DNA of 64,000 nt from Vibrio tritonius. Lineage in GTDB: Bacteria > Pseudomonadota > Gammaproteobacteria > Enterobacterales > Vibrionaceae. The notes under the pieces are model-generated. The model was not told the origin of the DNA, searched no databases, and was given only the letters and a program-made list of their open reading frames with translations. Of this stretch, positions 1 through 64,000 are shown in pieces; position 1 is the first letter of the stretch; the number at the start of each line of letters is the position of its first letter. The position numbers and the translations under genes were made by a program. Where the stretch lies: assembly GCF_001547935.1 (NCBI RefSeq), contig NZ_AP014636.1:310001-374000 (forward strand), read 5' to 3'.

Positions 1-298
1 AGGCAAAAGCAAAACAAGGAATGGAGCAGATGGCGAGAAGCGCTGAGTAAACTGCGCGTGGACCAAAGCGGTCGGTAAACATACCAATCAGCACGCGAGC
101 AGGAATGGTTAGGGCGACGTTGAGGATCAGCAAGGTTTTGATCTCTTCCGATGAGAGCCCAAGGGAGGTTTTGACCATTTGCAGCATCGGCGCAAAGTTA
201 AACCAGATAACAAAGGTGATGAAAAAGGCGATCCAGCTGAGGTGGAGGATCTTCATCTTGCCGCTAAATGAAAACAGCGAAAATTTAGTATTGTCCAT
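1..298 (-). CDS. MFS nitrate/nitrite transporter, NarK/NasA type (partial, C-terminus beyond window)
   Basis: Reading leftward from an ATG at 298-296, about 99 residues are visible before the window edge. The start reads MDNTKFSLFSFSGKM, followed by a hydrophobic helix (LSWIAFFITFVIWFNFAP) and a second helix ending in the MFS loop motif GMFTDRFGPR. This N-terminus fits nitrate/nitrite porters of the NarK/NasA group, which move nitrate or nitrite across the inner membrane. It is the last visible gene of the leftward cobA-nirB-nirD operon, 89 bases after nirD. That context supports uptake for assimilation rather than another MFS substrate. The family call rests on two helices plus context; the remaining helices and nitrate-signature motifs are outside the window. 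Confidence 0.85.
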   Translation of the reverse strand, partial: MDNTKFSLFSFSGKMKILHLSWIAFFITFVIWFNFAPMLQMVKTSLGLSSEEIKTLLILNVALTIPARVLIGMFTDRFGPRAVYSALLAICSIPCFAFA

Positions 299-332
299 AA
301 TCTAATTCCTAACTGTAGAGTGTGCTGGTCCG

Positions 333-356
333 CACAGTGCTGTAGCCAGCACTGTG
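333..356 (-). other. Intercistronic hairpin between nirD and the transporter gene
   Basis: CACAGTGCTG (333-342) and CAGCACTGTG (347-356) form a perfect 10-bp stem with a 4-base loop. No U-run follows in the direction of transcription (leftward), so it is not a standard intrinsic terminator. It lies in the 89-base gap after nirD. A role as an RNA-stability element that sets nirBD levels above the transporter is inferred. Confidence 0.6.
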
Positions 357-387
357 TGTACGAAATAGTGATAAACGATGTAAGTAA

Positions 388-714
388 CTAGATTCTTATT
401 TGAATCTCATCATTGGCTTGCTGAACTTCATAGGTGGCGATGCTCAGTTCCGGCTTTTCTAAACAAGCCCCCGTCACCAAATTCCAGTGTTGTTTATAAA
501 GAGGGGACGCCACATACAGTTGATCGTCGATTGAGCCGATGATCCCGCGCGACAGTACATTGGCTTTGCCAATCGGGTCATAGTTGCCAATCGCATAGAA
601 GTGGTTGGTGCGTTGACTAAAGAAGATAGCGACCTGTTTATCGCCCACCTTGGCACAAACGCCACTGTTTGGTGCGATATCGCTGGTTTTACAAATGGTT
701 TTCCATTGACTCAT
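388..714 (-). CDS. nirD: Nitrite reductase [NAD(P)H] small subunit NirD
   Basis: This 108-residue protein is the usual length of NirD, the small subunit that pairs with siroheme NirB in cytoplasmic NADH-dependent reduction of nitrite to ammonium. It has the Rieske-like fold pattern (KVGDKQVAIFFS, then a GSIDDQLYVASPLYKQHWNL region) but lacks the CxH...CxxH cluster ligands, as is normal for NirD. It starts 23 bases after the nirB stop on the same strand, so the two are surely co-transcribed. Confidence 0.95.
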   Translation of the reverse strand: MSQWKTICKTSDIAPNSGVCAKVGDKQVAIFFSQRTNHFYAIGNYDPIGKANVLSRGIIGSIDDQLYVASPLYKQHWNLVTGACLEKPELSIATYEVQQANDEIQIRI

Positions 715-737
715 CTTGTGCTTCCTTCTTTAGCCAA

Positions 738-3278
738 TTATTGAACTTGGGTGATTTCGATAGCGAGATCATCGCGGTGCGCTTTAGGGGCAATTTGTCC
801 GCGAATATCGACAAACTGGACGTTATCATCACGGTCATCACTGTTGATGAAGTGGCTAAAGCGTTGCAATTTTTCGGGTGTTTCTAGGGTGGTTTTCCAT
901 TCGCATTGGTATTTGGCGATGTTGTCTGCCATGGCTTGCTCGAGTTCGGTGCAAAGACCAAGTTTGTCGTCAATCACCACCTCTTTTAGGTACGCTAGTC
1001 CACCTTCTAGGTTTTCTAACCAGACGGAGGTGCGTTGCAGGCGGTCGGCGGTACGGATGTAGAACATCAGCACGCGGTCGATGTATTTCACTAAAGTAGC
1101 TTGGTCGAGGTCGGTCGCGAATAGGTCTGCATGACGAGGGCGCATACCGCCGTTACCACAGATATAGAGGTTGAAGCCTTTATCGGTGGCAATCACGCCG
1201 ATGTCTTTGGATTGCGCTTCAGCACATTCACGGGTACAGCCTGAGACGGCAAACTTGAGTTTGTGTGGTGAGCGTAGCCCTTTGTAGCGATTTTCTAAAT
1301 CAATCGCGAGCCCCATGCTGTCTTGTACTCCGTAGCGACACCAAGTTTGTCCCACACAGGATTTGACGGTACGTAGAGATTTGCCGTAAGCATGACCGGT
1401 TTCAAAGCCTGCATCGACCAAACGTCGCCAAATTAGCGGCAAATCGTTAAGTTGTGCGCCGAACAGGTCGATACGTTGTCCGCCGGTGATTTTTGTGTAT
1501 AAACCAAAATCTTTGGCGACTTCGCCCAGTACAATCAGTTTTTCTGCGGTGATTTCGCCGCCCGGAATCCGTGGCACAACTGAGTAAGTGCCATCTTTTT
1601 GCATGTTGCCCAAGAACAAATCGTTGGTGTCTTGCAGCTCAATGTGCTCTTGGCGCAGGATGTAATCGTTCCAGTAAGAGGCAAGAATTGAACCCACGGT
1701 CGGTTTGCAAATTTCACACCCTAAGCCCGAGCCGTATTGAGCAAGCAGTTCGTCGAAGGTTTTGATTTGATGGACACGAATCAAATCGCTCAGTTCTTGG
1801 CGTGAGTAGGCGAAGTGCTCACATACATGGTTGTTGACTTCGACGCCCAATTTCTCTAGTTCACTGTCTAACACTTGTTTAGCTAGAGCACTGCAGCCAC
1901 CACAACCGGTCGAGGCATTGGTGGTCTCTTTCAGCTCTGCCATGGTAGTGCAGCCGGCTTTTACCGCTTCAACAATAGTACCTTTGGTGACATCAAAACA
2001 TGAACAGATCACTGCGCTATCAGGCAGGGCGTCGACACCCATGGCAGACGATTCATCTTCTGCCACGTTCGGCAAAATCAGCACTGATGGGGTTTCTGGC
2101 AGCGTCATGTTGTTTTGACGCAGTTGCAGTAAGTTAGAGTAGCATTGCGCATCACCGACCAAAACGGCACCGACAATCGATTTCTTATCGTGAGAGAGAA
2201 TCAGACGTTTGTAGACTTGCTCAATGTCATCTTTGTAGGTGTACGACAGCGCGCCTGCGGTTTTATCGTGCACTTCACCGATACTCGCCACATCGACCCC
2301 GAGCAATTTGAGTTTGGTACTCATATCTGCGCCGGTAAATTCTGCAGCTTGTTCAGGCGTTAAGATATGTTGCGCGGCGACTTTTGCCATTTGATAACCC
2401 GGTGCGACCAAGCCAAAAATTTGGTTATTCCACAGGGCGCATTCGCCAATGGCATAAATATCGTCATAGTTGGTTTGGCAGTGATTGTTGATCACAATCC
2501 CACCACGTTCACCGATGCTAATGGTGGAGTTGCGTGCCAGTTCATCACGCGGACGAATCCCAGCGGAGAAGACAATCATGTCGGTTTCAAGGTGTGAACC
2601 ATCGGCAAAGTTCATGCGATAACGAGCCGATTCGCCTGCAACGATTTCCGTGGTCGCCTTTTCGGTGTGCACATTGACGCCCATGGCTTCAATTTTACGG
2701 CGTAATAATTCGCCACCATCGTGGTCAAGCTGTACTGCCATGAGGCGTGGAGCAAATTCCACCACATGAGTTGTAAGACCTAAATTCTTAATCGCATTCG
2801 CTGCTTCTAAACCCAACAAGCCACCACCGACAACCACACCGCTGGTGCTGGATTGGCTCGAGGCTTCAATGGCATCTAAATCTTCAAGAGTGCGGTACAC
2901 GTGGCAGTGTTCGCCATCGTTACCCGTAATGGGGGGCACAAATGGGAATGAGCCGGTCGCTAAAATCAGTTTGTCGTAGGCTAGGGTTTCACCGTCAGTG
3001 AGTGTCACGGTGCGATCATCGGGATTGATCGTCGCTACCTTGGCATTAAGGCGATATTGAATGCCGTGAGTTTGATAATACTCTTCGGTGGTGAGCGCTA
3101 AATCGGCAGCCGTACTGCCTGTGAGATAAGAGGTTAAATGCACACGGTCATAGGCTAAACGGGCTTCTTCACAAAAGGTGATGATCTCATACTCATTGCT
3201 GCCAGATTGAATCACATTGTCGATAAACTTATGACCGACCATGCCGTTGCCTGCCACAATAATGCGTTTTTTGCTCAT
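738..3278 (-). CDS. nirB: Nitrite reductase [NAD(P)H] large subunit NirB
   Basis: This 846-residue multidomain flavo-siroheme enzyme reduces nitrite to ammonium with NAD(P)H in the cytoplasm. An FAD-binding GNGMVG lies at residues 10-15 and an NAD-binding VVVGGGLLGLEAA near 148-160. BFD-type [2Fe-2S] ligands are Cys425, Cys427, Cys459 and Cys462. The C-terminal sulfite/nitrite reductase half has the [4Fe-4S]-siroheme ligands Cys641, Cys647, Cys681 and Cys685 (SGCTREC). Length and domain order match the family and no key residue is missing. It follows cobA by 41 bases and precedes nirD, so siroheme synthesis is coupled to the apoenzyme. Nitrogen control through the sigma-54-like site upstream of cobA is inferred. 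Confidence 0.97.
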   Translation of the reverse strand: MSKKRIIVAGNGMVGHKFIDNVIQSGSNEYEIITFCEEARLAYDRVHLTSYLTGSTAADLALTTEEYYQTHGIQYRLNAKVATINPDDRTVTLTDGETLAYDKLILATGSFPFVPPITGNDGEHCHVYRTLEDLDAIEASSQSSTSGVVVGGGLLGLEAANAIKNLGLTTHVVEFAPRLMAVQLDHDGGELLRRKIEAMGVNVHTEKATTEIVAGESARYRMNFADGSHLETDMIVFSAGIRPRDELARNSTISIGERGGIVINNHCQTNYDDIYAIGECALWNNQIFGLVAPGYQMAKVAAQHILTPEQAAEFTGADMSTKLKLLGVDVASIGEVHDKTAGALSYTYKDDIEQVYKRLILSHDKKSIVGAVLVGDAQCYSNLLQLRQNNMTLPETPSVLILPNVAEDESSAMGVDALPDSAVICSCFDVTKGTIVEAVKAGCTTMAELKETTNASTGCGGCSALAKQVLDSELEKLGVEVNNHVCEHFAYSRQELSDLIRVHQIKTFDELLAQYGSGLGCEICKPTVGSILASYWNDYILRQEHIELQDTNDLFLGNMQKDGTYSVVPRIPGGEITAEKLIVLGEVAKDFGLYTKITGGQRIDLFGAQLNDLPLIWRRLVDAGFETGHAYGKSLRTVKSCVGQTWCRYGVQDSMGLAIDLENRYKGLRSPHKLKFAVSGCTRECAEAQSKDIGVIATDKGFNLYICGNGGMRPRHADLFATDLDQATLVKYIDRVLMFYIRTADRLQRTSVWLENLEGGLAYLKEVVIDDKLGLCTELEQAMADNIAKYQCEWKTTLETPEKLQRFSHFINSDDRDDNVQFVDIRGQIAPKAHRDDLAIEITQVQ

Positions 3279-3319
3279 GATGATTTCCTTTTATTTGCTT
3301 CTCAGAGTCAGTTTTTTCA

Positions 3320-4138
3320 TTACGCGGTGAGGCGAATAGTGGAGGTGTCTGACTTTGCTTCCCGTTCTGTTAATTGTTCTAGCCACTCCATTTGTGACGC
3401 CACTTTGACCACTTGACCGATGACGATCAAGGCAGGCGAACAGACTTGGTGGTGTGTTGCTAAATGGTGTAATTCGGTTAATTCGCCAGTGAAGGTGCGT
3501 TGGCGAGTGGTGCAGCCATTCTCAATAATCGCAACAGGGGTGCTTTGATCCATACCATGCTCGATTAAGGTCTCTTGAATCCATTGCGCTTTCGATAAGC
3601 CCATGTAAATGACTAAGGTTTGGTTCAGTGACGCCAGTGCGCCCCAATTCACATCGAGGGATTTATCTGCGTGGGCGGTGATAAAGGTGCAACCTTGTGC
3701 GAGCCCTCGATGAGTTAAAGGAATATTGGCGTAAGTGCTGCAACCTGAAGCGGCGGTGATACCCGGCACCACTTCAACTCGGATCCCTCTTTGAGCCAGA
3801 AACAGCATCTCTTCACCACCGCGGCCAAAGACAAACGCATCGCCGCCTTTGACTCGACACACTTGCAACCCCTGCATGGCATAGCTGGCAATCAGCTCGT
3901 TGATCTCTTCTTGCTTCATGCTGTGGTGGCCTTTGGCTTTTCCCACATAGACATGCTGAGCAGCATGCGGAAAGGTTGCTTGAATTTCACGACTCACCAA
4001 ATTGTCGTAAATGATGACGTCCGCAGCATCAATGGCTTTGACCGCTTTCATAGTGAGCAAGTCTGGATCGCCAGGACCTGCGCCGACCAAAGCCACATTA
4101 CCGAATGTGATCGTTGAGCTTGTGATTGTCTTCATCAT
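3320..4138 (-). CDS. cobA: Uroporphyrinogen-III C-methyltransferase (SUMT)
   Basis: This 272-residue SAM-dependent methyltransferase makes precorrin-2 from uroporphyrinogen III, the first committed step to siroheme. The family motifs are clear: VGAGPGDPDLLT near the N-terminus, VCRVKGGDAFVFGRGGEE in the middle and VVPGITAASGCSTYANIPLTHR after it. It is a stand-alone SUMT with no CysG dehydrogenase/ferrochelatase part. It is the first gene of the leftward nitrite operon and supplies the NirB cofactor. A GAGG ribosome site precedes the ATGATG start. A sigma-54-type element lies about 70 bases upstream of the start. Confidence 0.95.
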   Translation of the reverse strand: MMKTITSSTITFGNVALVGAGPGDPDLLTMKAVKAIDAADVIIYDNLVSREIQATFPHAAQHVYVGKAKGHHSMKQEEINELIASYAMQGLQVCRVKGGDAFVFGRGGEEMLFLAQRGIRVEVVPGITAASGCSTYANIPLTHRGLAQGCTFITAHADKSLDVNWGALASLNQTLVIYMGLSKAQWIQETLIEHGMDQSTPVAIIENGCTTRQRTFTGELTELHHLATHHQVCSPALIVIGQVVKVASQMEWLEQLTEREAKSDTSTIRLTA

Positions 4139-4203
4139 TCCAGTGCCTCGTCATGGTGATTAAGTTTGGGCGTCGATTGTTCCGACTGTGCTTTTTTCCT
4201 CTA

Positions 4204-4222
4204 GAGCAAGTTGAATGCCAAA
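4204..4222 (-). promoter_or_regulatory. Sigma-54-type -24/-12 promoter for cobA-nirBD
   Basis: On the minus strand the sequence reads TTTGGCATTCAACTTGCTC. The TGG (4220-4218) and TTGC (4209-4206) are separated by exactly 8 bases, the canonical RpoN spacing, and TGGCA matches the -24 consensus. It would start transcription near 4194, giving a leader of about 56 bases. Control by NtrC is inferred from pathway knowledge; no clear NtrC site was identified. Confidence 0.65.
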
Positions 4223-4489
4223 TAGGTGAGGTAATGAGAGAAGACTTTTTAAAATACTATTTTTCAATATGTTAGATGAGGTGATTGCCAGAGAATTACC
4301 ATAAATGAGTCACCAGCGAGAATGGGTGAGATTGAGAAAAATGGTCCATGAATGTGCGACGATTTCTTTTCATGGTGAAAAATACATAAAAGTGGGTAGT
4401 AGCCTTGGGTAACCATCTCTACCTAATAGTGGGTAGATAAATTATTTTATTTAATTAATTCAATTGGTTGGTTGGTTTATGTGAGGGTA

Positions 4490-4507
4490 TTGGTCTATAA
4501 ATTGCTT
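4490..4507 (+). promoter_or_regulatory. Sigma-54-type -24/-12 promoter for nasA
   Basis: TTGGTCTATAAATTGCTT has TGG at 4491-4493 and TTGC at 4502-4505 with the exact 8-base RpoN spacing. The expected start is near 4517, just ahead of the AAGGGG ribosome site (4532-4537) and the ATG at 4543. It mirrors the element facing the other way at 4204-4222. The -24 half is weaker (TGGTC rather than TGGCA). Confidence 0.55.
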
Positions 4508-4542
4508 TTCTATGCTGAAAGTAGAAATAGTAAGGGGAATGT

Positions 4543-7017
4543 ATGGTGACGCATGATGGATGGACCAAGTCAACGTGTGCTTACTGCGGAGTCGGTTGTG
4601 GTATTGAAGCCCGTGTTTTAGGCAGTGGAAAGCTAGAAGTGCGTGGTGATAAAAGCCATCCTGCCAACTTTGGCAAACTGTGCACCAAAGGCATAGCCTT
4701 GGGCGATACGGTCATTGAAGATGGTCGTTTACTCTATCCTCAGCAATGCGTTGCGGGGGAATGGCAAAGAGTGGCTTGGGATGAAGCCCTGACTACCGTT
4801 GCTGACAAATTTGCGCAAACCATCGCGGAATATGGCCCTGATTCCGTTGCTTTTTATGTTTCAGGTCAGCTCCTTACCGAAGACTACTATGTTGCTAATA
4901 AATTGATGAAAGGCTTTATTGGCAGCAGCAATATCGACAGTAATTCGCGTTTGTGTATGGCATCGTCAGTCGTAGGACACAAGCGAGCCTTTGGTATGGA
5001 CACTGTGCCAGTAGTTTATGAAGATTTAGAACAAGCGGAAGTGGTGATTCTGGTCGGTTCGAACCTCGCATGGTGCCATCCAGTGTTGTTCCAACGTTTG
5101 CGTGTCGCCAAGGAAAACAATCCAGAGCTTAAAGTGCTGGTGGTGGATCCTCGGCGCAACGAAAGCTGCGATATCGCCGATCAACATTTGCCCATTCATT
5201 CCGGCTCTGATGTCGCGTTGTTTAATGGTTTATTGGGTTATCTTGCGGATCAGCAAGTGCTCGATATGGAGTTTATTACTAAGCACACCAACCAGTTTGA
5301 GGCTGCGTTAGCCGCAGCGCAGCAAGAAACCAATACGCAAGATGTGACGGGATTATCAAGCGGTGAACTGGAGCAGTTTTATCGAGCGTTTGCTGAACAT
5401 AAAAGGGTAGTGACCATTTACTCACAAGGGGTCAATCAATCCACTCAGGGCTCAGATAAAGTCAATAGCATCATCAACTGTCACCTTGCGAGTGGCAAAA
5501 TTGGCTATGCGGGGTGTGGCCCGTTTTCGGTGACGGGTCAGCCCAATGCGATGGGCGGACGAGAAGTGGGGGCTTTAGCCAGCACCCTTGCTGCGCATAT
5601 GGTGTTTGATCAGCCGGAAGAGATGGCGGCGATTCGCGAGTTTTGGCACACCAACTCGCTCGCCACCAAATCGGGACTCAAAGCCGTGGATATGTTTGAT
5701 GCGCTTGCTGAGGGAAAGATTAAAGTGATTTGGATTATGGCGACCAATCCGGTAGTGAGTTTACCGAACAGCGACAAAATCAAAACCGCACTGGAGAATT
5801 GCCCATTTGTGGTGGTATCCGACTGCATTGCCGATACCGCCACGACGCGCTGTGCGGATTTACTGCTACCTGCCCAAGGTTGGAGTGAAAAATCTGGCAC
5901 GGTGACCAACTCTGAACGCCGTATCTCGCGCCAACGAAAATTGCTCGCCAGTCCGGGGCAGGCGAAGCCCGATTGGTGGATCGTCAGTCAAGTGGCGCAG
6001 CGTATGGGGTTTAAAGAGCAGTTCGATTATCACCACGAAGGGGAAGTATTTCGCGAATATGCAGAGATGACGGGGCTGAATCAGCATGTGAAACCACGGG
6101 ATTTGAACTTGATTGGTTTGGCTAAACTGACCGATCAAGAGTATCACCACTTGATGCCACAGCAGTGGCCCGTGCTTGAGTATCAATCGGAGTTAGTTAA
6201 TCAGCGTCTCTTTACCGATAAGCAGTTTTATACCGCTAATGGCAAAGCAAATTTTTTAGCGGTGAGTCATCGAGTGCCTCAACGGCAGATCTCAACGCAA
6301 TATCCGTTGTTGCTCAATACCGGACGAACCCGGGATCATTGGCATACAATGACACGTACCGGATTATCAACGCGCCTAGCCTCATTTCACGGCGACCCTT
6401 ACCTTATGATCCATCCGGATACTGCGCAGCAATATAAGCTCAATGACGGGCACATTGCGACAGTGAGTAATCAGCAAGGTAAAGTGCGGGCTAAGGTGAT
6501 GTTTAACGATGGGATGAAACGCGGTGAGCTTTTTATGCCCATTCATTGGAATGAATTAACCGCTGCGGATGCCAAACCTTGCAGCTTAGTTGACCCACGA
6601 GTTGATGCCTATTCGGGACAACCGGAATTTAAATGTACTCCAGTCGAGATTGCTCCAGAGCTAACGCCCCATTCGGTCGTGGTTGCCACTGAAAATCCGC
6701 TAACGCTTGGCCGCAGCGACTATTGGTCGCGACAAAAAATCGCTGGTGGGTATCTTTACCATATCCGCAGTGGCCGAGACGTTGCGCAGATATTATCCGA
6801 GTTACCCAAGCAGGAAGGAGAAGAGGTCAGTTACCGTTCTGGCTCTTGGCATTTCAAAGCCACGCGGCAAGGTGCAAAAACAGTACGGTTAGTGGTGGTG
6901 AGTACTGTTGCCAACTTTACACCTGAGCACGTTTCTGATGTGGCAGAGCTTTTTGCGCAGACCGAGGAGAACATGTCGACTCAGCAGCGCTTTTATTGGT
7001 TAGAACAACGTTGGTAA
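4543..7017 (+). CDS. nasA: Assimilatory nitrate reductase catalytic subunit (Mo-bisPGD)
   Basis: This 824-residue cytoplasmic molybdoenzyme reduces nitrate to nitrite. The N-terminal [4Fe-4S] ligands are Cys12, Cys15, Cys19 and Cys47, and the expected molybdenum-ligand cysteine is Cys138 in NSRLCM. There is no Tat signal, so it is assimilatory, not periplasmic NapA. MGGREVGA and the MopB C-terminal domain (NTGRTRDHWHTMTRTG) are typical. The last ~110 residues extend past the NarB-like core but contain no cysteine, so the C-terminal [2Fe-2S] BFD-like domain found in Klebsiella-type NasA is absent or has lost its cluster. No NADH-oxidising partner subunit is encoded nearby. AAGGGG lies 5 bases before the ATG. 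Confidence 0.93.
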   Translation: MVTHDGWTKSTCAYCGVGCGIEARVLGSGKLEVRGDKSHPANFGKLCTKGIALGDTVIEDGRLLYPQQCVAGEWQRVAWDEALTTVADKFAQTIAEYGPDSVAFYVSGQLLTEDYYVANKLMKGFIGSSNIDSNSRLCMASSVVGHKRAFGMDTVPVVYEDLEQAEVVILVGSNLAWCHPVLFQRLRVAKENNPELKVLVVDPRRNESCDIADQHLPIHSGSDVALFNGLLGYLADQQVLDMEFITKHTNQFEAALAAAQQETNTQDVTGLSSGELEQFYRAFAEHKRVVTIYSQGVNQSTQGSDKVNSIINCHLASGKIGYAGCGPFSVTGQPNAMGGREVGALASTLAAHMVFDQPEEMAAIREFWHTNSLATKSGLKAVDMFDALAEGKIKVIWIMATNPVVSLPNSDKIKTALENCPFVVVSDCIADTATTRCADLLLPAQGWSEKSGTVTNSERRISRQRKLLASPGQAKPDWWIVSQVAQRMGFKEQFDYHHEGEVFREYAEMTGLNQHVKPRDLNLIGLAKLTDQEYHHLMPQQWPVLEYQSELVNQRLFTDKQFYTANGKANFLAVSHRVPQRQISTQYPLLLNTGRTRDHWHTMTRTGLSTRLASFHGDPYLMIHPDTAQQYKLNDGHIATVSNQQGKVRAKVMFNDGMKRGELFMPIHWNELTAADAKPCSLVDPRVDAYSGQPEFKCTPVEIAPELTPHSVVVATENPLTLGRSDYWSRQKIAGGYLYHIRSGRDVAQILSELPKQEGEEVSYRSGSWHFKATRQGAKTVRLVVVSTVANFTPEHVSDVAELFAQTEENMSTQQRFYWLEQRW

Positions 7018-7172
7018 TTTCTCGGTTATCATAACAATTTATGTTGATATTTTTCGATGTGTTTTAGAGTATGAAGTAGGCTATCAATGATAAAAGTGAC
7101 AAGATTAAGATGAAATATCCTCGTAAGGGCTGAAGATAAGAAAAAAAACTGCTACTATGTCACAAATTTAAA

Positions 7173-7197
7173 AGTTGGCTAATGCCAACTTTTTTTG
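7173..7197 (+). terminator. Intrinsic terminator downstream of nasA / in ybiT leader
   Basis: AGTTGGC (7173-7179) and GCCAACT (7184-7190) pair around a TAAT loop and are followed by seven T. It ends about 180 bases after nasA and only 43 bases before the ybiT start. An extended -10-like TGCTACTAT sits at 7151-7159, upstream of it. It may simply end nasA transcription or act in the ybiT leader. Confidence 0.8.
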
Positions 7198-7239
7198 TGT
7201 TTATCACGCTGTTTATTTAAAACGACATTAGGAATACTT

Positions 7240-8838
7240 GTGCTCTCAACTGCAAATATCACAATGCAATTTGGCGATAAGCCATTGTTTGAAAACATCT
7301 CCGTTAAATTCGGTGAAGGTAACCGTTATGGTCTAATCGGTGCGAACGGTTGTGGTAAATCAACCTTTATGAAAATTCTTGGTGGTGAACTAGAGCCTTC
7401 TGCGGGTACGGTGATGACCACTGATCCAAACGAACGTATGGCGAAGTTGGGTCAGGACCAATTTGCATTTGAACAGTTCACCGTTATCGACACGGTTATC
7501 ATGGGTCACAAAGAGTTGTGGGCGGTGAAAGAAGAGCGTGATCGTATCTATGCGATGCCTGAAATGTCTGATGAAGACGGCATGCGCGTGGGCGACCTTG
7601 AAACTGAATTCATGGAGATGGACGGCTACTCTGCTGAAGCGCGTGCAGGTGAATTGCTGTTAGGTCTAGGTATTCCTGAAGAAGATCACTTTGGTTTGAT
7701 GAGCCAACTTGCCCCTGGTCTAAAACTGCGTGTGTTGTTGGCACAAGTGCTGTTTGCTGAACCTGATATCATGCTGCTTGACGAACCAACCAACAACTTG
7801 GATATGGGAACGATTGCATGGTTGGAACAAACGCTATTGGCGCGTAACTGCACCATGATCATCATTTCCCACGACCGTCACTTCCTAAACACTGTATGTA
7901 CGCATATGGCTGACTTGGATTACGGCGAACTGCGCATGTTCAGCGGTAACTACGACGAATACATGATTGCTGCAGAGCAAGCGCGTGAACGTCTATTGGC
8001 TGATAACGCGAAGAAAAAAGCACAGATTGCGGAACTAAAAACCTTCGTAAGCCGCTTCTCTGCTAACGCATCGAAAGCAAAACAAGCCACATCTCGTCAA
8101 AAGCAAATTGACAAGATCCAACTAGATGATGTGAAGCCTTCAAGCCGTCAATCTCCATTCATTCGTTTCGATCAAGCGAAAGAGCTGTTCCGTAACGCTC
8201 TTGAAGTGACTGAGATGAAACAAGGTTACGATGACAACATCCTATTCAACGATGTTAATATGATGGTTGAAGTGGGTGAGCGCATTGCGATTATCGGTGA
8301 AAACGGTATTGGTAAATCCACCATGTTGAACACCCTAGCCGGTGCGATGGAGCCGATGCACGGTGAAATCAAATGGTCGGAGAACAGTAATATTGGTTTC
8401 TACGCTCAGGACCATGCTTACGAATTTGCTGAAGACATGAGCCTTCTTGATTGGATGGGCCAATGGAAAAAAGAAGGTGACGACGAGCAAGTGGTACGCG
8501 GTATTCTTGGTCGCATGCTGTTCTCGCAAAACGACATTAAGAAATCGGTAAAAGTGATTTCTGGTGGTGAGCAAGGTCGTATGCTGTTTGGTAAGCTAAT
8601 CATGCAACAACCTAACATCTTGTTGATGGATGAACCAACCAACCACATGGATATGGAATCGATCGAAGCACTGAACTTGGCGTTAGAGAACTACAAGGGT
8701 ACATTGATGTTTGTTTCTCACGACCGTCAATTCGTATCATCTATCGCGACACGTATCATCGAAATCACCAAAGATGGTGTGAACGACTTCCACGGTACTT
8801 ACGATGAGTACCTAGCGAAGAAAGGTTTGATTGCCTAA
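7240..8838 (+). CDS. ybiT: ABC-F family ATPase YbiT
   Basis: This 532-residue cytoplasmic ABC-F protein has two nucleotide-binding domains and no membrane part; the family acts on ribosomes. Domain 1 has GANGCGKST near residue 35 and the [11 protein letters not shown]alker B. Domain 2 has [18 protein letters not shown] and [11 protein letters not shown]. The linker ([20 protein letters not shown]...[12 protein letters not shown]) matches the charged helical ABC-F linker. The first signature is APGLKLR rather than LSGGQ, as in YbiT. The GTG at 7240 is chosen as start because AGGA precedes it and it aligns with the YbiT N-terminus ([12 protein letters not shown]). An upstream in-frame ATG at 7195 would run through the terminator T-tract. 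Confidence 0.95.
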
Positions 8839-8862
8839 TCGTTGAGTCAACATTGAAATAAA

Positions 8863-8888
8863 AAGCGGCTGGATAGCCGCTTTTTTTG
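8863..8888 (+). terminator. Intrinsic terminator after ybiT (bidirectional)
   Basis: AGCGGCT and AGCCGCT pair around a GGA/GAT loop, with AAAA before and TTTTTTT after the stem. It ends ybiT and can also serve the convergent AraC-family gene, whose stop is just downstream. Confidence 0.9.
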
Positions 8889-8890
8889 TC

Positions 8891-9832
8891 TTAGCTTGAA
8901 GGTGCTAGCGCGCCCGAGTCTTTAAGCTGTTTTATATCTTTAACTGGTGGCGCTCCAAATAGACGACTGTACTCACGGCTAAATTGCGATGGGCTTTCAT
9001 AGCCAACCTTAAACGTGGTTGCGAGAGCGTCTAAGTTCTCTGTCAGCATCAAGCGACGCGCTTCGTTTAACCGCAGCTTCTTTTGAAATTGCAACGGTGT
9101 CATTGACGTTATGGAACGAAAGTGATTGTAGAACGCAGACTTACTCATGCCCGCGTAAGAGGCGAGTTCGCTCACATTTAAAGGCCGAATATAGTTTCGT
9201 TTGATCCACTCGATAGCTCGTGAAATATGGTGTGTGTGACTGCCATTGGTGACCAGTTGATGTAATCGCTTACCCTGTTCTGTAGAGAGTAAACGAAAGA
9301 AAATCTCTCGCTTAATCATGGGGGCGAGAATAGCAATATTATTAGGCTCTTCAAGTAGGTCGACTAAACGAACAAATGCATCGAGAAGTGGTTCTGTAAG
9401 CGTTCCTATCCCAATCCCTTTTTCTAACGAGTTTGAGTTTGAATAGCTCATTTCCGTATCGACCATCAGTTGTGAGATCTCTTGTAGATCTAGCTCCAAG
9501 ATCAAACCTAAATAGGGGGCCTGGGGAGAAGCTTCGATGATATTGGCAATAACCGGCAAATTCACCGAAGAAATTAAGAAATGATTGGCGTCGTAAATAT
9601 AGCGCTCGTCACCCAACACAACCTGTTTTTTACCTTGGGCAATCAAACAGATACTCGCATTGTGGGTATAGCTGGTGGGGGGCGTAGTCGACTCCCAACT
9701 CGTTAAAGTTAATCCCGGTATTGTCGTTTCTGTGTGGTTTCTGCTACCGCTCCATTTAGCTAAACATTGTGCCAGTCTGGTGGATGTTGTGGCAGCATTT
9801 TGCCCCGATGTATATACGTTTTTTGAGGTCAT
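8891..9832 (-). CDS. AraC family transcriptional regulator (YqhC-like)
   Basis: This 313-residue protein has an AraC-type N-terminal cupin domain (SICLIAQGKKQVVLGDERYIYD, then LISSVNLPVIANI) of the kind seen in YqhC. Two helix-turn-helix motifs follow in the last ~100 residues (LNVSELASYAGMSKSAFYNHFR and LATTFKVGYESPSQFSREYSR). It is divergent from the CMD-family gene at 10170, a common regulator-target arrangement. The spacer carries repeated TAGGCAA motifs that could be its sites. The inducer is unknown; YqhC itself responds to aldehydes, which is only a suggestion here. Confidence 0.9.
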   Translation of the reverse strand: MTSKNVYTSGQNAATTSTRLAQCLAKWSGSRNHTETTIPGLTLTSWESTTPPTSYTHNASICLIAQGKKQVVLGDERYIYDANHFLISSVNLPVIANIIEASPQAPYLGLILELDLQEISQLMVDTEMSYSNSNSLEKGIGIGTLTEPLLDAFVRLVDLLEEPNNIAILAPMIKREIFFRLLSTEQGKRLHQLVTNGSHTHHISRAIEWIKRNYIRPLNVSELASYAGMSKSAFYNHFRSITSMTPLQFQKKLRLNEARRLMLTENLDALATTFKVGYESPSQFSREYSRLFGAPPVKDIKQLKDSGALAPSS

Positions 9833-10169
9833 TGTTACACCATGTGTCTATAGCCAGACGAGATTGTGATTCTATCATTATTTCTGATTAACGGAATATT
9901 AGGCAACTTTCTAAGTGAGAGTGACTTGAGAATATGCATTAACCGCTTATTGCGTGACAGCCTGTTTTTATTGACTTTATCATTGAATTTATGAGTTGTT
10001 TCGCTTAAATCAATGAGTTTTTATCACTAATTAAACATAGCGAAGTACGGGATAATAGGCAATCTTCGCGAGAGTGGTTTGGAGTTTTAGGCAAGGAATA
10101 AAGGCGATTAGGCTACCGTCATGATATGCGGATTCGTTAGAGTACTTCTTATGCAAAGGGGAATATGTC
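9833..10169. other. AraC/CMD intergenic region
   Basis: This 337-base AT-rich spacer separates divergent genes. Apart from the TAGGCAA repeats and TTGACT-like -35 candidates near 9973 I see no RNA gene, hairpin or coding sequence. Confidence 0.4.
9900..10094. promoter_or_regulatory. Repeated TAGGCAA motifs in the AraC/CMD divergent spacer
   Basis: TAGGCAA occurs at 9900-9906, 10056-10062 and 10088-10094. The first two begin imperfectly repeated segments of about 30 bases that share GAGAGTG and a TTGAG/TTGGAG end. Their place between the regulator and its probable target suggests operator sites. No consensus for this regulator can be checked here. Confidence 0.35.
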
Positions 10170-10898
10170 ATGAAAAGTCTAATGCAGTCATCCACGTTTT
10201 TACGAACCATCACTGTCGCTTTACTCATGCTTATTGGATTAACGGAGGCATATGCTATGTCGGCATCTACCTTAGATAAAAGACAGATCGCTATCATTCC
10301 AATTGCTGCACAAACAGCAAGCGGAGACATCGAAGGATTAAAAGTGAGTTTGAATAAGGGGTTGGACGCAGGATTAACTGTCAATGAAATCAAAGAGGTT
10401 CTGGTTCAAATGTACGCCTACACTGGCTTTCCACGCAGCCTAAACGGATTAGGTGCCTTTATGGGAGTTATGCAAGAGCGTCAAGAAAAAGGCATTCAAG
10501 ATAACGTGGGGAAAGAGGCGTCATCGCTTCCCGCCGATTACAACAGCCTTAAAGATGGTGCTGCAAATCAAACGACATTGATAGGTGTGGAAGTAAAAGG
10601 CCCTCTGTTTGACTTTGCCCCTGCCATTGATGAATACCTCAAGGCTCATTTATTTGGCGACATTTTCGCCCGTGATGTACTTAGCTGGCAAGACCGTGAG
10701 TTAGCCACTATTGCGGCACTGGCAAATCTGAAAGGTGCAGGTAGCCAGCTCGGTTCCCATTATGCGATTAGCATGCACAACGGGTTAACTGAACCACAGA
10801 TTCGCGCTTTCATCGAAGTGTTACGTGAAGCGATTGGTGAAGAGACAGCTAACCACGCTACAGAAGTGTTTAACCAAGTTATCGCTGCTCGTCGTTAA
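10170..10898 (+). CDS. Exported carboxymuconolactone decarboxylase (CMD/AhpD-like) family protein
   Basis: This 242-residue protein has a probable signal peptide (hydrophobic FLRTITVALLMLIGLTEAYAMS). Two CMD-like helical halves follow: the VNEIKEVLVQMYAYTGFPRSLNG segment near residues 70-93, and ELATIAALANLKGAGSQLGSHYAISMHNGLT near 171-201. The CxxC/Cys-His pair of AhpD peroxidases is missing, so peroxidase activity is doubtful. Members of this family are often annotated as carboxymuconolactone decarboxylase and found beside AraC regulators. The substrate is unknown. GGGG precedes the ATG. Confidence 0.8.
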   Translation: MKSLMQSSTFLRTITVALLMLIGLTEAYAMSASTLDKRQIAIIPIAAQTASGDIEGLKVSLNKGLDAGLTVNEIKEVLVQMYAYTGFPRSLNGLGAFMGVMQERQEKGIQDNVGKEASSLPADYNSLKDGAANQTTLIGVEVKGPLFDFAPAIDEYLKAHLFGDIFARDVLSWQDRELATIAALANLKGAGSQLGSHYAISMHNGLTEPQIRAFIEVLREAIGEETANHATEVFNQVIAARR

Positions 10899-10908
10899 TC
10901 TTCAAACC

Positions 10909-10931
10909 GCGCTGTGTGCAATACGCAGCGC
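10909..10931 (+). terminator. Hairpin after the CMD-family gene
   Basis: GCGCTG and CAGCGC pair around TGTGCAATACG, followed by TCTCACTCTTTTC. The T-run is weak, so termination is plausible but not certain. Confidence 0.45.
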
Positions 10932-10994
10932 TCTCACTCTTTTCGTTCAGTTTACGCCGTATGGCGACACTATTTAGTGATATACCGCATTCAT

Positions 10995-11260
10995 TATACC
11001 CAAGTAACCTCAAGATGCGGTTTCAGCGAGAATGTATTCGCTCTTAGGCAAGGCACTGATTTGAATACATAGTTATTCTACGTAGAAAATCAGTAACGCA
11101 GCATAGGAGCGAATACAACTCGCCCCTTGGGAGCTCATCAACAAGCCCATTTCCGCGCCCAATGACGTTGAAAGGGAATAACCATTCCTTCCGTCATTGA
11201 GCTTGACCTGTGCTCGTTGATGAAGCTCTGAAGTCTGCATCTTGAGGTCATTTGGGTATA
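10995..11260. repeat. Palindromic MITE-like repeat, full-length copy
   Basis: The left end TATACCCAAGTAACCTCAAG (continuing ATGC) at 10995-11018 and the right end at 11237-11260 are 24-base inverted repeats with two mismatches. The interior has a second long hairpin around 11160-11205 (CAATGACG...CGTCATTG). No open reading frame encodes a transposase. Partial copies with the same ends lie at eight or more other intergenic sites here. Its ends carry TATA, compatible with a TA target. It fills most of the 431 bases between the CMD and DUF3737 genes and may supply their mRNA ends or promoter. Confidence 0.8.
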
Positions 11261-11329
11261 TAAGCATTGAGCATATTTCAATGCTTCAGCTCGTTATGGG
11301 CAACAACTATTCAAGAGGACACTTTCCAA

Positions 11330-12196
11330 ATGACCGTTATGACGTTGGAAAAACAATTGATCAAAGAGACCTTTTTTGAAGGTGAACGCCCATTATTTGC
11401 GTGTGAAAATACCACTTTGGAAAAAGTTCGTTTTTATCCTGGGGAGTCTGCGCTTAAACACTCAAAGCATATGACCGCCAACGAGTGTGAATTTATGGGC
11501 AAATACCCATTCTGGCATAGCGAAGATGTGGTACTTGAAAACAGCGTATTCACGGTTTATGGCCGTGCTGCGATTTGGTACACCCACAATATGGTGATGC
11601 GAAATTGTCAGGTTGATGCTCCAAAAATGTTTCGTAAGGTGTCGCACCTGAAGGTAGAAAACACCGTATTTTCGTCTGCTGGTGAAACACTTTGGTGGTG
11701 TGACAACGTGACATTAAATACGGTAAACCTCAAAGGTGCAGACTACGTGTTTATGCATGGCGAAAATATCGAAATTGACGATATGAACATGCAGGGTAAT
11801 TATTCATTCCAAGAAGCCAAAAATGTCGTGATTCGAAATTCCTATCTCGATTCAAAAGATGCCTTTTGGGAATCAGAAAATGTGACGGTGTACGATAGCG
11901 TGATTGAGGGGGAATACCTCGGATGGCATTCGAAGAACCTGCGCTTGGTGAACTGTACCATTCGTGGAGAACAACCTTTTTGTTATGCAGAGAATCTCGT
12001 GTTGGAGAACTGCATTATGGGCGAAGATACGGAGCTTGGGTTTGAGTATTCAACGGTAGAAGCGGATATCCAATCCCATGTTATGAGTATTAAAAACCCT
12101 AAAGGCGGTTATATTCGTGCGCTTTCCGTTGGTGAGATCATCATTGATCAACACTGCATCAATCCCGGTGCATGTGTGATAGACGTTGCGGAGTAA
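11330..12196 (+). CDS. DUF3737 family right-handed beta-helix protein
   Basis: This 288-residue protein has about ten ~20-residue repeats of the form (E)NVxLENxxFxGxxxFWHSEN (for example YPFWHSEDVVLENSVFTVYG and AFWESENVTVYDSVIEGEYL). This fits a right-handed parallel beta-helix and the DUF3737 family. There is no signal peptide. Biochemical function is not established. The ATG at 11330 is chosen because AGAGGA precedes it; an upstream in-frame ATG at 11267 lies at the end of the intergenic repeat and has no ribosome site. It is followed after 5 bases by a PatB/MalY aminotransferase, so the two are co-translated. Confidence 0.85.
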   Translation: MTVMTLEKQLIKETFFEGERPLFACENTTLEKVRFYPGESALKHSKHMTANECEFMGKYPFWHSEDVVLENSVFTVYGRAAIWYTHNMVMRNCQVDAPKMFRKVSHLKVENTVFSSAGETLWWCDNVTLNTVNLKGADYVFMHGENIEIDDMNMQGNYSFQEAKNVVIRNSYLDSKDAFWESENVTVYDSVIEGEYLGWHSKNLRLVNCTIRGEQPFCYAENLVLENCIMGEDTELGFEYSTVEADIQSHVMSIKNPKGGYIRALSVGEIIIDQHCINPGACVIDVAE

Positions 12197-12201
12197 ATGG
12201 T

Positions 12202-13422
12202 ATGGCCAACTTCCATTTAAACCAAGAGACCGATTTAGACCAACTCGCCAGTTTTGATCAAGTGACAGAGCGAAGAGGAAGCGGGAGTTATAAATGGGAC
12301 TCTATTGAACAGGCGGATGCTTTGCCCATGTGGGTTGCCGATATGGATTTTCCAACGGCTCCGGCGATTATTGAGGCTTTAACTCGTCGTGTTCAACATG
12401 GCATTTTTGGTTATGCCAAGGTGCCCGACGTGTACTATCAACACCTTATGGGTTGGTTTGAACGTCGTTATGACTTTGCCATAGAACGTGACTGGGTGCT
12501 GTACACTTCCGGTGTGGTGCCTGCGATTTCCGCTGTGATTAAAGCCTTAACTCTGCCCGGTAACGGCGTGATTGTGCAGACACCGGTTTACAACTGCTTC
12601 TTTAGTTCCATTCGTAATATGGGATGCCAAGTAATTGAAAATACGTTGATTAATCGTGAAGGTTACTACGAAATCGATTTTGATGATTTAGAAAAGAAGG
12701 CTCAAAATCCGAACAATACGGTGTTATTGCTATGCAATCCTCATAATCCTGTTGGACGAGTGTGGACTGAAGCTGAGCTGCGAAAAATAGGGGAGATCTG
12801 TTTTGCCAACGGAGTCAAGGTGATCAGTGATGAAATTCACTGTGACCTTGTGTTTCCTGAGCACCATCATCAACCTTTTGCGGCTTTAGGCTCCGACTAT
12901 CTTAGCAATTCCGTGACATGTCATGCTCCCAGTAAGTCATTCAATATTGCTGGATTGCAAATAGCCAACATCATTGTACCTAACCAAGCTCTGCGCTTGC
13001 GCGTGGATAAAGCGCTCAATATCCATGAGGTATGCGATGTGAATCCGTTTGGTATTGAAGCTTTGCTCGCCGCCTATGGTGAAGGTGAAAGCGAGGCATG
13101 GTTAGATGCATTGGTTAGCTATCTTTATGGTAACTACCAATTCGTTGCAGAGTTTCTTCAACAGGAAATCCCAGTGCTTAAGTTAACCAAACAAGAGGCA
13201 ACGTATCTTGCGTGGATTGATTGCCGAGCTTTGGGATTACCCGCTGAAAAGTTAGTTACTATATTGGCGCAACAAGCAAAGCTTATTTTGAACCCGGGAA
13301 CCTTATTTGGTGAAGCAGGTGAGGGATTCTTACGTTTGAATATGGCCTGTCCGCGTAGTGTCTTGGAAGAGGGATTACACAGGCTAAAAATAGGACTTAT
13401 GGCGTGTGGACAGGCCGAATAG
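12202..13422 (+). CDS. PLP-dependent C-S lyase / aminotransferase, MalY/PatB family
   Basis: This 406-residue fold-type I PLP enzyme of the MalY/PatB group cleaves cystathionine or cysteine conjugates to pyruvate, ammonia and a thiol. Diagnostic features are LPMWVADMDFPTAP near residues 41-54, LLCNPHNPVGRVW near 176-188, the PLP-ring aspartate Asp210 in SDEIHCDL, and the Schiff-base Lys245 in APSKSFNIAG. The ATG at 12202 gives the family N-terminus and follows the DUF3737 stop by 5 bases. The physiological substrate is not shown by the sequence. Confidence 0.92.
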   Translation: MANFHLNQETDLDQLASFDQVTERRGSGSYKWDSIEQADALPMWVADMDFPTAPAIIEALTRRVQHGIFGYAKVPDVYYQHLMGWFERRYDFAIERDWVLYTSGVVPAISAVIKALTLPGNGVIVQTPVYNCFFSSIRNMGCQVIENTLINREGYYEIDFDDLEKKAQNPNNTVLLLCNPHNPVGRVWTEAELRKIGEICFANGVKVISDEIHCDLVFPEHHHQPFAALGSDYLSNSVTCHAPSKSFNIAGLQIANIIVPNQALRLRVDKALNIHEVCDVNPFGIEALLAAYGEGESEAWLDALVSYLYGNYQFVAEFLQQEIPVLKLTKQEATYLAWIDCRALGLPAEKLVTILAQQAKLILNPGTLFGEAGEGFLRLNMACPRSVLEEGLHRLKIGLMACGQAE

Positions 13423-13564
13423 AAGTGGTCAATAGTTCTGCCAATTTGTGTGTTGAGTAATCGCTTATGGATTAAAAATGTATTCATTGGGGGAGTAAAG
13501 CAGTGCGGTATTTTGACTCTCGGCTCCCCCTTATCTAGGAGGTATGGCGTGATATAAAGCAAAA

Positions 13565-14503
13565 TTACGCTAAGTTATTTAGATTAAGCTGCTTTTCTAC
13601 CGCAAGCTGTTCTAATACCCAATGGATAAAACTCTCTGCGTCATCTGAACAACCGACTTGGGATCGACTTAAGAAAAAGGCATTCTCATAACATTCAACG
13701 GGGGGAGTTAAGGCAATAAGTTGTTCGCTTTCTAGTAATTCCGCTATGTGCCAATCCCAAGCTAGCGCGATTCCTGCATCATTAATAGCGGCTTGAATAA
13801 CGCCAATCTGGTCTTCCATTAACATCATTTGTGTTGGTGATTGATACTTAAGTTGGGTATTTTGGGCCCATGATTGCCAGCTTTCCCAAAAACTTGGTGC
13901 GTCTTTTATTCCTAGTAGAGGTTGTTGCCAAAGTTTTGATAAATCACGGCATTCCGGGTTTTTCGCTAGAAAATCAGGACTACAGACTAATAACATACGT
14001 TCGTCGAATAATAAGTAATTTTCTTTTTGTTCGGAATCTATTGGAGCGTAATAGAACGCGACGTCATAGCTTGGCAAACCATGTTGAGTCATATTCCTTT
14101 CGTTATTAATCGATATATTGAGGTTGATATTGGGAAAGCGTGAGCGAAAGTCATCCAACCTAGGGATCAGCCAAAAATGCGAAAAGCAAGTTCCAATTTC
14201 CAGATTAAGAGCTTGCGATTGGGATGGATGTTTCATGCGATGACCAGCATCGGAAAGGATGCTTAGTGCTTGAGTGACATGGACGAGGTATTGCTCTCCC
14301 TCGTTGGTCAGCTCCAAGCCACGTTTACGACGGTAGAAAAGAGTAACGTCTAAAAAGTGTTCTAATTGCTTTATCTGCTTGGCAACAGCGGTTGGAGATA
14401 TATGTAACTCCTTGGATGCCTTGGTAAAAGTGCCTAATCGAGCCGATGCCTCGAAAAAAATCAGCGCAGAAAGAGAAGGGATCGATTTATGATGAATAGG
14501 CAT
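13565..14503 (-). CDS. LysR family transcriptional regulator (GcvA-like)
   Basis: This 312-residue protein begins with a winged helix-turn-helix (SALIFFEASARLGTFTKASKELHISPTAVAKQIKQLE, residues ~12-48). A type 2 periplasmic-binding-like effector domain follows. It is divergent from the CocE-like hydrolase/BCCT operon, which it probably controls. Two inverted repeats 30 bases apart lie in the 115-base spacer. AAAGGA precedes the ATG. The effector is unknown; a substrate or product of the hydrolase is the natural guess. Confidence 0.93.
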   Translation of the reverse strand: MPIHHKSIPSLSALIFFEASARLGTFTKASKELHISPTAVAKQIKQLEHFLDVTLFYRRKRGLELTNEGEQYLVHVTQALSILSDAGHRMKHPSQSQALNLEIGTCFSHFWLIPRLDDFRSRFPNINLNISINNERNMTQHGLPSYDVAFYYAPIDSEQKENYLLFDERMLLVCSPDFLAKNPECRDLSKLWQQPLLGIKDAPSFWESWQSWAQNTQLKYQSPTQMMLMEDQIGVIQAAINDAGIALAWDWHIAELLESEQLIALTPPVECYENAFFLSRSQVGCSDDAESFIHWVLEQLAVEKQLNLNNLA

Positions 14504-14518
14504 TCCATTCCTTTTATT

Positions 14519-14562
14519 TGAACTTTTAGTTCAGTTACTTTAACAAAATAGAGTTTTACTCT
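14519..14562 (+). promoter_or_regulatory. Paired inverted repeats, candidate LysR operator
   Basis: TGAACT-TTT-AGTTCA (14519-14533) and AGAGT-TTT-ACTCT (14550-14562) are two perfect inverted repeats, each with a TTT centre. Their centres are 30 bases apart, about three helical turns. The second overlaps the -35 position of a TAATAT -10 candidate at 14577-14582. This is the usual recognition-site/activation-site layout of LysR regulators. Confidence 0.6.
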
Positions 14563-14618
14563 CAAATTGAGCGCCCTAATATAAAACGTTCATTTTTTTA
14601 ATGATTGGACGCTTTTAG

Positions 14619-16613
14619 ATGAACGATATTCATGAAATTCACCATGCAATGCTCACTCTACCCGATGGCACTCAGTTGGCCTATCGAGCATGGATGCCTA
14701 AAGACGCCGAACAAAACCCTGTCCCTGCAATTTTGGAGTTTTTGCCTTACCGTAAAAATGATGGAACCATTGTTCGTGATGAAATTACTATGCCTCAAAC
14801 AGCTAAGCATGGGTACGCATGTATTCGGGTTGATATTCGAGGTTGCGGCGAATCTCAGGGGCTATTTGATGATGAGTACTCCGCTCAAGAATTACAAGAT
14901 GGGCAAGATACCATTGCTTGGATTGCGTCTCAGCCTTGGTGTGATGGCAATGTCGGCATGGTAGGGATTTCTTGGGGAGGATTTAACTCTCTCATGTTAG
15001 CTGCGCTTAACCCGCCAGCATTGAAAGCGATTATTACACAATGTTCTACGGATGACCGTTATCGCGATGACATTCACTTTATGGGGGGCTGCCTATTAAA
15101 TGACAATTTAGATTGGGCATCATTCTTTTGGGCTTATGCTCAGGGGCGAGCTCCTGATAAAGCACTGGTTGGTGACGATTGGAAAAAACTGTGGCTTAAG
15201 CGGTTTGAGAACATGCCATTTTTGGCCAAGCCTTGGCTTACAGAGCAACTTCGTAACGATTATTGGAAGCATGCTTCAGTGTGTGAAGATTATTCTAATA
15301 TTAAAATTCCAGTTTATGCGATGAGTGGATGGGCTGATAACTATCGTAATACGGTATTTAGTTTGCTGGCTAATTTGGATGGACCACGCAAAGGTCTTGT
15401 TGGTCCCTGGGCTCATAAATACCCAAATATTGCGTATCCAAACCCTAAAATGGATTACGTTAAAGAGTCAGTTCGCTGGTGGGATCGATGGTTAAAAGAC
15501 ATTAAAAACGGTATTGATGAAGAACCACAACTCACATACTACTTGCAAGATAGCGTACGTCCGCAGACGGATTATGATCATCGTCCGGGACAATGGATAA
15601 GTGAGCCGACATGGCCATCGCCACGCACTCATACCCTATCGTTCTATTTAGACGATGGGCGTTTGGTTCAGACTCTTAACCCGGCAGCGCCAAAACAATC
15701 AATTTGTTCACCTCAATCTACCGGACTTAATGGTGGGCGTCTATGTGTCGGTATTCGTCAAGACATGGAGCAACCCGCAGACCAGCGTGCAGACGATGCT
15801 GGTTCGTTAACCTTTGATACTGCACCATTAGCAGAGCCATTAGCGATAACTGGTCAGGTGCTGGCAAAGTTGAGGATCATGGTCGATAAGCCTACTGCGC
15901 AACTCGCTATTCGTGTATGTGATGTTCATCCCGATGGCGCATCAACTCGCATCAGTGTTGGCACTTGGAACTTAAATCATCAAGATAACCATTCCCGATT
16001 TGAACGGTTAGATAATGATAGGGCTTATGACGTTACAGTGCCTGTTAATAATGTTGCTTATTTAGTTCCTGCTGGACATCGTCTTCGTATTTCCATTTCT
16101 ACGGCTTATTGGCCTTTGATTTGGCCATCTGCTGATCGACCAACTGTCACGCTTGACCCTGCAGGGTGTGAAGTTACGGTGCCCTCTCGTTCTGAATGGA
16201 CCAGTGAAATTACGCCGCCTAGTTATGATAAACCTGTTAGCTATGCTGGCCAAAGTTTACGTCCATACGATAGCCAACGTGTTGTTCATCATGATTACAA
16301 AAGTGGGAAAGTGTGCTTAGAAACTACGGATGATTTCGGGCGTCAACATTTTGATTCTTGTGATACTGAGATCGATTTACGGATGAAGCAACTGCAAACC
16401 ATTCACCCTGAAAACCCGTTATCTGCTGAATCAGAGCTGTTTTATGAACTAGATATGGGGCGTGAAGGTTGGTGGACTGGTCTTACAGCTCATTATCATA
16501 TGCGATGTGACTATAACTTTTTTTATATCACTGCTCATTGGCAAGCCCTAGAAGACGATCAAGTGGTATTCGAAAAGCAATTTGAAGAAACCATTAAACG
16601 AACGGGTGTTTAA
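14619..16613 (+). CDS. CocE/NonD family serine hydrolase (X-Pro dipeptidyl-peptidase S15 type)
   Basis: This 664-residue enzyme has an alpha/beta-hydrolase domain with the nucleophile Ser118 in GISWGGF. The probable acid is Asp240 in MSGWADNYRN and the probable base His266 in GPWAHKYPN. The C-terminal jelly-roll domain (about residues 390-560, including PAGHRLRISISTAYWPLIWPS) is typical of CocE and S15 peptidases. No signal peptide is visible, so it acts in the cytoplasm on an ester, amide or X-Pro peptide. It is followed after 24 bases by a BCCT transporter, which suggests the pair imports and cleaves a quaternary-ammonium compound. That substrate class is inferred only. Confidence 0.9.
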   Translation: MNDIHEIHHAMLTLPDGTQLAYRAWMPKDAEQNPVPAILEFLPYRKNDGTIVRDEITMPQTAKHGYACIRVDIRGCGESQGLFDDEYSAQELQDGQDTIAWIASQPWCDGNVGMVGISWGGFNSLMLAALNPPALKAIITQCSTDDRYRDDIHFMGGCLLNDNLDWASFFWAYAQGRAPDKALVGDDWKKLWLKRFENMPFLAKPWLTEQLRNDYWKHASVCEDYSNIKIPVYAMSGWADNYRNTVFSLLANLDGPRKGLVGPWAHKYPNIAYPNPKMDYVKESVRWWDRWLKDIKNGIDEEPQLTYYLQDSVRPQTDYDHRPGQWISEPTWPSPRTHTLSFYLDDGRLVQTLNPAAPKQSICSPQSTGLNGGRLCVGIRQDMEQPADQRADDAGSLTFDTAPLAEPLAITGQVLAKLRIMVDKPTAQLAIRVCDVHPDGASTRISVGTWNLNHQDNHSRFERLDNDRAYDVTVPVNNVAYLVPAGHRLRISISTAYWPLIWPSADRPTVTLDPAGCEVTVPSRSEWTSEITPPSYDKPVSYAGQSLRPYDSQRVVHHDYKSGKVCLETTDDFGRQHFDSCDTEIDLRMKQLQTIHPENPLSAESELFYELDMGREGWWTGLTAHYHMRCDYNFFYITAHWQALEDDQVVFEKQFEETIKRTGV

Positions 16614-16637
16614 TTTAACCAATAAGGGATTATTAGG

Positions 16638-18155
16638 ATGTTGAAATCACTTCGACCGTTGGTCTTCTTTCCAACATTTTTGATATTAGTCGGTGCGTTG
16701 ATATTTAGTTTGGTCGACCTAGACGAGTTTCTTCACTATACCAACTTAGCGAACGGATTTGTTCTAGAGCATTTTTCATGGCTGTTTAGTTTAGGTAGTT
16801 TCTATCTGCTGCTATTAATCGTGGTTACCTACTGTTCAAAGCTAGGGGATATTCGGATTGGAGGTGACAATGCAAAGCCTCGGATAGGGAAAATACGTTG
16901 GTTCATGATTGTATTGTGTACCACTTTGGCTGTTGGCGTGCTGTTTTGGACTACGGCCGAACCACTTTATCACCTGCATACGCCACCGAAGAGTTTAGGT
17001 ATTGAGCCGAATAGTCCTAATGCGATTCTATTTGCGCTTTCAGCAATGTTTTTACATTGGGGGCCGACACCGTATGCTATTTATGCTGTTCCTGGGTTGA
17101 TTTTTGCCTTGGCGTTTTACAATCTAAAAATGCCATTTTCGATCACCAGTTCACTTAAACCTGTGTTGGGTAATCTAGTGAATGGCAAGCGCGGTGACAT
17201 CATCGATGCTTTGGCGCTGTACTCGTTGGTTGTTGGTATGGCCTCTTCGTTGGGAACTGGTGCTTTAACTCTGGTTGGTGGGATCAGTCAATTCTTACCA
17301 ATCGAACGCAATGCATGGTCATTAGGCATTGTGATCGCCATTATTGTTGCGGTGTTCGTTTTCTCTGCCGCGAGTGGCTTAATCAAAGGAATTGCACGCC
17401 TTTCGATGGTGAACTTTTGGTTGTTAATTGCTCTGTTTACGTTTGTTTTTCTCTTTGGCCCAACTCAATATATTTTGGGTATTGGTGTGGAAGGGTTTGG
17501 GGCTTACCTAGAAAACTTCTTCCGATTAAGTTTGTTTACAGGGCAAGCTGCAAATGACCCTTGGCCACAATCATGGAGTGTTTTCTATTGGGCTGTATGG
17601 TTTGCATGGGCACCGATTACCGCAATGTTTTTAGGGAAAATAGCGCGCGGTTATACAGTGCGTGAGTTCATCATGGTGAATGTGATTTTACCTAGCTTGT
17701 TTATTCTACTTTGGATTGCGGTTTTTTCCGGTACAGCAATTTTCATGGACCAAAGTTCAGGTGGTGCTTTATATGCAATTTTAAACGAGGAGGGTATTGA
17801 ACAACTCCTTTATCATATTTTTGGTAAGCTGCCATTAGGCCTAGTGTCCACCCTTATTCTGGTATTTGTCTCGTTTGTTTCGTATGTCACTGCAGCAGAT
17901 TCAAGTACTGATGCCATTGGCGATTTATGTGTTAAGGATTTCAATTCTGAATCTCAAGATAATACAGGCATGGGAATCAAAGTTCTTTGGGGGGTATTGA
18001 TTGGTTTGGTCTCTTGGATCATGGTCAGTACCGTAGGAGTATCAGGAGTTAAATCTTTGTCCAATTTAGGTGGGCTACCAGCAACACTGATTATCTTATG
18101 TTGTAGTGCAACTTTGATTAAGTGGATTAAAAAGCCAGAGCTATTGAGTCGTTAA
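16638..18155 (+). CDS. BCCT family transporter (betaine/carnitine/choline type)
   Basis: This 505-residue inner-membrane protein has about 12 hydrophobic segments. The BCCT hallmarks are WTTAEPLYHLHTPP near residue 100 and the family signature region WPQSWSVFYWAVWFAWAPITAMFLGKIARG near residues 310-340. The family takes up glycine betaine, choline, carnitine or related trimethylammonium solutes with Na+ or H+. It is the second gene of an operon with a CocE-like hydrolase, under a divergent LysR regulator. This points to catabolic or precursor uptake rather than pure osmoprotection. The C-terminus is short, with no long osmosensing tail. Confidence 0.93.
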   Translation: MLKSLRPLVFFPTFLILVGALIFSLVDLDEFLHYTNLANGFVLEHFSWLFSLGSFYLLLLIVVTYCSKLGDIRIGGDNAKPRIGKIRWFMIVLCTTLAVGVLFWTTAEPLYHLHTPPKSLGIEPNSPNAILFALSAMFLHWGPTPYAIYAVPGLIFALAFYNLKMPFSITSSLKPVLGNLVNGKRGDIIDALALYSLVVGMASSLGTGALTLVGGISQFLPIERNAWSLGIVIAIIVAVFVFSAASGLIKGIARLSMVNFWLLIALFTFVFLFGPTQYILGIGVEGFGAYLENFFRLSLFTGQAANDPWPQSWSVFYWAVWFAWAPITAMFLGKIARGYTVREFIMVNVILPSLFILLWIAVFSGTAIFMDQSSGGALYAILNEEGIEQLLYHIFGKLPLGLVSTLILVFVSFVSYVTAADSSTDAIGDLCVKDFNSESQDNTGMGIKVLWGVLIGLVSWIMVSTVGVSGVKSLSNLGGLPATLIILCCSATLIKWIKKPELLSR

Positions 18156-18162
18156 TTGTATG

Positions 18163-18200
18163 ACTTCAAAAACCGTGAAGATCAATATTCACGGTTTTTC
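18163..18200 (+). terminator. Intrinsic terminator after the BCCT gene
   Basis: AAAAACCGTGAA and TTCACGGTTTTT pair around GATCAATA, giving a 12-bp A/T-flanked stem. The symmetry allows it to serve the convergent UPF0303 gene too. Confidence 0.85.
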
Positions 18201-18238
18201 ATTTTCGAAGCTCTGTTGTCCTGCAATGAGCTTGCGGT

Positions 18239-18715
18239 TCAATATTTGACGTGTTCCAACTCATGCTTAATCGCGGTAAGAGCCTCAGCAACGAGAGCGT
18301 GATCGTCTTCGGCGCTTAATGCGGATGTGGTAATGGTTCCGATAAGGCCGCTACCCTGAATGCGGATTGGGAAAGCGCCACCATGGGCACAATATGTTTG
18401 ATTGTCTATGTGTGGCATTTCTTCAAAAATGCGCTGTTTAGATTGATTGTATAACGCCAGTTGATAACTGCTTTTGTTGTAGCGTAATACCGTGTTGCGC
18501 TTACGTTGCATCCAGTCTAAATGATCCGCACAGGTGCCTTGCATCGCGTATTGAAAAAGTGTTTGTCCAAAAGCATACACTTCAATCACCACCGCCTGTT
18601 GACGAGATTCTGCCAGCTCTTTGATTTTCAACCCTAGCTGCCAAGCTATGTCGTTATTGAAACGAGGCAGTTGCAATTGCTGTTCTTGTTCTATTACTTC
18701 ATTTAACGTCATCAT
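18239..18715 (-). CDS. UPF0303 / GlcG-HbpS-like heme-degrading domain protein
   Basis: This 158-residue cytoplasmic protein of the UPF0303 (DUF336-related) group has the typical features FNNDIAWQLGLKIKELA, VVIEVYAFGQTLFQYAMQGT, the central DHLDWMQRKRNTVLRY and the C-terminal AHGGAFPIRIQGSGLIGTI loop. Database entries often call these heme-degrading domain proteins, but a specific reaction is not established for this branch. It is monocistronic and convergent with the BCCT gene. Confidence 0.8.
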   Translation of the reverse strand: MMTLNEVIEQEQQLQLPRFNNDIAWQLGLKIKELAESRQQAVVIEVYAFGQTLFQYAMQGTCADHLDWMQRKRNTVLRYNKSSYQLALYNQSKQRIFEEMPHIDNQTYCAHGGAFPIRIQGSGLIGTITTSALSAEDDHALVAEALTAIKHELEHVKY

Positions 18716-18760
18716 TCTTTGTTACCTAAACATGTGTGTGAACGTATTCATCACAGCCTT

Positions 18761-18836
18761 TATACCCAAGTAACCTCAAGATGCTGTTTCAACGAGAAGG
18801 TATTCGCTCATAGGCAAGGCACCGATTTGAATACAT
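18761..18836. repeat. Palindromic repeat, left-end fragment
   Basis: Starts TATACCCAAGTAACCTCAAG and continues nearly as the full copy at 10995 (GCTGTTTCAACGAGAAGGTATTCGCTC and AGGCAAGGCACCGATTTGAATACAT). It then breaks off; the right end is missing. Confidence 0.75.
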
Positions 18837-18851
18837 CGACTCTAACACAAT

Positions 18852-18884
18852 AACTACAATCACTTAAGTGTTTGTAGTTTTTTC
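18852..18884 (+). terminator. Orphan terminator-like hairpin
   Basis: AACTACAA and TTGTAGTT flank the palindrome CACTTAAGTG, with a T/T mismatch between the two stems. TTTTTC follows on the plus strand. No plus-strand gene precedes it, since both flanking genes run leftward. It might end an unannotated small RNA or antisense transcript, or be chance. Confidence 0.4.
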
Positions 18885-18942
18885 TATGTGAATGTGCCTG
18901 TTTTTTTGTGTTAAAAACGCTCAAAATAAAGAGTTTAATGAC

Positions 18943-18970
18943 AAAAAAGCCACCCTAGATTCGGTGGCTT
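18943..18970 (-). terminator. Intrinsic terminator of cysM
   Basis: On the minus strand AAGCCACC and GGTGGCTT pair around GAATCTAG and are followed by TTTTTT. It lies 57 bases past the cysM stop. Confidence 0.85.
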
Positions 18971-19027
18971 GCTTTTTCTTAATGCGGTTTTTGGCGGCTT
19001 AACAAGACGTTAAGTGGTTAACTTTAC

Positions 19028-19909
19028 TTAAGAGAATAGACCAGATGAAAGGTAGCGATCACCACGGTCACAAATGATAGCGACCACAACAGAGCCGGGG
19101 TTTTGTCTTGCGATTTGTAGCGCCGCATAAACTGCACCACCAGAACTTACCCCCGCACTAATACCTTCTTCGCGAGCGAGTTCACGGGCGGTTTGTTTGG
19201 CGTCGGCTTCTTCTACATCAAGCACTTGGTCAACGCGAGCTGCATCAAAAATACCGGGCAGATACTCTTTGGGCCAGCGGCGAATTCCTGGAATTGAACT
19301 GCCTTCTGCTGGTTGTAAGCCGACAATTTGCACTGCTTCACTTTGCGATTTTAGATACTTAGAAACCCCCATTATTGTGCCAGTGGTGCCCATGCTGGAA
19401 ACAAAGTGAGTGATAGTCCCTTCGGTTTGTTGCCAGATCTCTGGCCCTGTAGTTTTGAAATGGGCATCTGGGTTATCTGGGTTATTAAATTGGTCTAGCA
19501 CTTTTCCTTTGCCCTCAGCTTGCATTTGCAAGGCGAGATCACGAGCAACTTCCATGCCTTCAACCAGAATCAGCTCTGCACCGTAAGCTTTCATGGAATC
19601 AACCCGTTCTTGGGTTGAATTCGACGGCATGATCAGAATCATCTTGTAGCCTTTGATTGCCGCTGCCATGGCTAAAGCAATACCCGTGTTACCGCTGGTG
19701 GCTTCGATGATGGTGTCACCTTGTTGAATTTCACCTCTTGCTTCGTCTTGTAGAATCATATTAAGCGCCGGACGATCTTTTACCGAGCCTGCTGGGTTGT
19801 TGCCTTCCAGCTTGACCAAAACGGTGCTAGTGGGTTCGGTATTTAATCGTTGCAGACGTACCAGAGGCGTGTTGCCAACAAAAGATTCAATGGAGGGAAA
19901 TTGTGCCAC
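19028..19909 (-). CDS. cysM: Cysteine synthase B (O-acetylserine/thiosulfate sulfhydrylase)
   Basis: This 293-residue fold-type II PLP enzyme makes cysteine from O-acetylserine and sulfide, or S-sulfocysteine from thiosulfate. The PLP lysine is Lys44 in NPAGSVKDRPA, the substrate loop is EATSGNTGIALAM, and the phosphate-binding glycine loop is SSMGTTGTIMG. Length and the VKDRPA motif favour CysM over CysK. The start is GTG at 19909, preceded by AAGGA at a good distance. It is divergent from a sulfate/thiosulfate importer operon, linking uptake with assimilation; control by CysB is inferred. Confidence 0.93.
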   Translation of the reverse strand: MAQFPSIESFVGNTPLVRLQRLNTEPTSTVLVKLEGNNPAGSVKDRPALNMILQDEARGEIQQGDTIIEATSGNTGIALAMAAAIKGYKMILIMPSNSTQERVDSMKAYGAELILVEGMEVARDLALQMQAEGKGKVLDQFNNPDNPDAHFKTTGPEIWQQTEGTITHFVSSMGTTGTIMGVSKYLKSQSEAVQIVGLQPAEGSSIPGIRRWPKEYLPGIFDAARVDQVLDVEEADAKQTARELAREEGISAGVSSGGAVYAALQIARQNPGSVVVAIICDRGDRYLSSGLFS

Positions 19910-20156
19910 GTTAGGGTTCCTTTATTCCGTTGTTAAGGGAGGGATGCAAAGCACCAATAATAAAGCGGTCGATCGTGAGAGTACACCCTGTCAGTGGCTT
20001 TAAATCCGAATTTTCCTAATCATTTGTTACTTAAGAATACAATTAATAAGCTGAAAATATTCCAAAAGGTTATATTGATTCGTTTTATTATTCTATTCAT
20101 TTACCATAATCTATCTCTCTGTTATCGCACTATTTTACCGTGATCACGGAGTAATC

Positions 20157-21167
20157 ATGAAAAGTCATTTTGCCAAATCCCTTTTAAGTGCAGTGTTATT
20201 TGCAGGAAGCATGACATCTGCTTTTGCTGCAGACCAAACTCTGCTCAACTCCTCTTATGATATTGCTCGTGAATTGTTCGCAAGCTATAACCCTGTGTTC
20301 CAAAAGCATTGGCAGGAAAAGACCGGTAAAACGGTGGAGATCAAGCAATCTCACGCAGGTTCATCGGCTCAAGCTCGTTCAATTCTGCAAGGGTTACGTG
20401 CTGATGTTGTGACGTTTAACCAAGTAACCGACGTGCAAATTCTGGCTGACCGTGGTCACCTCATTCCAGCTAACTGGAAAGAACTATTGCCAAACAGCAG
20501 CTCACCTTACTACTCCACAACGGCATTTTTGGTGCGTAAAGGTAATCCCAAACACATTCAAGACTGGGGCGATTTGGCTCGAGATGATGTCTCTTCCGTT
20601 TTCCCTAATCCAAAAACATCCGGTAATGGTCGTTATACTTACCTTGCTGCTTTGGGTTATGCGCAAAAAACCTTTGGTAAAGACAATATTGCTCAACAGG
20701 ATTCATATCTCAAAACCTTCTTAAAACATGTGGCTGTGTTTGATACCGGCGGCCGCGGTGCCACTACTTCTTTTGTTGAGCGTGGTATCGGTGATGTGCT
20801 GATTACTTTCGAATCAGAAGTTAATAACATTCGCAATCAATACGGTGCGGATAAATACGAAGTTGTGGTACCTAAAACCTCAATTTTGGCAGAGTTTCCA
20901 GTCGCTGTGGTTGAGCGTAACGCAAAACGTAATGGCACATTGGATGTCGCAAAAGAGTATCTATCTTACCTATACAGTGAAGATGCGCAGCGTCTACTTG
21001 CGGGTTTCAACTACCGCGTGCACAACGACAAAGTCGTGAGCGAATTTGCCGATCATTTTCCTAAAGTGGAATTGCTGACCGTTGAGCAAATTGCTGGTAG
21101 TTGGAACAATGCAATGAAAACCGAATTTGCCAATGGCGGCCGTTTAGACCAATTGCAACGTCGCTAA
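20157..21167 (+). CDS. sbp: Sulfate/thiosulfate ABC transporter periplasmic binding protein
   Basis: This 336-residue periplasmic protein has a cleavable signal peptide (to about residue 25, ending SAFAA). Family motifs are [17 protein letters not shown], the [13 protein letters not shown] anion-binding region near residues 63-76, and [11 protein letters not shown]. It delivers sulfate or thiosulfate to the CysTWA importer encoded next. Sbp and CysP cannot be separated firmly from sequence alone. A strong hairpin after the stop separates it from cysT, usual where the binding protein is made in excess. Confidence 0.92.
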
Positions 21168-21184
21168 TTTATATTGGTTACCTT

Positions 21185-21208
21185 CCCCGCTTATGATCTT
21201 AAGCGGGG
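21185..21208 (+). other. Intercistronic hairpin between sbp and cysT
   Basis: CCCCGCTTA (21185-21193) and TAAGCGGGG (21200-21208) form a perfect 9-bp stem with a 6-base loop. ATATTTTATTCTTT follows. This may be a leaky terminator or 3' stabiliser that leaves sbp mRNA more abundant than the permease message. Confidence 0.7.
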
Positions 21209-21242
21209 ATATTTTATTCTTTGGTATAGAAAAAGAGTGATT

Positions 21243-22097
21243 ATGAGTCAATCCATTTCATCAGCCTCCCGCCCTAAAACGATGCGAGTGTTACCTGGGT
21301 TTGGGTTGAGCCTTGGGATTTCACTGCTGTTTGTTAGTTTAATTTTACTTCTTCCCATCACAGGACTGATTGCCCAAACCAGTCAGATGACGTGGTCGGA
21401 ATATTGGTTTGTCATTTCCGACCCTCGAGTGGTTGCCAGTTATAAAGTGACTGTGTGGGGCGCGTTAATTGCTTCTGTATTTAACGGCTTCTTTGGTTTG
21501 TTATTGGCTTGGGTTCTTGTACGTTACGATTTCCCTGGCAAACGTCTATTAGATTCGTTGGTTGATTTACCTTTTGCTTTGCCAACGGCGGTGGCTGGGA
21601 TCACGCTTGCAACTCTTTATTCAGCCAATGGCCCTTTAGGGCAGATGCTTGCAGCGATTGGCATCAAGGTCGCCTACACGCCACTTGGTATTATCGTGGC
21701 CATGGCGTTTACCAGTATTCCGTTTGTGGTTCGCACTGTGCAGCCTGTTCTTGAAGAACTCTCTATCGAGGAAGAAGAAGCAGGAATGACGTTGGGCGCT
21801 TCCGATTGGCAGGTATTTCGCCGTGTTATTTTCCCGTCTTTGTGGCCCGCTTTGCTGGTGGGGGTTGCACTGTCATTTACCCGTAGCCTTGGAGAGTTCG
21901 GTGCAGTTATTTTCCTTGCGGGCAACATGCCTTACGTCAGTGAAATTACCTCGCTAATGATCTTTGTTAAGCTCCAAGAGTTTGATTTTGCGGGCGCTAG
22001 TGCCATCGCTTCTGTAGTTCTGATGGCATCTCTCCTGTTGCTGTTTGCTATAAACTTGTGGCAGGGACGCTACCTGCGTCGGATTCATGGGCGTTAG
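21243..22097 (+). CDS. cysT: Sulfate/thiosulfate ABC transporter permease CysT
   Basis: This 284-residue inner-membrane permease has about six helices. The cytoplasmic EAA loop is EEEEAGMTLGASDWQVFRRVIFPSL, where it contacts the CysA ATPase. LPFALPTAVAGITLATLYS is typical of CysT/CysU. The ATG at 21243 is preferred because GAGTG precedes it and it avoids reading through the upstream hairpin. CysW follows after 10 bases. Confidence 0.93.
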   Translation: MSQSISSASRPKTMRVLPGFGLSLGISLLFVSLILLLPITGLIAQTSQMTWSEYWFVISDPRVVASYKVTVWGALIASVFNGFFGLLLAWVLVRYDFPGKRLLDSLVDLPFALPTAVAGITLATLYSANGPLGQMLAAIGIKVAYTPLGIIVAMAFTSIPFVVRTVQPVLEELSIEEEEAGMTLGASDWQVFRRVIFPSLWPALLVGVALSFTRSLGEFGAVIFLAGNMPYVSEITSLMIFVKLQEFDFAGASAIASVVLMASLLLLFAINLWQGRYLRRIHGR

Positions 22098-22107
22098 GAG
22101 AGTAAAA

Positions 22108-22959
22108 ATGAAGACCTTTTCTGTTCAGCGTGTGGGCGATAAACCTGTTGTTAAATGGACTTTGATAGCGCTTGCGTTAGTGCTCTCCTTTGTCCTGTTA
22201 CTATTGCCCCTGTTAAGCATTTTTCAGCACGCTTTTTCCAGTGGATTTGCTGCTTATATTGATAATTTATCTGATCCCGATACGCGTAAGGCGATATTGC
22301 TAACGTTATTGGTGGCGGTCTTGACTGTTCCGGTCAATTTGGTGTTTGGTGTTTTGCTTGCATGGGCTGTAACGCGCTTTGAATTTGCTGGTCGCAAGGC
22401 TCTTATCACTCTGATCGATATCCCATTCGCCGTTTCTCCCGTCGTGGCGGGTTTACTCTACCTGTTACTGTATGGCAGCAGCGGTTGGCTAGGGGAGTGG
22501 ATGTTTGAACACGACATCCAAATCATGTTCGCATGGCCGGGGATTGTACTGGTGACGGTATTTGTAACGTGTCCGTTTGTTGCTCGTGAATTGATTCCAC
22601 TGATGCAACAACAAGGACGTTCCGACGAAGAAGCTGCCGTGATTTTAGGCGCTTCATGGTGGCAACTGTTTCGTAAAGTCACCTTACCTAATATTAAATG
22701 GGCGTTGATTTATGGCGTTATCCTAACGAATGCTCGTGCGGTTGGAGAATTTGGTGCCGTATCGGTGGTCTCTGGGCATATTCGTGGCGAAACCAACACA
22801 TTGCCACTGCATGTGCAGCTTTTGTACGAGGATTATCAATCAGAAGCAGCGTTTGCCAGCGCATCACTGCTGGCCTTCATTGCCTTAATTACCCTAGGTT
22901 TAAAGACCTTTGTTGAATGGCGTCAACAGCGCGCCAAACTTGTCGATAACGAAAATTAA
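22108..22959 (+). CDS. cysW: Sulfate/thiosulfate ABC transporter permease CysW
   Basis: This 283-residue inner-membrane permease is a paralogue of CysT. It has DIPFAVSPVVAGLLYLLLYG and the EAA loop DEEAAVILGASWWQLFRKVTLPNI. The AVGEFGAVSVVSGHIRGET segment is characteristic of CysW. The ATG at 22108 has TAGGAGAG just upstream. CysA starts 11 bases after the stop. Confidence 0.94.
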   Translation: MKTFSVQRVGDKPVVKWTLIALALVLSFVLLLLPLLSIFQHAFSSGFAAYIDNLSDPDTRKAILLTLLVAVLTVPVNLVFGVLLAWAVTRFEFAGRKALITLIDIPFAVSPVVAGLLYLLLYGSSGWLGEWMFEHDIQIMFAWPGIVLVTVFVTCPFVARELIPLMQQQGRSDEEAAVILGASWWQLFRKVTLPNIKWALIYGVILTNARAVGEFGAVSVVSGHIRGETNTLPLHVQLLYEDYQSEAAFASASLLAFIALITLGLKTFVEWRQQRAKLVDNEN

Positions 22960-22970
22960 GTAGTGGCACC

Positions 22971-24104
22971 ATGAGCATTTCAATTGAGAATCTTTCAAAA
23001 ACGTTCGGTCAGTTTCAGGCGTTAACCCCATTATCGCTTGATATTCATGATGGTGAAATGATCGGCTTATTGGGGCCATCTGGCTCAGGTAAAACCACGT
23101 TATTACGTATTATTGCCGGTCTTGAGCACGCGAATTCAGGTACGATTAAATTCGGTGACCGTGATGTGACTAATCTGCATGTGCGCGATCGCCGAGTGGG
23201 TTTTGTCTTTCAAAACTATGCGCTGTTTCGTCACATGACGATTGAAGATAACGTCGCCTTTGGGCTACGTGTTATGGAACGCAAACAGCGTTTAAGCAAT
23301 CAAGAGATCAATAAACGTGTGGCAGACTTGCTTGACATTGTTCAGTTAGGTCATGTGGCAAAACGTTATCCCGAGCAACTGTCCGGTGGGCAAAAACAAC
23401 GTATTTCTCTAGCTAGGGCGTTAGCGACGCAGCCGGAAGTGTTATTGTTGGACGAACCTTTTGGCGCTTTGGATGCAAAAGTGCGTAAAGAGTTACGCCG
23501 TTGGCTACGCAGTTTGCATGATGAACTGAACTTTACTAGCGTGTTTGTAACCCATGACCAAGATGAAGCGATGGAATTATCAGATCGTGTGGTGGTGGTG
23601 AGTAATGGTCGCATTGAGCAAGTCGATACACCTGCACGTTTGTATGACCAGCCTAATAGCCGCTTTGTATTTGATTTCTTGGGTGGCGTGAACGTGTTTA
23701 AAGGTGAATGGGACAATGCAGAGCACTGGAGTAATGGTTCAGCTTTCATTACTCCCCATGATCAAGCGTCATTTAAGCACACTGGACTACTGTATGTTCG
23801 CAGTCATGAATTGACGCTTTCTGATAAAGAAAACCAACAAGCATCGTTGCCTGGTAAAGTGATGTCAGTAACGCCCATTGGCGCAGAGGTTCGGGTTGAA
23901 GTGGCACCAGTGGGTTGGGAGTCTGATGAATATTGGGAAGTCAGACTTTCCCATCGCCATTTTGATACTCACCAAATTAAGCGCGGCGATAGGGTGTATA
24001 TGGTTCCTCAGGCTGGTTATTTCTTTGCTGAAAACACTCACCAAAACCCACATAAACTGTCGTGGCCGTTCTTAGAGCGCGATGCGGTGATGTTTGAAAT
24101 TTAA
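22971..24104 (+). CDS. cysA: Sulfate/thiosulfate ABC transporter ATPase CysA
   Basis: This 377-residue ATPase drives the CysTW permease. Walker A is GPSGSGKTT near residues 35-43, the signature LSGGQKQRISLARAL, Walker B VLLLDEPFGALD, and a switch histidine lies in VFVTHDQDEA. The C-terminal ~120 residues form a TOBE-like regulatory domain. It is the last gene of the operon, followed by a repeat remnant and a strong bidirectional terminator. Confidence 0.96.
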   Translation: MSISIENLSKTFGQFQALTPLSLDIHDGEMIGLLGPSGSGKTTLLRIIAGLEHANSGTIKFGDRDVTNLHVRDRRVGFVFQNYALFRHMTIEDNVAFGLRVMERKQRLSNQEINKRVADLLDIVQLGHVAKRYPEQLSGGQKQRISLARALATQPEVLLLDEPFGALDAKVRKELRRWLRSLHDELNFTSVFVTHDQDEAMELSDRVVVVSNGRIEQVDTPARLYDQPNSRFVFDFLGGVNVFKGEWDNAEHWSNGSAFITPHDQASFKHTGLLYVRSHELTLSDKENQQASLPGKVMSVTPIGAEVRVEVAPVGWESDEYWEVRLSHRHFDTHQIKRGDRVYMVPQAGYFFAENTHQNPHKLSWPFLERDAVMFEI

Positions 24105-24114
24105 TTGAATCAAT

Positions 24115-24150
24115 ATACCCCAATAGCGTCTTGAGGTTACTTGAGTATAA
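24115..24150. repeat. Palindromic repeat, short deletion derivative
   Basis: TATACCCCAA is joined almost directly to TCTTGAGGTTACTTGAGTATA: the two ends of the repeat without the interior. Confidence 0.65.
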
Positions 24151-24151
24151 A

Positions 24152-24187
24152 AACGCCCTTTCATTTTGGAAAATGAAAGGGCGTTTA
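24152..24187. terminator. Strong bidirectional terminator between cysA and a convergent small gene
   Basis: AAACGCCCTTTCATTTT and AAAATGAAAGGGCGTTT form a perfect 17-bp stem with a GG loop. A-runs and T-runs lie on both sides. It serves cysA (rightward) and the 24236-24508 gene (leftward). Confidence 0.92.
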
Positions 24188-24235
24188 TTCAAATGGGTAG
24201 TTAAATCAACAGGCTATAGGTGTTGGCTGTTGGTT

Positions 24236-24508
24236 CTAATGCAGCACTCGCTCAGGAACCAAAGTAACACGAAACTGAGCCACAACATCTTTAATGAAAT
24301 GGGCAGTGTATTCAATATTGATACTAATAGAACGCCAGCAAATATCGGTTATCAAGTCTTGCAGTTTCTTCTCTCTTAGGTGAAACCTTTTTATATCCGC
24401 TTCAGTTAACTGGTTTACTTCATCCTCAAACAGCAGGATGAAATCATTTAGCGCAGGCAATTCTTGCTTTGCCATAACGATAAAAGCTGAGACATCATCT
24501 CTAAACAT
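24236..24508 (-). CDS. Small hypothetical protein (90 aa)
   Basis: I do not recognise this protein. It is 90 residues, acidic and helical in character (VSAFIVMAKQELPALNDFILLFEDEVNQL), with a single Trp/Cys region (DICWRS). There is no signal peptide or membrane helix. It has an AAGGG ribosome site six bases before its ATG and ends at the strong bidirectional terminator. These signs support a real monocistronic gene. No function is proposed. Confidence 0.6.
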   Translation of the reverse strand: MFRDDVSAFIVMAKQELPALNDFILLFEDEVNQLTEADIKRFHLREKKLQDLITDICWRSISINIEYTAHFIKDVVAQFRVTLVPERVLH

Positions 24509-24988
24509 GCTGAACCCTTACTGTGCGGTATTTATTAACCTGTAGTTTGACTCTAATTATTGTTACTATTTTGTGAAAATCTATAAAAAGCTCAATATAC
24601 AGCACAACATTTGGTACTGTGTCACACTCTTACACTTGGACAACTGCAGGTTAAATTTGGTTCTCAAAAGTGGTATGAATTTTATCAATAACCCTATTTA
24701 AAGTGTCTCTATTTAAGTGATTATTTTATCCATGAATCCCAAATTCATTACAAAGTGCTGGTTGAGCGAGAATGTGCTGAGGTTCTCTTAAGTCTCGAAT
24801 CTTCCTCTGAAGTTCAACTGTATTTAGTCGATATAACTAGATATTTGCATTTTGTGTGCACATACTGCCATTTATATGCACTATATAACGAGATGTGAAT
24901 AGAATGGCGTTGCTCATAATTTTTATTCCATTAGTAGATATGAGCGTTAATGTATAATGGTGTCTTGGTTTTACACAGGCAAGGTATC
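24509..24988. other. Intergenic region upstream of the AEC transporter
   Basis: This 480-base AT-rich region contains only the promoter candidate near 24953 and GCTCAT/ATGAGC arms (24912-24917 and 24940-24945). I see no RNA gene or coding sequence. Confidence 0.4.
24930..24958 (+). promoter_or_regulatory. Candidate promoter of the AEC transporter gene
   Basis: A perfect TATAAT lies at 24953-24958, about 30 bases before the chosen ATG. The -35 candidate 17 bases upstream is poor (ATTAGT). An inverted repeat GCTCAT...ATGAGC brackets the -35 area and may bind a regulator. Confidence 0.4.
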
Positions 24989-25912
24989 ATGGCTATCAGC
25001 ATTATTATCAATCAAATTATTGTGTTATTTCTTCTCATGGGTCTAGGCTACGGGCTAGTCAAATACAAAGTATTGGACAAAACGATCTGTGATCGACTGA
25101 CGTGGTTGTTGTGTTATGTCGTGATGCCTTGTTTGATTTTTAATGCGTTTCAAATTCCCTTTACCGATGAACTTTGGCACAACTTTACCCTAATGGCTGG
25201 CTTAACGGTTGGCATTCACCTGCTTTACATTGTGTTAAGCAAGCTATTACTTAATGGGCAGCATTTAAAGAAAAAGGCCATCGCCGAACAAATTCAATTT
25301 ACTGCCGTTTACTCCAATTGCGGCTTTATGGGGTTACCTTTGGTGATGGCTTTGGTTGGAAGCGCTGGGGCATTTTATGGTTCGGTTTATATTGCCGTAA
25401 ATGGTCTTTTTGTTTGGACGCATGGTTTGCTTACCTATTCGGGTCGTTTTGACCGTAAAGCCCTTATCAACGTCTTAACCAATCCAAACACCATAGCTTC
25501 TGTTGTCGGTTGTTTGTTCTTTCTCTTTTCTATTCGATTACCAGCACCGATTCATTCTGCTTTAGGGCACGTTGGTGGGATGAATACCGCACTTTCGATG
25601 ATTTTGGTGGGAGCGGCAATGGCGCAAGTCGAAATTCGTAAAATCTGGGTGAGCAGTTATGCGTGGTTAAGTGTTTTTATGCGTAATTTGTTGTTTCCGG
25701 GTATTGTACTGATTGCGTTATTTTCACTTAACATTCACGGTAATCTCCTGATTATTGCTGTTGCATTGAGTGCCTGCCCTGTGGCTGGTATGTCAGTACT
25801 CTTTGCCCAATTAACAGGTAAAGATACGGATTTCCCATGCAAAAGCCTTACTTTGTCGACCATTGCCAGCTTGGTGACACTGCCATTGATGCTTTCATTG
25901 GCATCAATGTAA
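24989..25912 (+). CDS. AEC (auxin efflux carrier) family transporter
   Basis: This 307-residue inner-membrane protein has about ten helices. Hallmarks are the N-terminal LFLLMGLGYGLVKYKVLDKTICDRLTWLL, YSNCGFMGLPLV near residues 111-122, and the C-terminal ALSACPVAGMSVLFAQ. Bacterial AEC members carry malate or other small organic anions; the substrate here is unknown. The ATG at 24989 has AAGG before it and starts at the family position, rather than an upstream in-frame start. Confidence 0.88.
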   Translation: MAISIIINQIIVLFLLMGLGYGLVKYKVLDKTICDRLTWLLCYVVMPCLIFNAFQIPFTDELWHNFTLMAGLTVGIHLLYIVLSKLLLNGQHLKKKAIAEQIQFTAVYSNCGFMGLPLVMALVGSAGAFYGSVYIAVNGLFVWTHGLLTYSGRFDRKALINVLTNPNTIASVVGCLFFLFSIRLPAPIHSALGHVGGMNTALSMILVGAAMAQVEIRKIWVSSYAWLSVFMRNLLFPGIVLIALFSLNIHGNLLIIAVALSACPVAGMSVLFAQLTGKDTDFPCKSLTLSTIASLVTLPLMLSLASM

Positions 25913-26309
25913 ATACCCATCGAGGGCGCCATTAGCTAGGTTTAATTTATGAATTATCGTTATTCTAATAATGAACTATACTCATAAATAATCTGAGTAA
26001 TGATTGATATCTATATAATAATCATAAGGTTACATGGGGTTCTTTTTGGTAAGTTCAGTATTTATCGTAAAGATGGCGAAAATGTCAGCAGTAATACGCT
26101 ATTTTGTCGATAGTGTGATTTTGGCGTCGCTTTAAGTTTCGTTAATATACCCATTTCCGTGCTCAATTACGTTGAAAGGAAATGGCCTTCCTTCCGTTAT
26201 TGAACTCGACTTGTGCTCGTTGCTCGTTGCTCGTTGATGAAGCTCTGAGCTCTACATCTTGAGATCATCTGGGTATTTGCATAAGTCGAACGAATATTAG
26301 GTCATTGTT
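25913..26309. other. Intergenic region upstream of a LysR gene
   Basis: This 397-base region is AT-rich in its first 230 bases with no recognisable feature. The second part is a palindromic repeat copy (26146-26276). Confidence 0.5.
26146..26276. repeat. Palindromic repeat, internally deleted copy with tandem heptamers
   Basis: Begins TATACCCATTTCCGTGCTCAA and ends CATCTTGAGATCATCTGGGTAT. It keeps the inner hairpin (CAATTACGTTGAAAGGAA/TTCCTTCCGTTATTG). TGCTCGT is repeated three times in tandem, where the full copy at 10995 has it once. Confidence 0.75.
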
Positions 26310-27209
26310 ATGGCAAGAGAAAATTATAGTGACATCATCGCTTTTATTGCTGTGGCGCGCGAAAGTAGTTTCACTCGCGCTGCAGCGAAACTTGGCGTGT
26401 CTCAATCTGCATTAAGTCATACTATTCGAGCGCTAGAAACACGACTCGGTGTTCGGTTATTAATGCGTACGACTCGTAGTGTGTCCTTAACCGAGGCTGG
26501 TAAAACCTTATTTGATGATGTCGCTGATATGTTTACGGCGATTGACTCAAGCATCGCTTCGGTGAGTGACTGGCGAGAGAATCCAACAGGGACGATTCGT
26601 ATAACGGCTAATGATCATGCTGCTGATACGTTGTTATGGCCGCGCTTGGCTCCTTTATTAGCGCGTTATCCCGATATTAAACTCGAGATTAATATTGACT
26701 ATGGTTTGACCAATATTGTTGAGCAGCGGTTTGATATAGGGGTTCGTATTGGTGATCAAATCGCAAAAGATATGATTGCGGTGAAAATTGGCCCTGATAT
26801 GAGCATGGCGGTAGTGGGTTCTCCAGGTTATTTTGCCAAACATCCTCAACCAGAGGCGCCAGCTGATTTAGTCCATCATCAGTGCATTAATTTGCGGCTA
26901 CAAAGTCATGGCGGGCTTTACGCTTGGGAGTTTGATAATGGTGATACTCAGGTCAATGTTCATGTCGAAGGTCAACTGACTTTTAATACCACCAACCAAA
27001 TGCTTCAAGGTGCCTTGGATGGTTTTGGGTTAGCTTATGTACCTGACGACATCGTTAAAGAGCATGTTGCGCAGGGAAGGCTCGTTCGAGTGCTAACAGA
27101 TTGGTGCGAGCCTTTTCCGGGCTATCATATTTACTATCCTAATCGGCGTCAGTCATCAGCAGCGTTCAATTTGGTTGTGGATACGCTTCGTTATTCTGCC
27201 AATGTGTAA
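26310..27209 (+). CDS. LysR family transcriptional regulator
   Basis: This 299-residue protein has an N-terminal winged helix-turn-helix (SDIIAFIAVARESSFTRAAAKLGVSQSALSHTIRALETRLGVRLL, residues ~6-52). Its effector domain is of the CrgA/PA-type subgroup (GTIRITANDHAADTLLWPRLAP). The downstream NmrA-like gene is in the same direction but 170 bases away behind a repeat remnant, so a shared operon is not certain. Target and effector are unknown. Confidence 0.92.
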   Translation: MARENYSDIIAFIAVARESSFTRAAAKLGVSQSALSHTIRALETRLGVRLLMRTTRSVSLTEAGKTLFDDVADMFTAIDSSIASVSDWRENPTGTIRITANDHAADTLLWPRLAPLLARYPDIKLEINIDYGLTNIVEQRFDIGVRIGDQIAKDMIAVKIGPDMSMAVVGSPGYFAKHPQPEAPADLVHHQCINLRLQSHGGLYAWEFDNGDTQVNVHVEGQLTFNTTNQMLQGALDGFGLAYVPDDIVKEHVAQGRLVRVLTDWCEPFPGYHIYYPNRRQSSAAFNLVVDTLRYSANV

Positions 27210-27339
27210 TGTCTCTCTGCGGTAGGGTAAGGGGACAGAATTTGTACCTGATCCATAAAAAATATGCCTTAAATATGAATGAATTGCTCTTATCTTCAGC
27301 CTTAGGTACGGTAACGGTGTATGCTTAAAGGAGCATAAA

Positions 27340-27362
27340 TCCTTGGTGTCATTTGGGTATAT
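27340..27362. repeat. Palindromic repeat, right-end remnant
   Basis: CTTGGTGTCATTTGGGTATATA matches only the right terminus of the repeat (TTGAGGTCATTTGGGTATA). It sits directly in front of the NmrA-like gene. Confidence 0.5.
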
Positions 27363-27380
27363 ATATGGATAGGAGAATCT

Positions 27381-28037
27381 ATGAGCTCGGTGTTTGTAAT
27401 TGGAGCTGCTGGTAAAGTAGGGCATTGGCTTGTGCCAAAGTTGGTCGCAAATCAGCACAAAGTGATGGGCATGTGTCGTCTCTCAGAGCAAAGTGAGCAG
27501 TTACTTGAATGCGGCGCTCACCCGGTGAAAGGCGATCTGCTAGAGCTGGATGTGAATAGTTTGGCTACCTTAATGAAAGGGAGCGATTGCGCAATCTTTA
27601 CTGCCGGAGCTGGTGGTAGAGGGGGCGAAGAGATGACAAACGCCATTGATGGGCGAGGTTTGGAGTTGGCAGTTGATGCAGCTATACAAGCTGGTGTATC
27701 GAGATTCTTGTTGGTGTCAGCGTTTCCAGAGGCGGGAAGAGCTAACTTTATCTCTGAGACATTTGAAAACTATATGCGAGTGAAAAAATTGGCGGATGTT
27801 TATCTTGCTGAATCGAGCCTAAATTGGGTTATTCTTCGTCCCGGAACGTTAACCGATACATCGGGAAAAGGGTTGGTTAAAGCGGGCTTGGCGATACCTT
27901 ATGGCAAAGTCTCTCGAGAAGATGTCGCGAGTATGTTAGTTGCTTTGGTTGAGCACACTCAGATCAATCGAATGATCATTGAGCTTACCGAGGGCGAAAC
28001 TTATATCGAGCAGTCTATTCGTCAGCTAAATGGCTAA
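27381..28037 (+). CDS. NAD(P)-binding SDR family protein (NmrA/YwnB-like)
   Basis: This 218-residue atypical short-chain dehydrogenase has the nucleotide-binding VIGAAGKVGHWLVPKL at residues 5-20 and an acidic/Arg segment MCRLSEQ. FTAGAGGRGGEEMTNAIDGRGL and WVILRPGTLTDTSGKG place it with the SDR_a5/YwnB group. The canonical YxxxK is not obvious, so a regulatory or sensor role is possible. AGGAGA precedes the ATG. A GFA-family gene follows after 38 bases. Confidence 0.85.
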   Translation: MSSVFVIGAAGKVGHWLVPKLVANQHKVMGMCRLSEQSEQLLECGAHPVKGDLLELDVNSLATLMKGSDCAIFTAGAGGRGGEEMTNAIDGRGLELAVDAAIQAGVSRFLLVSAFPEAGRANFISETFENYMRVKKLADVYLAESSLNWVILRPGTLTDTSGKGLVKAGLAIPYGKVSREDVASMLVALVEHTQINRMIIELTEGETYIEQSIRQLNG

Positions 28038-28075
28038 TCTGATTAGATAGCCAAATTGGGTACGCAGGGAAATAG

Positions 28076-28420
28076 ATGATGGAGCTAACATGTCATTGTG
28101 GAAACATCGAGTTGTTGTTATCTGCGGTGCCAACAGAAGCAAAAAAGTGTGATTGTTCTATTTGCCATCGGTATGGTGCACTCTGGAGTTACTTTCCTAA
28201 AAGTGAAGTCACCATCACAGCGCATGTGCAATCGACCCAAGGTTATATCTGGGGCGACAAAGAAGCAGAGTTTATGCACTGTCCTATTTGCGGCTGTGTG
28301 ACTCATTATGAAACTACTGAACGTTGTGATAGTCAGTTTATCGTGGTGAATATGAGTATGGCGGATATTGAAGTCATTGAAGACTTACAGATTACATATA
28401 AAGCAGATAGAAAGAGTTAA
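28076..28420 (+). CDS. GFA (glutathione-dependent formaldehyde-activating) family zinc protein
   Basis: This 114-residue protein carries the GFA zinc-binding cysteines: CHCGN near residues 6-10, CDCSICHRYGALW near 26-38, and CPICGC near 81-86. The founding member was reported to combine formaldehyde with glutathione, but most family members lack a proven role. It probably forms an operon with the preceding SDR protein. Confidence 0.9.
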   Translation: MMELTCHCGNIELLLSAVPTEAKKCDCSICHRYGALWSYFPKSEVTITAHVQSTQGYIWGDKEAEFMHCPICGCVTHYETTERCDSQFIVVNMSMADIEVIEDLQITYKADRKS

Positions 28421-28450
28421 GGGAAAGCGTGCGCTTTCCCTTATTTATTC
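28418..28450 (+). terminator. Terminator after the GFA-family gene
   Basis: GGGAAAGC (28421-28428) and GCTTTCCC (28433-28440) pair around GTGC, with TTATTTATT following. It also lies just past the stop of the convergent binding-protein gene. Confidence 0.85.
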
Positions 28451-28466
28451 TTCACGACAATCCGTT

Positions 28467-30110
28467 TTACTTGGTGAATTGAGTTTTTGCTTTGATATAG
28501 AGATTTTTGGAGTAAATTTTCCCCTCAGCGTTGTGCATAGGGAAGCCTCCGACGGTCGGGCGAACCAGTCTTGGTTGCATGTAGTAGTAAATTGGTGCGA
28601 TAGGCATGTCTTTGCTTAATAGTGCTTCAGCATGATCGTTGGAATGATTACGTTCACCCACATCTGTCGCTTTCTGCGCTTTGTTTATTGTGGCGTCGTA
28701 CTCCGAATTTTTGTAAAAAGCGTAGTTGCGTTCATTATCGGTAGTAAAAAGATTCAAGAACGTCGAGGCTTCGTTGTAATCGCCACACCATGAGGCACGC
28801 ATAATATCGAAATTGCCTGATTTTCGAGATGATAGATAAGACTTCCATTCTTGATTTTCTAAAGTGATATCTGCACCTAATGTCTTCTTCCACATTGAAG
28901 CAATGGCTACGGCAATTGCTTTGTTACTTTCATTGGTGTTGTAGAGTAATGTTCCTTTCAAAGGATGTTTTTCATCAAAACCGGCCGCTTTAAGTAGCGT
29001 CTTGGCCTTTTCATCCCGTTGTGCTTGGGTCATCGTTGCATAAGCTGGTTGGGTTGCCTTGAATCCAGCAACATCTTTATGCGCAAAAGTGAAGGCAGGT
29101 ATATTTCCCACATTGGTAATGCCATCTGTAATGACATTACGCATGATAGTGTAGGAGAGTGCTTGTCTTACTCTAGGATCATCAAAGGGTTTATGCTGGA
29201 GATTAAACGCGTAGTAATAGGTGCATAAAAGAGGCGTTACGCGATAATCCTGAGGATGATCTTGCTTTAATTTCGTCGCCATTGGCGCAGGAACATTAGA
29301 GGTAATATCGACTTCGCCAGTAAGATAACGATTCATCTCGGAGGTTTGGTTTTCAAATGGAATATAAACCACTTTGTTAATGACGGTATGGTCGTTATCC
29401 CAGTAATTTTTGTTACGTTTGAGTTCGATACGCTCGTTGATCACCCACTTAGTGAGTGTGTATGCACCATTGGATACCATATGTTCAGGACGCGCCCATT
29501 TTTCACCGAATTTTTTTATCGCGGCTTCAGGTACTGGCATCATCGCTGTATGTCCGGTCATTGCGATAAAGTAGGGGACTGGCTTATCTAAGGTAAACTG
29601 CAACGTTTGAGGATCAAGTGCTGTGACGCCAAGGGTATCAACAGGTTTCTTGCCTGAAATAATATCTGCTGCATTTTCTATCGATGCCAATTTTAGGTAC
29701 CAAGCATTAGGCGATGCCGATGCAGGATTTGCGACTCTTCTTAATGCATAAACGAAATCTTGGGCGGTGACTGGCGTTCCATCAGACCATTTTGCGTTTT
29801 TGCGTAAATAGAAGGTATAAACTTGGTTGTCCTTGTTTTCCCAACGAGATGCGACACCTGGTACCACTTTCCCATTTTCATCTTGTATCACTAGGCCTTC
29901 AAATAAGTCGCGGATAATGTGCATTTCTGTCAACCCTTCGGCCTTCATAGGGTCAAGAGTGGCTGCTTCAGCGTCATTACCTCGAACAATGGTTTGTTCT
30001 TTAGCTAAAATGGTATTCTCTGGAACATTGGCTGCTAAAGATGAGTAGCTGGCTAGGCTAGTTGAAAGAGCGACTAGTGTGGTAAAAGAAAGTTTGAGCT
30101 TGGGATTCAT
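28467..30110 (-). CDS. Periplasmic oligopeptide/murein peptide-binding protein (OppA/MppA family)
   Basis: This 547-residue extracellular solute-binding protein (family 5) has a signal peptide (about the first 27 residues, ending SLAAN). Hallmarks are RGNDAEAATLDPMKAEG, IIRDLFEGLVIQDENGK, KWSDGTPVTAQDFVYALRR and the SNGAYTLTKW region. The divergent neighbour is mpaA, a murein tripeptide amidase. Together they suggest the MppA role: binding L-Ala-gamma-D-Glu-mesoDap for uptake through an Opp permease encoded elsewhere. Ordinary OppA is the alternative. AAGGA precedes the ATG. Confidence 0.88.
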   Translation of the reverse strand: MNPKLKLSFTTLVALSTSLASYSSLAANVPENTILAKEQTIVRGNDAEAATLDPMKAEGLTEMHIIRDLFEGLVIQDENGKVVPGVASRWENKDNQVYTFYLRKNAKWSDGTPVTAQDFVYALRRVANPASASPNAWYLKLASIENAADIISGKKPVDTLGVTALDPQTLQFTLDKPVPYFIAMTGHTAMMPVPEAAIKKFGEKWARPEHMVSNGAYTLTKWVINERIELKRNKNYWDNDHTVINKVVYIPFENQTSEMNRYLTGEVDITSNVPAPMATKLKQDHPQDYRVTPLLCTYYYAFNLQHKPFDDPRVRQALSYTIMRNVITDGITNVGNIPAFTFAHKDVAGFKATQPAYATMTQAQRDEKAKTLLKAAGFDEKHPLKGTLLYNTNESNKAIAVAIASMWKKTLGADITLENQEWKSYLSSRKSGNFDIMRASWCGDYNEASTFLNLFTTDNERNYAFYKNSEYDATINKAQKATDVGERNHSNDHAEALLSKDMPIAPIYYYMQPRLVRPTVGGFPMHNAEGKIYSKNLYIKAKTQFTK

Positions 30111-30244
30111 AACACGTCCTTGGCTGGGTAGGACCCAAAAATATGCATAGTGGGCATACTATACCCTGATATGACAATAAGTTGCAGCAGATCGGCTACG
30201 ATTAATTGTCATTACATATCATTTGCGACATTAAGGAAGATGCC

Positions 30245-30949
30245 ATGCGGCAATTGATTCATCGGACAGAAAGAGGTTTTTTTTATGATATGCCAACCCA
30301 ATACGGACAGTCGGCGTTTGGGGCTCCATTGCTCTACTTTTCTGCAGGAAAAGTAACGGAGAGTACGGGGCTAATTTTGGCAGGCACACATGGTGATGAA
30401 ACCGCATCAATTGCACTTTTATCCGCGGCGCTGCGTTCGTTACCTAAAAAAGAGTTACGCCACCATGTGATTCTGTCAGTGAATCCAGATGGAAATCAAC
30501 TTGGCACTCGCAGTAATGGGCGTGGAGTTGATTTGAACCGCAGCTTCCCAACGCAAAATTGGTCTGATGCTGGAACGGTATATCGATGGAATCAGCATGC
30601 TAATGAGCGCGATGTTAAACTCTTGACTGGTGAAACTGGAAAATTGGAACCAGAAACGCGTGCATTGATTGAACTTATCGATGAACTAAACCCTAATTTT
30701 GTCGTTAGTTTTCATGAACCATTAGCCTGTGTTGATTCGGCTGACCACTCACCATTAGGGCAGCAGCTGTCTGCGTGGTTTTCGTTGCCTTTAGTCGATA
30801 ACGTTGGATACAGCACTCCGGGGTCGTTTGGTACTTGGTGTGATGAACGGCAATTATTGAATGTGACTATGGAGCTTCCTCCCATATCTGTTGATGAGGT
30901 GACTGAACGGTATCTTGATGCCACCTTAAAGTTACTAACGATGGAATAA
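30245..30949 (+). CDS. mpaA: Murein tripeptide amidase MpaA (M14 metallopeptidase)
   Basis: This 234-residue cytoplasmic zinc carboxypeptidase cleaves gamma-D-Glu-Dap in recycled murein tripeptide. Zinc ligands are His49 and Glu52 in GTHGDET and His157 in VSFHEPL. The substrate-binding segment is GRGVDLNRSFP, and the catalytic glutamate is Glu210 in VTMELPP. The ATG at 30245 has AAGGA eight bases upstream and gives the family length. It is divergent from the MppA-like binding gene. Confidence 0.92.
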   Translation: MRQLIHRTERGFFYDMPTQYGQSAFGAPLLYFSAGKVTESTGLILAGTHGDETASIALLSAALRSLPKKELRHHVILSVNPDGNQLGTRSNGRGVDLNRSFPTQNWSDAGTVYRWNQHANERDVKLLTGETGKLEPETRALIELIDELNPNFVVSFHEPLACVDSADHSPLGQQLSAWFSLPLVDNVGYSTPGSFGTWCDERQLLNVTMELPPISVDEVTERYLDATLKLLTME

Positions 30950-31309
30950 ATGAATAAGGAAGTTGCCCACAGACTCTGGGTATATAGTTTGTGGTGACTC
31001 GCAAATTATTGATGAATTTGTCGAATGAGAATGCGTTCGGTTAGACAGGTATTCCAAATTACGTAATGTTTAGAATTGAGTGATTGCTTTAATTCTTAAG
31101 ATTGATAGGATGCGTTTCGTTCTCACGAGCAACCAAATACAGGGGGAATAACCCCACACATCAAAAGATAAAAGTTATTGATTTTATTCGGCTTAATAGA
31201 ATCAATACCTGGCTGAATTTATCTTCTGGTGTGCAACTATGCCGTGAGTAAAAACAATGATATGCAACTAATGACGTCAGTAGATCTATCTATTAAGAGA
31301 GAAAATTAA
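30950..31309. other. Intergenic region between mpaA and the DUF805 gene
   Basis: 360 bases. TCTGGGTATATA near 30976 resembles a repeat terminus, and GGGG/CCCC arms at about 31142-31155 could form a short hairpin. No gene is supported. Confidence 0.35.
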
Positions 31310-31672
31310 ATGAATTGGTATATTTTGGCTATAAAAAACGGCTTTAATTTTAATGGGCGAGCACGCCGCAAAGAATATTGGATGTTTGGCTTATTTCACG
31401 CCATCGTTATGGTCCTATTTTTTATGCTAATGATGATTACAAATGAAAATGCCATCATTGCGTTTTTATCTTTAGGCTACACTTTGGCAATGGTCTTGCC
31501 AAACTTTGCAGTAACGGTTAGACGCTTACATGATATTGATAAATCTGGCTGGTTCTCATTGATTATGTTTATTCCGTTTGTTGGTCCATTTATTCTGCTA
31601 TATTTTATGGTGTTAGATAGCAAAGGCCATACTAATCAGTATGGTGCCTCACCTAAGTTGGAAAATAAATAA
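31310..31672 (+). CDS. DUF805 family inner membrane protein
   Basis: This 120-residue membrane protein of the DUF805 (YhaH) family has the conserved N-terminus WYILAIKNGFNFNGRARRKEYWMF, a helix pair, VRRLHDIDKSGWFSL after the second helix, and a final hydrophobic segment ending before DSKGHTNQYG. Four helices are predicted. Molecular function is unknown. GAGAG precedes the ATG. Confidence 0.92.
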   Translation: MNWYILAIKNGFNFNGRARRKEYWMFGLFHAIVMVLFFMLMMITNENAIIAFLSLGYTLAMVLPNFAVTVRRLHDIDKSGWFSLIMFIPFVGPFILLYFMVLDSKGHTNQYGASPKLENK

Positions 31673-31687
31673 TTTAGCGAATGAATA

Positions 31688-31716
31688 GAAAAGCATAGCT
31701 TCGGCTATGCTTTTTG
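31688..31716. terminator. Bidirectional terminator with UUCG loop
   Basis: AAAAGCATAGC and GCTATGCTTTTT pair around TTCG. It lies between the convergent DUF805 and PAP2 genes. Confidence 0.92.
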
Positions 31717-31730
31717 CTATTTGGTCGCAA

Positions 31731-32795
31731 TCAATTTAAGGATTGTGTTATTAAGGGCGAATAACCGAGTTGCCATCGTCCTACAGCTTTCCAAATTACA
31801 ACGGTTAGTATAAATCCCAAGTAACCGTCACCCGCATAGTGCCAACCGAGATGGATTGAGCCGATAAAAATAATAAGAAGATAGAGCCAAGCAATAATTC
31901 CCCAATTTTTATTGATTTTACTTACCGACAGAGCGATAAGTGTTGTCGCTGAAACATGAACACTTGGCATGGCTGATATGCCTGCTCCAATCGCGAGCGT
32001 CTGACTGCTATACGAATCCCAAAGCATCTGCTGAGTATTTAGCGACCAAACATAGAAAAAATCGTTATGTTGCAGTAGATATTGGTTCTGTTGTTCAAGC
32101 AGTAACATTAAGTCTTTATATTGGCTCATGTCAGGAAATAGTCGTTGTGCATATACAGGTCCACCCGAGGATAAAAGTATCGCAAGTATGCCACCGTTGA
32201 TAAACCAAACTAAGCATATGGATATGAGCATCTGTTCTCTTTGAACCGGATTTTTAAACTGGCAAGCTGAATATGAGAAAAAAATCCAAATGACAAAAAA
32301 CCAAATATTATAAAAGAAATTTATGATTGCTGTTGCCCATTCTGAAGAGAATAGGAAATGGGTAATCTCCCATGGTGGTATTCCAAAATGAATCTTAAGA
32401 TCGATTTGTGATAACAAAGGATCTAAGTAGTATGGGTTGATTTGAGATATCGCCGTTTTAAGGGATGTAAAACAGGATAAAACAAAAGAGAGAGAAATAA
32501 ATATAAGCACAAGGTTAATGATTTCATGTTTATAGATACGTAATTGTATTATTTTCTCTTTGAATTTTCTGAAAGGGTTTGGCGTTAAATTAAAAGCCAA
32601 ATAAAAGTAATAAAAGAGCAAGTATAGGAACGCTGTTGCCATTAGTGCATAGAGCATATATTTAGAATATATGCTGATGGTGAAGTACTGCATAACATCA
32701 AAGTAACTACAGATACCATAAGTAGTTAAACATAGTATCAAAGAGAGAATGTAGATATAGCGATCTCTTATGATAGGTTGAATATATTCTTTCAT
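31731..32795 (-). CDS. PAP2 family phosphatase, inositolphosphotransferase-like membrane protein
   Basis: This protein of about 354 residues has eight or more hydrophobic segments. The PAP2 active-site motifs are SMPSVHVSATTL near residue 275 and HLGWHYAGDGYLG near residue 320, and they carry the two catalytic histidines. The PAP2_3-like arrangement suggests action on lipid-linked phosphates at the membrane. The KxxxxxxRP motif is not evident. A TTG six bases upstream is also possible, but the ATG at 32795 is preferred; the ribosome site is weak either way. It is AT-rich compared with its neighbours. Confidence 0.82.
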   Translation of the reverse strand: MKEYIQPIIRDRYIYILSLILCLTTYGICSYFDVMQYFTISIYSKYMLYALMATAFLYLLFYYFYLAFNLTPNPFRKFKEKIIQLRIYKHEIINLVLIFISLSFVLSCFTSLKTAISQINPYYLDPLLSQIDLKIHFGIPPWEITHFLFSSEWATAIINFFYNIWFFVIWIFFSYSACQFKNPVQREQMLISICLVWFINGGILAILLSSGGPVYAQRLFPDMSQYKDLMLLLEQQNQYLLQHNDFFYVWSLNTQQMLWDSYSSQTLAIGAGISAMPSVHVSATTLIALSVSKINKNWGIIAWLYLLIIFIGSIHLGWHYAGDGYLGFILTVVIWKAVGRWQLGYSPLITQSLN

Positions 32796-32898
32796 AGGCA
32801 ACGTTTATTATTGATGAGAGTGTAATTATAACATAAAAATGAATAATTCAAGGTAACACCTAACATTGCCTCACACTGCTTTATTCCAACGAGATATC

Positions 32899-34002
32899 TT
32901 AATTTTGTTTGGTTGAGTTTTGTTTCAGTCGTTCAACGATCTGAGCTGCTTTGGTTGCGAGAATCGGACCAAAAATCAACATAAAAAATAGACGGCAGGT
33001 TTGCATGGCCATAACAAAAGAGACATTAACGTTATGCGATGTTGAGGCAATGATCGCGATCGAATCTGCGCCACCTGGACTCATCGCTAAATAGGCTGTT
33101 AGTGGGTCAATATCGAAGTAACGAACTAGCGCAAGTGATAGTAGTGAGCAAAAGCCGATCAATAGCAGGATGGAAATGCAGATGTTTGGCATGATTTTTA
33201 TCGCATAGCGAGTGGCTTCACCTGTGAACCTAGCACCAATATTCCAACCAATAATCGCGTAACAGAAAAAGAGATAAGGGGTAGGCAATACAATAGTAAA
33301 CAGACCAAGATAATTGACCGTAATGGCTAACACAATAGCGATGATCAATGGACCGGATGGGAGTTTAAGGTACTTGCTTACTATGACACTGACACTAATG
33401 AGTATGAGTGTATTGATAAAGTCTGGCCATACAATAGGTTCATAAAGATGGATGTGATGTTCTGTTGGTAAGCCGCTGACAGGCATAAAAAAGTGGGTTA
33501 CCAACGCCGCGGCTAGGGAAACCATAATGACGCGTAAATATTGCATTAAAGCAACCAGCCTTACATCCGCTCCGTGGTCTTGGGCCATGAGTGTCATAAC
33601 GGTCGCAGCGCCAGGACTGCTCCCCCAAATGGCAACTGTGCCCGGCACCACTCGACGGTAGGCGAGTATTCCACTCAGTACGGTACTGGCAATTAACACC
33701 GAAAATACCCCGCCAAAGAACAGCATCAAGTGCTGGCTAATGTTACTTAACGCTTCTATTGGTAGCGCCAAAGAAATCATAACGCCGATCGTACTTTGAC
33801 AATAGCGAATAAGAGGTCTGGCTGGTTGCATTACCCGGTTTTTTTGGGCAAATAAAATGGCCGCAAACATAGGCCCAAGTAGGAATGCCGCCGGAAAAGA
33901 AAAATATTGCATTCCCACAGAGATAACAAATGAGAGTACAGCGAGCTCTAACCAATAACGCTCTTTTTTTCGATCAAAATAGTGAGTTGATAGTAAAGAC
34001 AT
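32899..34002 (-). CDS. AbrB family inner membrane transporter (putative ammonia monooxygenase family, PF05145)
   Basis: This protein of about 367 residues has ten or more hydrophobic helices in two homologous halves. Each half has the AbrB repeat motif (LGPMFAAILF...; WGSSPGAATVMTLMAQDHGAD in the first, MSPGGADSIAIIASTSHNVNVSFVMAMQTCR in the second). The family name ammonia monooxygenase is historical; a transport function is likely and the substrate is unknown. The ATG at 34002 is chosen because GAGAG precedes it. A 40-residue upstream extension to 34122 is hydrophilic and lacks a ribosome site. Confidence 0.85.
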   Translation of the reverse strand: MSLLSTHYFDRKKERYWLELAVLSFVISVGMQYFSFPAAFLLGPMFAAILFAQKNRVMQPARPLIRYCQSTIGVMISLALPIEALSNISQHLMLFFGGVFSVLIASTVLSGILAYRRVVPGTVAIWGSSPGAATVMTLMAQDHGADVRLVALMQYLRVIMVSLAAALVTHFFMPVSGLPTEHHIHLYEPIVWPDFINTLILISVSVIVSKYLKLPSGPLIIAIVLAITVNYLGLFTIVLPTPYLFFCYAIIGWNIGARFTGEATRYAIKIMPNICISILLLIGFCSLLSLALVRYFDIDPLTAYLAMSPGGADSIAIIASTSHNVNVSFVMAMQTCRLFFMLIFGPILATKAAQIVERLKQNSTKQN

Positions 34003-34554
34003 AAAGCTCTCTGCTGCGATACTGCTCGTTGTATAAGTAATGACGGCGGTATGGTGAATGATACGTTTTGAATGAACGCTATGATAAACAAGGTGACGAC
34101 AAGAGACCATAGCCGGAATCAAATTAACGTTCGTATAAGAGCTAACATGTTATCAAAGAGATCTGTTGGGTAGATAAATTTCACGTTGATGAAGCGATGA
34201 ACTCTAATTGTCTATGGGGCATTTGTTAGCGGATACAACAAAAAAATGTGAGGTGGGTCTGGTTGGTTGTCGCATATGGTGAGAATTTGTTAGGTAAATT
34301 CTACAAAGATTCTCATTGGGTGGGATTCTATATCAAATTTATTGCGTAATAAGCTTGGTGATTGAAAAGGTTCGTGCTATTAAAATAGTAACCAATATAA
34401 CTAATGGACCTCAACATGCAGAGCTCGCTGTTTGAACGATGGGGTCTGACCAAACTCAATAACGGAAGAAATGGACATTCCTTCGCACTGTTATTGAATA
34501 ACGTATTCGAGAGTTTTTAACGTGAATGTATTTTGGCAAGGAGCAGACGATACA
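34003..34554. other. Divergent intergenic region between the AbrB and NUDIX genes
   Basis: 552 bases with a diverged repeat copy at its right end (34404-34502). The remainder holds no recognisable RNA or coding feature. Promoters for both genes must lie here but no consensus pair stands out. Confidence 0.4.
34404..34502. repeat. Palindromic repeat, diverged copy
   Basis: GACCTCAACATGCAGAGCTC resembles the repeat terminus. CTCAATAACGGAAGAAATGG...CATTCCTTCGCACTGTTATTGAA corresponds to its inner hairpin. It ends 50 bases before the NUDIX ATG. Confidence 0.5.
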
Positions 34555-34935
34555 ATGAAAAACTTATCGATGGCAGTTGTCATAAAAGGCAGCACGGTCT
34601 TAGTTCAACAACGTTATCGTGTTGCTAAAGGAATGGTTTACGAGTTTCCCGGTGGCTGTGTAGAAGATGATGAATCTGGTGAATTTGCTGCAATTCGTGA
34701 ACTATGGGAAGAAACCGGTGTGTCTGGTGTGCGTAAATTGGGAGAATATACGTGCAAAAACCAGTTCGGTGGGGATAGCTATTACGTGGTGATGGAACCT
34801 GCGGCAGAGATCTTCCCTACGGCTAATGCACCAGAAAAAAGTTTACACTGGGTGCCAATTAGCGATATTCCTCGTGATAACTTATACCCTGCAGATAAAG
34901 AATTTGTTGAGCAGTATTTGCCTGACTATATGTAA
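34555..34935 (+). CDS. NUDIX family hydrolase
   Basis: This 126-residue protein carries the Nudix box GGCVEDDESGEFAAIRELWEETG (about residues 34-56), matching GX5EX7REUXEEXG with one spacing variation at its start. It hydrolyses a nucleoside diphosphate linked to another moiety; the substrate is unknown. The ATG at 34555 follows AAGGAG by 11 bases. A GTG at 34522 in frame would add 11 residues but has no ribosome site. Confidence 0.88.
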   Translation: MKNLSMAVVIKGSTVLVQQRYRVAKGMVYEFPGGCVEDDESGEFAAIRELWEETGVSGVRKLGEYTCKNQFGGDSYYVVMEPAAEIFPTANAPEKSLHWVPISDIPRDNLYPADKEFVEQYLPDYM

Positions 34936-34956
34936 TTAGATCAATGCTGGAATAAA

Positions 34957-34982
34957 GAAAGGGAGCAAGAAGCTCCCTTTTG
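34957..34982 (+). terminator. Intrinsic terminator after the NUDIX gene
   Basis: AAAGGGAGC and GCTCCCTTT pair around AAGAA with TTGTGTTT after the stem. Confidence 0.88.
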
Positions 34983-34988
34983 TGTTTC

Positions 34989-35041
34989 TATACGCAAATG
35001 ACCTTCTCGCTGAAACCGCATCTTGAGGTTACTTGAGTATA
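34989..35041. repeat. Palindromic repeat, 53-base deletion derivative
   Basis: TATACGCAAATGACC is followed directly by the inverted left arm (TTCTCGCTGAAACCGCATCTTGAGGTTACTTGAGTATA). The ends match the copy at 10995; the interior is lost. Confidence 0.7.
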
Positions 35042-35055
35042 TCTGTTAGCCACTT

Positions 35056-36093
35056 TTAAAGAGAGGCGGAATCTGCCGGATGAGAATCGTCGGGTTTGTT
35101 GTGATCTTCAACCAATGTTTTTATGAACCAATTTACCACTAGCTGTATTACTGAATCTTGATACCAGCTTAAGTCACCATGTTCAGCACCTTCGATCAGG
35201 TAATAATCGGCCGGTACACCATCTTCTTGTAATGTCTGGTAAAGTTGAGAGCTTTGTACTGGAGAGACGAGAGTGTCTTGGCTTCCGTGCATGATTAAAA
35301 ATGGCGGCAAACCGGGGCGGATATGTCCCATTGGTGAGGCGTATAGGGCTTTGGCTTTATCACTATTAATAGTGCCCCCTAAATGATCGGAAAACGCAAC
35401 GCCATTGACAAGCAGTGCTTCAGTGACATTATCTTGTAAATGGGTTCGATAATGTTTCCCTTCATAACCCTCACCAATATTGAGTAGATTTGAAATACCA
35501 TAAAGAGTGGCAGCGGCTTGCACATCAGAAGTGTGTTCGCTAAACCAGCCTTGATCAAACTCCGTTATTTGATTGGTTGTTCCGAGCATTGCGGAAAGCC
35601 ATCCCCCGGCTGAATTACCCAGCACACCAACTCGAGTGACATCAATACCAAACTCTTTGGCGTTAGCTCGCAAAAAGCGTACAGCCGTTTTGCCATCAAT
35701 GACTGGGGCTGGAAACACATCAGGCACTACTCGATATTCAGCAGATGCAACGACGAAACCGGCTTGCGCTAATGCCAATCGTAATTCCAACAGTTTTCCC
35801 CGTTCGGAAGTGGTAAAACCACCGCCTGGGAAAAATAGAATAGCGGGTTTGGGTTGGTCAGTTCTTGGAATAAGAAGTGACATTCTTAATAATGTGTTAT
35901 CGGTTAGCTTTTTTACCTGTGAGTAAACGACATCGCTAATGGAGTCAATTTGAACTCGCTCTGGCTTAGCCATTTGTAGGACTTGTACACCATCGATGTA
36001 TCCTGGAAGGCTCTGTGTTTCAAAATTAGGCATATCATCCACTGGGTATCCTTGGTTATTAGTGGATTGGAAATGCATTTTTTTATAAGACAT
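35056..36093 (-). CDS. Alpha/beta hydrolase (esterase/lipase-like)
   Basis: This protein of about 345 residues has an oxyanion motif FFPGGGF, the nucleophile elbow GNSAGGW (serine near residue 170), MHGSQDTLV with a likely catalytic aspartate, and EGAEHGD with the histidine. The motif order places it near the hormone-sensitive-lipase/BD-FAE group. There is no signal peptide, so it is a cytoplasmic esterase of unknown substrate. The ATG at 36093 is preferred, with AGGTGG just upstream. A GTG at 36102 is the alternative start. Confidence 0.88.
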   Translation of the reverse strand: MSYKKMHFQSTNNQGYPVDDMPNFETQSLPGYIDGVQVLQMAKPERVQIDSISDVVYSQVKKLTDNTLLRMSLLIPRTDQPKPAILFFPGGGFTTSERGKLLELRLALAQAGFVVASAEYRVVPDVFPAPVIDGKTAVRFLRANAKEFGIDVTRVGVLGNSAGGWLSAMLGTTNQITEFDQGWFSEHTSDVQAAATLYGISNLLNIGEGYEGKHYRTHLQDNVTEALLVNGVAFSDHLGGTINSDKAKALYASPMGHIRPGLPPFLIMHGSQDTLVSPVQSSQLYQTLQEDGVPADYYLIEGAEHGDLSWYQDSVIQLVVNWFIKTLVEDHNKPDDSHPADSASL

Positions 36094-36295
36094 ATTGGCC
36101 ACCTGAGGTCATGAATGTTTGAGCTACGTGAAAACGGATAACCACAGTATAGAGTGAATGGTTAGTAGATTATTCGCACACGTTGGCATTTTTTGCATAT
36201 GAAATGAGTTTGGTTCGAGAGTGTGGATTTAGCAAACCAATAGCGGGAAATAGTTTTGTTAATGAAAGGGTTGGAGAGGGGGGTCGAGCATCATT

Positions 36296-36323
36296 ATTAC
36301 TGAGCCAAAGTAGGCTCAGTAAT
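36296..36323. other. Perfect 11-bp hairpin downstream of the GNAT gene
   Basis: ATTACTGAGCC (36296-36306) and GGCTCAGTAAT (36313-36323) pair around a 6-base loop. On the minus strand it lies 28 bases past the GNAT stop, but no U-run follows. It could be a 3' stabiliser, a weak terminator or a protein-binding palindrome. Confidence 0.5.
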
Positions 36324-36350
36324 ATCTTACAATGCTTTCGTCAGTCACCT

Positions 36351-37211
36351 TTAGCCAATTGCTTGTGTAACAAAGCTATAGGAAAATGGCGCTGTTGTGC
36401 TGATCGGTGGTTGCCCTATCGCCATTAAGGAAACATCATCAACTTGTTCTAACCCCCAATCAAGAAGTGTTGACTCAAGATTATACTGGGTTGGTGTGTC
36501 TATACGGACGAATTTACCAAGGTATTGTGCTAAAAGTGACTCAATTAATAATATGGCATCAGTTTGATTTTGTGCCACGACTGGCCCAATAGCAAAGCCT
36601 CGGCCAAATGGGCGAATACAAGCAAACCCAGTGACTTTGTCCTCAGGATCTAACACCATGATCTGCTGGGCGATATCAAAAATGGCTTCGCCTACTTTAT
36701 TTCTGGTCATACCTTCTGTCTGATTCATTAGCTCAAGTAACGCATTTTTGTCATTTGCTAATGCTGGACGCAGGCCAGTAAAAGGTTTTATGAGTTTATT
36801 TGGCGAATGTATGACATTACCTTGGAATTGTTTTGCTCGGCCATATTCTTGAAACCCCAGTTTTTCGTAAAGAGGTTTTCCGGCAGTCGTTGCACTAAGA
36901 AAGAGATTTCTGTCTCCTGCTTTATCCATGATGCTATTCATCAATTGGCGTCCTAGCCCTAATCCTTGATACTTGTCGGCAATGATAATCAGGCCGATGC
37001 TAGCGAAGTTACCCTGTAGCACGCTACATGCGGTGCCAATCAATTGCCCTTCATGTTCAAAAACGATAGTTTCGGATAGTTGGAGCATGGTTGCCCAATC
37101 TTCACGGCGATGGGGCCAACATAATGCTTGTGTTAAGGCATAGGCGTTATCCAAATCGGCTTCAGTCATTTCTCTTTGGGTATAAGCCAATGTATTAACA
37201 GTATTACTCAT
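36351..37211 (-). CDS. GNAT family N-acetyltransferase
   Basis: This 286-residue protein has an N-terminal GNAT domain of about 140 residues. The acetyl-CoA loop is IIADKYQGLGLGRQLMNSIMDKA (near residues 77-99) and is followed by LFLSATTAGKPLYEKLGF. The C-terminal half resembles the second GNAT-like domain (YitH/HolE type) found in two-domain members, with VLDPEDKVTGFACIRPFGRGFAIGPVVAQ. The acceptor is unknown. It is monocistronic, with a repeat copy directly upstream. Confidence 0.85.
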   Translation of the reverse strand: MSNTVNTLAYTQREMTEADLDNAYALTQALCWPHRREDWATMLQLSETIVFEHEGQLIGTACSVLQGNFASIGLIIIADKYQGLGLGRQLMNSIMDKAGDRNLFLSATTAGKPLYEKLGFQEYGRAKQFQGNVIHSPNKLIKPFTGLRPALANDKNALLELMNQTEGMTRNKVGEAIFDIAQQIMVLDPEDKVTGFACIRPFGRGFAIGPVVAQNQTDAILLIESLLAQYLGKFVRIDTPTQYNLESTLLDWGLEQVDDVSLMAIGQPPISTTAPFSYSFVTQAIG

Positions 37212-37620
37212 GCTTTATATCCTTGTTTCATCTTTGCGGAATCTGTCTATACCCAAATATTCTCAAGATGCTGTTTCAGCGAGAATGTCACTGCTCTGAG
37301 TTCTGCATATTGAGGTCATTTGGGCATATATGCACGTTATTCTATTCTGGGGATAAGATGCAAGCTCTCATCGGTATTTCGGTAAATAATGCCGAATTGA
37401 TAGCGCCTTTGATGAGAGATGCTGTGTAAGCCTAATAGCTCGGCAGCACCTGCTGAGATAATTTATTTACTATGGATATACCCAAATGAAGAACGATTCT
37501 CTCAAGGTATTTGAGGGATGCACTGATGCCTTTTGTGTTCTATCACGATGTTGTAGTCGCATAAGGTATGTCACAACAAAGCATAGGGATATCAAGATCT
37601 CGTGTTAATGAGGAATGTTC
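37212..37620. other. Intergenic region between the GNAT and aldehyde dehydrogenase genes
   Basis: 409 bases. They contain a shortened repeat copy (37248-37329) and a second left-end remnant starting TATACCCAAATGA at 37477. No gene is supported. Confidence 0.5.
37248..37329. repeat. Palindromic repeat, 82-base copy with both ends
   Basis: Left end TATACCCAAATATTCTCAAG and right end CATATTGAGGTCATTTGGGCATATA flank GCTGTTTCAGCGAGAATGTCACTGCTCTGAG. The inner hairpin is deleted. Confidence 0.7.
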
Positions 37621-39105
37621 ATGGAAGACCAATACATAACAAATACCCCAATCCCAAATGGTCATTTTTATCACGGTGAATGCCACCTATCTAAAAAGGA
37701 TGAGTGCGTAAAGGTGGTTTGTCCCTCTACGGGGGAGGTGTACGCTCAAATGCCTATTGCCAGTAAGGAGATGGTGGATAACATTGTTCTAGCATCTTAT
37801 AACGCTCAAAGAGACTCAGATTGGGCGACTAGAGCTCCAAGAGAAAGAGCGAAAGTATTGTATCGTTGGGCCACCCTTATCGAGCAGAATCAAGCCTATT
37901 TGGCTCGCCTTGAGGCGATTGGTTCGAGCCGCCCTATGCATGAAGTTTTGGCGTGGGATATTCCTTACATTATTGATACCGCGAGATTTTTTGCTGAACT
38001 TGCTGATAAGCACGGTGGTTACATTGGGGCGACTCAATCTGATCGGCTGGGGATGGTTATTCGCGAACCTTACGGGGTTGTTGGTGCGATTACACCATGG
38101 AACTTTCCTTTGAGTATGGCAATGTGGAAAGCTGCTCCCGCTCTGTCTGCCGGTAATGCAATTGTGATTAAACCGTCGGAGCTAACCCCATTTTCAACAG
38201 TATATTTAGCTAAGTTGGCCTTTGATGCTGGTTTACCCAAAGATATCTTTAACGTTGTTTTAGGTTCCGGAAGAGAAACGGGTGCTGCGCTATGTGAACA
38301 TCCGCAGGTTGGTAAAGTGACATTTACTGGCTCCACTCAAACAGGTGCTTCGATCATGTCTGCTTGTGCAATGACCGGCCCGAAACCCGTGACATTAGAA
38401 TTGGGCGGGAAAAGTCCTCAAATTGTTTTTGCTGACACAAAAGATTTGGAGCGTACGGCGCATTGTGTAGCAAAAGCAATCACTGGAAATGCAGGTCAGG
38501 TCTGTGTGTCGGGGTCGCGCTTAATTATTGATAAAAGCATTGAAGCTTCTTTTATTGAATGTCTTAAACGGTATTTCAAGCAACTCTCCCCTGGTGTGAC
38601 TTGGGAAAGCGAAACAACTTTGTCACCGATTATTTCAAGGCAGCAAGCGACTAGGATTCAATCGATAGTGGATCAAAGCATAAAAGAGGGGGCTGATTGT
38701 TTATGTGGCGGGGAAATTATCAATGGATTGGGGGGCGCTTATTTTGCCCCGACGCTACTTAAGATACATGACGAGAAAAATATCGCTTTAGAACAAGAAA
38801 TTTTTGGACCTGTACTGACAATACAAACTTTCGACACAGAACATGAGGCTTGGAGCTTGGCTCAGCACGATGTGTATGGATTAGCGGCTGGTATCCACAG
38901 TGCCAATTTGGACCGTGTGATGCGCGGTATAAGGAAATTGGAAGTTGGGTCTGTGTGGATAAATCGATATGGCCGTAGCTTTGATCACATTATGCCTACA
39001 GGAGGGTATAAGCGCTCCGGAATTGGAAAAGATATTGGCATTGAAGCTTTTGAAGCAAACTTAAGGAGTAAATCGGTCCTTCTTGAGTTTGATGAGGCGT
39101 ACTAG
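37621..39105 (+). CDS. NAD(P)-dependent aldehyde dehydrogenase
   Basis: This 494-residue protein of the ALDH superfamily has the oxyanion asparagine Asn161 in TPWNFP, cofactor motif FTGSTQTG (near residues 235-242), general base Glu260 in LELGGKS, and nucleophile Cys295 in NAGQVCVSGSR. It oxidises an aldehyde to the acid in the cytoplasm. Similarity is to betaine/aminobutyraldehyde-type ALDHs, but the substrate cannot be fixed. The ATG at 37621 follows GAGGA by six bases; an ATG six bases upstream overlaps the ribosome site. It stands alone. Confidence 0.92.
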   Translation: MEDQYITNTPIPNGHFYHGECHLSKKDECVKVVCPSTGEVYAQMPIASKEMVDNIVLASYNAQRDSDWATRAPRERAKVLYRWATLIEQNQAYLARLEAIGSSRPMHEVLAWDIPYIIDTARFFAELADKHGGYIGATQSDRLGMVIREPYGVVGAITPWNFPLSMAMWKAAPALSAGNAIVIKPSELTPFSTVYLAKLAFDAGLPKDIFNVVLGSGRETGAALCEHPQVGKVTFTGSTQTGASIMSACAMTGPKPVTLELGGKSPQIVFADTKDLERTAHCVAKAITGNAGQVCVSGSRLIIDKSIEASFIECLKRYFKQLSPGVTWESETTLSPIISRQQATRIQSIVDQSIKEGADCLCGGEIINGLGGAYFAPTLLKIHDEKNIALEQEIFGPVLTIQTFDTEHEAWSLAQHDVYGLAAGIHSANLDRVMRGIRKLEVGSVWINRYGRSFDHIMPTGGYKRSGIGKDIGIEAFEANLRSKSVLLEFDEAY

Positions 39106-39160
39106 GCTTTTATCTTTACTTCTCTTTAATGGCATTTGAGTTTGTCTGCTGTGCTCTTTC

Positions 39161-39270
39161 CTGTGCCCAATTACGTAGAAAGGAAAATTAATTCCTTCCG
39201 TAATTGAGCACAGTTAAGCCCGTTGATGAGCTCTGAGTGCTGAATTTTGCATCTTGAAGTTAGGTGATTT
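39161..39270. repeat. Palindromic repeat, diverged copy
   Basis: CCTGTGCCCAATTACGTAGA, then AATTCCTTCCGTAATTGAGCACAG and TTGATGAGCTCTGAGTGC...GCATCTTGAAGTTAGG correspond to the right two thirds of the 10995 copy. Ends are degraded. It is the last copy before the tad region. Confidence 0.55.
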
Positions 39271-39799
39271 TATAAAGATCAAAATAGCATTAACACTTAA
39301 GTGTTATATTTTCACCATTTAAATCACTAAGTTACATTGGGGATTTTTCTTGTGAGACAATATGTCGCATAATAAAATATTCCTAGTGCAAATTGTTTAA
39401 TATTGAAAATAGAAAACAGGCTAATACTTTAGAGGGTGAAATAAATAACGATAAAAGTGTGATCTTATACCACCTAACCAATAGCTATATAACTAAGTAT
39501 TGACTAACTAACTTTTATAACTATAATTTATCCCCTTAAAAATCCAATGTGGTATATTTTGTCCCATGTAATACTAAAGGACTAAAATATTACCTAATAT
39601 AATCAATCATTTACATATAATGGCTAAATGTCACACTTTAATGTAAAAAAATGAATGCCATTCAATAAATGATACATTTGTCACTCTCCTGTTTTTTTGT
39701 CTCAAAAAAAAGTACTCATTAAAAACGTGTTTGGTTAAATTAGCACCGTCGAAGAGACAAAGCGGGTAACAAAATAAAGCTTACTCAATTAAACAGGTT

Positions 39800-39827
39800 T
39801 TGATTGAATTTAAAGTTGCGTTATAAA
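39800..39827 (+). promoter_or_regulatory. Candidate sigma-70-type promoter of tad locus A
   Basis: TTGATT (39800-39805) and TATAAA (39822-39827) are separated by 16 bases. They lie about 120 bases before the first flp start. This would leave a long pilin leader. No experimental or conserved-site support is available. Confidence 0.4.
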
Positions 39828-39945
39828 GCTAAGATGGCTTTGTAATAGAGCATTAAAAATGAATTTTACTCTACTGAAGAATCGAATGAATCTTTATTAG
39901 AGAGCTCAAAAAATAAAGTTCAATCGTCAGTTGAAGGTAAAAATT

Positions 39946-40170
39946 ATGTTGAATGCACTATCTACAAAATTTTATTTAAATGTGGTTTCATTCTTTAAAG
40001 ATCAACGTGGTGTTACTGCGATTGAATATGCAATTATCGGTGTGGCTATGTCGGCGATTGTACTATCAGTATTTAATTCTGGTTTATCAACTGCACTAAA
40101 TGGCGCTATGTCTTCTATTGATGCAAATATTAGCAGTGCTGGTTCATCGTCTGGTGCTTCAGGCAGCTAA
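39946..40170 (+). CDS. flp: Flp type IVb pilin (locus A, first copy)
   Basis: This 74-residue prepilin has a 22-residue leader ending DQRG, followed by the Flp processing motif VTAIEYAIIGVAMSAIVL. TadV should cleave after Gly22, giving a ~52-residue mature pilin with a hydrophobic N-terminal helix and a Ser/Gly-rich tail. Flp pilins are the major subunit of Tad pili used for surface adherence. The ATG at 39946 has GAAGGT before it. A close paralogue lies 67 bases downstream. Confidence 0.95.
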   Translation: MLNALSTKFYLNVVSFFKDQRGVTAIEYAIIGVAMSAIVLSVFNSGLSTALNGAMSSIDANISSAGSSSGASGS

Positions 40171-40237
40171 TTAAACTTTACATTAAAGATTTTAAACAGT
40201 TAACGAATTTTAAATTAATATTTATAGGTAATTGATC

Positions 40238-40462
40238 ATGTTGAATACTCTATCTACGAAACTATACGTTAAAGTGTCTACTTTTCTTAAAGACCAACGC
40301 GGTGTTACAGCAATTGAATACGCTATTATTGGCGTCGCAATGTCAGCCATCGTTCTTGCAGTGTTTAATTCCGGTCTATCAGATTCATTAAACAGCGCTA
40401 TGTCTTCTATCGATGCTAACATCAGCAGCGCTGGCTCAACGTCAGGTGCATCAGGTAGCTAA
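40238..40462 (+). CDS. flp: Flp type IVb pilin (locus A, second copy)
   Basis: This 74-residue prepilin is nearly the same as the preceding one: same Gly22/VTAIEYA cleavage site, same mature length and the same tail MSSIDANISSAGSxSGASGS. Differences cluster in the leader and at a few mature positions (LSV/LAV, STALNG/SDSLNS). It is a tandem duplicate, as in Aggregatibacter flp-1/flp-2. The ATG at 40238 has AGGT upstream. Confidence 0.94.
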   Translation: MLNTLSTKLYVKVSTFLKDQRGVTAIEYAIIGVAMSAIVLAVFNSGLSDSLNSAMSSIDANISSAGSTSGASGS

Positions 40463-40484
40463 TTAGTCTAAAGACTCAGTTGTT

Positions 40485-40940
40485 ATGCAACTAGTGTTTA
40501 CTCAACAAGGACTATGCCTGGCGGTACTAGTCCTTGTTTTTTTTAAAATCATCGTAAGTGATATTCGCTATCGGCTTATAAAAAACTGCGACGTAATCAT
40601 AGTATTGATACTAGTATTACTATTACGTCGAAATGACATGGAGACGGCGATTGTAATGCAAGCAGTCTATGTACTTATAGGCGGCTTTATTATCGTTAGT
40701 CTAGGTATATGTGGCGCCGGAGATATAAAACTCTTTGCTGTCATAGCCTTAGGGATTGACCCTGCTTGGTTTATGCTTACGCTCAACTTAATGCTGTGGT
40801 TGGGTGGGGCTTTAGCTGTAGTGATGTGGCTTAGGAATAGGTTAAGGCATCCGGACCGTAGAAAGTTAGTCACGATTCCTTACGCAATTCCTATCGTTGT
40901 CAGCTCTAGTGTAGGCATAGGTTTGAGTATGCTTACCTAG
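40485..40940 (+). CDS. tadV: Prepilin peptidase TadV/CpaA (locus A)
   Basis: This 151-residue inner-membrane aspartyl protease of family A24 has only the catalytic membrane domain. The two expected catalytic aspartates are Asp26 in VSDIRYRLI and Asp80 in CGAGDIKLF. It matures Flp and the TadE/TadF pseudopilins. It follows the second flp by 22 bases. The ribosome site is weak, so some coupling with flp is likely. Confidence 0.93.
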   Translation: MQLVFTQQGLCLAVLVLVFFKIIVSDIRYRLIKNCDVIIVLILVLLLRRNDMETAIVMQAVYVLIGGFIIVSLGICGAGDIKLFAVIALGIDPAWFMLTLNLMLWLGGALAVVMWLRNRLRHPDRRKLVTIPYAIPIVVSSSVGIGLSMLT

Positions 40941-40968
40941 ACGATGTATCTATCGGTTAGGTAATGAC

Positions 40969-41760
40969 ATGAATATTAAGCTAATGATCGCCATCGCCGT
41001 TATCGCAATAGGGGTGGGGGTCTATGGGATTAATCATAAGAAAATCATTCCACCAGAAGCTCCTCCTAAAGTAGTAAAAAAGGAGAGGCTGGTTTCTGTA
41101 TTGATTGCGAAAAGCGACATTATTCGTGGTGAGTTGTTAACAAGGGATAACACTAAATTTGAAAAATGGCCAGAAGCTGAAGCGGACAGAAAAGGCGTCC
41201 AAGAGGATATGGTTATTGATTTCAAGCAAGCTCCAATTGCGACAACAGATTTTGTCAAGGGAGAGCTGATTGTTAAAAGGCAGTTTATCACTGAAAATGA
41301 TATCAATTATATCGATTTCATCATTAAACCTAATAAAGTTCCGTTTCCTATTGAAGTTGAAGCAGATTCCATCGTGGGTGGAGTGGTTTTAACTTATGGC
41401 TACGTTGATATTTTAGCGTTGGCATCAAACTCCCAAAATTTAGCTAACGATAGCTCTATTAAAAATTTTAAAGATGTTTCTTTAACACCTGTTTTAACCA
41501 ATATCCGAGTGCTGAAAATAACTCATGACAATAAAGTGATTAAAGATAAAGACTCTGCACGGGTTAAAACTACTTTAATTTTAGAACTGAGTACCAAGCA
41601 GGTAGCGACGTTAAGTATTGCAAGACGTATTTCTAAACTAGAAGTCCATAAATCCATAAAAAATGCCAGCTATGAAGAATTATCTGCGAATGCGGGTGAT
41701 GTATTGGAATCGTATCATGCGATTAAAGAATTTCGCGCTAGCAGCATTTCAGTGAAATAG
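40969..41760 (+). CDS. rcpC: Pilus assembly protein RcpC/CpaB (locus A)
   Basis: This 263-residue protein has one N-terminal membrane/signal segment (about residues 3-21). A SAF-type domain follows (LIAKSDIIRGELLTRDNTKFEKWP, residues ~43-66), then the conserved IVGGVVLTYGYVDILALAS region. RcpC/CpaB works in the periplasm with the RcpA secretin. The gene order after tadV is that of canonical tad loci. Confidence 0.92.
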   Translation: MNIKLMIAIAVIAIGVGVYGINHKKIIPPEAPPKVVKKERLVSVLIAKSDIIRGELLTRDNTKFEKWPEAEADRKGVQEDMVIDFKQAPIATTDFVKGELIVKRQFITENDINYIDFIIKPNKVPFPIEVEADSIVGGVVLTYGYVDILALASNSQNLANDSSIKNFKDVSLTPVLTNIRVLKITHDNKVIKDKDSARVKTTLILELSTKQVATLSIARRISKLEVHKSIKNASYEELSANAGDVLESYHAIKEFRASSISVK

Positions 41761-41776
41761 GCAGTAAGGGCCAATT

Positions 41777-43087
41777 ATGTATCGAGCTTTTTATAACCTA
41801 ATAATATTATTAATATTTTCATCATTATCACTGTCTTCGTATGCTGCTCCAATTTTGAACTTAAATAAAGATGAAGCGAAAACGATTCAGCTAGATGTGG
41901 ACATGAGTTCCGTTTTCATCTCTAACCCTAATATTGCTGACTACTCAACGATTGGTAAAAAAACGCTAGTAGTTTACGGAAAGTCTGTCGGATCTGCTTC
42001 TCTGATTATTTTCGATAGTGATGGCAAAACCGTTTATTCACGCACAGTTACCGTTAACACCAATCTGTTGAGTTTAAAACAGTATGTGAGTGCACGGTTT
42101 CCTGATTTGAGCATCGAGATCTCTCATATCGGAGATCATATTGTGCTTGAAGGATTGGTTGCAACTGAACAGCAAAAAATGGATGTAGAAGCCTTAGTCG
42201 GTGAAATATTGGGGAAATCCTTTAATGAATTAACCGTAACGCTTGAAGGAAGAGGAAAGCCCTTTCATAAAGAAAAAACCTATCAAGGTATCTTAAACAA
42301 CTTAAAAGTAGCTGTGACCAAACAAGTCAATGTGAAGCTTACGGTGGCGGAAGTATCCCAATCATTTGTCGAAAATTTGGGTGTACGACTTTTTTCTGAT
42401 GGGGAGGGGTTCGGCACGATTACCAACTCCATTGTTGGATTCAGTGCCTCTGATATCGTGGCGATCATCAATGCGGTCCAGGATAACTCGGTTGGTCAAG
42501 TTCTCGCTGAACCGAATATTTCGGTTATTTCTGGTGAAAGCGCAAGTTTTCTGGTTGGAGGCGAGTTGCCAGTTGTGACGGTCATTGATGGCAGTACTAG
42601 TGTTACTTATAAAGAATATGGCATTAAGCTCGATCTTGCTGCAAACGTGCTAAAAGATGACAAAATTAAGTTGGCTATTGTGCCTGAAGTTAGCTCTCTG
42701 GATAGCCAATACCGCAACGAAACTTATGATTTACCAGCGTTGAAAACACGTAAAGCATCAACCGTTGTGGAATTGGGTGATGGTCAAAGCTTTGTCTTAG
42801 CTGGATTGCTCAATAACGAAGAAGTTGAATCCTTCTCAAAGATCCCGTTTATTGCTGATGTTCCCATTTTGGGCGCACTTTTCCGTTATTCACAAACTGA
42901 ACGTAAGAAAACTGAATTGGTGATTGTGGCAACCGTTAGTCTGGTTAAGCCAATTGAAAGTCGTGACGTTCGTTTACCTGTTTTCCGCCAAACAACCACT
43001 TTAGAGCGTCTTTTTGACTTTTCACAAGAAGGTGAAGATCAACAGGAGACTCAGGAATGGCTTGAAGAAGGAGGATTTATCCAATGA
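41777..43087 (+). CDS. rcpA: Outer membrane secretin RcpA/CpaC (locus A)
   Basis: This 436-residue protein has a signal peptide (ending SLSSYAAP). The N-terminal pilus-secretin domain includes VFISNPNIADYSTIGKKTLVVYG, a BON-like domain covers about residues 95-150, and the C-terminal secretin domain has LAEPNISVISGESASFLVGGELPV and FIADVPILGALFR. It forms the outer-membrane channel for the Flp pilus. Its stop overlaps the rcpB start (ATGA), so the two are translationally coupled. Confidence 0.94.
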   Translation: MYRAFYNLIILLIFSSLSLSSYAAPILNLNKDEAKTIQLDVDMSSVFISNPNIADYSTIGKKTLVVYGKSVGSASLIIFDSDGKTVYSRTVTVNTNLLSLKQYVSARFPDLSIEISHIGDHIVLEGLVATEQQKMDVEALVGEILGKSFNELTVTLEGRGKPFHKEKTYQGILNNLKVAVTKQVNVKLTVAEVSQSFVENLGVRLFSDGEGFGTITNSIVGFSASDIVAIINAVQDNSVGQVLAEPNISVISGESASFLVGGELPVVTVIDGSTSVTYKEYGIKLDLAANVLKDDKIKLAIVPEVSSLDSQYRNETYDLPALKTRKASTVVELGDGQSFVLAGLLNNEEVESFSKIPFIADVPILGALFRYSQTERKKTELVIVATVSLVKPIESRDVRLPVFRQTTTLERLFDFSQEGEDQQETQEWLEEGGFIQ

Positions 43088-43575
43088 ATTTAAGCAAATA
43101 CCTTCTTATTGGCTTTTTAATGTCACTATTAGCTGGCTGTGAAGTCGTTCATCCAAATAGGGGAGTGCAGATTGAGCTTTACCCTGTGACTAATCAGTTA
43201 ACGTTAAACATTTCCAATGTAAAAGAAGCCAAGAGTTCAGTACATAACTTTCTCAAACAGCACCAAAAAGATCTGTTTACCGCGACTTTTAATATTACTT
43301 ATAAGACGGCACATGCTCGCAAGTTGGCGTTGAGAACTCGCTCAGATTTGATAAAGCGCGGCGTAGACCCATCAGCCGTGATTGTTCTGAAAGAATCTAA
43401 CCAGGAAATGCAATTTGTTTTACAAATGGTCACGGTGTTGATGAAGAATTCGCCTTGCCCAGATATTTCGTATCGTTCATATAACTCAAATAAGAATAAG
43501 TATGGATGCACAGTTGAAACTAACAGATGGAAGTCAATGGTGCACCCTGAACGTGCTGCTGGACTGGTGAAATAG
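43084..43575 (+). CDS. rcpB: Pilus lipoprotein RcpB/CpaD-like (locus A)
   Basis: This 163-residue lipoprotein has a lipobox LLAGC (Cys near residue 19). The C-terminal pattern is C...YGCTVETNRWKSMVHPER, recalling the CpaD signature of a GC pair followed by N-x-x-x-M-x-x-P. The position after the secretin is that of rcpB. It likely assists secretin assembly or gating in the outer membrane. The start overlaps the rcpA stop. Confidence 0.85.
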   Translation: MNLSKYLLIGFLMSLLAGCEVVHPNRGVQIELYPVTNQLTLNISNVKEAKSSVHNFLKQHQKDLFTATFNITYKTAHARKLALRTRSDLIKRGVDPSAVIVLKESNQEMQFVLQMVTVLMKNSPCPDISYRSYNSNKNKYGCTVETNRWKSMVHPERAAGLVK

Positions 43576-43586
43576 GAGTAACGGCA

Positions 43587-44819
43587 ATGTTTGAGCTTAC
43601 GAGTATTCTCAAGTCAGGTAAAAACCAAGACAATCATAACGATCAAATTAAAACGGTTTTGTTCTATCAAACAAAGCAATGCAAGAGTTTGTTTGAAGAA
43701 TCATTTCGTTTTGAAGGCATAACAGTGCCTATCGCTATCGAAAACAAAGACGACAATATTATTGAGCACGTCAAAAACAAATCAGCAGAAATTATCATCA
43801 TTGAGCTAAACAAGTCGAAAAACTTAGTGGCCGATGCTGAGCGTATTTCTCATTTGATTCCGACCGAATCCGCTGTGGTTATCGTTGGCGGCGAAGATGC
43901 CATGTCCACCATGCGAGGTTTGAAAAAGCTGGGCTTTTATTACCTATTTTGGCCAGCAACCAAATCGGAACTGGTGGAATTTGTTAATAGTATTTATGAC
44001 GAAAGAGAACGTCCTTTTAGTGTGAGTAAGGGACGCAAAGCGAAGCGTATTTCTATTGTTGGTGCAAAAGGTGGGGTGGGAACAACCATGGTCACTGCTG
44101 AGTTATCCTGTTTATTGGCAGAAACTCGTCACTCTTCCTCTATTATTGTTGACCATAACTACAACAGCGGAAACCTAGATATCATGCTTGGTATCAATAA
44201 GTTTGAAAAGAAGAAGGTTCAAAAAGGAGCCTTATCTGACAATCTTGATGTATCAAGTTCGCGCAGCTTATTGGTGAAGAAGAGCAATTTACTTTCCATA
44301 TTAAGTATCTCTGCTGAAGAATTTAGCTACGGTGAAATGGTTGATTATCGTCGTTCCATTATCAACGTCATGCGCTCTGAGTGTAACTTCATAGTTGAAG
44401 ATATTTCGGCGTCCACTGGGCAAGTATTCGACTTCAATAACGATTGGATGGAAAGCGATTGTATTGTTGTTATTACCAACGCAACGGTTTCGTCATTGCG
44501 CGATGCCGGTCGATTAAATTCGATCATTGAGGCAATGCCAACCACAGAGCGCCCTCGAGTCTTTATCGTGGTTAACCATACCATGCCGGAAAAATACGCC
44601 AGTGTTTCATCTGATGAAATTGAAAAGTTTCTCAAGAGGAAGGTAGATTTGGTCATCCCTTATATCAAGGACTTTTCCGATGTCATTTTGGATGGTAAGC
44701 GCTTGGCGGCAAGACGCCATCGTTCTGCAATGGTCCTTAACCAACTCTCATCTTTGGTGCTGGGTGAGGATATCAATGCGAAAAAATCGTTCTTCAAAAA
44801 AATAGTTTCGAAGGGTTAA
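43587..44819 (+). CDS. tadZ: Pilus localisation ATPase TadZ/CpaE (locus A)
   Basis: This 410-residue protein has an atypical receiver-like N-terminal domain (about residues 20-140, with VVIVGGEDAM and GFYYLFWPATKSEL). A ParA/MinD-type ATPase domain begins with the deviant Walker A KGGVGTT at residues 161-167. The usual second lysine is replaced, as in other TadZ/CpaE. It marks the cell site where the Tad secretion machine assembles. tadA follows after 4 bases. Confidence 0.92.
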   Translation: MFELTSILKSGKNQDNHNDQIKTVLFYQTKQCKSLFEESFRFEGITVPIAIENKDDNIIEHVKNKSAEIIIIELNKSKNLVADAERISHLIPTESAVVIVGGEDAMSTMRGLKKLGFYYLFWPATKSELVEFVNSIYDERERPFSVSKGRKAKRISIVGAKGGVGTTMVTAELSCLLAETRHSSSIIVDHNYNSGNLDIMLGINKFEKKKVQKGALSDNLDVSSSRSLLVKKSNLLSILSISAEEFSYGEMVDYRRSIINVMRSECNFIVEDISASTGQVFDFNNDWMESDCIVVITNATVSSLRDAGRLNSIIEAMPTTERPRVFIVVNHTMPEKYASVSSDEIEKFLKRKVDLVIPYIKDFSDVILDGKRLAARRHRSAMVLNQLSSLVLGEDINAKKSFFKKIVSKG

Positions 44820-44823
44820 TGTC

Positions 44824-46113
44824 ATGAGTGTGGCAAAGAATCTTTATGTCAAATTACGTCGTCAGATCTTTGATGCTTTAGATCCATCAGCGATTGCCGA
44901 TATTGCACGTTCACAACTCGAAGAAGAGCTTGAGAGCGCAATCAACTTATTGATCGATAAAGAGAGTGCTGCGGTTTCTAACTCGCTACGGAGAGAGTTT
45001 GTCAATGCGTTGGCAGATGAGCTGGTTGGCCTTGGTCCTTTGCAAAGACTCATGGATGATGACACGATTTCCGATATCATGATTAACGGGCCTGAAGCGA
45101 TCTTTATTGAACGCAATGGTTTGGTTGAAAAATCGAGTGTTACTTTTATCGATGAACCCCAATTGGTTGGTATTGCAAAACGTATTGCGAGCCGTGTTGG
45201 ACGACGTGTCGATGAATCTAGCCCCTTATGTGATGCACGTCTTCTAGACGGTAGCCGTGTCAATATTGTTATTCCTCCAATCGCTATCGATGGCACGTCG
45301 ATTTCCATTCGTAAGTTTAAAAAGCACAGCATCGATTTCGCAAAATTGTGCCAATTTGGTGCTATGAGTCCAGAGATGGCGCAACTCCTTATGGTTGCGG
45401 CTCGCTGTCGACTGAACATTCTTATCTCAGGTGGTACAGGTTCAGGTAAAACCACCATGCTCAATGCACTTTCTCAATTCATTTCTGAGAATGAACGTAT
45501 TGTGACTATTGAAGATGCTGCGGAATTGAAACTGCAACAGCCCCATGTCGTTCGTTTAGAAACGCGTGCAGCAGGGATAGAGAATACAGGTCAGATTAGC
45601 CAGCGAGAACTGGTAATCAACTCGCTACGTATGCGTCCTGACCGTATTATTGTCGGTGAGTGTCGTGGTGCAGAAGCGTTTGAAATGCTTCAGGCGATGA
45701 ATACGGGTCACGATGGCTCTATGTCCACATTGCACGCAAACACGCCTCGTGATGCGATGGCTCGTGTTGAATCAATGGTAATGATGGCAAATAACAACCT
45801 TCCACTAGAGGCGATAAGACGCACCATTGTTAGTGCGGTTGATTTGGTCATTCAGATCTCTCGTTTGCATGATGGTAGCCGTAAAGTTATGTCGATAACT
45901 GAAGTTGTTGGCCTTGAAGGTTCGAGCGTGGTTCTGGAGGAAATTTATCGTTTCCAACCTACCTATGAAAAAACGGCGGATGGGAAAGTCACAGGCCAAT
46001 TTGTTACGGCTGGTTTGATGCAACGGTCTGTTTTGGTTGAAAAAGCCAAATTCTTTGGCTTAGAAGAGAAGCTCATGAGCTCCTTTAAAAATACGGGAGG
46101 ACGTAATGAGTAG
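44824..46113 (+). CDS. tadA: Tad secretion ATPase TadA/CpaF (locus A)
   Basis: This 429-residue cytoplasmic hexameric ATPase powers Flp pilus assembly and retraction. Walker A is GGTGSGKTT at residues 203-211, Walker B DRIIVGECRG near 273-282, and the His-box is GSMSTLHANTPRDA near 298-311. The N-terminal helical domain is typical of CpaF. It is the best-conserved protein between the two loci. Its end overlaps tadB by 8 bases. Confidence 0.97.
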   Translation: MSVAKNLYVKLRRQIFDALDPSAIADIARSQLEEELESAINLLIDKESAAVSNSLRREFVNALADELVGLGPLQRLMDDDTISDIMINGPEAIFIERNGLVEKSSVTFIDEPQLVGIAKRIASRVGRRVDESSPLCDARLLDGSRVNIVIPPIAIDGTSISIRKFKKHSIDFAKLCQFGAMSPEMAQLLMVAARCRLNILISGGTGSGKTTMLNALSQFISENERIVTIEDAAELKLQQPHVVRLETRAAGIENTGQISQRELVINSLRMRPDRIIVGECRGAEAFEMLQAMNTGHDGSMSTLHANTPRDAMARVESMVMMANNNLPLEAIRRTIVSAVDLVIQISRLHDGSRKVMSITEVVGLEGSSVVLEEIYRFQPTYEKTADGKVTGQFVTAGLMQRSVLVEKAKFFGLEEKLMSSFKNTGGRNE

Positions 46114-47038
46114 CGACCTCTATTTTTTATTGCTTGGTGTGGTGATCATCATTGTTGCCTTGATCATTAACTACCGTACAAAAAAACGCCGTATGACCTA
46201 TTTGCGTGACTTCGACAGTAGCTTCGGCTCTACAACCGTTGTTAGTCAACACCAGGCCGTAGACATTCAGTCTCTTCTAGATCGAGGTTTTAAAGAAAGA
46301 GCGCTGCAAAATTGGCATAACTTTAAAAGTCAGCTAGGTAATATGCCTGAAGTGAAGCTGGTTTTAATTACCATAGTTCTACTCGCTATCTCAATATTGT
46401 TTAACCGTAACTTTTTGCGTGAGTCGCAGTTCCTTGTTACCCCTATCATATTGATTCTAGGTTACTTCTTTTTGTATCGCTGGTTGCAAAACCGAGAGAA
46501 GCAAAACTTTGAGTCTCAATTTCCTGATGCTTTGAATATGATGACCAGTGCCGTGTCGTCAGGGGACAGTATCATGCATGCAATTATGTATGTTGGTAAT
46601 CAGCTAGAAGGCGATGTGGGAAATGAATTTCGAATCATGGGGCAGCGCCTACAGTTAGGTGAGGATCCTGATGACGTGTTCCGCAAATCTTGCCATCGTT
46701 ACCCTTATCCGTCTTTTTATTTTTTTGTGATTACGCTGCGCGCTAATATTTCGCGAGGCGGACAGCTAAAAGACATTATTCAGCGTTTAAACCGAACGAT
46801 GTTTAATGCAAGGGCGATGGACAAGAAAAAGTTTGCGCTTACTTCTGAGGCTCGGTCTTCTGCAAAAATAGTGGCGGCAATACCCTTCTTCTTTCTCTTT
46901 ATGTTGCAATTTTTAAGCCCTGAGAACTACGAATACGTGATGTTTAATGAAGATGGAAAAGTCATTCTCTATTACGTGTTAGCAAGTGAGTTTATCGGCA
47001 TATCCATTGTTTGGGGTCTAATGCGAGGCGTTAGTTAG
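46106..47038 (+). CDS. tadB: Tad inner membrane platform protein TadB (locus A)
   Basis: This 310-residue T2SF-domain membrane protein has an N-terminal helix (about residues 3-23), two further helices near residues 90-130, and the GspF-like cytoplasmic domain with FPDALNMMTSAVSSGDSIMHAI. Terminal helices include AAIPFFFLFMLQFL. With TadC it forms the assembly platform for TadA. The start overlaps the tadA end; tadC follows after 8 bases. Confidence 0.94.
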   Translation: MSSDLYFLLLGVVIIIVALIINYRTKKRRMTYLRDFDSSFGSTTVVSQHQAVDIQSLLDRGFKERALQNWHNFKSQLGNMPEVKLVLITIVLLAISILFNRNFLRESQFLVTPIILILGYFFLYRWLQNREKQNFESQFPDALNMMTSAVSSGDSIMHAIMYVGNQLEGDVGNEFRIMGQRLQLGEDPDDVFRKSCHRYPYPSFYFFVITLRANISRGGQLKDIIQRLNRTMFNARAMDKKKFALTSEARSSAKIVAAIPFFFLFMLQFLSPENYEYVMFNEDGKVILYYVLASEFIGISIVWGLMRGVS

Positions 47039-47046
47039 GAGACATT

Positions 47047-47907
47047 ATGGATATTATTGCACTTGCATCGATTGGTCTAATTGTTCTTGGTTTGGTTGCT
47101 CTCTTCGTTTCTGCTTTAAAAGCAAAGAGAGCAAAGCGATTAGAGAAGCTTAATTTTTCTGAGAAAGAAAAAACATCGATCAACTTTTATGGTTTAAGTG
47201 AATTTTTAAATAAAGTCTTTTCTACTAATCAAAAAGATGTAGATGACAAATTTATTGCCGCGGGATTTTACGAGTTAAAGTTTTCTAAGTACTTTATTTT
47301 GCTCAAATACACAGCGGTTATTGGCGGTATTTTAGCAGTCGGGATTTTAGGTACAGTTTGGCGTTTACAGCCGAGTACATTTATAGCGGTGGAAGCGCTT
47401 TGGATCATGATTAGCCTAATGGGGCCAGATTATTATTTGACCTTTAAAGCTAATTCAGTCCGTAAGGATATTTCTAATAAATTGCCTTATATGCTTGATT
47501 TAATGGGTGTATGTGTTCAAACCGGAATGACAATTGAGGCTGCAATAAGCTATTTATCACATGAGTTTAAGGCGTTTGATAAAGATCTTAGTTACATACT
47601 CAATCTTGTAAATGAACGTTCTAAAGTGGTGGGGATTGAACAGGCTTTAAATGAGCTTTATAAGCGGTTTCCTTCGAATGAAATACGCAGTTTTGTGATG
47701 ACTCTAAATCAAAGTATTCAGTATGGTTCTTCGATTTATCCAGTATTAATAACGTTGGCGACTGACATTCGAGAAGTTCAGTTGCTGCATGTCGAAGAAA
47801 AGATTGGCCAACTGTCGGCGAAAATGTCGATCCCTTTGATTCTCTTTATCATGATTCCAATTGTTGTGCTCATTGCAGCACCAGGCGTAATGAGGATGTT
47901 AAGTTAA
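47047..47907 (+). CDS. tadC: Tad inner membrane platform protein TadC (locus A)
   Basis: This 286-residue T2SF-domain membrane protein has LPYMLDLMGVCVQTGMTIEAAISYL (around residues 149-173), the GspF-like start of the cytoplasmic domain, and a C-terminal helix IPLILFIMIPIVVLIAAPGVM. It partners TadB. Its stop overlaps the tadD ATG (TAATGA), coupling translation. Confidence 0.94.
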   Translation: MDIIALASIGLIVLGLVALFVSALKAKRAKRLEKLNFSEKEKTSINFYGLSEFLNKVFSTNQKDVDDKFIAAGFYELKFSKYFILLKYTAVIGGILAVGILGTVWRLQPSTFIAVEALWIMISLMGPDYYLTFKANSVRKDISNKLPYMLDLMGVCVQTGMTIEAAISYLSHEFKAFDKDLSYILNLVNERSKVVGIEQALNELYKRFPSNEIRSFVMTLNQSIQYGSSIYPVLITLATDIREVQLLHVEEKIGQLSAKMSIPLILFIMIPIVVLIAAPGVMRMLS

Positions 47908-48695
47908 TGAACAGAATTATCGCGTTAGCAGTGCTGCTAATCAGTGTAACAGGCTGTGTTTCTACGTCGAATAATCGTAGTGGTGGAATAGATTTTAAAA
48001 CCCAAGAGAAAGTACTGTTAAGTGGTAAAAATTACCAGAAGCTTATTTCTCTATATAAGTCCAAACTGTTAGCAAAAGAGGACTTTACCACTCGTCTTAA
48101 ATTAATTCAAGCTTATGTTGATACCGCAGATTTTAGTTCGGCAATTTTCTATTTGGAGCCATTGTTAAATACAAAGAAAGAATCCTTTGAGGTGAACTAT
48201 CTAGCCGGTAAGTCCTACTTAAATTTAGGTGAACTAGACCGAGCAAACCAATATTTAACCAAAGCCAATCATTTGAATCCACGGGATGCGGATGTGCTGA
48301 ACTTACTCGGAATTAACGACTGTTACCTAGGCGAATTCTACCAAGCTAAGCAGCGGTTTTTACAGGCCCGTGTGTTTATGGATGATGATATCACGGTGAA
48401 AAATAATTTGGCTCTTGTGGCTATCTTGCAGCAACACTATTTCACGGCCAAAGATTTGTTAGAGCCGATGTATTTTTCCAATGCGAAAGGTAGCCACAGA
48501 ATTAAGGCTAACTTAGCAATTGTGTATGCCAAACTTGGTGATATGAGCGGATTCTCTCGCTTAACATCTGGCATGCCTAACGATCAGAGAAAAAAATTAT
48601 TTAGCAATTTACGCATGCTAAAGCTTGCTGATGTTAAAAAAGCGGTACTCGGAACCCCTAAGAAAGGGCGGGAGGCTGTGAGTGAAAATCACTAA
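47907..48695 (+). CDS. tadD: TPR lipoprotein TadD (locus A)
   Basis: This 262-residue lipoprotein has a lipobox SVTGC (Cys near residue 17). TPR-like helical repeats lie at about residues 88-165 (YLAGKSYLNLGELDRANQYLTKANHLNPRDADVLNLLG). TadD is thought to act as a pilotin-like scaffold for secretin and pilus assembly. It overlaps both tadC and tadE. Confidence 0.92.
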   Translation: MNRIIALAVLLISVTGCVSTSNNRSGGIDFKTQEKVLLSGKNYQKLISLYKSKLLAKEDFTTRLKLIQAYVDTADFSSAIFYLEPLLNTKKESFEVNYLAGKSYLNLGELDRANQYLTKANHLNPRDADVLNLLGINDCYLGEFYQAKQRFLQARVFMDDDITVKNNLALVAILQQHYFTAKDLLEPMYFSNAKGSHRIKANLAIVYAKLGDMSGFSRLTSGMPNDQRKKLFSNLRMLKLADVKKAVLGTPKKGREAVSENH

Positions 48696-49206
48696 GTCTC
48701 GCGTCTACAAAGCGTATCAGAAAGGAACAGCCACGATTGAATTCGCTATGGGCTTTATTTTTTTCTGGCTTATGTGTGCCTTTTGGGTCGAGATTGCTTT
48801 CCTATCTTATGTCTCCGGGCTGGGGGATATGGCCATTGCGCAAGCCTCTCTACACAGTAAAAGATTGGCGAGCACGACGGAGTTTCTCGGTGACTTTGAA
48901 AAAATGTTAGCTCAAGAAGACAGCGTATGGGCTTCGGTGATTGATCCTAGTCAGTTCCGCTTCAGTGTTCGTTATTTAACAAGTTTTAACGAGTTATCAG
49001 CCCTAACCGAGAAATGTGTTCCAGATGAAGAGAGTGATGACATTAGCATTGAATGTGGTGATGCCGTTGGATCGTCTATCGCTATTTATCGCGTCGACTA
49101 CAGAGCACCACATATTTTTAGCTACTTCTTTGATACAGAATCGATGTTTACTCGCGAAGCTATCGTAATACAGGAATATCAACGTGATGAATTCTCCATT
49201 GATTAA
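48682..49206 (+). CDS. tadE: Pseudopilin TadE (locus A)
   Basis: This 174-residue protein has the TadE-type N-terminus KGTATIEFAMGFIFFWLMCA. TadV is expected to process it after the Gly before TATIEFA. A periplasmic domain with a cysteine pair (KCVPDEESDDISIECGDA) follows. GTG start with GGGAGG seven bases upstream; the start overlaps the tadD end by 14 bases and the end overlaps tadF. It is a minor pseudopilin of the Flp pilus. Confidence 0.9.
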   Translation: MKITKSRVYKAYQKGTATIEFAMGFIFFWLMCAFWVEIAFLSYVSGLGDMAIAQASLHSKRLASTTEFLGDFEKMLAQEDSVWASVIDPSQFRFSVRYLTSFNELSALTEKCVPDEESDDISIECGDAVGSSIAIYRVDYRAPHIFSYFFDTESMFTREAIVIQEYQRDEFSID

Positions 49207-49747
49207 ACAACGCGGTAACTTCACGGTTGAGTTTTCGATCGTAGGCGTATTTCTCTCACTGCTGATTGTCTTCACTGGCGATTTGATTATGAAACTTAGC
49301 ATGAAAGGCAAGTTAGAGCGTCTTTCCTACTCGATCGCGAGTGTTATCAAAGAGCGTACCCAGTTGTTTGAAGAAGAAGAATATTCTGTAGACGATGATG
49401 AAGCGAGAGAAGCCTATCAAATCGTGGTTAATTCATTAACTCGTTCAATGGGGCATTTTGATCCAGAGTTGTTTGGATTTGATTTAAAGGTAAGGCAAAG
49501 AAGTTACTACGGTTTAGGTAATCAAATGATAGAAGTGTCTAATTGGAATAGTGCGTCAGCTTTAGGTATTGGGTTGCCCTGTCCTGGCGTAACGCCAGAA
49601 GTTGATTTACTTTTCCAAACATCGTGGGGGCGTTCAGCCACTTTGTATCAAGTGACACTTTGCTACCAGAGTTCCAACTGGTTTGGTGAGTTATTTGGCA
49701 AAGATTACTCTTTAGTTGCAGCGAATGCGTTTACATTAGCGCGGTAA
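49187..49747 (+). CDS. tadF: Pseudopilin TadF (locus A)
   Basis: This 186-residue protein has the N-terminal processing motif QRGNFTVEFSIVGVFLSLLIVF and a periplasmic domain ending FQTSWGRSATLYQVTLCYQSSNWFG. TadF is the second TadV-processed pseudopilin. The start is either ATG 49187 or GTG 49184; both overlap the tadE stop by about 20 bases. tadG starts 3 bases after its stop. Confidence 0.9.
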   Translation: MNSPLIKQRGNFTVEFSIVGVFLSLLIVFTGDLIMKLSMKGKLERLSYSIASVIKERTQLFEEEEYSVDDDEAREAYQIVVNSLTRSMGHFDPELFGFDLKVRQRSYYGLGNQMIEVSNWNSASALGIGLPCPGVTPEVDLLFQTSWGRSATLYQVTLCYQSSNWFGELFGKDYSLVAANAFTLAR

Positions 49748-49750
49748 AAT

Positions 49751-51088
49751 ATGATGAAACACACTCGTTTTCAAAAACAGCAAGGCCATGCAGCCTTACT
49801 ATTTGTTTTATTTATTCCAATGTTATTTGGCGTTTTTGTCTTGGGATTAGATGGCGCTAGAGCATTACAAAATAAAGCTAGACTCGACGAAGCAACCGAG
49901 GTGATGGCACTTGCGATGTCGGGACAAAATACCAGTTCTAGCGCGACACGAAATCAGATAGTTAATGATTACGTATCTTACTTTTTTCCCAAAGCGACGA
50001 TTGAATACTTAGACACAAAAGTCATCCCTTGCGATGCTAACCCTAAATGTGATTTATCCGCACTTGCGACACAACAGTTTTTTGAATACGACATTCAGCT
50101 GACCATTAGTGAGCCAACTTGGTTCCCAAGCAGTGGTATTTCTAATGGTTTTGGTGAGTCGATGAATATTGCCAGTGCATCAGCTGTACGAAAGTACAAC
50201 TCAAAATCGGTAGATGTCATTTTGATCTCAGATTTCTCCGGTTCGATGGCGGAATCGGTGAGTGACGACCGTGATCCTAAATATGTTGAGCTTAAAGATA
50301 TTATTAGCACGGTATCGAGCTCGCTTGCCGAATATAACCAAAACACGGGAACCAATAGTCAAATCTCGTTTGTCGGATTTGATGGCTTTGTATTTCCAGG
50401 TACCGGGTATACCACAAGAGTCTGTAATAGTTTTTATTGTACGAATCGACACTATTATTATGCCTATTCCTATTTGATCTGTAGTCATGACCGAGAGTCT
50501 AATGGCACTGTGTATCCGAAAAATAGCGGTTGGTGTTATAGCCAGTCACAATATGTCGATCCTTATGCAACCATAAGTAATGTTTTCGATGAATCAGCTT
50601 ATGCAGCAACCGGAGTTACCAGCAACTTACACTTTTATACGTTAGGTCTGACTAACGATTTTTCCACGTTTGTTAATAGAGTGAATCAATTTGGTCCTTC
50701 AGGAACGACGGCGTTCTATGCTGGGCTGATCCGTGGCGCCCAAGTTGCCGCCGAAGGTGATAACTCTCGACGACTATTCATTATTCTTTCTGATGGCATG
50801 AATAGCTATGAACAGATCACCGACTCGCTTGTATCTAATGGCTTATGTTCTGCCATTACAGATGAATTAAATACAAGGCAGACTTCTGAAGGCGAAACGG
50901 TCAAGTCACGTATGTTTGCCATCGGTTTTGGTTATACCATTTCAAACTACCCACAGATGAAAAACTGTGTAGGTGAACAGAACGTATATGACGCAACCGA
51001 TAAAGACTCAATCAAAAACAAAATATTAGAACTTGTTGCAGATGAGATGGGCCGACTAGAGCCATCGGATCTTGCTCCGTCTAACTAA
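49751..51088 (+). CDS. tadG: VWA-domain pilus protein TadG (locus A)
   Basis: This 445-residue protein has a TadE/G-like N-terminal segment (QQGHAALLFVLFIPMLFGVFVLGLDGARAL) followed by a von Willebrand A domain. The MIDAS metal motif is DFSGS at residues 161-165, with GTTAFYAGLIRGA and IILSDG downstream. A Tyr- and Cys-rich loop (around residues 208-275, five or more Cys) interrupts the VWA fold after its second strand. TadG links the pilus to the envelope or acts as tip adhesin. The loop differs greatly in locus B. Confidence 0.9.
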   Translation: MMKHTRFQKQQGHAALLFVLFIPMLFGVFVLGLDGARALQNKARLDEATEVMALAMSGQNTSSSATRNQIVNDYVSYFFPKATIEYLDTKVIPCDANPKCDLSALATQQFFEYDIQLTISEPTWFPSSGISNGFGESMNIASASAVRKYNSKSVDVILISDFSGSMAESVSDDRDPKYVELKDIISTVSSSLAEYNQNTGTNSQISFVGFDGFVFPGTGYTTRVCNSFYCTNRHYYYAYSYLICSHDRESNGTVYPKNSGWCYSQSQYVDPYATISNVFDESAYAATGVTSNLHFYTLGLTNDFSTFVNRVNQFGPSGTTAFYAGLIRGAQVAAEGDNSRRLFIILSDGMNSYEQITDSLVSNGLCSAITDELNTRQTSEGETVKSRMFAIGFGYTISNYPQMKNCVGEQNVYDATDKDSIKNKILELVADEMGRLEPSDLAPSN

Positions 51089-51106
51089 AGGTAGATAAGG
51101 TTAACT

Positions 51107-51733
51107 ATGTTAAAACGAACTTCACTCGCGATCGCGCTCATATCTACATCTCTTGGTGTGGGAGCAGAACCTAGGTCTAAATACTCATTTTTGTGCAACA
51201 AAAATGACAATATTCAAGGGTACGAGTTGTCGGTGGGGAAGCCATTACGTGTTCAGATGTACCCTGGCAATTCGATACTAAGCTCAAATAATGATGTACG
51301 CATGGATCAAGAGTGGATCATGCAGAACATCGAGCCAGACGTTATTCCTCCCAAGTGCATTAGCTATTTCCTTAGTCAAGGTTATTGGCAATCAGGGCGG
51401 AGTATTGCTCGCTTTCATTTTGAATTTGATAGCCGTGAGTTAACAGACGAAGACAAGATGATTTTTTCTCGCTTAGTTAAGGCTCTGTCGAATACGCCGA
51501 ATGTATCGGTAGTCGGGCATACCGACAATTTTGGTACAGAAAAGTATAATCAAAAATTGGGGCAACATCGCGCCGACGAAGTGGTTAAGCAGGCAATGCA
51601 GCAAGGTGAAAACATCATGCTGACATCGAGTAGCCGAGGAGAGTCATCACCCATAGTTGATAATAAAACTGAACGTAACCGCGCTTATAACCGTCGTGTG
51701 GAAGTGATCTTTGATGACCGCTCTGCAAAATAG
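51107..51733 (+). CDS. OmpA-family peptidoglycan-binding protein closing tad locus A
   Basis: This 208-residue exported protein has a signal peptide (ends about GVGAEP). A unique N-domain begins KYSFLCNKNDNIQGYELSVG and has a Cys pair. The C-terminal OmpA domain has VVGHTDNFGTEKYNQKLGQHRA and RNRAYNRRVEVIF, the peptidoglycan-binding pattern. It follows tadG by 18 bases, and locus B has a homologue in the same place. It is therefore probably part of the machine, anchoring it to the cell wall. It is not in the canonical 14-gene tad locus of Aggregatibacter. Confidence 0.9.
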   Translation: MLKRTSLAIALISTSLGVGAEPRSKYSFLCNKNDNIQGYELSVGKPLRVQMYPGNSILSSNNDVRMDQEWIMQNIEPDVIPPKCISYFLSQGYWQSGRSIARFHFEFDSRELTDEDKMIFSRLVKALSNTPNVSVVGHTDNFGTEKYNQKLGQHRADEVVKQAMQQGENIMLTSSSRGESSPIVDNKTERNRAYNRRVEVIFDDRSAK

Positions 51734-51773
51734 TAATCACCATTCTATTTGAGGTGATTTGGATACAATCTCT

Positions 51774-51803
51774 AAAAAGGGAACCTGTCGGTTCCCTTTT
51801 TCT
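51774..51803 (+). terminator. Intrinsic terminator of tad locus A
   Basis: AAAAAGGGAACC and GGTTCCCTTTTT pair around TGTC, followed by CTAC. It lies 40 bases after the OmpA-like gene and shows that locus B is a separate transcription unit. Confidence 0.92.
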
Positions 51804-52497
51804 ACAGAATCACATTCTTTACGCCAAAATCAGAGTCGTTTTGGGGCATAAGACCAAGTGAAGACCTTCTTTGGAAACATTATCATCAGCCGTACTGGTT
51901 GAGATAAATATCAAATAGTTACCTCTATCATGATTTTTGTGTTATTGTCCTGCCCGCTTTTGATATATCAAGCAAAAAAGAACCGTAATAAATCAATACC
52001 CACTATTGGTGATTTTTAACAAATCTTTTTTGCTAACTATTCTCATCGTTGATGAGAATTTCTGCTGTAAATATCTTCCCAACTCTGATGCACTCTTACT
52101 TATAGTATTGATATTTAAAGGGTGTGTATTCGTTAACTATACTGTGCAATCGTATTGCGTAGTACATTTTTCGGTGCAAGATGTCTCATTTATGAGATTT
52201 TCTGGCGACTCATTAAGTTTTCCACTAGTTTTTGCTATTCATCAAACTCAATGCAAATTATCCTTGCTACATCCAGTTGTCCAAACGCTGACATTTTGTT
52301 GACACAATTTCACCTCATACTTTTTCTTGGTGAATAGCGAAGGTCGTCACTGGAATACATGATCGAAAACACACTAGCAAGTTAGTTGACTCAACACTTG
52401 TAGGGGATGCTTTGTCTTGATTTTCCGTTACAGGTTAGTAAAGAGAAGTGTGGATCAAAAAATAAAAATTGAATTGGTTTAATTTAAGGATATTAAA
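51804..52497. other. Intergenic region between tad loci A and B
   Basis: 694 AT-rich bases without a credible gene. TTGACA occurs at 52299-52304 but without a well-spaced -10. GTCTCATTTATGAGAT near 52182 is a small palindrome. No insertion sequence, integrase site or copy of the palindromic repeat is seen. The flp promoter of locus B must lie here. Confidence 0.5.
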
Positions 52498-52716
52498 ATG
52501 TTGATGAATCTAAGCTGCAAACTTTACTCAAATATCGTTGCTTTTGCTCAAGACAAACGTGGCGTAACTGCAATTGAATACGCAATTATTGGTGTGGCTA
52601 TGTCTGCAATTGTTTATGCCGTATTCGATGGTCCTCTCAAAGGTTCTCTTACTCAAGCGATGAGTGCTATTTCTACCAAGATTACTTCTGCAAGTAACAT
52701 TACAGTTAAAAGCTAA
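52498..52716 (+). CDS. flp: Flp type IVb pilin (locus B)
   Basis: This 72-residue prepilin has its leader ending DKRG and the processing motif VTAIEYAIIGVAMSAIVYA, giving a ~50-residue mature pilin. The hydrophobic core equals that of locus A, but the C-terminal half differs (FDGPLKGSLTQAMSAISTKITSASNITVKS). Only one flp is present. GGAT precedes the ATG. Confidence 0.95.
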   Translation: MLMNLSCKLYSNIVAFAQDKRGVTAIEYAIIGVAMSAIVYAVFDGPLKGSLTQAMSAISTKITSASNITVKS

Positions 52717-52728
52717 TCTCTATAATAG

Positions 52729-53181
52729 ATGACAGTTAATATGGAAGGACTGATATATTGCATATTAGTCCTTAATTTACTTTATATCGTTGTCTTTGAC
52801 TGTTGGCAACGAACTATAAGTAATAAAGCGATTTTTTTGCTTGCAGTTATCTCGTGTTTTCTGATTAAGCAGCATTTTTATCCTATATCACTAGCTATTG
52901 CACTAGCAGTACTTGTGCTCGGCATTATTATATTCAGTGCAGGCATCTGTGGTGCTGGTGATATAAAACTGCTGTTTGTCCTTATTCCCATGATTCATCA
53001 TCAATGGTTATTACTCTGTTTTACCTTGATGTTTGCTTTAGGCGGAGTTCTAGGAATTGGGCTATGGCTGGGCGATAAAATTTGGCCGCAATGCAAATTG
53101 AGTGCTAAAGGCGTGCCTTATGCCGTACCTATCTGCATCAGTTTTGGCTTTGGCCTATTTTTAACGGCAATAACGCATTAA
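52729..53181 (+). CDS. tadV: Prepilin peptidase TadV/CpaA (locus B)
   Basis: This 150-residue A24-type membrane protease has its expected catalytic aspartates at Asp24 (VFDCWQRTI) and Asp78 (CGAGDIKLL). It is clearly diverged from the locus A copy outside these motifs. This raises the question whether each peptidase is specific for its own pilin. Start ATG at 52729; a second in-frame ATG lies 12 bases later. Confidence 0.92.
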   Translation: MTVNMEGLIYCILVLNLLYIVVFDCWQRTISNKAIFLLAVISCFLIKQHFYPISLAIALAVLVLGIIIFSAGICGAGDIKLLFVLIPMIHHQWLLLCFTLMFALGGVLGIGLWLGDKIWPQCKLSAKGVPYAVPICISFGFGLFLTAITH

Positions 53182-53209
53182 ATAAACTCTAGATTTTATC
53201 GGTAATATT

Positions 53210-53995
53210 ATGAATATTAAAGTGGTTACTCTTGTAGCTGTTTTGGCCATTTTTGCGGGTGGTTACGGTTTAACACATCAATCGTCAGCCGAGCCATCAC
53301 AACCGGTAAAGCAGAAAAAACAAGAGCTGCTTGTTAAAGTTTACGTGGCAAAACATGACCTAGCAAAAGGTGAAGCGCTGTCTCGTTCCGATGTTGTGGT
53401 AGAAAAATGGAAGCAGGCTAAGGCCAATAAATTTGGTCTTGATAAAGATCAGTCACTGGTATTTAAAACGGGTCAGCTAGTGCGAACTCCTATATCAGCT
53501 GGTGCTGTTATTTATCCTGAAAATATTATATCAATCCAAGACCCTGACTATGTCGATTTTATTATCCAGCCAAATAGAATTGCTTTCCCACTGGAAACAA
53601 CCTCAGATGCTATTGTTGGCGGAGTCATTCGAACAAACAGTCATATTGATGTATTAGCGTTAACGTCGACAGCACAAAATTTAGCGAATGATCGTTCAAT
53701 AAATTCTTACAAAGGGGTCTCTCTTGCTCCCATTTTGATGAATATTAAAGTATTAAAAGTCGCGACTGAGAAAGTAAAAGAAAATAAAGAAGAACGTGAC
53801 AAAACGAGTTTAATTCTCGAGTTAACCCCTAAACAGGTATCAACACTCACCATTGCCAAGCGTATTGCACAATTAGAAGTTCACCAAACGATTGAGAATG
53901 TAACCGCAAAAGACTTATCGGCGAATTCCGGTGATGTGATGGGAACTTACCATGCAATTACTGAGTTCCGTGCCGGAAACTCATCTGTGAAATAG
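53210..53995 (+). CDS. rcpC: Pilus assembly protein RcpC/CpaB (locus B)
   Basis: This 261-residue paralogue of the locus A protein has one N-terminal hydrophobic segment, an SAF-type domain (YVAKHDLAKGEALSRSDVVVEKW) and the conserved NRIAFPLETTSDAIVGGVIRT region. Periplasmic partner of the secretin. Confidence 0.92.
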   Translation: MNIKVVTLVAVLAIFAGGYGLTHQSSAEPSQPVKQKKQELLVKVYVAKHDLAKGEALSRSDVVVEKWKQAKANKFGLDKDQSLVFKTGQLVRTPISAGAVIYPENIISIQDPDYVDFIIQPNRIAFPLETTSDAIVGGVIRTNSHIDVLALTSTAQNLANDRSINSYKGVSLAPILMNIKVLKVATEKVKENKEERDKTSLILELTPKQVSTLTIAKRIAQLEVHQTIENVTAKDLSANSGDVMGTYHAITEFRAGNSSVK

Positions 53996-54005
53996 AGTAC
54001 TTGAA

Positions 54006-55385
54006 ATGAAACTGAAAAGTAGTTGGCTATACCAAACGCTGATGCGTTTATCATTTTTGTGTATTTTTTTAACTGGCTCAACCGTTTTTGCTGCGCAAGT
54101 GACAAATATTGCTAACGGCGAAGCTACTGCTTTAACAACCAAAGAAGATATCAGCTCGGTTTTTATTGCTGATCCAGCGGTTGCCGATTATCAAGTCATC
54201 GGCAAGAACAAAGTGGTGGTATTTGGTAAAAACATTGGTAGTACCTCTATTTTAGTGTTTGATGGTGATGGTGAGACGTTATTAAGTCGCACTATTGTGG
54301 TGAATGAAAGCTTATTAGCCATCAAACAACAAATCGCTTTGCGTTACCCTGAGTTAGATATTTCTATCTATAACTTGGGCAAACAAGTGATTTTAAGTGG
54401 GATGGTGTCATCTGAAGAACAAAAACAAGACATCGAAACACTGGTGGGGGAGCTACTTGGTAAATCGGGCACTGACAATTCCGTTTCGCTATCTAGTAGC
54501 GATAGTCCCGACTCTTCTGAGTCATCAAGCTCATCTTCTAACTCTAACTCAAGTTCAACGCTTAAAGTGGGTAAAACGTATCAAGGCGTAGTCAATAATC
54601 TTGAAGTTGCTGTGACAAAACAAGTTAATGTGAAATTAACTATTGCAGAAGTCTCTCAATCGTTCTCGGAGAATTTGGGTTTACAGATGTACAGTGATGG
54701 TCAAAGTAATGGTATTTTCGTTAACCCATTAAAGAGCTTTAGTGCCAGTGACATCGTCTCTGTTATTAACGCTATTGCTGATAACTCAGTTGCTCAAATA
54801 TTAGCAGAGCCCAATATGTCGGTTATTTCAGGAGGCAACGCAAACTTTTTAGTCGGTGGTGAATTACCTGTAGTAACTATTGTTGATGGTAGTACTAGCA
54901 TTTCATATAAAGAATACGGTGTTAAACTGAATTTAGCCGCTAATGTACTTCGTGACGATAAAATTCAATTGGCAATCGAGCCAGAAGTTAGCTCCCTAGA
55001 TTCGATGTACTCAAACGAAACTTACGATGTACCTGCGTTAAAGACTCGTAGAGCTCAAACTACTATCGAGCTTGGCGATGGGCAAAGCTTTGTATTAGGC
55101 GGCTTGCTGAATAATGAAGAGACCGAATCACTATCTAAAATCCCTTACATTGGTGATGTCCCTATTTTAGGTGCGCTGTTTCGTTATACAGAAACTTCAC
55201 GTAAGAAAACAGAATTGGTGATTGTCGCAACAGTGAGCTTGGTTAAACCGATTAAAAGCCAAGATGTTAAATTGCCAGCGTTTGAGCGTACCACAAACCT
55301 ACAACGCTTCTTTGCTTGGGATAAAAAGACAGATAAAAACTATCCAGCTCGTCAGTTGCTATTGGATGGAGGATTTATCCAATGA
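54006..55385 (+). CDS. rcpA: Outer membrane secretin RcpA/CpaC (locus B)
   Basis: This 459-residue protein has a signal peptide ending STVFAAQ. The pilus-secretin N-domain and BON-like domain are followed by a serine-rich stretch at residues ~155-186 that replaces the short linker of locus A. The conserved secretin domain follows (LAEPNMSVISGGNANFLVGG; YIGDVPILGALFR). The extra length relative to copy A is almost wholly this linker. The ATGA overlap with rcpB is conserved. Confidence 0.94.
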   Translation: MKLKSSWLYQTLMRLSFLCIFLTGSTVFAAQVTNIANGEATALTTKEDISSVFIADPAVADYQVIGKNKVVVFGKNIGSTSILVFDGDGETLLSRTIVVNESLLAIKQQIALRYPELDISIYNLGKQVILSGMVSSEEQKQDIETLVGELLGKSGTDNSVSLSSSDSPDSSESSSSSSNSNSSSTLKVGKTYQGVVNNLEVAVTKQVNVKLTIAEVSQSFSENLGLQMYSDGQSNGIFVNPLKSFSASDIVSVINAIADNSVAQILAEPNMSVISGGNANFLVGGELPVVTIVDGSTSISYKEYGVKLNLAANVLRDDKIQLAIEPEVSSLDSMYSNETYDVPALKTRRAQTTIELGDGQSFVLGGLLNNEETESLSKIPYIGDVPILGALFRYTETSRKKTELVIVATVSLVKPIKSQDVKLPAFERTTNLQRFFAWDKKTDKNYPARQLLLDGGFIQ

Positions 55386-55867
55386 AAAATATGACTATAA
55401 TCGCGCTCTTCTCATTATTCTTAATGGCATGTAGCCAAGTAAGAGACCGTTCTGGTATTGAATTGGATCTTTATCCTATTACTGCTTCGTTATCAATGGA
55501 TGTTGGAAATGTAGTTCAAGCTAAACGCCAAGTTAACCAATTTATTATTGAGCATAAGCAAGAATTGCTGACAGACTCGATTGAATTATTTGCTAGTAAT
55601 AATAAGCAGCGTCAATTGGCTAAATATACTCGTCAAAAATTATTGGTTATTGGTGTATCTAAACAGCAAATATCGGTTAGTAATAGTACATCATCTGGTC
55701 TTTTTGAACTGCGTATGACCCAATTTCATGTGAAGAGCGGCAAGTGCCATTACGTGAACTACAACTCTTTAAATACTATGTCGGATGACCACGGTTGTAA
55801 TGTTGAAAGCAATCGCTGGACTTCTATGACCAATCCAGAACGTTCATTAGGTTCTATAGGTAAGTAA
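55382..55867 (+). CDS. rcpB: Pilus lipoprotein RcpB/CpaD-like (locus B)
   Basis: This 161-residue lipoprotein has a lipobox LMACS (Cys17). The C-terminal C...HGCNVESNRWTSMTNPER keeps the Cys pair and the NRWxSMxxPER motif of copy A, while the middle is poorly conserved. Position and overlap with rcpA match locus A. Confidence 0.85.
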   Translation: MKNMTIIALFSLFLMACSQVRDRSGIELDLYPITASLSMDVGNVVQAKRQVNQFIIEHKQELLTDSIELFASNNKQRQLAKYTRQKLLVIGVSKQQISVSNSTSSGLFELRMTQFHVKSGKCHYVNYNSLNTMSDDHGCNVESNRWTSMTNPERSLGSIGK

Positions 55868-55873
55868 GCAAGT

Positions 55874-57106
55874 ATGTTTAATTTAGTTGACACACTAAAG
55901 TCAAAACAAAAGCAAGAAGCGGAGCAGGAGCAGATTCAGACGGTTTTGTTTTATCAGACAGAGTCTTGTCAAAACCTTGTTCAAGAATCTTATCGTTTTG
56001 AAGGGATTGCCGAGCCGGCAACCCTTTTGAACAATGATGACGAAATTGCAGAGCACGTTCGATTACAAAGCGTCGAAATTGTTATTATCGAATTGAACGA
56101 TAGTAAGAATATTGCCAAAGATGCGGAGCGTATCAGTCACCTCTTGCCAAGCCATGCTTCTGTGATTGTTATTGGTAGTGAAGATGCTATTTCAACCATT
56201 CGTAACCTTAAGGCGCTAGGTTTTTATTACCTATTTTGGCCGATCACTAAGCAAGAACTGATTGATTTTGTTCGTAGTGTGCATGAAAACCGTGAACGCA
56301 ACCGTGGTCCTGGTCAAAACCGTCGAGCTAAGCGTGTATCGATCCTTGGAGCAAAGGGAGGAGTAGGAGCCACAGCCATTACGGCTGAGCTATCTTATCT
56401 GCTTTCTGAGGAAAAACATGCCTCTTGTGTCGTTGTAGACCATAACTACACGAGCGGTAATATCGATATTATGCTCGGTATTCAAAAGTTTGAAAAACGT
56501 CGTATGCAACGAGGTGCTTTTACCGAATTGCTGGACTTATCCAGTGCGCGTGGTTTGCTTTATAAGCAGAGTGAGTTACTTTCGGTATTAGGTTTAACCT
56601 CTAAAGAGTTTTCTCATGAAGAAATTGCTGAATATCACCGCTCAGTAATTAATGTCATGATGAGTGAATGTAACTTTATAATTGAAGATTTCTCGGCGTC
56701 ATCAGGCCAAGTCCATCTCGAAAAAAATAGTTGGCTAGACAGTGACTGTATTATTTTGGTGCTTTCTCCCACGGTATCATCATTGAGAGATGCCGGACGT
56801 CTCAAATTATTACTAGATAAGGTGCCGCTGTCCGAGCGTCCTCGAGTATTAGTCGTCGTTAACCATACTTGCCCAGAAAAATTTTCTACCGTGACCTTTT
56901 CTGAAATAGAGAAGTTTTTGGAAATTAAACCAGATGCCATCGTGCCTTTTATTTCTAACTTCGGTGAAGAAATTCTCAATGGCAAACGCTTAGCAAAATT
57001 GAATAATAAATCTTCGGTACCTATTCGAGCGCTAGCATCTTTAGTTGTGGGTGAAAAAACCATAGCTAAGTCATCTTGGTTAAATAAGTGGTTTAAAAAG
57101 GCCTAA
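55874..57106 (+). CDS. tadZ: Pilus localisation ATPase TadZ/CpaE (locus B)
   Basis: This 410-residue protein is the same length as copy A. It has the receiver-like N-domain (SVIVIGSEDAI; GFYYLFWPITKQEL) and the deviant Walker A KGGVGATA at residues 161-168. Divergence is concentrated in the C-terminal ATPase part and the inter-domain linker (NRGPGQNRR), which would allow the two machines to be placed at different sites. Confidence 0.92.
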   Translation: MFNLVDTLKSKQKQEAEQEQIQTVLFYQTESCQNLVQESYRFEGIAEPATLLNNDDEIAEHVRLQSVEIVIIELNDSKNIAKDAERISHLLPSHASVIVIGSEDAISTIRNLKALGFYYLFWPITKQELIDFVRSVHENRERNRGPGQNRRAKRVSILGAKGGVGATAITAELSYLLSEEKHASCVVVDHNYTSGNIDIMLGIQKFEKRRMQRGAFTELLDLSSARGLLYKQSELLSVLGLTSKEFSHEEIAEYHRSVINVMMSECNFIIEDFSASSGQVHLEKNSWLDSDCIILVLSPTVSSLRDAGRLKLLLDKVPLSERPRVLVVVNHTCPEKFSTVTFSEIEKFLEIKPDAIVPFISNFGEEILNGKRLAKLNNKSSVPIRALASLVVGEKTIAKSSWLNKWFKKA

Positions 57107-57111
57107 ATACC

Positions 57112-58395
57112 ATGATTGGAACTAAAGATCTTTACGTCAAACTACGTAAGCAAATATTTGATGCACTTGATCCGACAATGATCGGTAGCATCGAGCGGCC
57201 TCAATTGCAGTCACAGCTCGAAAGCGCTGTGAATCTTTTGCTGGAAAACGAAGATGTTCCAGTGTCTAACGTTGTTAGACACCAGTTTGTTGATAGTTTA
57301 ACCGATGAATTGGTCGGATTAGGGCCGCTACAACGTTTAATGGATGATGAATCGATCACCGATATTATGGTCAATGGTTCGGATGCGGTATTTATTGAGC
57401 GTAATGGTTTAGTCGAAAAAGCGCCGATCAGTTTTATTGATGAAAACCAACTGCTAGCGATTGCCAAGCGAATCGCTAGCCGCGTAGGTCGTCGAGTTGA
57501 TGAATCCAGTCCGACGTGTGATGCGCGCTTAGTTGATGGTAGTCGTGTTAATATCGTTATTCCGCCAATTTCTATTGATGGAACTTCGATATCAATTCGT
57601 AAGTTTAAAAAGCACAGTATTGATCTGCAAAAGCTATGTGAATTTGGCGCTATGAGCCCAGAAATGGCTCAATTACTGATGATCGCTGCGCGTTGCCGAC
57701 TCAATATTTTGATCTCTGGTGGTACAGGTTCTGGTAAAACGACCATGTTGAATGCGTTATCAGAGTATATTTCTGAGAAAGAACGCATTATTACCATAGA
57801 AGATGCTGCAGAGCTAAAAATGCAGCAGCCGCATGTTGTGCGTTTAGAAACTCGAACGGCAGGGATTGAAAATACTGGTTTGATCAACCAGCGTGACTTA
57901 GTGATCAACTCGTTGCGTATGCGTCCTGACCGCATCATTGTCGGCGAATGTCGTGGCCCAGAGGCATTTGAAATGCTCCAAGCCATGAACACGGGTCATG
58001 ATGGTTCGATGTCAACATTGCACGCCAATACTCCACGTGATGCAATGGCCCGTGTGGAATCTATGGTAATGATGGCGAATAATAACCTTCCTCTTGAGGC
58101 GATTCGTCGCACGATTGTGAGTGCAGTTGATTTGATCATCCAAATTTCTCGTTTGCATGATGGTTCGCGTAAGGTAATGAGCATTACGGAAGTCGTCGGT
58201 TTAGAAGGCAGTAACGTGGTAATGGAAGAGATATTTCGCTTTCAACCCTCTTACCAGGCGAGCGAGGATGGCAAGGTACGAGGCAATTTCATTACTGCGG
58301 GTTTGATGCAGCGTTCTGTGCTAGTTGAAAAAGCGAAGTTTTTTGGTCTAGAAGATCAACTGATGGCGGCTTTTAGAGCTGGAGAGCCGGCATGA
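57112..58395 (+). CDS. tadA: Tad secretion ATPase TadA/CpaF (locus B)
   Basis: This 427-residue ATPase has Walker A GGTGSGKTT, Walker B DRIIVGECRGPE and the STLHANTPRDA box, all as in copy A. Most of the catalytic half is the same sequence in both loci, so the motors could in principle be exchanged. The stop overlaps the tadB start (ATGA). Confidence 0.97.
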   Translation: MIGTKDLYVKLRKQIFDALDPTMIGSIERPQLQSQLESAVNLLLENEDVPVSNVVRHQFVDSLTDELVGLGPLQRLMDDESITDIMVNGSDAVFIERNGLVEKAPISFIDENQLLAIAKRIASRVGRRVDESSPTCDARLVDGSRVNIVIPPISIDGTSISIRKFKKHSIDLQKLCEFGAMSPEMAQLLMIAARCRLNILISGGTGSGKTTMLNALSEYISEKERIITIEDAAELKMQQPHVVRLETRTAGIENTGLINQRDLVINSLRMRPDRIIVGECRGPEAFEMLQAMNTGHDGSMSTLHANTPRDAMARVESMVMMANNNLPLEAIRRTIVSAVDLIIQISRLHDGSRKVMSITEVVGLEGSNVVMEEIFRFQPSYQASEDGKVRGNFITAGLMQRSVLVEKAKFFGLEDQLMAAFRAGEPA

Positions 58396-59324
58396 TTATT
58401 TATCTTCTTATTATGCTACTAGGTGTCGGAACTATTATCTATGTTGTGCTCAACCAACGTAAATTGCATCGTTCACGTCACTCCTATCTTAATGAATTTA
58501 ATAAGACAGAGTTTGTTCATTCTCTAGTAACCAACCAACAAGCGGTTGACCTTGCATCTCTTTTAGAACGCTCGTTTTCTGAAAGCGTGAAACAACGTTG
58601 GGAGAACTTTAAAAAGCAACTCGGAGCGAAACCTGAGCTTAAACTATTGCTGGTATTTGCAGGGCTGTTCTTTGGTGCGATTATTTTTAACCGTACCTAT
58701 CTTCGTGCAGATAACACGTTATTTGTGCCGATTTTTATGTTGTTAGGCTTTGTTTTCTTCTACCGTTGGATGCAAAACCGTGAACGTAAGTTATTTGAAG
58801 AGCAGTTTCCTGATGCACTCAATATGATGACCAGTGCCGTTTCTTCCGGTGAAAGTATTATGCATGCGATCTTGTATGTTGGCGATAAACTCGAAGGTGA
58901 TATTGGTAAAGAGTTCAACCTAATGGGGCGAAGATTACAACTTGGAGAAACACCTGATGAGGTTTTTCGTAAGTCGTGTCGGCGTTATCCATACCCGTCT
59001 TTTTATTTCTTTGTTATCACGCTACGAGCCAATATGCAGCGAGGCGGGCAATTAAAGGAAATTATGCATCGTTTAAACCGAACGATGTTTAATGCTAGAG
59101 CGGTCGAAAAGAAAAAATTCGCTTTGACCTCAGAAGCTCGTACCTCTGCAAAAATTGTTGCTGCTATACCATTTATTTTTCTATTTATGCTGCAATTCTT
59201 GAATCCTGAAAACTATGAATTCGTCATGTTCAATGCTTCTGGTCGAGTCATTCTTTATTACGTCATTATTAGCGAAGCGATTGGTATTGGCATCGTTTGG
59301 TCATTAATGAAGAGCGTTAAGTAG
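58392..59324 (+). CDS. tadB: Tad inner membrane platform protein TadB (locus B)
   Basis: This 310-residue T2SF membrane protein is the same length as copy A. It has FPDALNMMTSAVSSGESIMHAI and RYPYPSFYFFVITLRANMQRGG shared nearly unchanged. The N-terminal membrane helix and following linker are the variable parts. tadC follows after 6 bases. Confidence 0.95.
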   Translation: MIIYLLIMLLGVGTIIYVVLNQRKLHRSRHSYLNEFNKTEFVHSLVTNQQAVDLASLLERSFSESVKQRWENFKKQLGAKPELKLLLVFAGLFFGAIIFNRTYLRADNTLFVPIFMLLGFVFFYRWMQNRERKLFEEQFPDALNMMTSAVSSGESIMHAILYVGDKLEGDIGKEFNLMGRRLQLGETPDEVFRKSCRRYPYPSFYFFVITLRANMQRGGQLKEIMHRLNRTMFNARAVEKKKFALTSEARTSAKIVAAIPFIFLFMLQFLNPENYEFVMFNASGRVILYYVIISEAIGIGIVWSLMKSVK

Positions 59325-59330
59325 ATTGCT

Positions 59331-60200
59331 ATGAATATAACGATGGTTTTATCTTTTTTACTGCTAAGTTTTGGGATTGGCTCATTATTGTTTGTGGTGG
59401 GTAAGAGTCGTCGACAAAAAAAGCTGACTCGCTTTAATCTCGACATTCCTCAACATGACGATAATGAATTAGCCAAAGTTGCAGATTTTTTTGACCGAGT
59501 ATTTTCTAATAGCCAAGAAGAAATAGAGAAAAAATTTTTAGCCGCAGGGATTTATGACACATCTTGGGCTAAATATTATTCTGTAGTGAAATATGGTCTG
59601 TTGTTATTGGGTGTAGCATTCGTTGCTGCTGGCTACTACTGGTTTGATTTTACCCAAAAACAGATCATTATGATTCTAGGTATTTGGGTCTTAGTGTTGC
59701 TACTCGGTCCTGATATGTATATGGCAAAACGTAAGAAAGAACTCCAGAAAGTGATTTCTGCAAAGATGCCCTACATGCTAGATCTGCTGGCGGTTTGTGT
59801 CCAAACCGGTATGACGATAGAAGCTGCTGTTAGCTACTTGTCCTTAGAGTTTGGTGCTTTCGACAAAGATTTAAGTCATATGTTGAAGAAAGTGGATGAA
59901 CGTGCACGTCTTGTAGGATTAGAGCAAGCGCTATCTGAATTATATGAACGTATCCCGAGTAACGAAATTCGCAGTTTTGTTATGACGCTTAACCAAAGTT
60001 TGCAATATGGTTCCTCTATCTATTCCGTATTAACAACGTTAAGCGCTGATATTCGCGAAGTCCAACTGCTTCATGTGGAAGAAAAAATAGGTCAGTTGTC
60101 CTCAAAGATGTCTATTCCACTCATCATTTTTATTATGGTTCCAATCGTGATTTTAATTGCCGGGCCTGGGATCATGAGGTTAATGCAAAATGGTCTATAA
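59331..60200 (+). CDS. tadC: Tad inner membrane platform protein TadC (locus B)
   Basis: This 289-residue T2SF membrane protein has MPYMLDLLAVCVQTGMTIEAAVSYL, SNEIRSFVMTLNQSLQYGSSIY and a C-terminal helix, all closely matching copy A. The tail is three residues longer and overlaps tadD by 11 bases. Confidence 0.94.
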   Translation: MNITMVLSFLLLSFGIGSLLFVVGKSRRQKKLTRFNLDIPQHDDNELAKVADFFDRVFSNSQEEIEKKFLAAGIYDTSWAKYYSVVKYGLLLLGVAFVAAGYYWFDFTQKQIIMILGIWVLVLLLGPDMYMAKRKKELQKVISAKMPYMLDLLAVCVQTGMTIEAAVSYLSLEFGAFDKDLSHMLKKVDERARLVGLEQALSELYERIPSNEIRSFVMTLNQSLQYGSSIYSVLTTLSADIREVQLLHVEEKIGQLSSKMSIPLIIFIMVPIVILIAGPGIMRLMQNGL

Positions 60201-60987
60201 ATTAACATCTTACCTTTTTTTAGCTCTGGTTTTGTCTGGGTGTACTTCTTTGCAAGACAAAGGGACTCATCTCTCGGATGAGACCAACGAGAAAGTGTTT
60301 ATTAGCACTGGGAACTACCCCAAGTTGATTGAGTTCTATAAAAAACAACTCAAAGATGATGAAGATAGTAAAACGCGAATAAAGCTCGTGAATGCTTATG
60401 AACGGGTTAACGATTATTCCTCGGCCATTTTTTATCTTGAACCGCTATTAGATGAAGCGAGTAAGGCAACGGTTGAGGTTAATATTCTTGCTGGTCGTGC
60501 ATATCTTAATCAGGGAGACTTTCAGCAAGCCAAACGCTATTTGGAACGAGCCAACAAGCAAGAAGCCAGTAATGCAGAGGTGATGAATTTACTTGGTGTA
60601 CTGGCAAGCTACCAAGGTGATTTTCCTACCGCTAAAAAATGGTTCTTGGCGTCGCGTACAGCCATGGGGGATGACAAAAAGGTGAAAAATAACCTTGCCC
60701 TTATTGCCATGCTTGAAGGGGATTTTGCAACGGCAAAGTACCTTCTAATTCAGCTTGTTGAAGACAAAAGTGCCCCCCAGAAGAAAGTGCGTTCTAATCT
60801 AGCGTTGGTGTATGCCAAGCTAGGAGACAAAGCGGCTTTTAATGACTTGATTCGACAATCCGATAGAATAAAAAAAGATGAGTTATTTGCTCAATTGCAG
60901 CAGGTTCAGCTGGTGAATATGAGCTCTCTATTGTCCAATTCCACTTTAGATAATGGTGATACTAATGAAACGCCACTATCGAAATAA
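60190..60987 (+). CDS. tadD: TPR lipoprotein TadD (locus B)
   Basis: This 265-residue lipoprotein has a lipobox VLSGC (Cys near residue 18). TPR-like repeats lie at about residues 88-165 (LAGRAYLNQGDFQQAKRYLERANKQEASNAEVMNLLG). It overlaps tadC and tadE, as in locus A. Confidence 0.92.
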   Translation: MVYKLTSYLFLALVLSGCTSLQDKGTHLSDETNEKVFISTGNYPKLIEFYKKQLKDDEDSKTRIKLVNAYERVNDYSSAIFYLEPLLDEASKATVEVNILAGRAYLNQGDFQQAKRYLERANKQEASNAEVMNLLGVLASYQGDFPTAKKWFLASRTAMGDDKKVKNNLALIAMLEGDFATAKYLLIQLVEDKSAPQKKVRSNLALVYAKLGDKAAFNDLIRQSDRIKKDELFAQLQQVQLVNMSSLLSNSTLDNGDTNETPLSK

Positions 60988-61501
60988 GTCTATCAAAAAA
61001 CAAAAAGGCGTTGCGGCAATTGAATTTGCGATGGGCTTTTTCTTTTTTTGGTTAATGTGCGCCGCTTGGGTCGAGATGAGTTTTCTATCTTATGTGTCTG
61101 CTATTGGTGATTTAGCCATTTCACAAGTTGCGTTACACAGTAAGAGAGTTTCTTCTGAATGGTCGAGTGCTAATGATGTCTTTTTGGCTGATTTTGAATC
61201 TGTGATAGATAAAAGTGACAGTTTATGGCGCTATGTCGTTGATTCCGATGATTTTAGTTACAGCATTCGTTACGTTGCAAGTTATGAAAGATTAGTTGAT
61301 GAAGATGATACATGTGAAGTGACGGATACCAGTGAATCGAATAGCACTACCTGCGGTGATGCATCAAATGCGGCTATCGCTATTTATCGTCTTCAATATG
61401 ATGCAAAACCTATTTTTAATTATTTTCTCGATAGTAACACTCTGTTTTCTCGTGAAGCCATAGTCATCCAGGAATATCAACGTGAAAAATTCGAACTGTA
61501 G
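60965..61501 (+). CDS. tadE: Pseudopilin TadE (locus B)
   Basis: This 178-residue protein begins MKRHYRNKSIKKQKG and has the processing site KG/VAAIEFAMGFFFFWLMCA. The periplasmic part has a Cys pair (DTCEVTDTSESNSTTCGDA) as in copy A, and is longer by a few Ser/Thr residues. The ATG at 60965 is preferred over one four codons upstream, but the ribosome site is weak; it is probably coupled to tadD, which it overlaps by 23 bases. Confidence 0.88.
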   Translation: MKRHYRNKSIKKQKGVAAIEFAMGFFFFWLMCAAWVEMSFLSYVSAIGDLAISQVALHSKRVSSEWSSANDVFLADFESVIDKSDSLWRYVVDSDDFSYSIRYVASYERLVDEDDTCEVTDTSESNSTTCGDASNAAIAIYRLQYDAKPIFNYFLDSNTLFSREAIVIQEYQREKFEL

Positions 61502-62036
61502 TAAAAGCAAAGGTAACTTTACGGTGGAGTTTGCCATTGTTGGTGTATTCTTTGCGTTATTACTGGTATTTAGTGGTGACATTATTATAAAACTCAGTAT
61601 TAAAGGGAAATTAGAGCGACTCTCTTATTCAATCGTTAATATTGTAAAAGAGCGTACCCAGTTATTTGGTGAGGACGAATATAGTATCGATGATACGGAA
61701 GCAGAGAATGCTTATACCATTACCGTTGACTCACTAAAAAGGACCATGTCAAGTTTTGATGAAAGCAAATTTGGCTTTGTTTTAGATGCATACACAAGAA
61801 CTAATTATGGTACTGGCGATGGGATAGATAGCCTAGGTTCATGGTCTCAGGAAGGCAGTAATATTTCTTGTCAATCATCTAAGCCAGACAAAGAACTTAT
61901 TTTCCAAACCTCTTGGGGGCGGTCAGCTACCTTTTATCAGGTGACACTATGTTATGCATCACCCAATTGGTTTGGTTCTGTTATGGGCGGTGATTATTCG
62001 AAGATATCAGTACGCTCTGCAGCGGTAGGACGATAA
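61482..62036 (+). CDS. tadF: Pseudopilin TadF (locus B)
   Basis: This 184-residue protein has the processing motif SKGNFTVEFAIVGVFFALLLVF and a periplasmic part ending LIFQTSWGRSATFYQVTLCYASPNWFG, nearly as in copy A. The central part (residues ~75-140) is diverged. The start overlaps the tadE stop by 20 bases. GTG start. Confidence 0.9.
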   Translation: MKNSNCSKSKGNFTVEFAIVGVFFALLLVFSGDIIIKLSIKGKLERLSYSIVNIVKERTQLFGEDEYSIDDTEAENAYTITVDSLKRTMSSFDESKFGFVLDAYTRTNYGTGDGIDSLGSWSQEGSNISCQSSKPDKELIFQTSWGRSATFYQVTLCYASPNWFGSVMGGDYSKISVRSAAVGR

Positions 62037-62037
62037 C

Positions 62038-63498
62038 ATGATAAGTCATCGCAATAAGCAATCAGGACATGCAGCAATACTTTTTGCCATGATGATCCCG
62101 CTATTATTTGGCGTTTTTATTTTTGGTACTGATGGGGCAAGAGCATTACAAGCCAAAGCTCGTTTAGAAGAGGCCTCTGAAGCCGCGGTGCTAGCCGTAG
62201 CGGGGCAAAGTGGATCAACTCAGGCTGCTCATGATGAAATGGCGACCAATTACATTCAATACTATTTCCCATTTGCTGAGATGGAAGATATCACTACCGA
62301 AGATATCCCATGCTCTGAAAATTCAGCCTGCAATACCAAGGATGATGCAGTTAATCGCTTTTATGAGTATACCGTTTCTGCAACCATAGCTGAGCCGAAT
62401 TGGTTTTCTAAGGATACTATATCAACCAGTTTTGGCGATTCTACCGATGTTGGTGGTTATTCATCTGCACGTAAATATCAGTCGCAAACGGTCGATATTA
62501 TCTTAGTATCGGATTTTTCATCCTCGATGTTACAAAGTACAGGCACTAGTGTAAATTCCAAAGTGACGGATTTAAAATCGATAATTTCAGATGTTGCTGA
62601 TACGATTAACGAATACAACGAACATACTGGAACACAAAAAAACACCATGGCGTTTGTTGGTTTTGGATATTATACCTATGGTGAGTACTCAACAAGTATT
62701 AGTAAAAATGGTTCTACATATAGTGGGTTTCCCTATTACACCTATCTCATGTGCACTGGAGCGAAAAATAGCTCACATCCTGCTAATGATGGTTGGTGCG
62801 GAGCTTCATCGAACGATTTAGGAAATATTGATTATTTACAGTCTGTAAGCGCGGCAAATATTTTCGATGAAAGTGCCTACTTACCTACGAATATTATTCA
62901 ATTGAAATATAGTATTACTGATGCAACATATGAAACATTAAAGCCCGAAAATAACAATAATGTAAAATCAGAGGCATATAAGATGTTTACAGAAGAATCA
63001 TACAGTGGTTATCATCATTTTAGATATTACAACTTGGGTTTAACATCAGATGTTTCTGAGCTTAGTGACACCATTAATGATTTTTATCCTCAAGGTTCAA
63101 CGGCATTTTATACAGGCTTGATTAGAGGGGCTCAAATTGCAAATAAAGGAACTAATTCACGACGTTTAATTATCATTTTGTCGGATGGTAATAATACACA
63201 TGAAGATGTTACAACGAAGTTAGTTTCTGATGGTCTCTGTGACAATATTACAGATACACTGAATACCCAAACCACGACTGTTACCGACAGTGAAGGTCAT
63301 GAGGTTGAAGAATCGGTTAAGTCTCGAATATTTGCAATCGGATTTGGATATCAAGCGAGTCAGAACCCTGGCATGACAAATTGTGTTGGAACGAATAACG
63401 TTTATGACTCAAATGATAGTGATGAGATCAAAGACAAAATTTTGGAATTAATTGCAGAAGAGATGGGGCGGTTAACGCCATCAGATGAGACAAATTAG
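62038..63498 (+). CDS. tadG: VWA-domain pilus protein TadG (locus B)
   Basis: This 486-residue protein has the N-terminal SGHAAILFAMMIPLLFGVFIFGTDGARAL and a VWA domain with MIDAS DFSSS at residues 159-163, followed by GSTAFYTGLIRGA and IILSDGNN. It is 41 residues longer than copy A. The difference lies in a wholly dissimilar Tyr/Ser/Asn-rich loop (around residues 210-330) and a second small insert near 430. This is the most diverged large protein between the loci and a good candidate for the adhesin that gives each pilus its target. Confidence 0.9.
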   Translation: MISHRNKQSGHAAILFAMMIPLLFGVFIFGTDGARALQAKARLEEASEAAVLAVAGQSGSTQAAHDEMATNYIQYYFPFAEMEDITTEDIPCSENSACNTKDDAVNRFYEYTVSATIAEPNWFSKDTISTSFGDSTDVGGYSSARKYQSQTVDIILVSDFSSSMLQSTGTSVNSKVTDLKSIISDVADTINEYNEHTGTQKNTMAFVGFGYYTYGEYSTSISKNGSTYSGFPYYTYLMCTGAKNSSHPANDGWCGASSNDLGNIDYLQSVSAANIFDESAYLPTNIIQLKYSITDATYETLKPENNNNVKSEAYKMFTEESYSGYHHFRYYNLGLTSDVSELSDTINDFYPQGSTAFYTGLIRGAQIANKGTNSRRLIIILSDGNNTHEDVTTKLVSDGLCDNITDTLNTQTTTVTDSEGHEVEESVKSRIFAIGFGYQASQNPGMTNCVGTNNVYDSNDSDEIKDKILELIAEEMGRLTPSDETN

Positions 63499-63507
63499 GA
63501 TAATTTT

Positions 63508-64000
63508 ATGAAAAAACAATTAATAATTTCTTTGGTGGCAAGTGTTATTTCTGCAAGCTGTTTGGCCCAAGAGTCTGATTTGTATTCTTATTTGTGCAAT
63601 AAGGATGGCAATACGCAGGGTTATCAAATGACGGGTGGCACGGCAAAAAAATTGGTGATGTACCCTGGCGATAGTTTACAAACGGCAGCAATAACCGCAA
63701 ACCCAGATCAAGATTGGCTACTTAGCCAAGTGAAACCTGATCAAGTGCCAACGGATTGCTTGAGTTACTTTTTGAGTCAAGGTTATTGGCAAAAAGGTCA
63801 GAGTATCGCTCGTTTCCATTTTGAGTTTAACAGCAAGTCATTGTCTGGTGTTGATAAGGCGATTCTTACTCGTTTAGTGACTACATTGGCGCATACACCT
63901 AACGTATCCGTTGTTGGTCATACAGACTCAATCGGCTCAGGTGCTTATAACCAAAGCTTGGGTGAAAAACGTGCACAATCTGTGGTTAAACTTGTATCGA
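63508..64000 (+). CDS. OmpA-family protein closing tad locus B (partial, C-terminus beyond window)
   Basis: About 164 residues are visible. A signal peptide (MKKQLIISLVASVISASCLA) is followed by the N-domain YSYLCNKDGNTQGYQMTGG, the PDQVPTDCLSYFLSQGYWQKG segment and the start of the OmpA domain (VSVVGHTDSIGSGAYNQSLG). It matches the 51107-51733 protein domain by domain. AGGA lies 8 bases before the ATG. The peptidoglycan-binding C-terminus is outside the window. Confidence 0.88.
   Translation, partial: MKKQLIISLVASVISASCLAQESDLYSYLCNKDGNTQGYQMTGGTAKKLVMYPGDSLQTAAITANPDQDWLLSQVKPDQVPTDCLSYFLSQGYWQKGQSIARFHFEFNSKSLSGVDKAILTRLVTTLAHTPNVSVVGHTDSIGSGAYNQSLGEKRAQSVVKLVS

Follow-up and report, generated by a model that had tools for sequence, protein, structure and literature searches.

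The window, the whole 64,000-nucleotide stretch of Vibrio tritonius DNA under analysis, carries at its downstream end two tad/Flp pilus loci, locus A (39946-51733) and locus B (52498-64128, its 3' end lying past the window end), whose components are collected in Table 1. Open reading frames and pairwise alignment disclose a common order on one strand, flp-tadV-rcpC-rcpA-rcpB-tadZ-tadA-tadB-tadC-tadD-tadE-tadF-tadG-ompA, with an A-to-B offset of ca. 12.3 kb and start/stop overlaps alike in both loci, and a direct-repeat search recovers the A/B pair independently, with a spacing of 12,260-12,401, so that the original prediction of two complete loci in direct tandem is confirmed. The copies display the arrangement of a tandem duplication, being adjacent, in the same orientation and in the same gene order. 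The claim of an identical 14-gene order holds for the 14 gene types, shared in order, orientation and overlaps, but not for the gene count (15 in A versus 14 in B), since A comprises two flp genes. Each copy contains all 14 gene types, all reading frames are open in both, and a motif check found the expected sequence motifs in both copies.

Table 1. Components and regulatory features of the tandem tad loci (positions in the window).
Feature	Coordinates	Strand	Evidence
Leader of locus A, 840 bp	39106..39945	+	77% alike over 615 bp to same place in G123
A flp1, Flp pilin	39946..40170	+	Pfam Flp_Fap 1.6e-13; GVTAIEY processing motif
A flp2, Flp pilin	40238..40462	+	Pfam Flp_Fap 9.1e-14; 84% identical to flp1
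A tadV, prepilin peptidase	40485..40940	+	Pfam Peptidase_A24 1e-9; GxGD motif
Hairpin + T-tract after flp, inside A tadV start	40504..40538	+	-19.5 kcal/mol (42-nt window); -23.7 for 86 nt
A rcpC/cpaB	40969..41760	+	Pfam RcpC; NCBIfam TIGR03177 above cut-off
A rcpA, secretin	41777..43087	+	Pfam Secretin 1e-38
A rcpB	43084..43575	+	position + homology; CpaD match below cut-off
A tadZ	43587..44819	+	Pfam CbiA 1.1e-7
A tadA, motor ATPase	44824..46113	+	Pfam T2SSE 3.1e-62; Walker A
A tadB, platform	46106..47038	+	Pfam T2SSF 3.2e-16
A tadC, platform	47047..47907	+	Pfam T2SSF 3.5e-14
A tadD, TPR lipoprotein	47907..48695	+	Pfam TPR_19 1.2e-8
A tadE, minor pilin	48682..49206	+	position + homology; Pfam below cut-off only
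A tadF, minor pilin	49184..49747	+	Pfam TadF 1.9e-38
A tadG, von Willebrand A-like	49751..51088	+	homology; DxSxS motif; Pfam below cut-off only
A ompA-like gene	51107..51733	+	Pfam OmpA 5.6e-15
Terminator between A and B	51774..51801	+	12-bp stem, -16.9 kcal/mol, z -4.4
Leader of locus B	51802..52497	+	80% alike over 689 bp to G123
B flp, Flp pilin	52498..52716	+	Pfam Flp_Fap 1.1e-10
B tadV, prepilin peptidase	52729..53181	+	Pfam Peptidase_A24 6.9e-10
Hairpin after flp, inside B tadV start	52745..52773	+	terminator-like site; -14.0 kcal/mol
B rcpC/cpaB	53210..53995	+	Pfam RcpC, SAF
B rcpA, secretin	54006..55385	+	Pfam Secretin 4.3e-40; closest solved relative RcpA 8odn, 6.4e-41
B rcpB	55382..55867	+	position + homology
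B tadZ	55874..57106	+	55% to A; ParA-like Pfam matches below cut-off
B tadA, motor ATPase	57112..58395	+	Pfam T2SSE 8.3e-63
B tadB, platform	58392..59324	+	Pfam T2SSF 5.6e-17
B tadC, platform	59331..60200	+	Pfam T2SSF 4.2e-14
B tadD, TPR lipoprotein	60190..60987	+	Pfam TPR_19 2e-11
B tadE, minor pilin	60953..61501	+	52% to A; Pfam below cut-off only
B tadF, minor pilin	61482..62036	+	Pfam TadF 1e-44
B tadG, von Willebrand A-like	62038..63498	+	Pfam Tad 2.4e-5; VWA 0.0016, below cut-off
B ompA-like gene	63508..64000 in window, ends 64128 outside	+	Pfam OmpA 1.1e-8

As read from sequence, the machinery of both loci is canonical tad/Flp (type IVc). The hallmarks comprise (i) Flp pilins with a GxxxxEY site, Flp_Fap being above cut-off and GVTAIEY present in all three flp genes; (ii) a TadA/CpaF motor ATPase in both loci (T2SSE), the best NCBIfam model for A TadA being TIGR03819 (TadA family), which scores 333.5 bits against a cut-off of 373; (iii) the platform pair TadB and TadC, with T2SSF above cut-off in 4/4 proteins; (iv) the RcpA secretin and RcpC/CpaB, above the Pfam cut-off in both loci; and (v) the TadV prepilin peptidase, with Peptidase_A24 above cut-off in both. 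TadD, TadF and OmpA also exceed the curated Pfam cut-off in both copies, TadZ only in A and TadG only in B, whereas RcpB and TadE of both copies, B TadZ and A TadG, with sub-threshold Pfam matches or none, are assigned from their position and their homology with other tad loci.

The amino-acid identity between A and B varies strongly along the locus, from TadA (81%), TadB (64%), RcpA (60%), Flp (57-58%) and TadF (56%), through TadZ (55%), TadC (53%), TadE (52%), TadG (50%), RcpC (48%) and OmpA (48%, computed on the in-window part of the B gene), to TadD (39%), TadV (34%) and RcpB (31%). The motor is accordingly near-constant, as had been proposed, but the platform, included in the same claim, is not. 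This unevenness had also been taken to indicate two machines kept for different surfaces, an argument rejected here because the same gene-by-gene profile appears between tad loci of different genomes: the A/B gene ranking correlates with that of 627 control pairs of matched TadA identity (Spearman 0.95; lowest gene z -0.22) and of 261 control pairs of matched mean identity (Spearman 0.96; lowest RcpA, z -1.61), the pairs sharing loci and thus not being independent. Such unevenness is therefore a generic property of tad loci and should not be taken as evidence of specialisation; that A and B are specialised for different surfaces is possible.

The origin of the pair was addressed with 13 gene trees (FastTree, 56-61 loci each; all gene types except flp). 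The A types, the B types and the single B-type locus of genome G110 form one clade in 13/13 trees (support 0.917-1.0), within which the A copies of the present genome (G000), G123 and G103 group together, again in 13/13 (support 0.568-1.0). The B types and G110 are monophyletic in only 10/13 single-gene trees (support 0.165-0.959), the conflicting nodes in the tadV, tadA and tadF trees having support of 0.03-0.6, and a concatenated IQ-TREE analysis (25 rows) gives 100/100 for A, for B and for A+B, with loci from other genera outside. The paralogue is closer than the orthologue in 68/459 tests on 60-column windows, so some gene conversion between the copies may have occurred. Since A and B are sisters in every gene treed, segmental duplication, one of the two origins originally envisaged, is supported, and the other, the capture of two related loci side by side, is rejected for this locus. 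The original prediction further held that sisterhood in every gene with uniform divergence would mark a simple recent duplication; the sisterhood is observed, but an identity of 31-81% is neither uniform nor uniformly high.

Separate horizontal transfers bringing two related loci together nevertheless deserve consideration, as tad loci seem to move: G110, a distant genome by FadJ (50.6-53.8% identity to the other 12 genomes compared), carries its B-type locus at another site, and seven genomes (G022, G030, G086, G087, G088, G195 and G221) each harbor two unlike tadA genes 17-23 kb apart on one strand, with 63-68% and 49-59% identity to the query as read by eye. Against such an origin, which we regard as very unlikely, stand not only the A/B sisterhood but also the pairs of three other tandem lineages, likewise sisters, whereas in the dispersed pairs that were treed (G050, G182 and G192) the copies are sisters in 0/3 cases. 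Searches for mobile carriage returned a single locus, with a match of just 16 residues, in one viral-contig scan and, among plasmids, 253 records matching tadA at E 1e-100, none of them exceeding 80% identity, the closest among the 20 of these matches listed being that of Photobacterium damselae (73%).

Within the genus, 7/197 genomes with tad genes have a tandem pair; these fall into four lineages, and the copies are sisters each time. The pairs in G162/G005, G066 and G089 resemble A/B in comprising whole loci on one strand, as sister copies with tadA genes 12.0-15.2 kb apart, but are placed by the tree as separate duplications. A family-wide tadA search of 329 genomes revealed no further close pair among the matches listed. 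In addition, the present genome contains a third, unlinked tad locus (C2:1217763), whose TadA is 52% identical.

Two further species, G123 and G103, have both the A and the B copy at the corresponding site, flanked by an aldehyde dehydrogenase upstream and metal ABC transporter genes downstream; the order in G103 is B then A, opposite to that in G000, which implies that the array was rearranged or pruned. TadA identities between G000 and G103 are similar for A (87.5%), B (86.9%) and the third locus (87.4%), as expected under vertical inheritance of both copies, whereas for TadC and TadD the B values (62.7% and 48.4%) fall below those of A (70.2% and 61.4%) and of the third locus (73.9% and 61.4%), so the B-like copy of G103 might instead be paralogous to B. 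The duplication, most simply, is old and predates the split of the G000/G123 lineage from G103. FadJ was rejected as a single species-tree marker, since its G000-G103 identity, only 61% and similar to that with other species, does not fix the place of G103. A control stretch on chromosome 2 aligned with G123 piecemeal, which leaves one chromosome-1 stretch and the third tad locus as the divergence baseline. The 20-kb stretches of G139, G001 and G224 contain the transporter genes without tad genes, though no true empty site was seen, and the upstream dehydrogenase is found at E 1e-220 only in G000, G103 and G123 of 227 genomes, a cut-off that the G103 copy barely passes and that would miss more diverged orthologues.

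Downstream of the B ompA gene, outside the window, lie a terminator-like hairpin (-22.7 kcal/mol) and an extra TadG-like gene (64351-65712), its protein having no PDB sequence match up to E 0.1. A search of three genomes (11 gap stretches) for other tad-gene remnants returned, among the best 30 matches, two that are the flp frame's own upstream extension and one weak tadV match (45 residues, E 8e-4). It is conceivable, as a tentative extension of the duplication model, that the site once comprised three or more complete tad loci (B'-A-B) and that this ancestral array was pruned to A-B in G000 and G123 and to B'-A in G103, an older copy leaving the orphan TadG gene beyond B and a B'-type copy passing between the distant genome G110 and the lineage of G103. 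If so, Vibrio would regularly renew its pilus repertoire by duplicating whole 12-kb machines in tandem, and losing them, time and again.

A and B both appear intact and subject to purifying selection. Between G000 and G123, dN/dS is 0.02-0.18 in 13/13 genes of B and 0.02-0.22 in the 8/13 genes of A where dS is computable, several A-gene dS values being near saturation (up to 3.2). The fragmented tadC and tadG frames in one copy of the G066 pair indicate that a tandem copy may decay, unless they reflect sequencing error; that either copy is a redundant, decaying relic devoid of its own function is nonetheless very unlikely here given the open frames of both G000 copies, their low dN/dS and their retention, most simply since before the G103 split. 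The original view that this is not a recent redundant copy is thereby upheld.

Each copy is preceded by its own leader, and the terminator foreseen between the loci is real. The leaders are kept between G000 and G123 within each copy, whereas no likeness exists between copies (at E 0.01 the A leader has no match in the region separating A from B); those of G103 match neither G000 leader beyond a dispersed repeat. Rfam yielded only two matches, far below gathering scores, upstream of A and none up to E 1 in the B leader. In addition, the hairpins between flp and tadV share the stem AAGGACT/AGTCCTT in A and B. An energy scan, used after a first hairpin finder had overlooked bulged stems, found gene starts at <= -12 kcal/mol in 32/56 tadV genes versus 9 to 31 of 59-61 elsewhere, a moderate enrichment, and a stricter stem-plus-T test, more specific than the energy scan, was passed by 0/7 loci of the A/B clade.

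The model we consider probable is that an ancestral tad/Flp locus of ca. 12 kb duplicated head to tail before G000/G123 parted from G103, both copies then being retained at one chromosomal site. Each encodes a full machine, including (i) the Flp pilin and TadV peptidase, (ii) the TadA motor, TadB/TadC platform and TadZ, (iii) the RcpA secretin with RcpB, RcpC and TadD, and (iv) the minor pilins TadE/TadF, TadG and the OmpA-like protein. The separate leaders, together with the terminator closing A before B, make separate expression most likely, and the products would most likely be two distinct pili serving attachment, with partly overlapping roles. A precedent for such overlap is provided by V. 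vulnificus, where, in the available text of PMC6748444, lethality was lowered only by deleting all three tad loci and each of them gave partial complementation of the triple mutant. Alternatively, A and B might form one cooperative pilus system requiring parts of both, as in Micrococcus luteus, whose two distant tad clusters are both required for transformation (PMC4322843, in its available part). Neighboring tad loci may indeed share parts: the G162 and G005 pairs each lack one tadV, the upstream copy having 204-221 bp between flp and rcpC, with no room for the gene, and probably borrowing the peptidase. Yet each copy here has all 14 gene types, the A-type genes stay together in 13/13 trees, as sets that are kept together would, and the leaders are unrelated, which renders a cooperative system unlikely.

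On the duplication model, a source of extra Vibrio tad loci becomes visible, namely tandem duplication of entire loci, which recurs across four lineages within a single genus and is accompanied by long retention of the copies and, once, by a change in order. The recurrent whole-locus duplication, the order swap, the extra TadG gene and the flp/tadV hairpin are new points. Adjacent sister machines in one cell also offer a natural system for testing the interchangeability of Tad components and for following how duplicated nanomachines diverge. Several tad loci are common in Vibrio genomes according to the available part of PMC5913241; no description of back-to-back tad loci in Vibrio was found in the accessible portion of the open-access literature, weak evidence of absence. 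Compared by description with the tad/Flp type IVc loci of Aggregatibacter actinomycetemcomitans, A and B show a like component set but differ in being two head-to-tail copies, each closed by an OmpA-like gene, with two flp genes in A. V. vulnificus also carries three tad loci (tad-1, tad-2 and tad-3/iam; PMC5913241, PMC6748444), as does the present genome with A, B and C2:1217763; as described in the available text, those loci are distinct, their best genes sharing 31-56% homology (PMC5913241), whereas two of the three loci here are adjacent sisters with TadA 81% identical.

Loci A and B of V. tritonius (genome G000, two contigs, 5.22 Mb; the window spans C2:310001-374000) display identical gene order and orientation, as seen from ORFs and pairwise alignment, and the pair is also recovered by a repeat search run without annotation. 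The original prediction of two back-to-back tad/Flp pilus loci split by a terminator is confirmed; that of the same gene set twice holds for order and orientation and fails for flp, with two genes in A and one in B. A third tad locus of G000 lies far from the pair, its TadA being 52% identical. In G000 and the compared genomes G123 and G103, the pair is flanked by an aldehyde dehydrogenase gene (Pfam) on one side and metal ABC transporter genes (assigned by eye) on the other.

Features of the tandem pair and its surroundings (window positions unless a contig or stretch is named)
Feature	Position	Remark
Stretch of high pS	7195-51733	takes in A
Locus A	39946-51733	
flp copies of A	39946-40462	
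flp/tadV hairpin, A	40504-40538	terminator-like
Terminator	51774-51801	strong; between A and B
Locus B	52498-64128	
Low-pS block, part	52729-68522	
flp/tadV hairpin, B	52745-52773	terminator-like
Extra TadG-like gene	64351-65712 (L051:1351-2712)	beyond window; 453 aa; has a DxSxS motif; Pfam cut-offs narrowly exceeded for VWA_2 and Tad
Dispersed hairpin element	about 65735-66000 (L051:2735-3000)	
Its partial copies	near 10994-11260, 18760, 26228, 37247	
Third tad locus	C2:1217763	

The phylogeny covered 61 tad loci: the A/B pair, the corresponding loci of G123 and G103, the members of four more tandem pairs, five named records and, from the genus, 42 loci that are single or dispersed. In the gene-by-gene trees of both copies (13 genes, flp left out, 56-61 rows each), A types, B types and a locus of genome G110 form one clade in 13/13 trees, as do the A types on their own; B types group with G110 in 10 of the 13 (support 0.165-0.959), a grouping contradicted, weakly, by tadV, tadA and tadF. 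A concatenated IQ-TREE including loci of other genera (25 rows, 24 distinct loci since L038 is the same record as G261; G273 is partial) supports the A, B and A+B clades at 100/100 each. Gene trees and concatenated tree unite A and B, which makes the pair a segmental duplication, the first of the two origins originally proposed, and not the second, two loci captured side by side. The G110 locus (G110:C1:1684037; L068, L114, L115) is of B type at a different site, likely acquired by horizontal transfer; the FadJ of G110 shares no more than 50.6-53.8% with that of the 12 remaining genomes in the comparison.

Both copies would most simply predate the split of G000 and G103, because TadA identities between these genomes match for A (87.5%), B (86.9%) and the unlinked third locus (87.4%). 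The B copy lags in TadC (62.7, with 70.2 for A and 73.9 for the third locus) and TadD (48.4, with 61.4 for both others), and tree distances are 0.73 for B and 0.65 for A, so the B-like copy of G103 could instead be a third paralogue, B'. G000 and G123 have the order A-B, and G103 has B-A; the simplest routes are (i) differential loss from an ancestral array with at least three copies, or (ii) another round of duplication and then a deletion. The swap could also reflect misassembly of G103, but this is unlikely: the two G103 copies are clearly distinct in protein (TadA 82%, RcpB 37%) and sit within one 1.8-Mb contig.

Pairwise dN/dS between G000 and G123 ranges from 0.02 to 0.18 in 13/13 genes of B and from 0.02 to 0.22 in the eight A genes with computable dS, several near saturation (five were not computable). 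Catalytic and processing motifs are found in both loci, and both copies appear, from their sequences, to be kept. The G000 leaders resemble those of G123, the A leader being unrelated to the B leader; G103 leaders match neither except through a dispersed repeat. Synonymous divergence from G123 jumps at the A/B border: pS is mostly 0.5-0.8 over 7.2-51.7 kb (exception, A tadV, 0.26) and 0.1-0.46 from B onward to 83 kb (exception, B tadD, 0.66), with no counterpart of 68.5-79.4 kb found in the compared G123 stretch. At the nucleotide level, G000 and G123 are 78.7% identical in A and 89.4% in B, compared with 93.7% in the third locus and 86.4% in 10 kb of chromosome 1. The likely cause is that a diverged allele took the place of the A side in one of the two species, or that the B side was exchanged between them. 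In addition, locus A holds two flp copies in G000 and three in G123, similar within species and different between species, which suggests concerted evolution or separate pilin-gene duplications.

Uneven conservation had been taken as a sign of two machines for different surfaces, a reading that the controls do not bear out. Against 627 tad-locus pairs from different genomes (TadA 76-86%), per-gene A/B identities follow the control mean (Spearman 0.95) and equal or exceed it in 12/13 genes, RcpA being slightly under (z -0.22); among 261 pairs at matched mean identity the extremes are RcpA (z -1.61) and OmpA (z 1.94). In both sets TadA is the most conserved on average, with TadV and RcpB near the bottom of the ranking. 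This is the generic tad profile, uninformative on specialisation.

Across the genus, tadA matches at E 1e-80 in 197/227 genomes. A search of these 197 for tandem pairs (196 re-searched in three batches, positions judged by eye; G000 from its own searches) found same-strand tadA genes <16 kb apart in 7/197 (G000, G005, G066, G089, G103, G123, G162), a count that may miss pairs hidden by fragmented assemblies. These fall into four lineages, G000/G123/G103, G162/G005, G066 and G089, in each of which the two copies are sister clades, the first taking in the single G110 locus; the tree also holds three dispersed pairs (G050, G182, G192), none of them sisters. In seven further genomes, left out of the tree, two tadA genes are spaced by 17-23 kb and differ markedly in identity to the query; they look like neighbours of different origin. 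The upstream loci of the G162 and G005 pairs (L060-L061, L064-L065) have no tadV between flp and rcpC, the gap being just 204-221 bp, and probably depend on the neighbour's peptidase or another one. One G066 copy (L062-L063) has fragmented tadC and tadG frames, either decay or sequencing error.

Beyond B and a terminator-like hairpin, G000 and G123 carry an extra TadG-like gene, for which G103 has no space at the corresponding place. In the TadG tree it falls outside the A+B clade, whose support is 0.884. The gene may be what is left of a third locus, or it may encode a spare tip protein. The adjacent MITE-like dispersed hairpin element (fold -122 kcal/mol, z -10.8, following terminator included) also sits in the gap that separates the tad pair of G103; its 114-bp cores are >=94% alike at no fewer than 40 genome places (40 of 134 candidates scored), and no Rfam match was found at gathering score.

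TadV cleaves Flp prepilins, which TadA, with TadB and TadC and positioned by TadZ, assembles for exit through the RcpA secretin; TadE, TadF and TadG serve as minor components or at the tip. Each locus would provide a complete machine of this kind. The machinery itself is canonical, and the observation is real and well explained; what deserves specialist attention is that whole loci have been duplicated repeatedly and that the order is swapped. In both loci a terminator-like hairpin lies 3' of flp, overlapping the coding start of tadV. A hairpin with T-tract, of varying stem sequence and mostly within the tadV start, passes a strict test in 18/61 loci; 12 other gene starts score 0-2 each (of 59-61 loci), and the position after ompA 16/61. 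The seven loci of the A/B clade all fail it, A and B having bulged or weaker-tailed forms. If such a hairpin partly terminates transcription, pilin mRNA would be abundant and mRNA for the machinery scarcer; for A. actinomycetemcomitans, Kram and colleagues reportedly described in 2008 a termination cascade within its tad locus.
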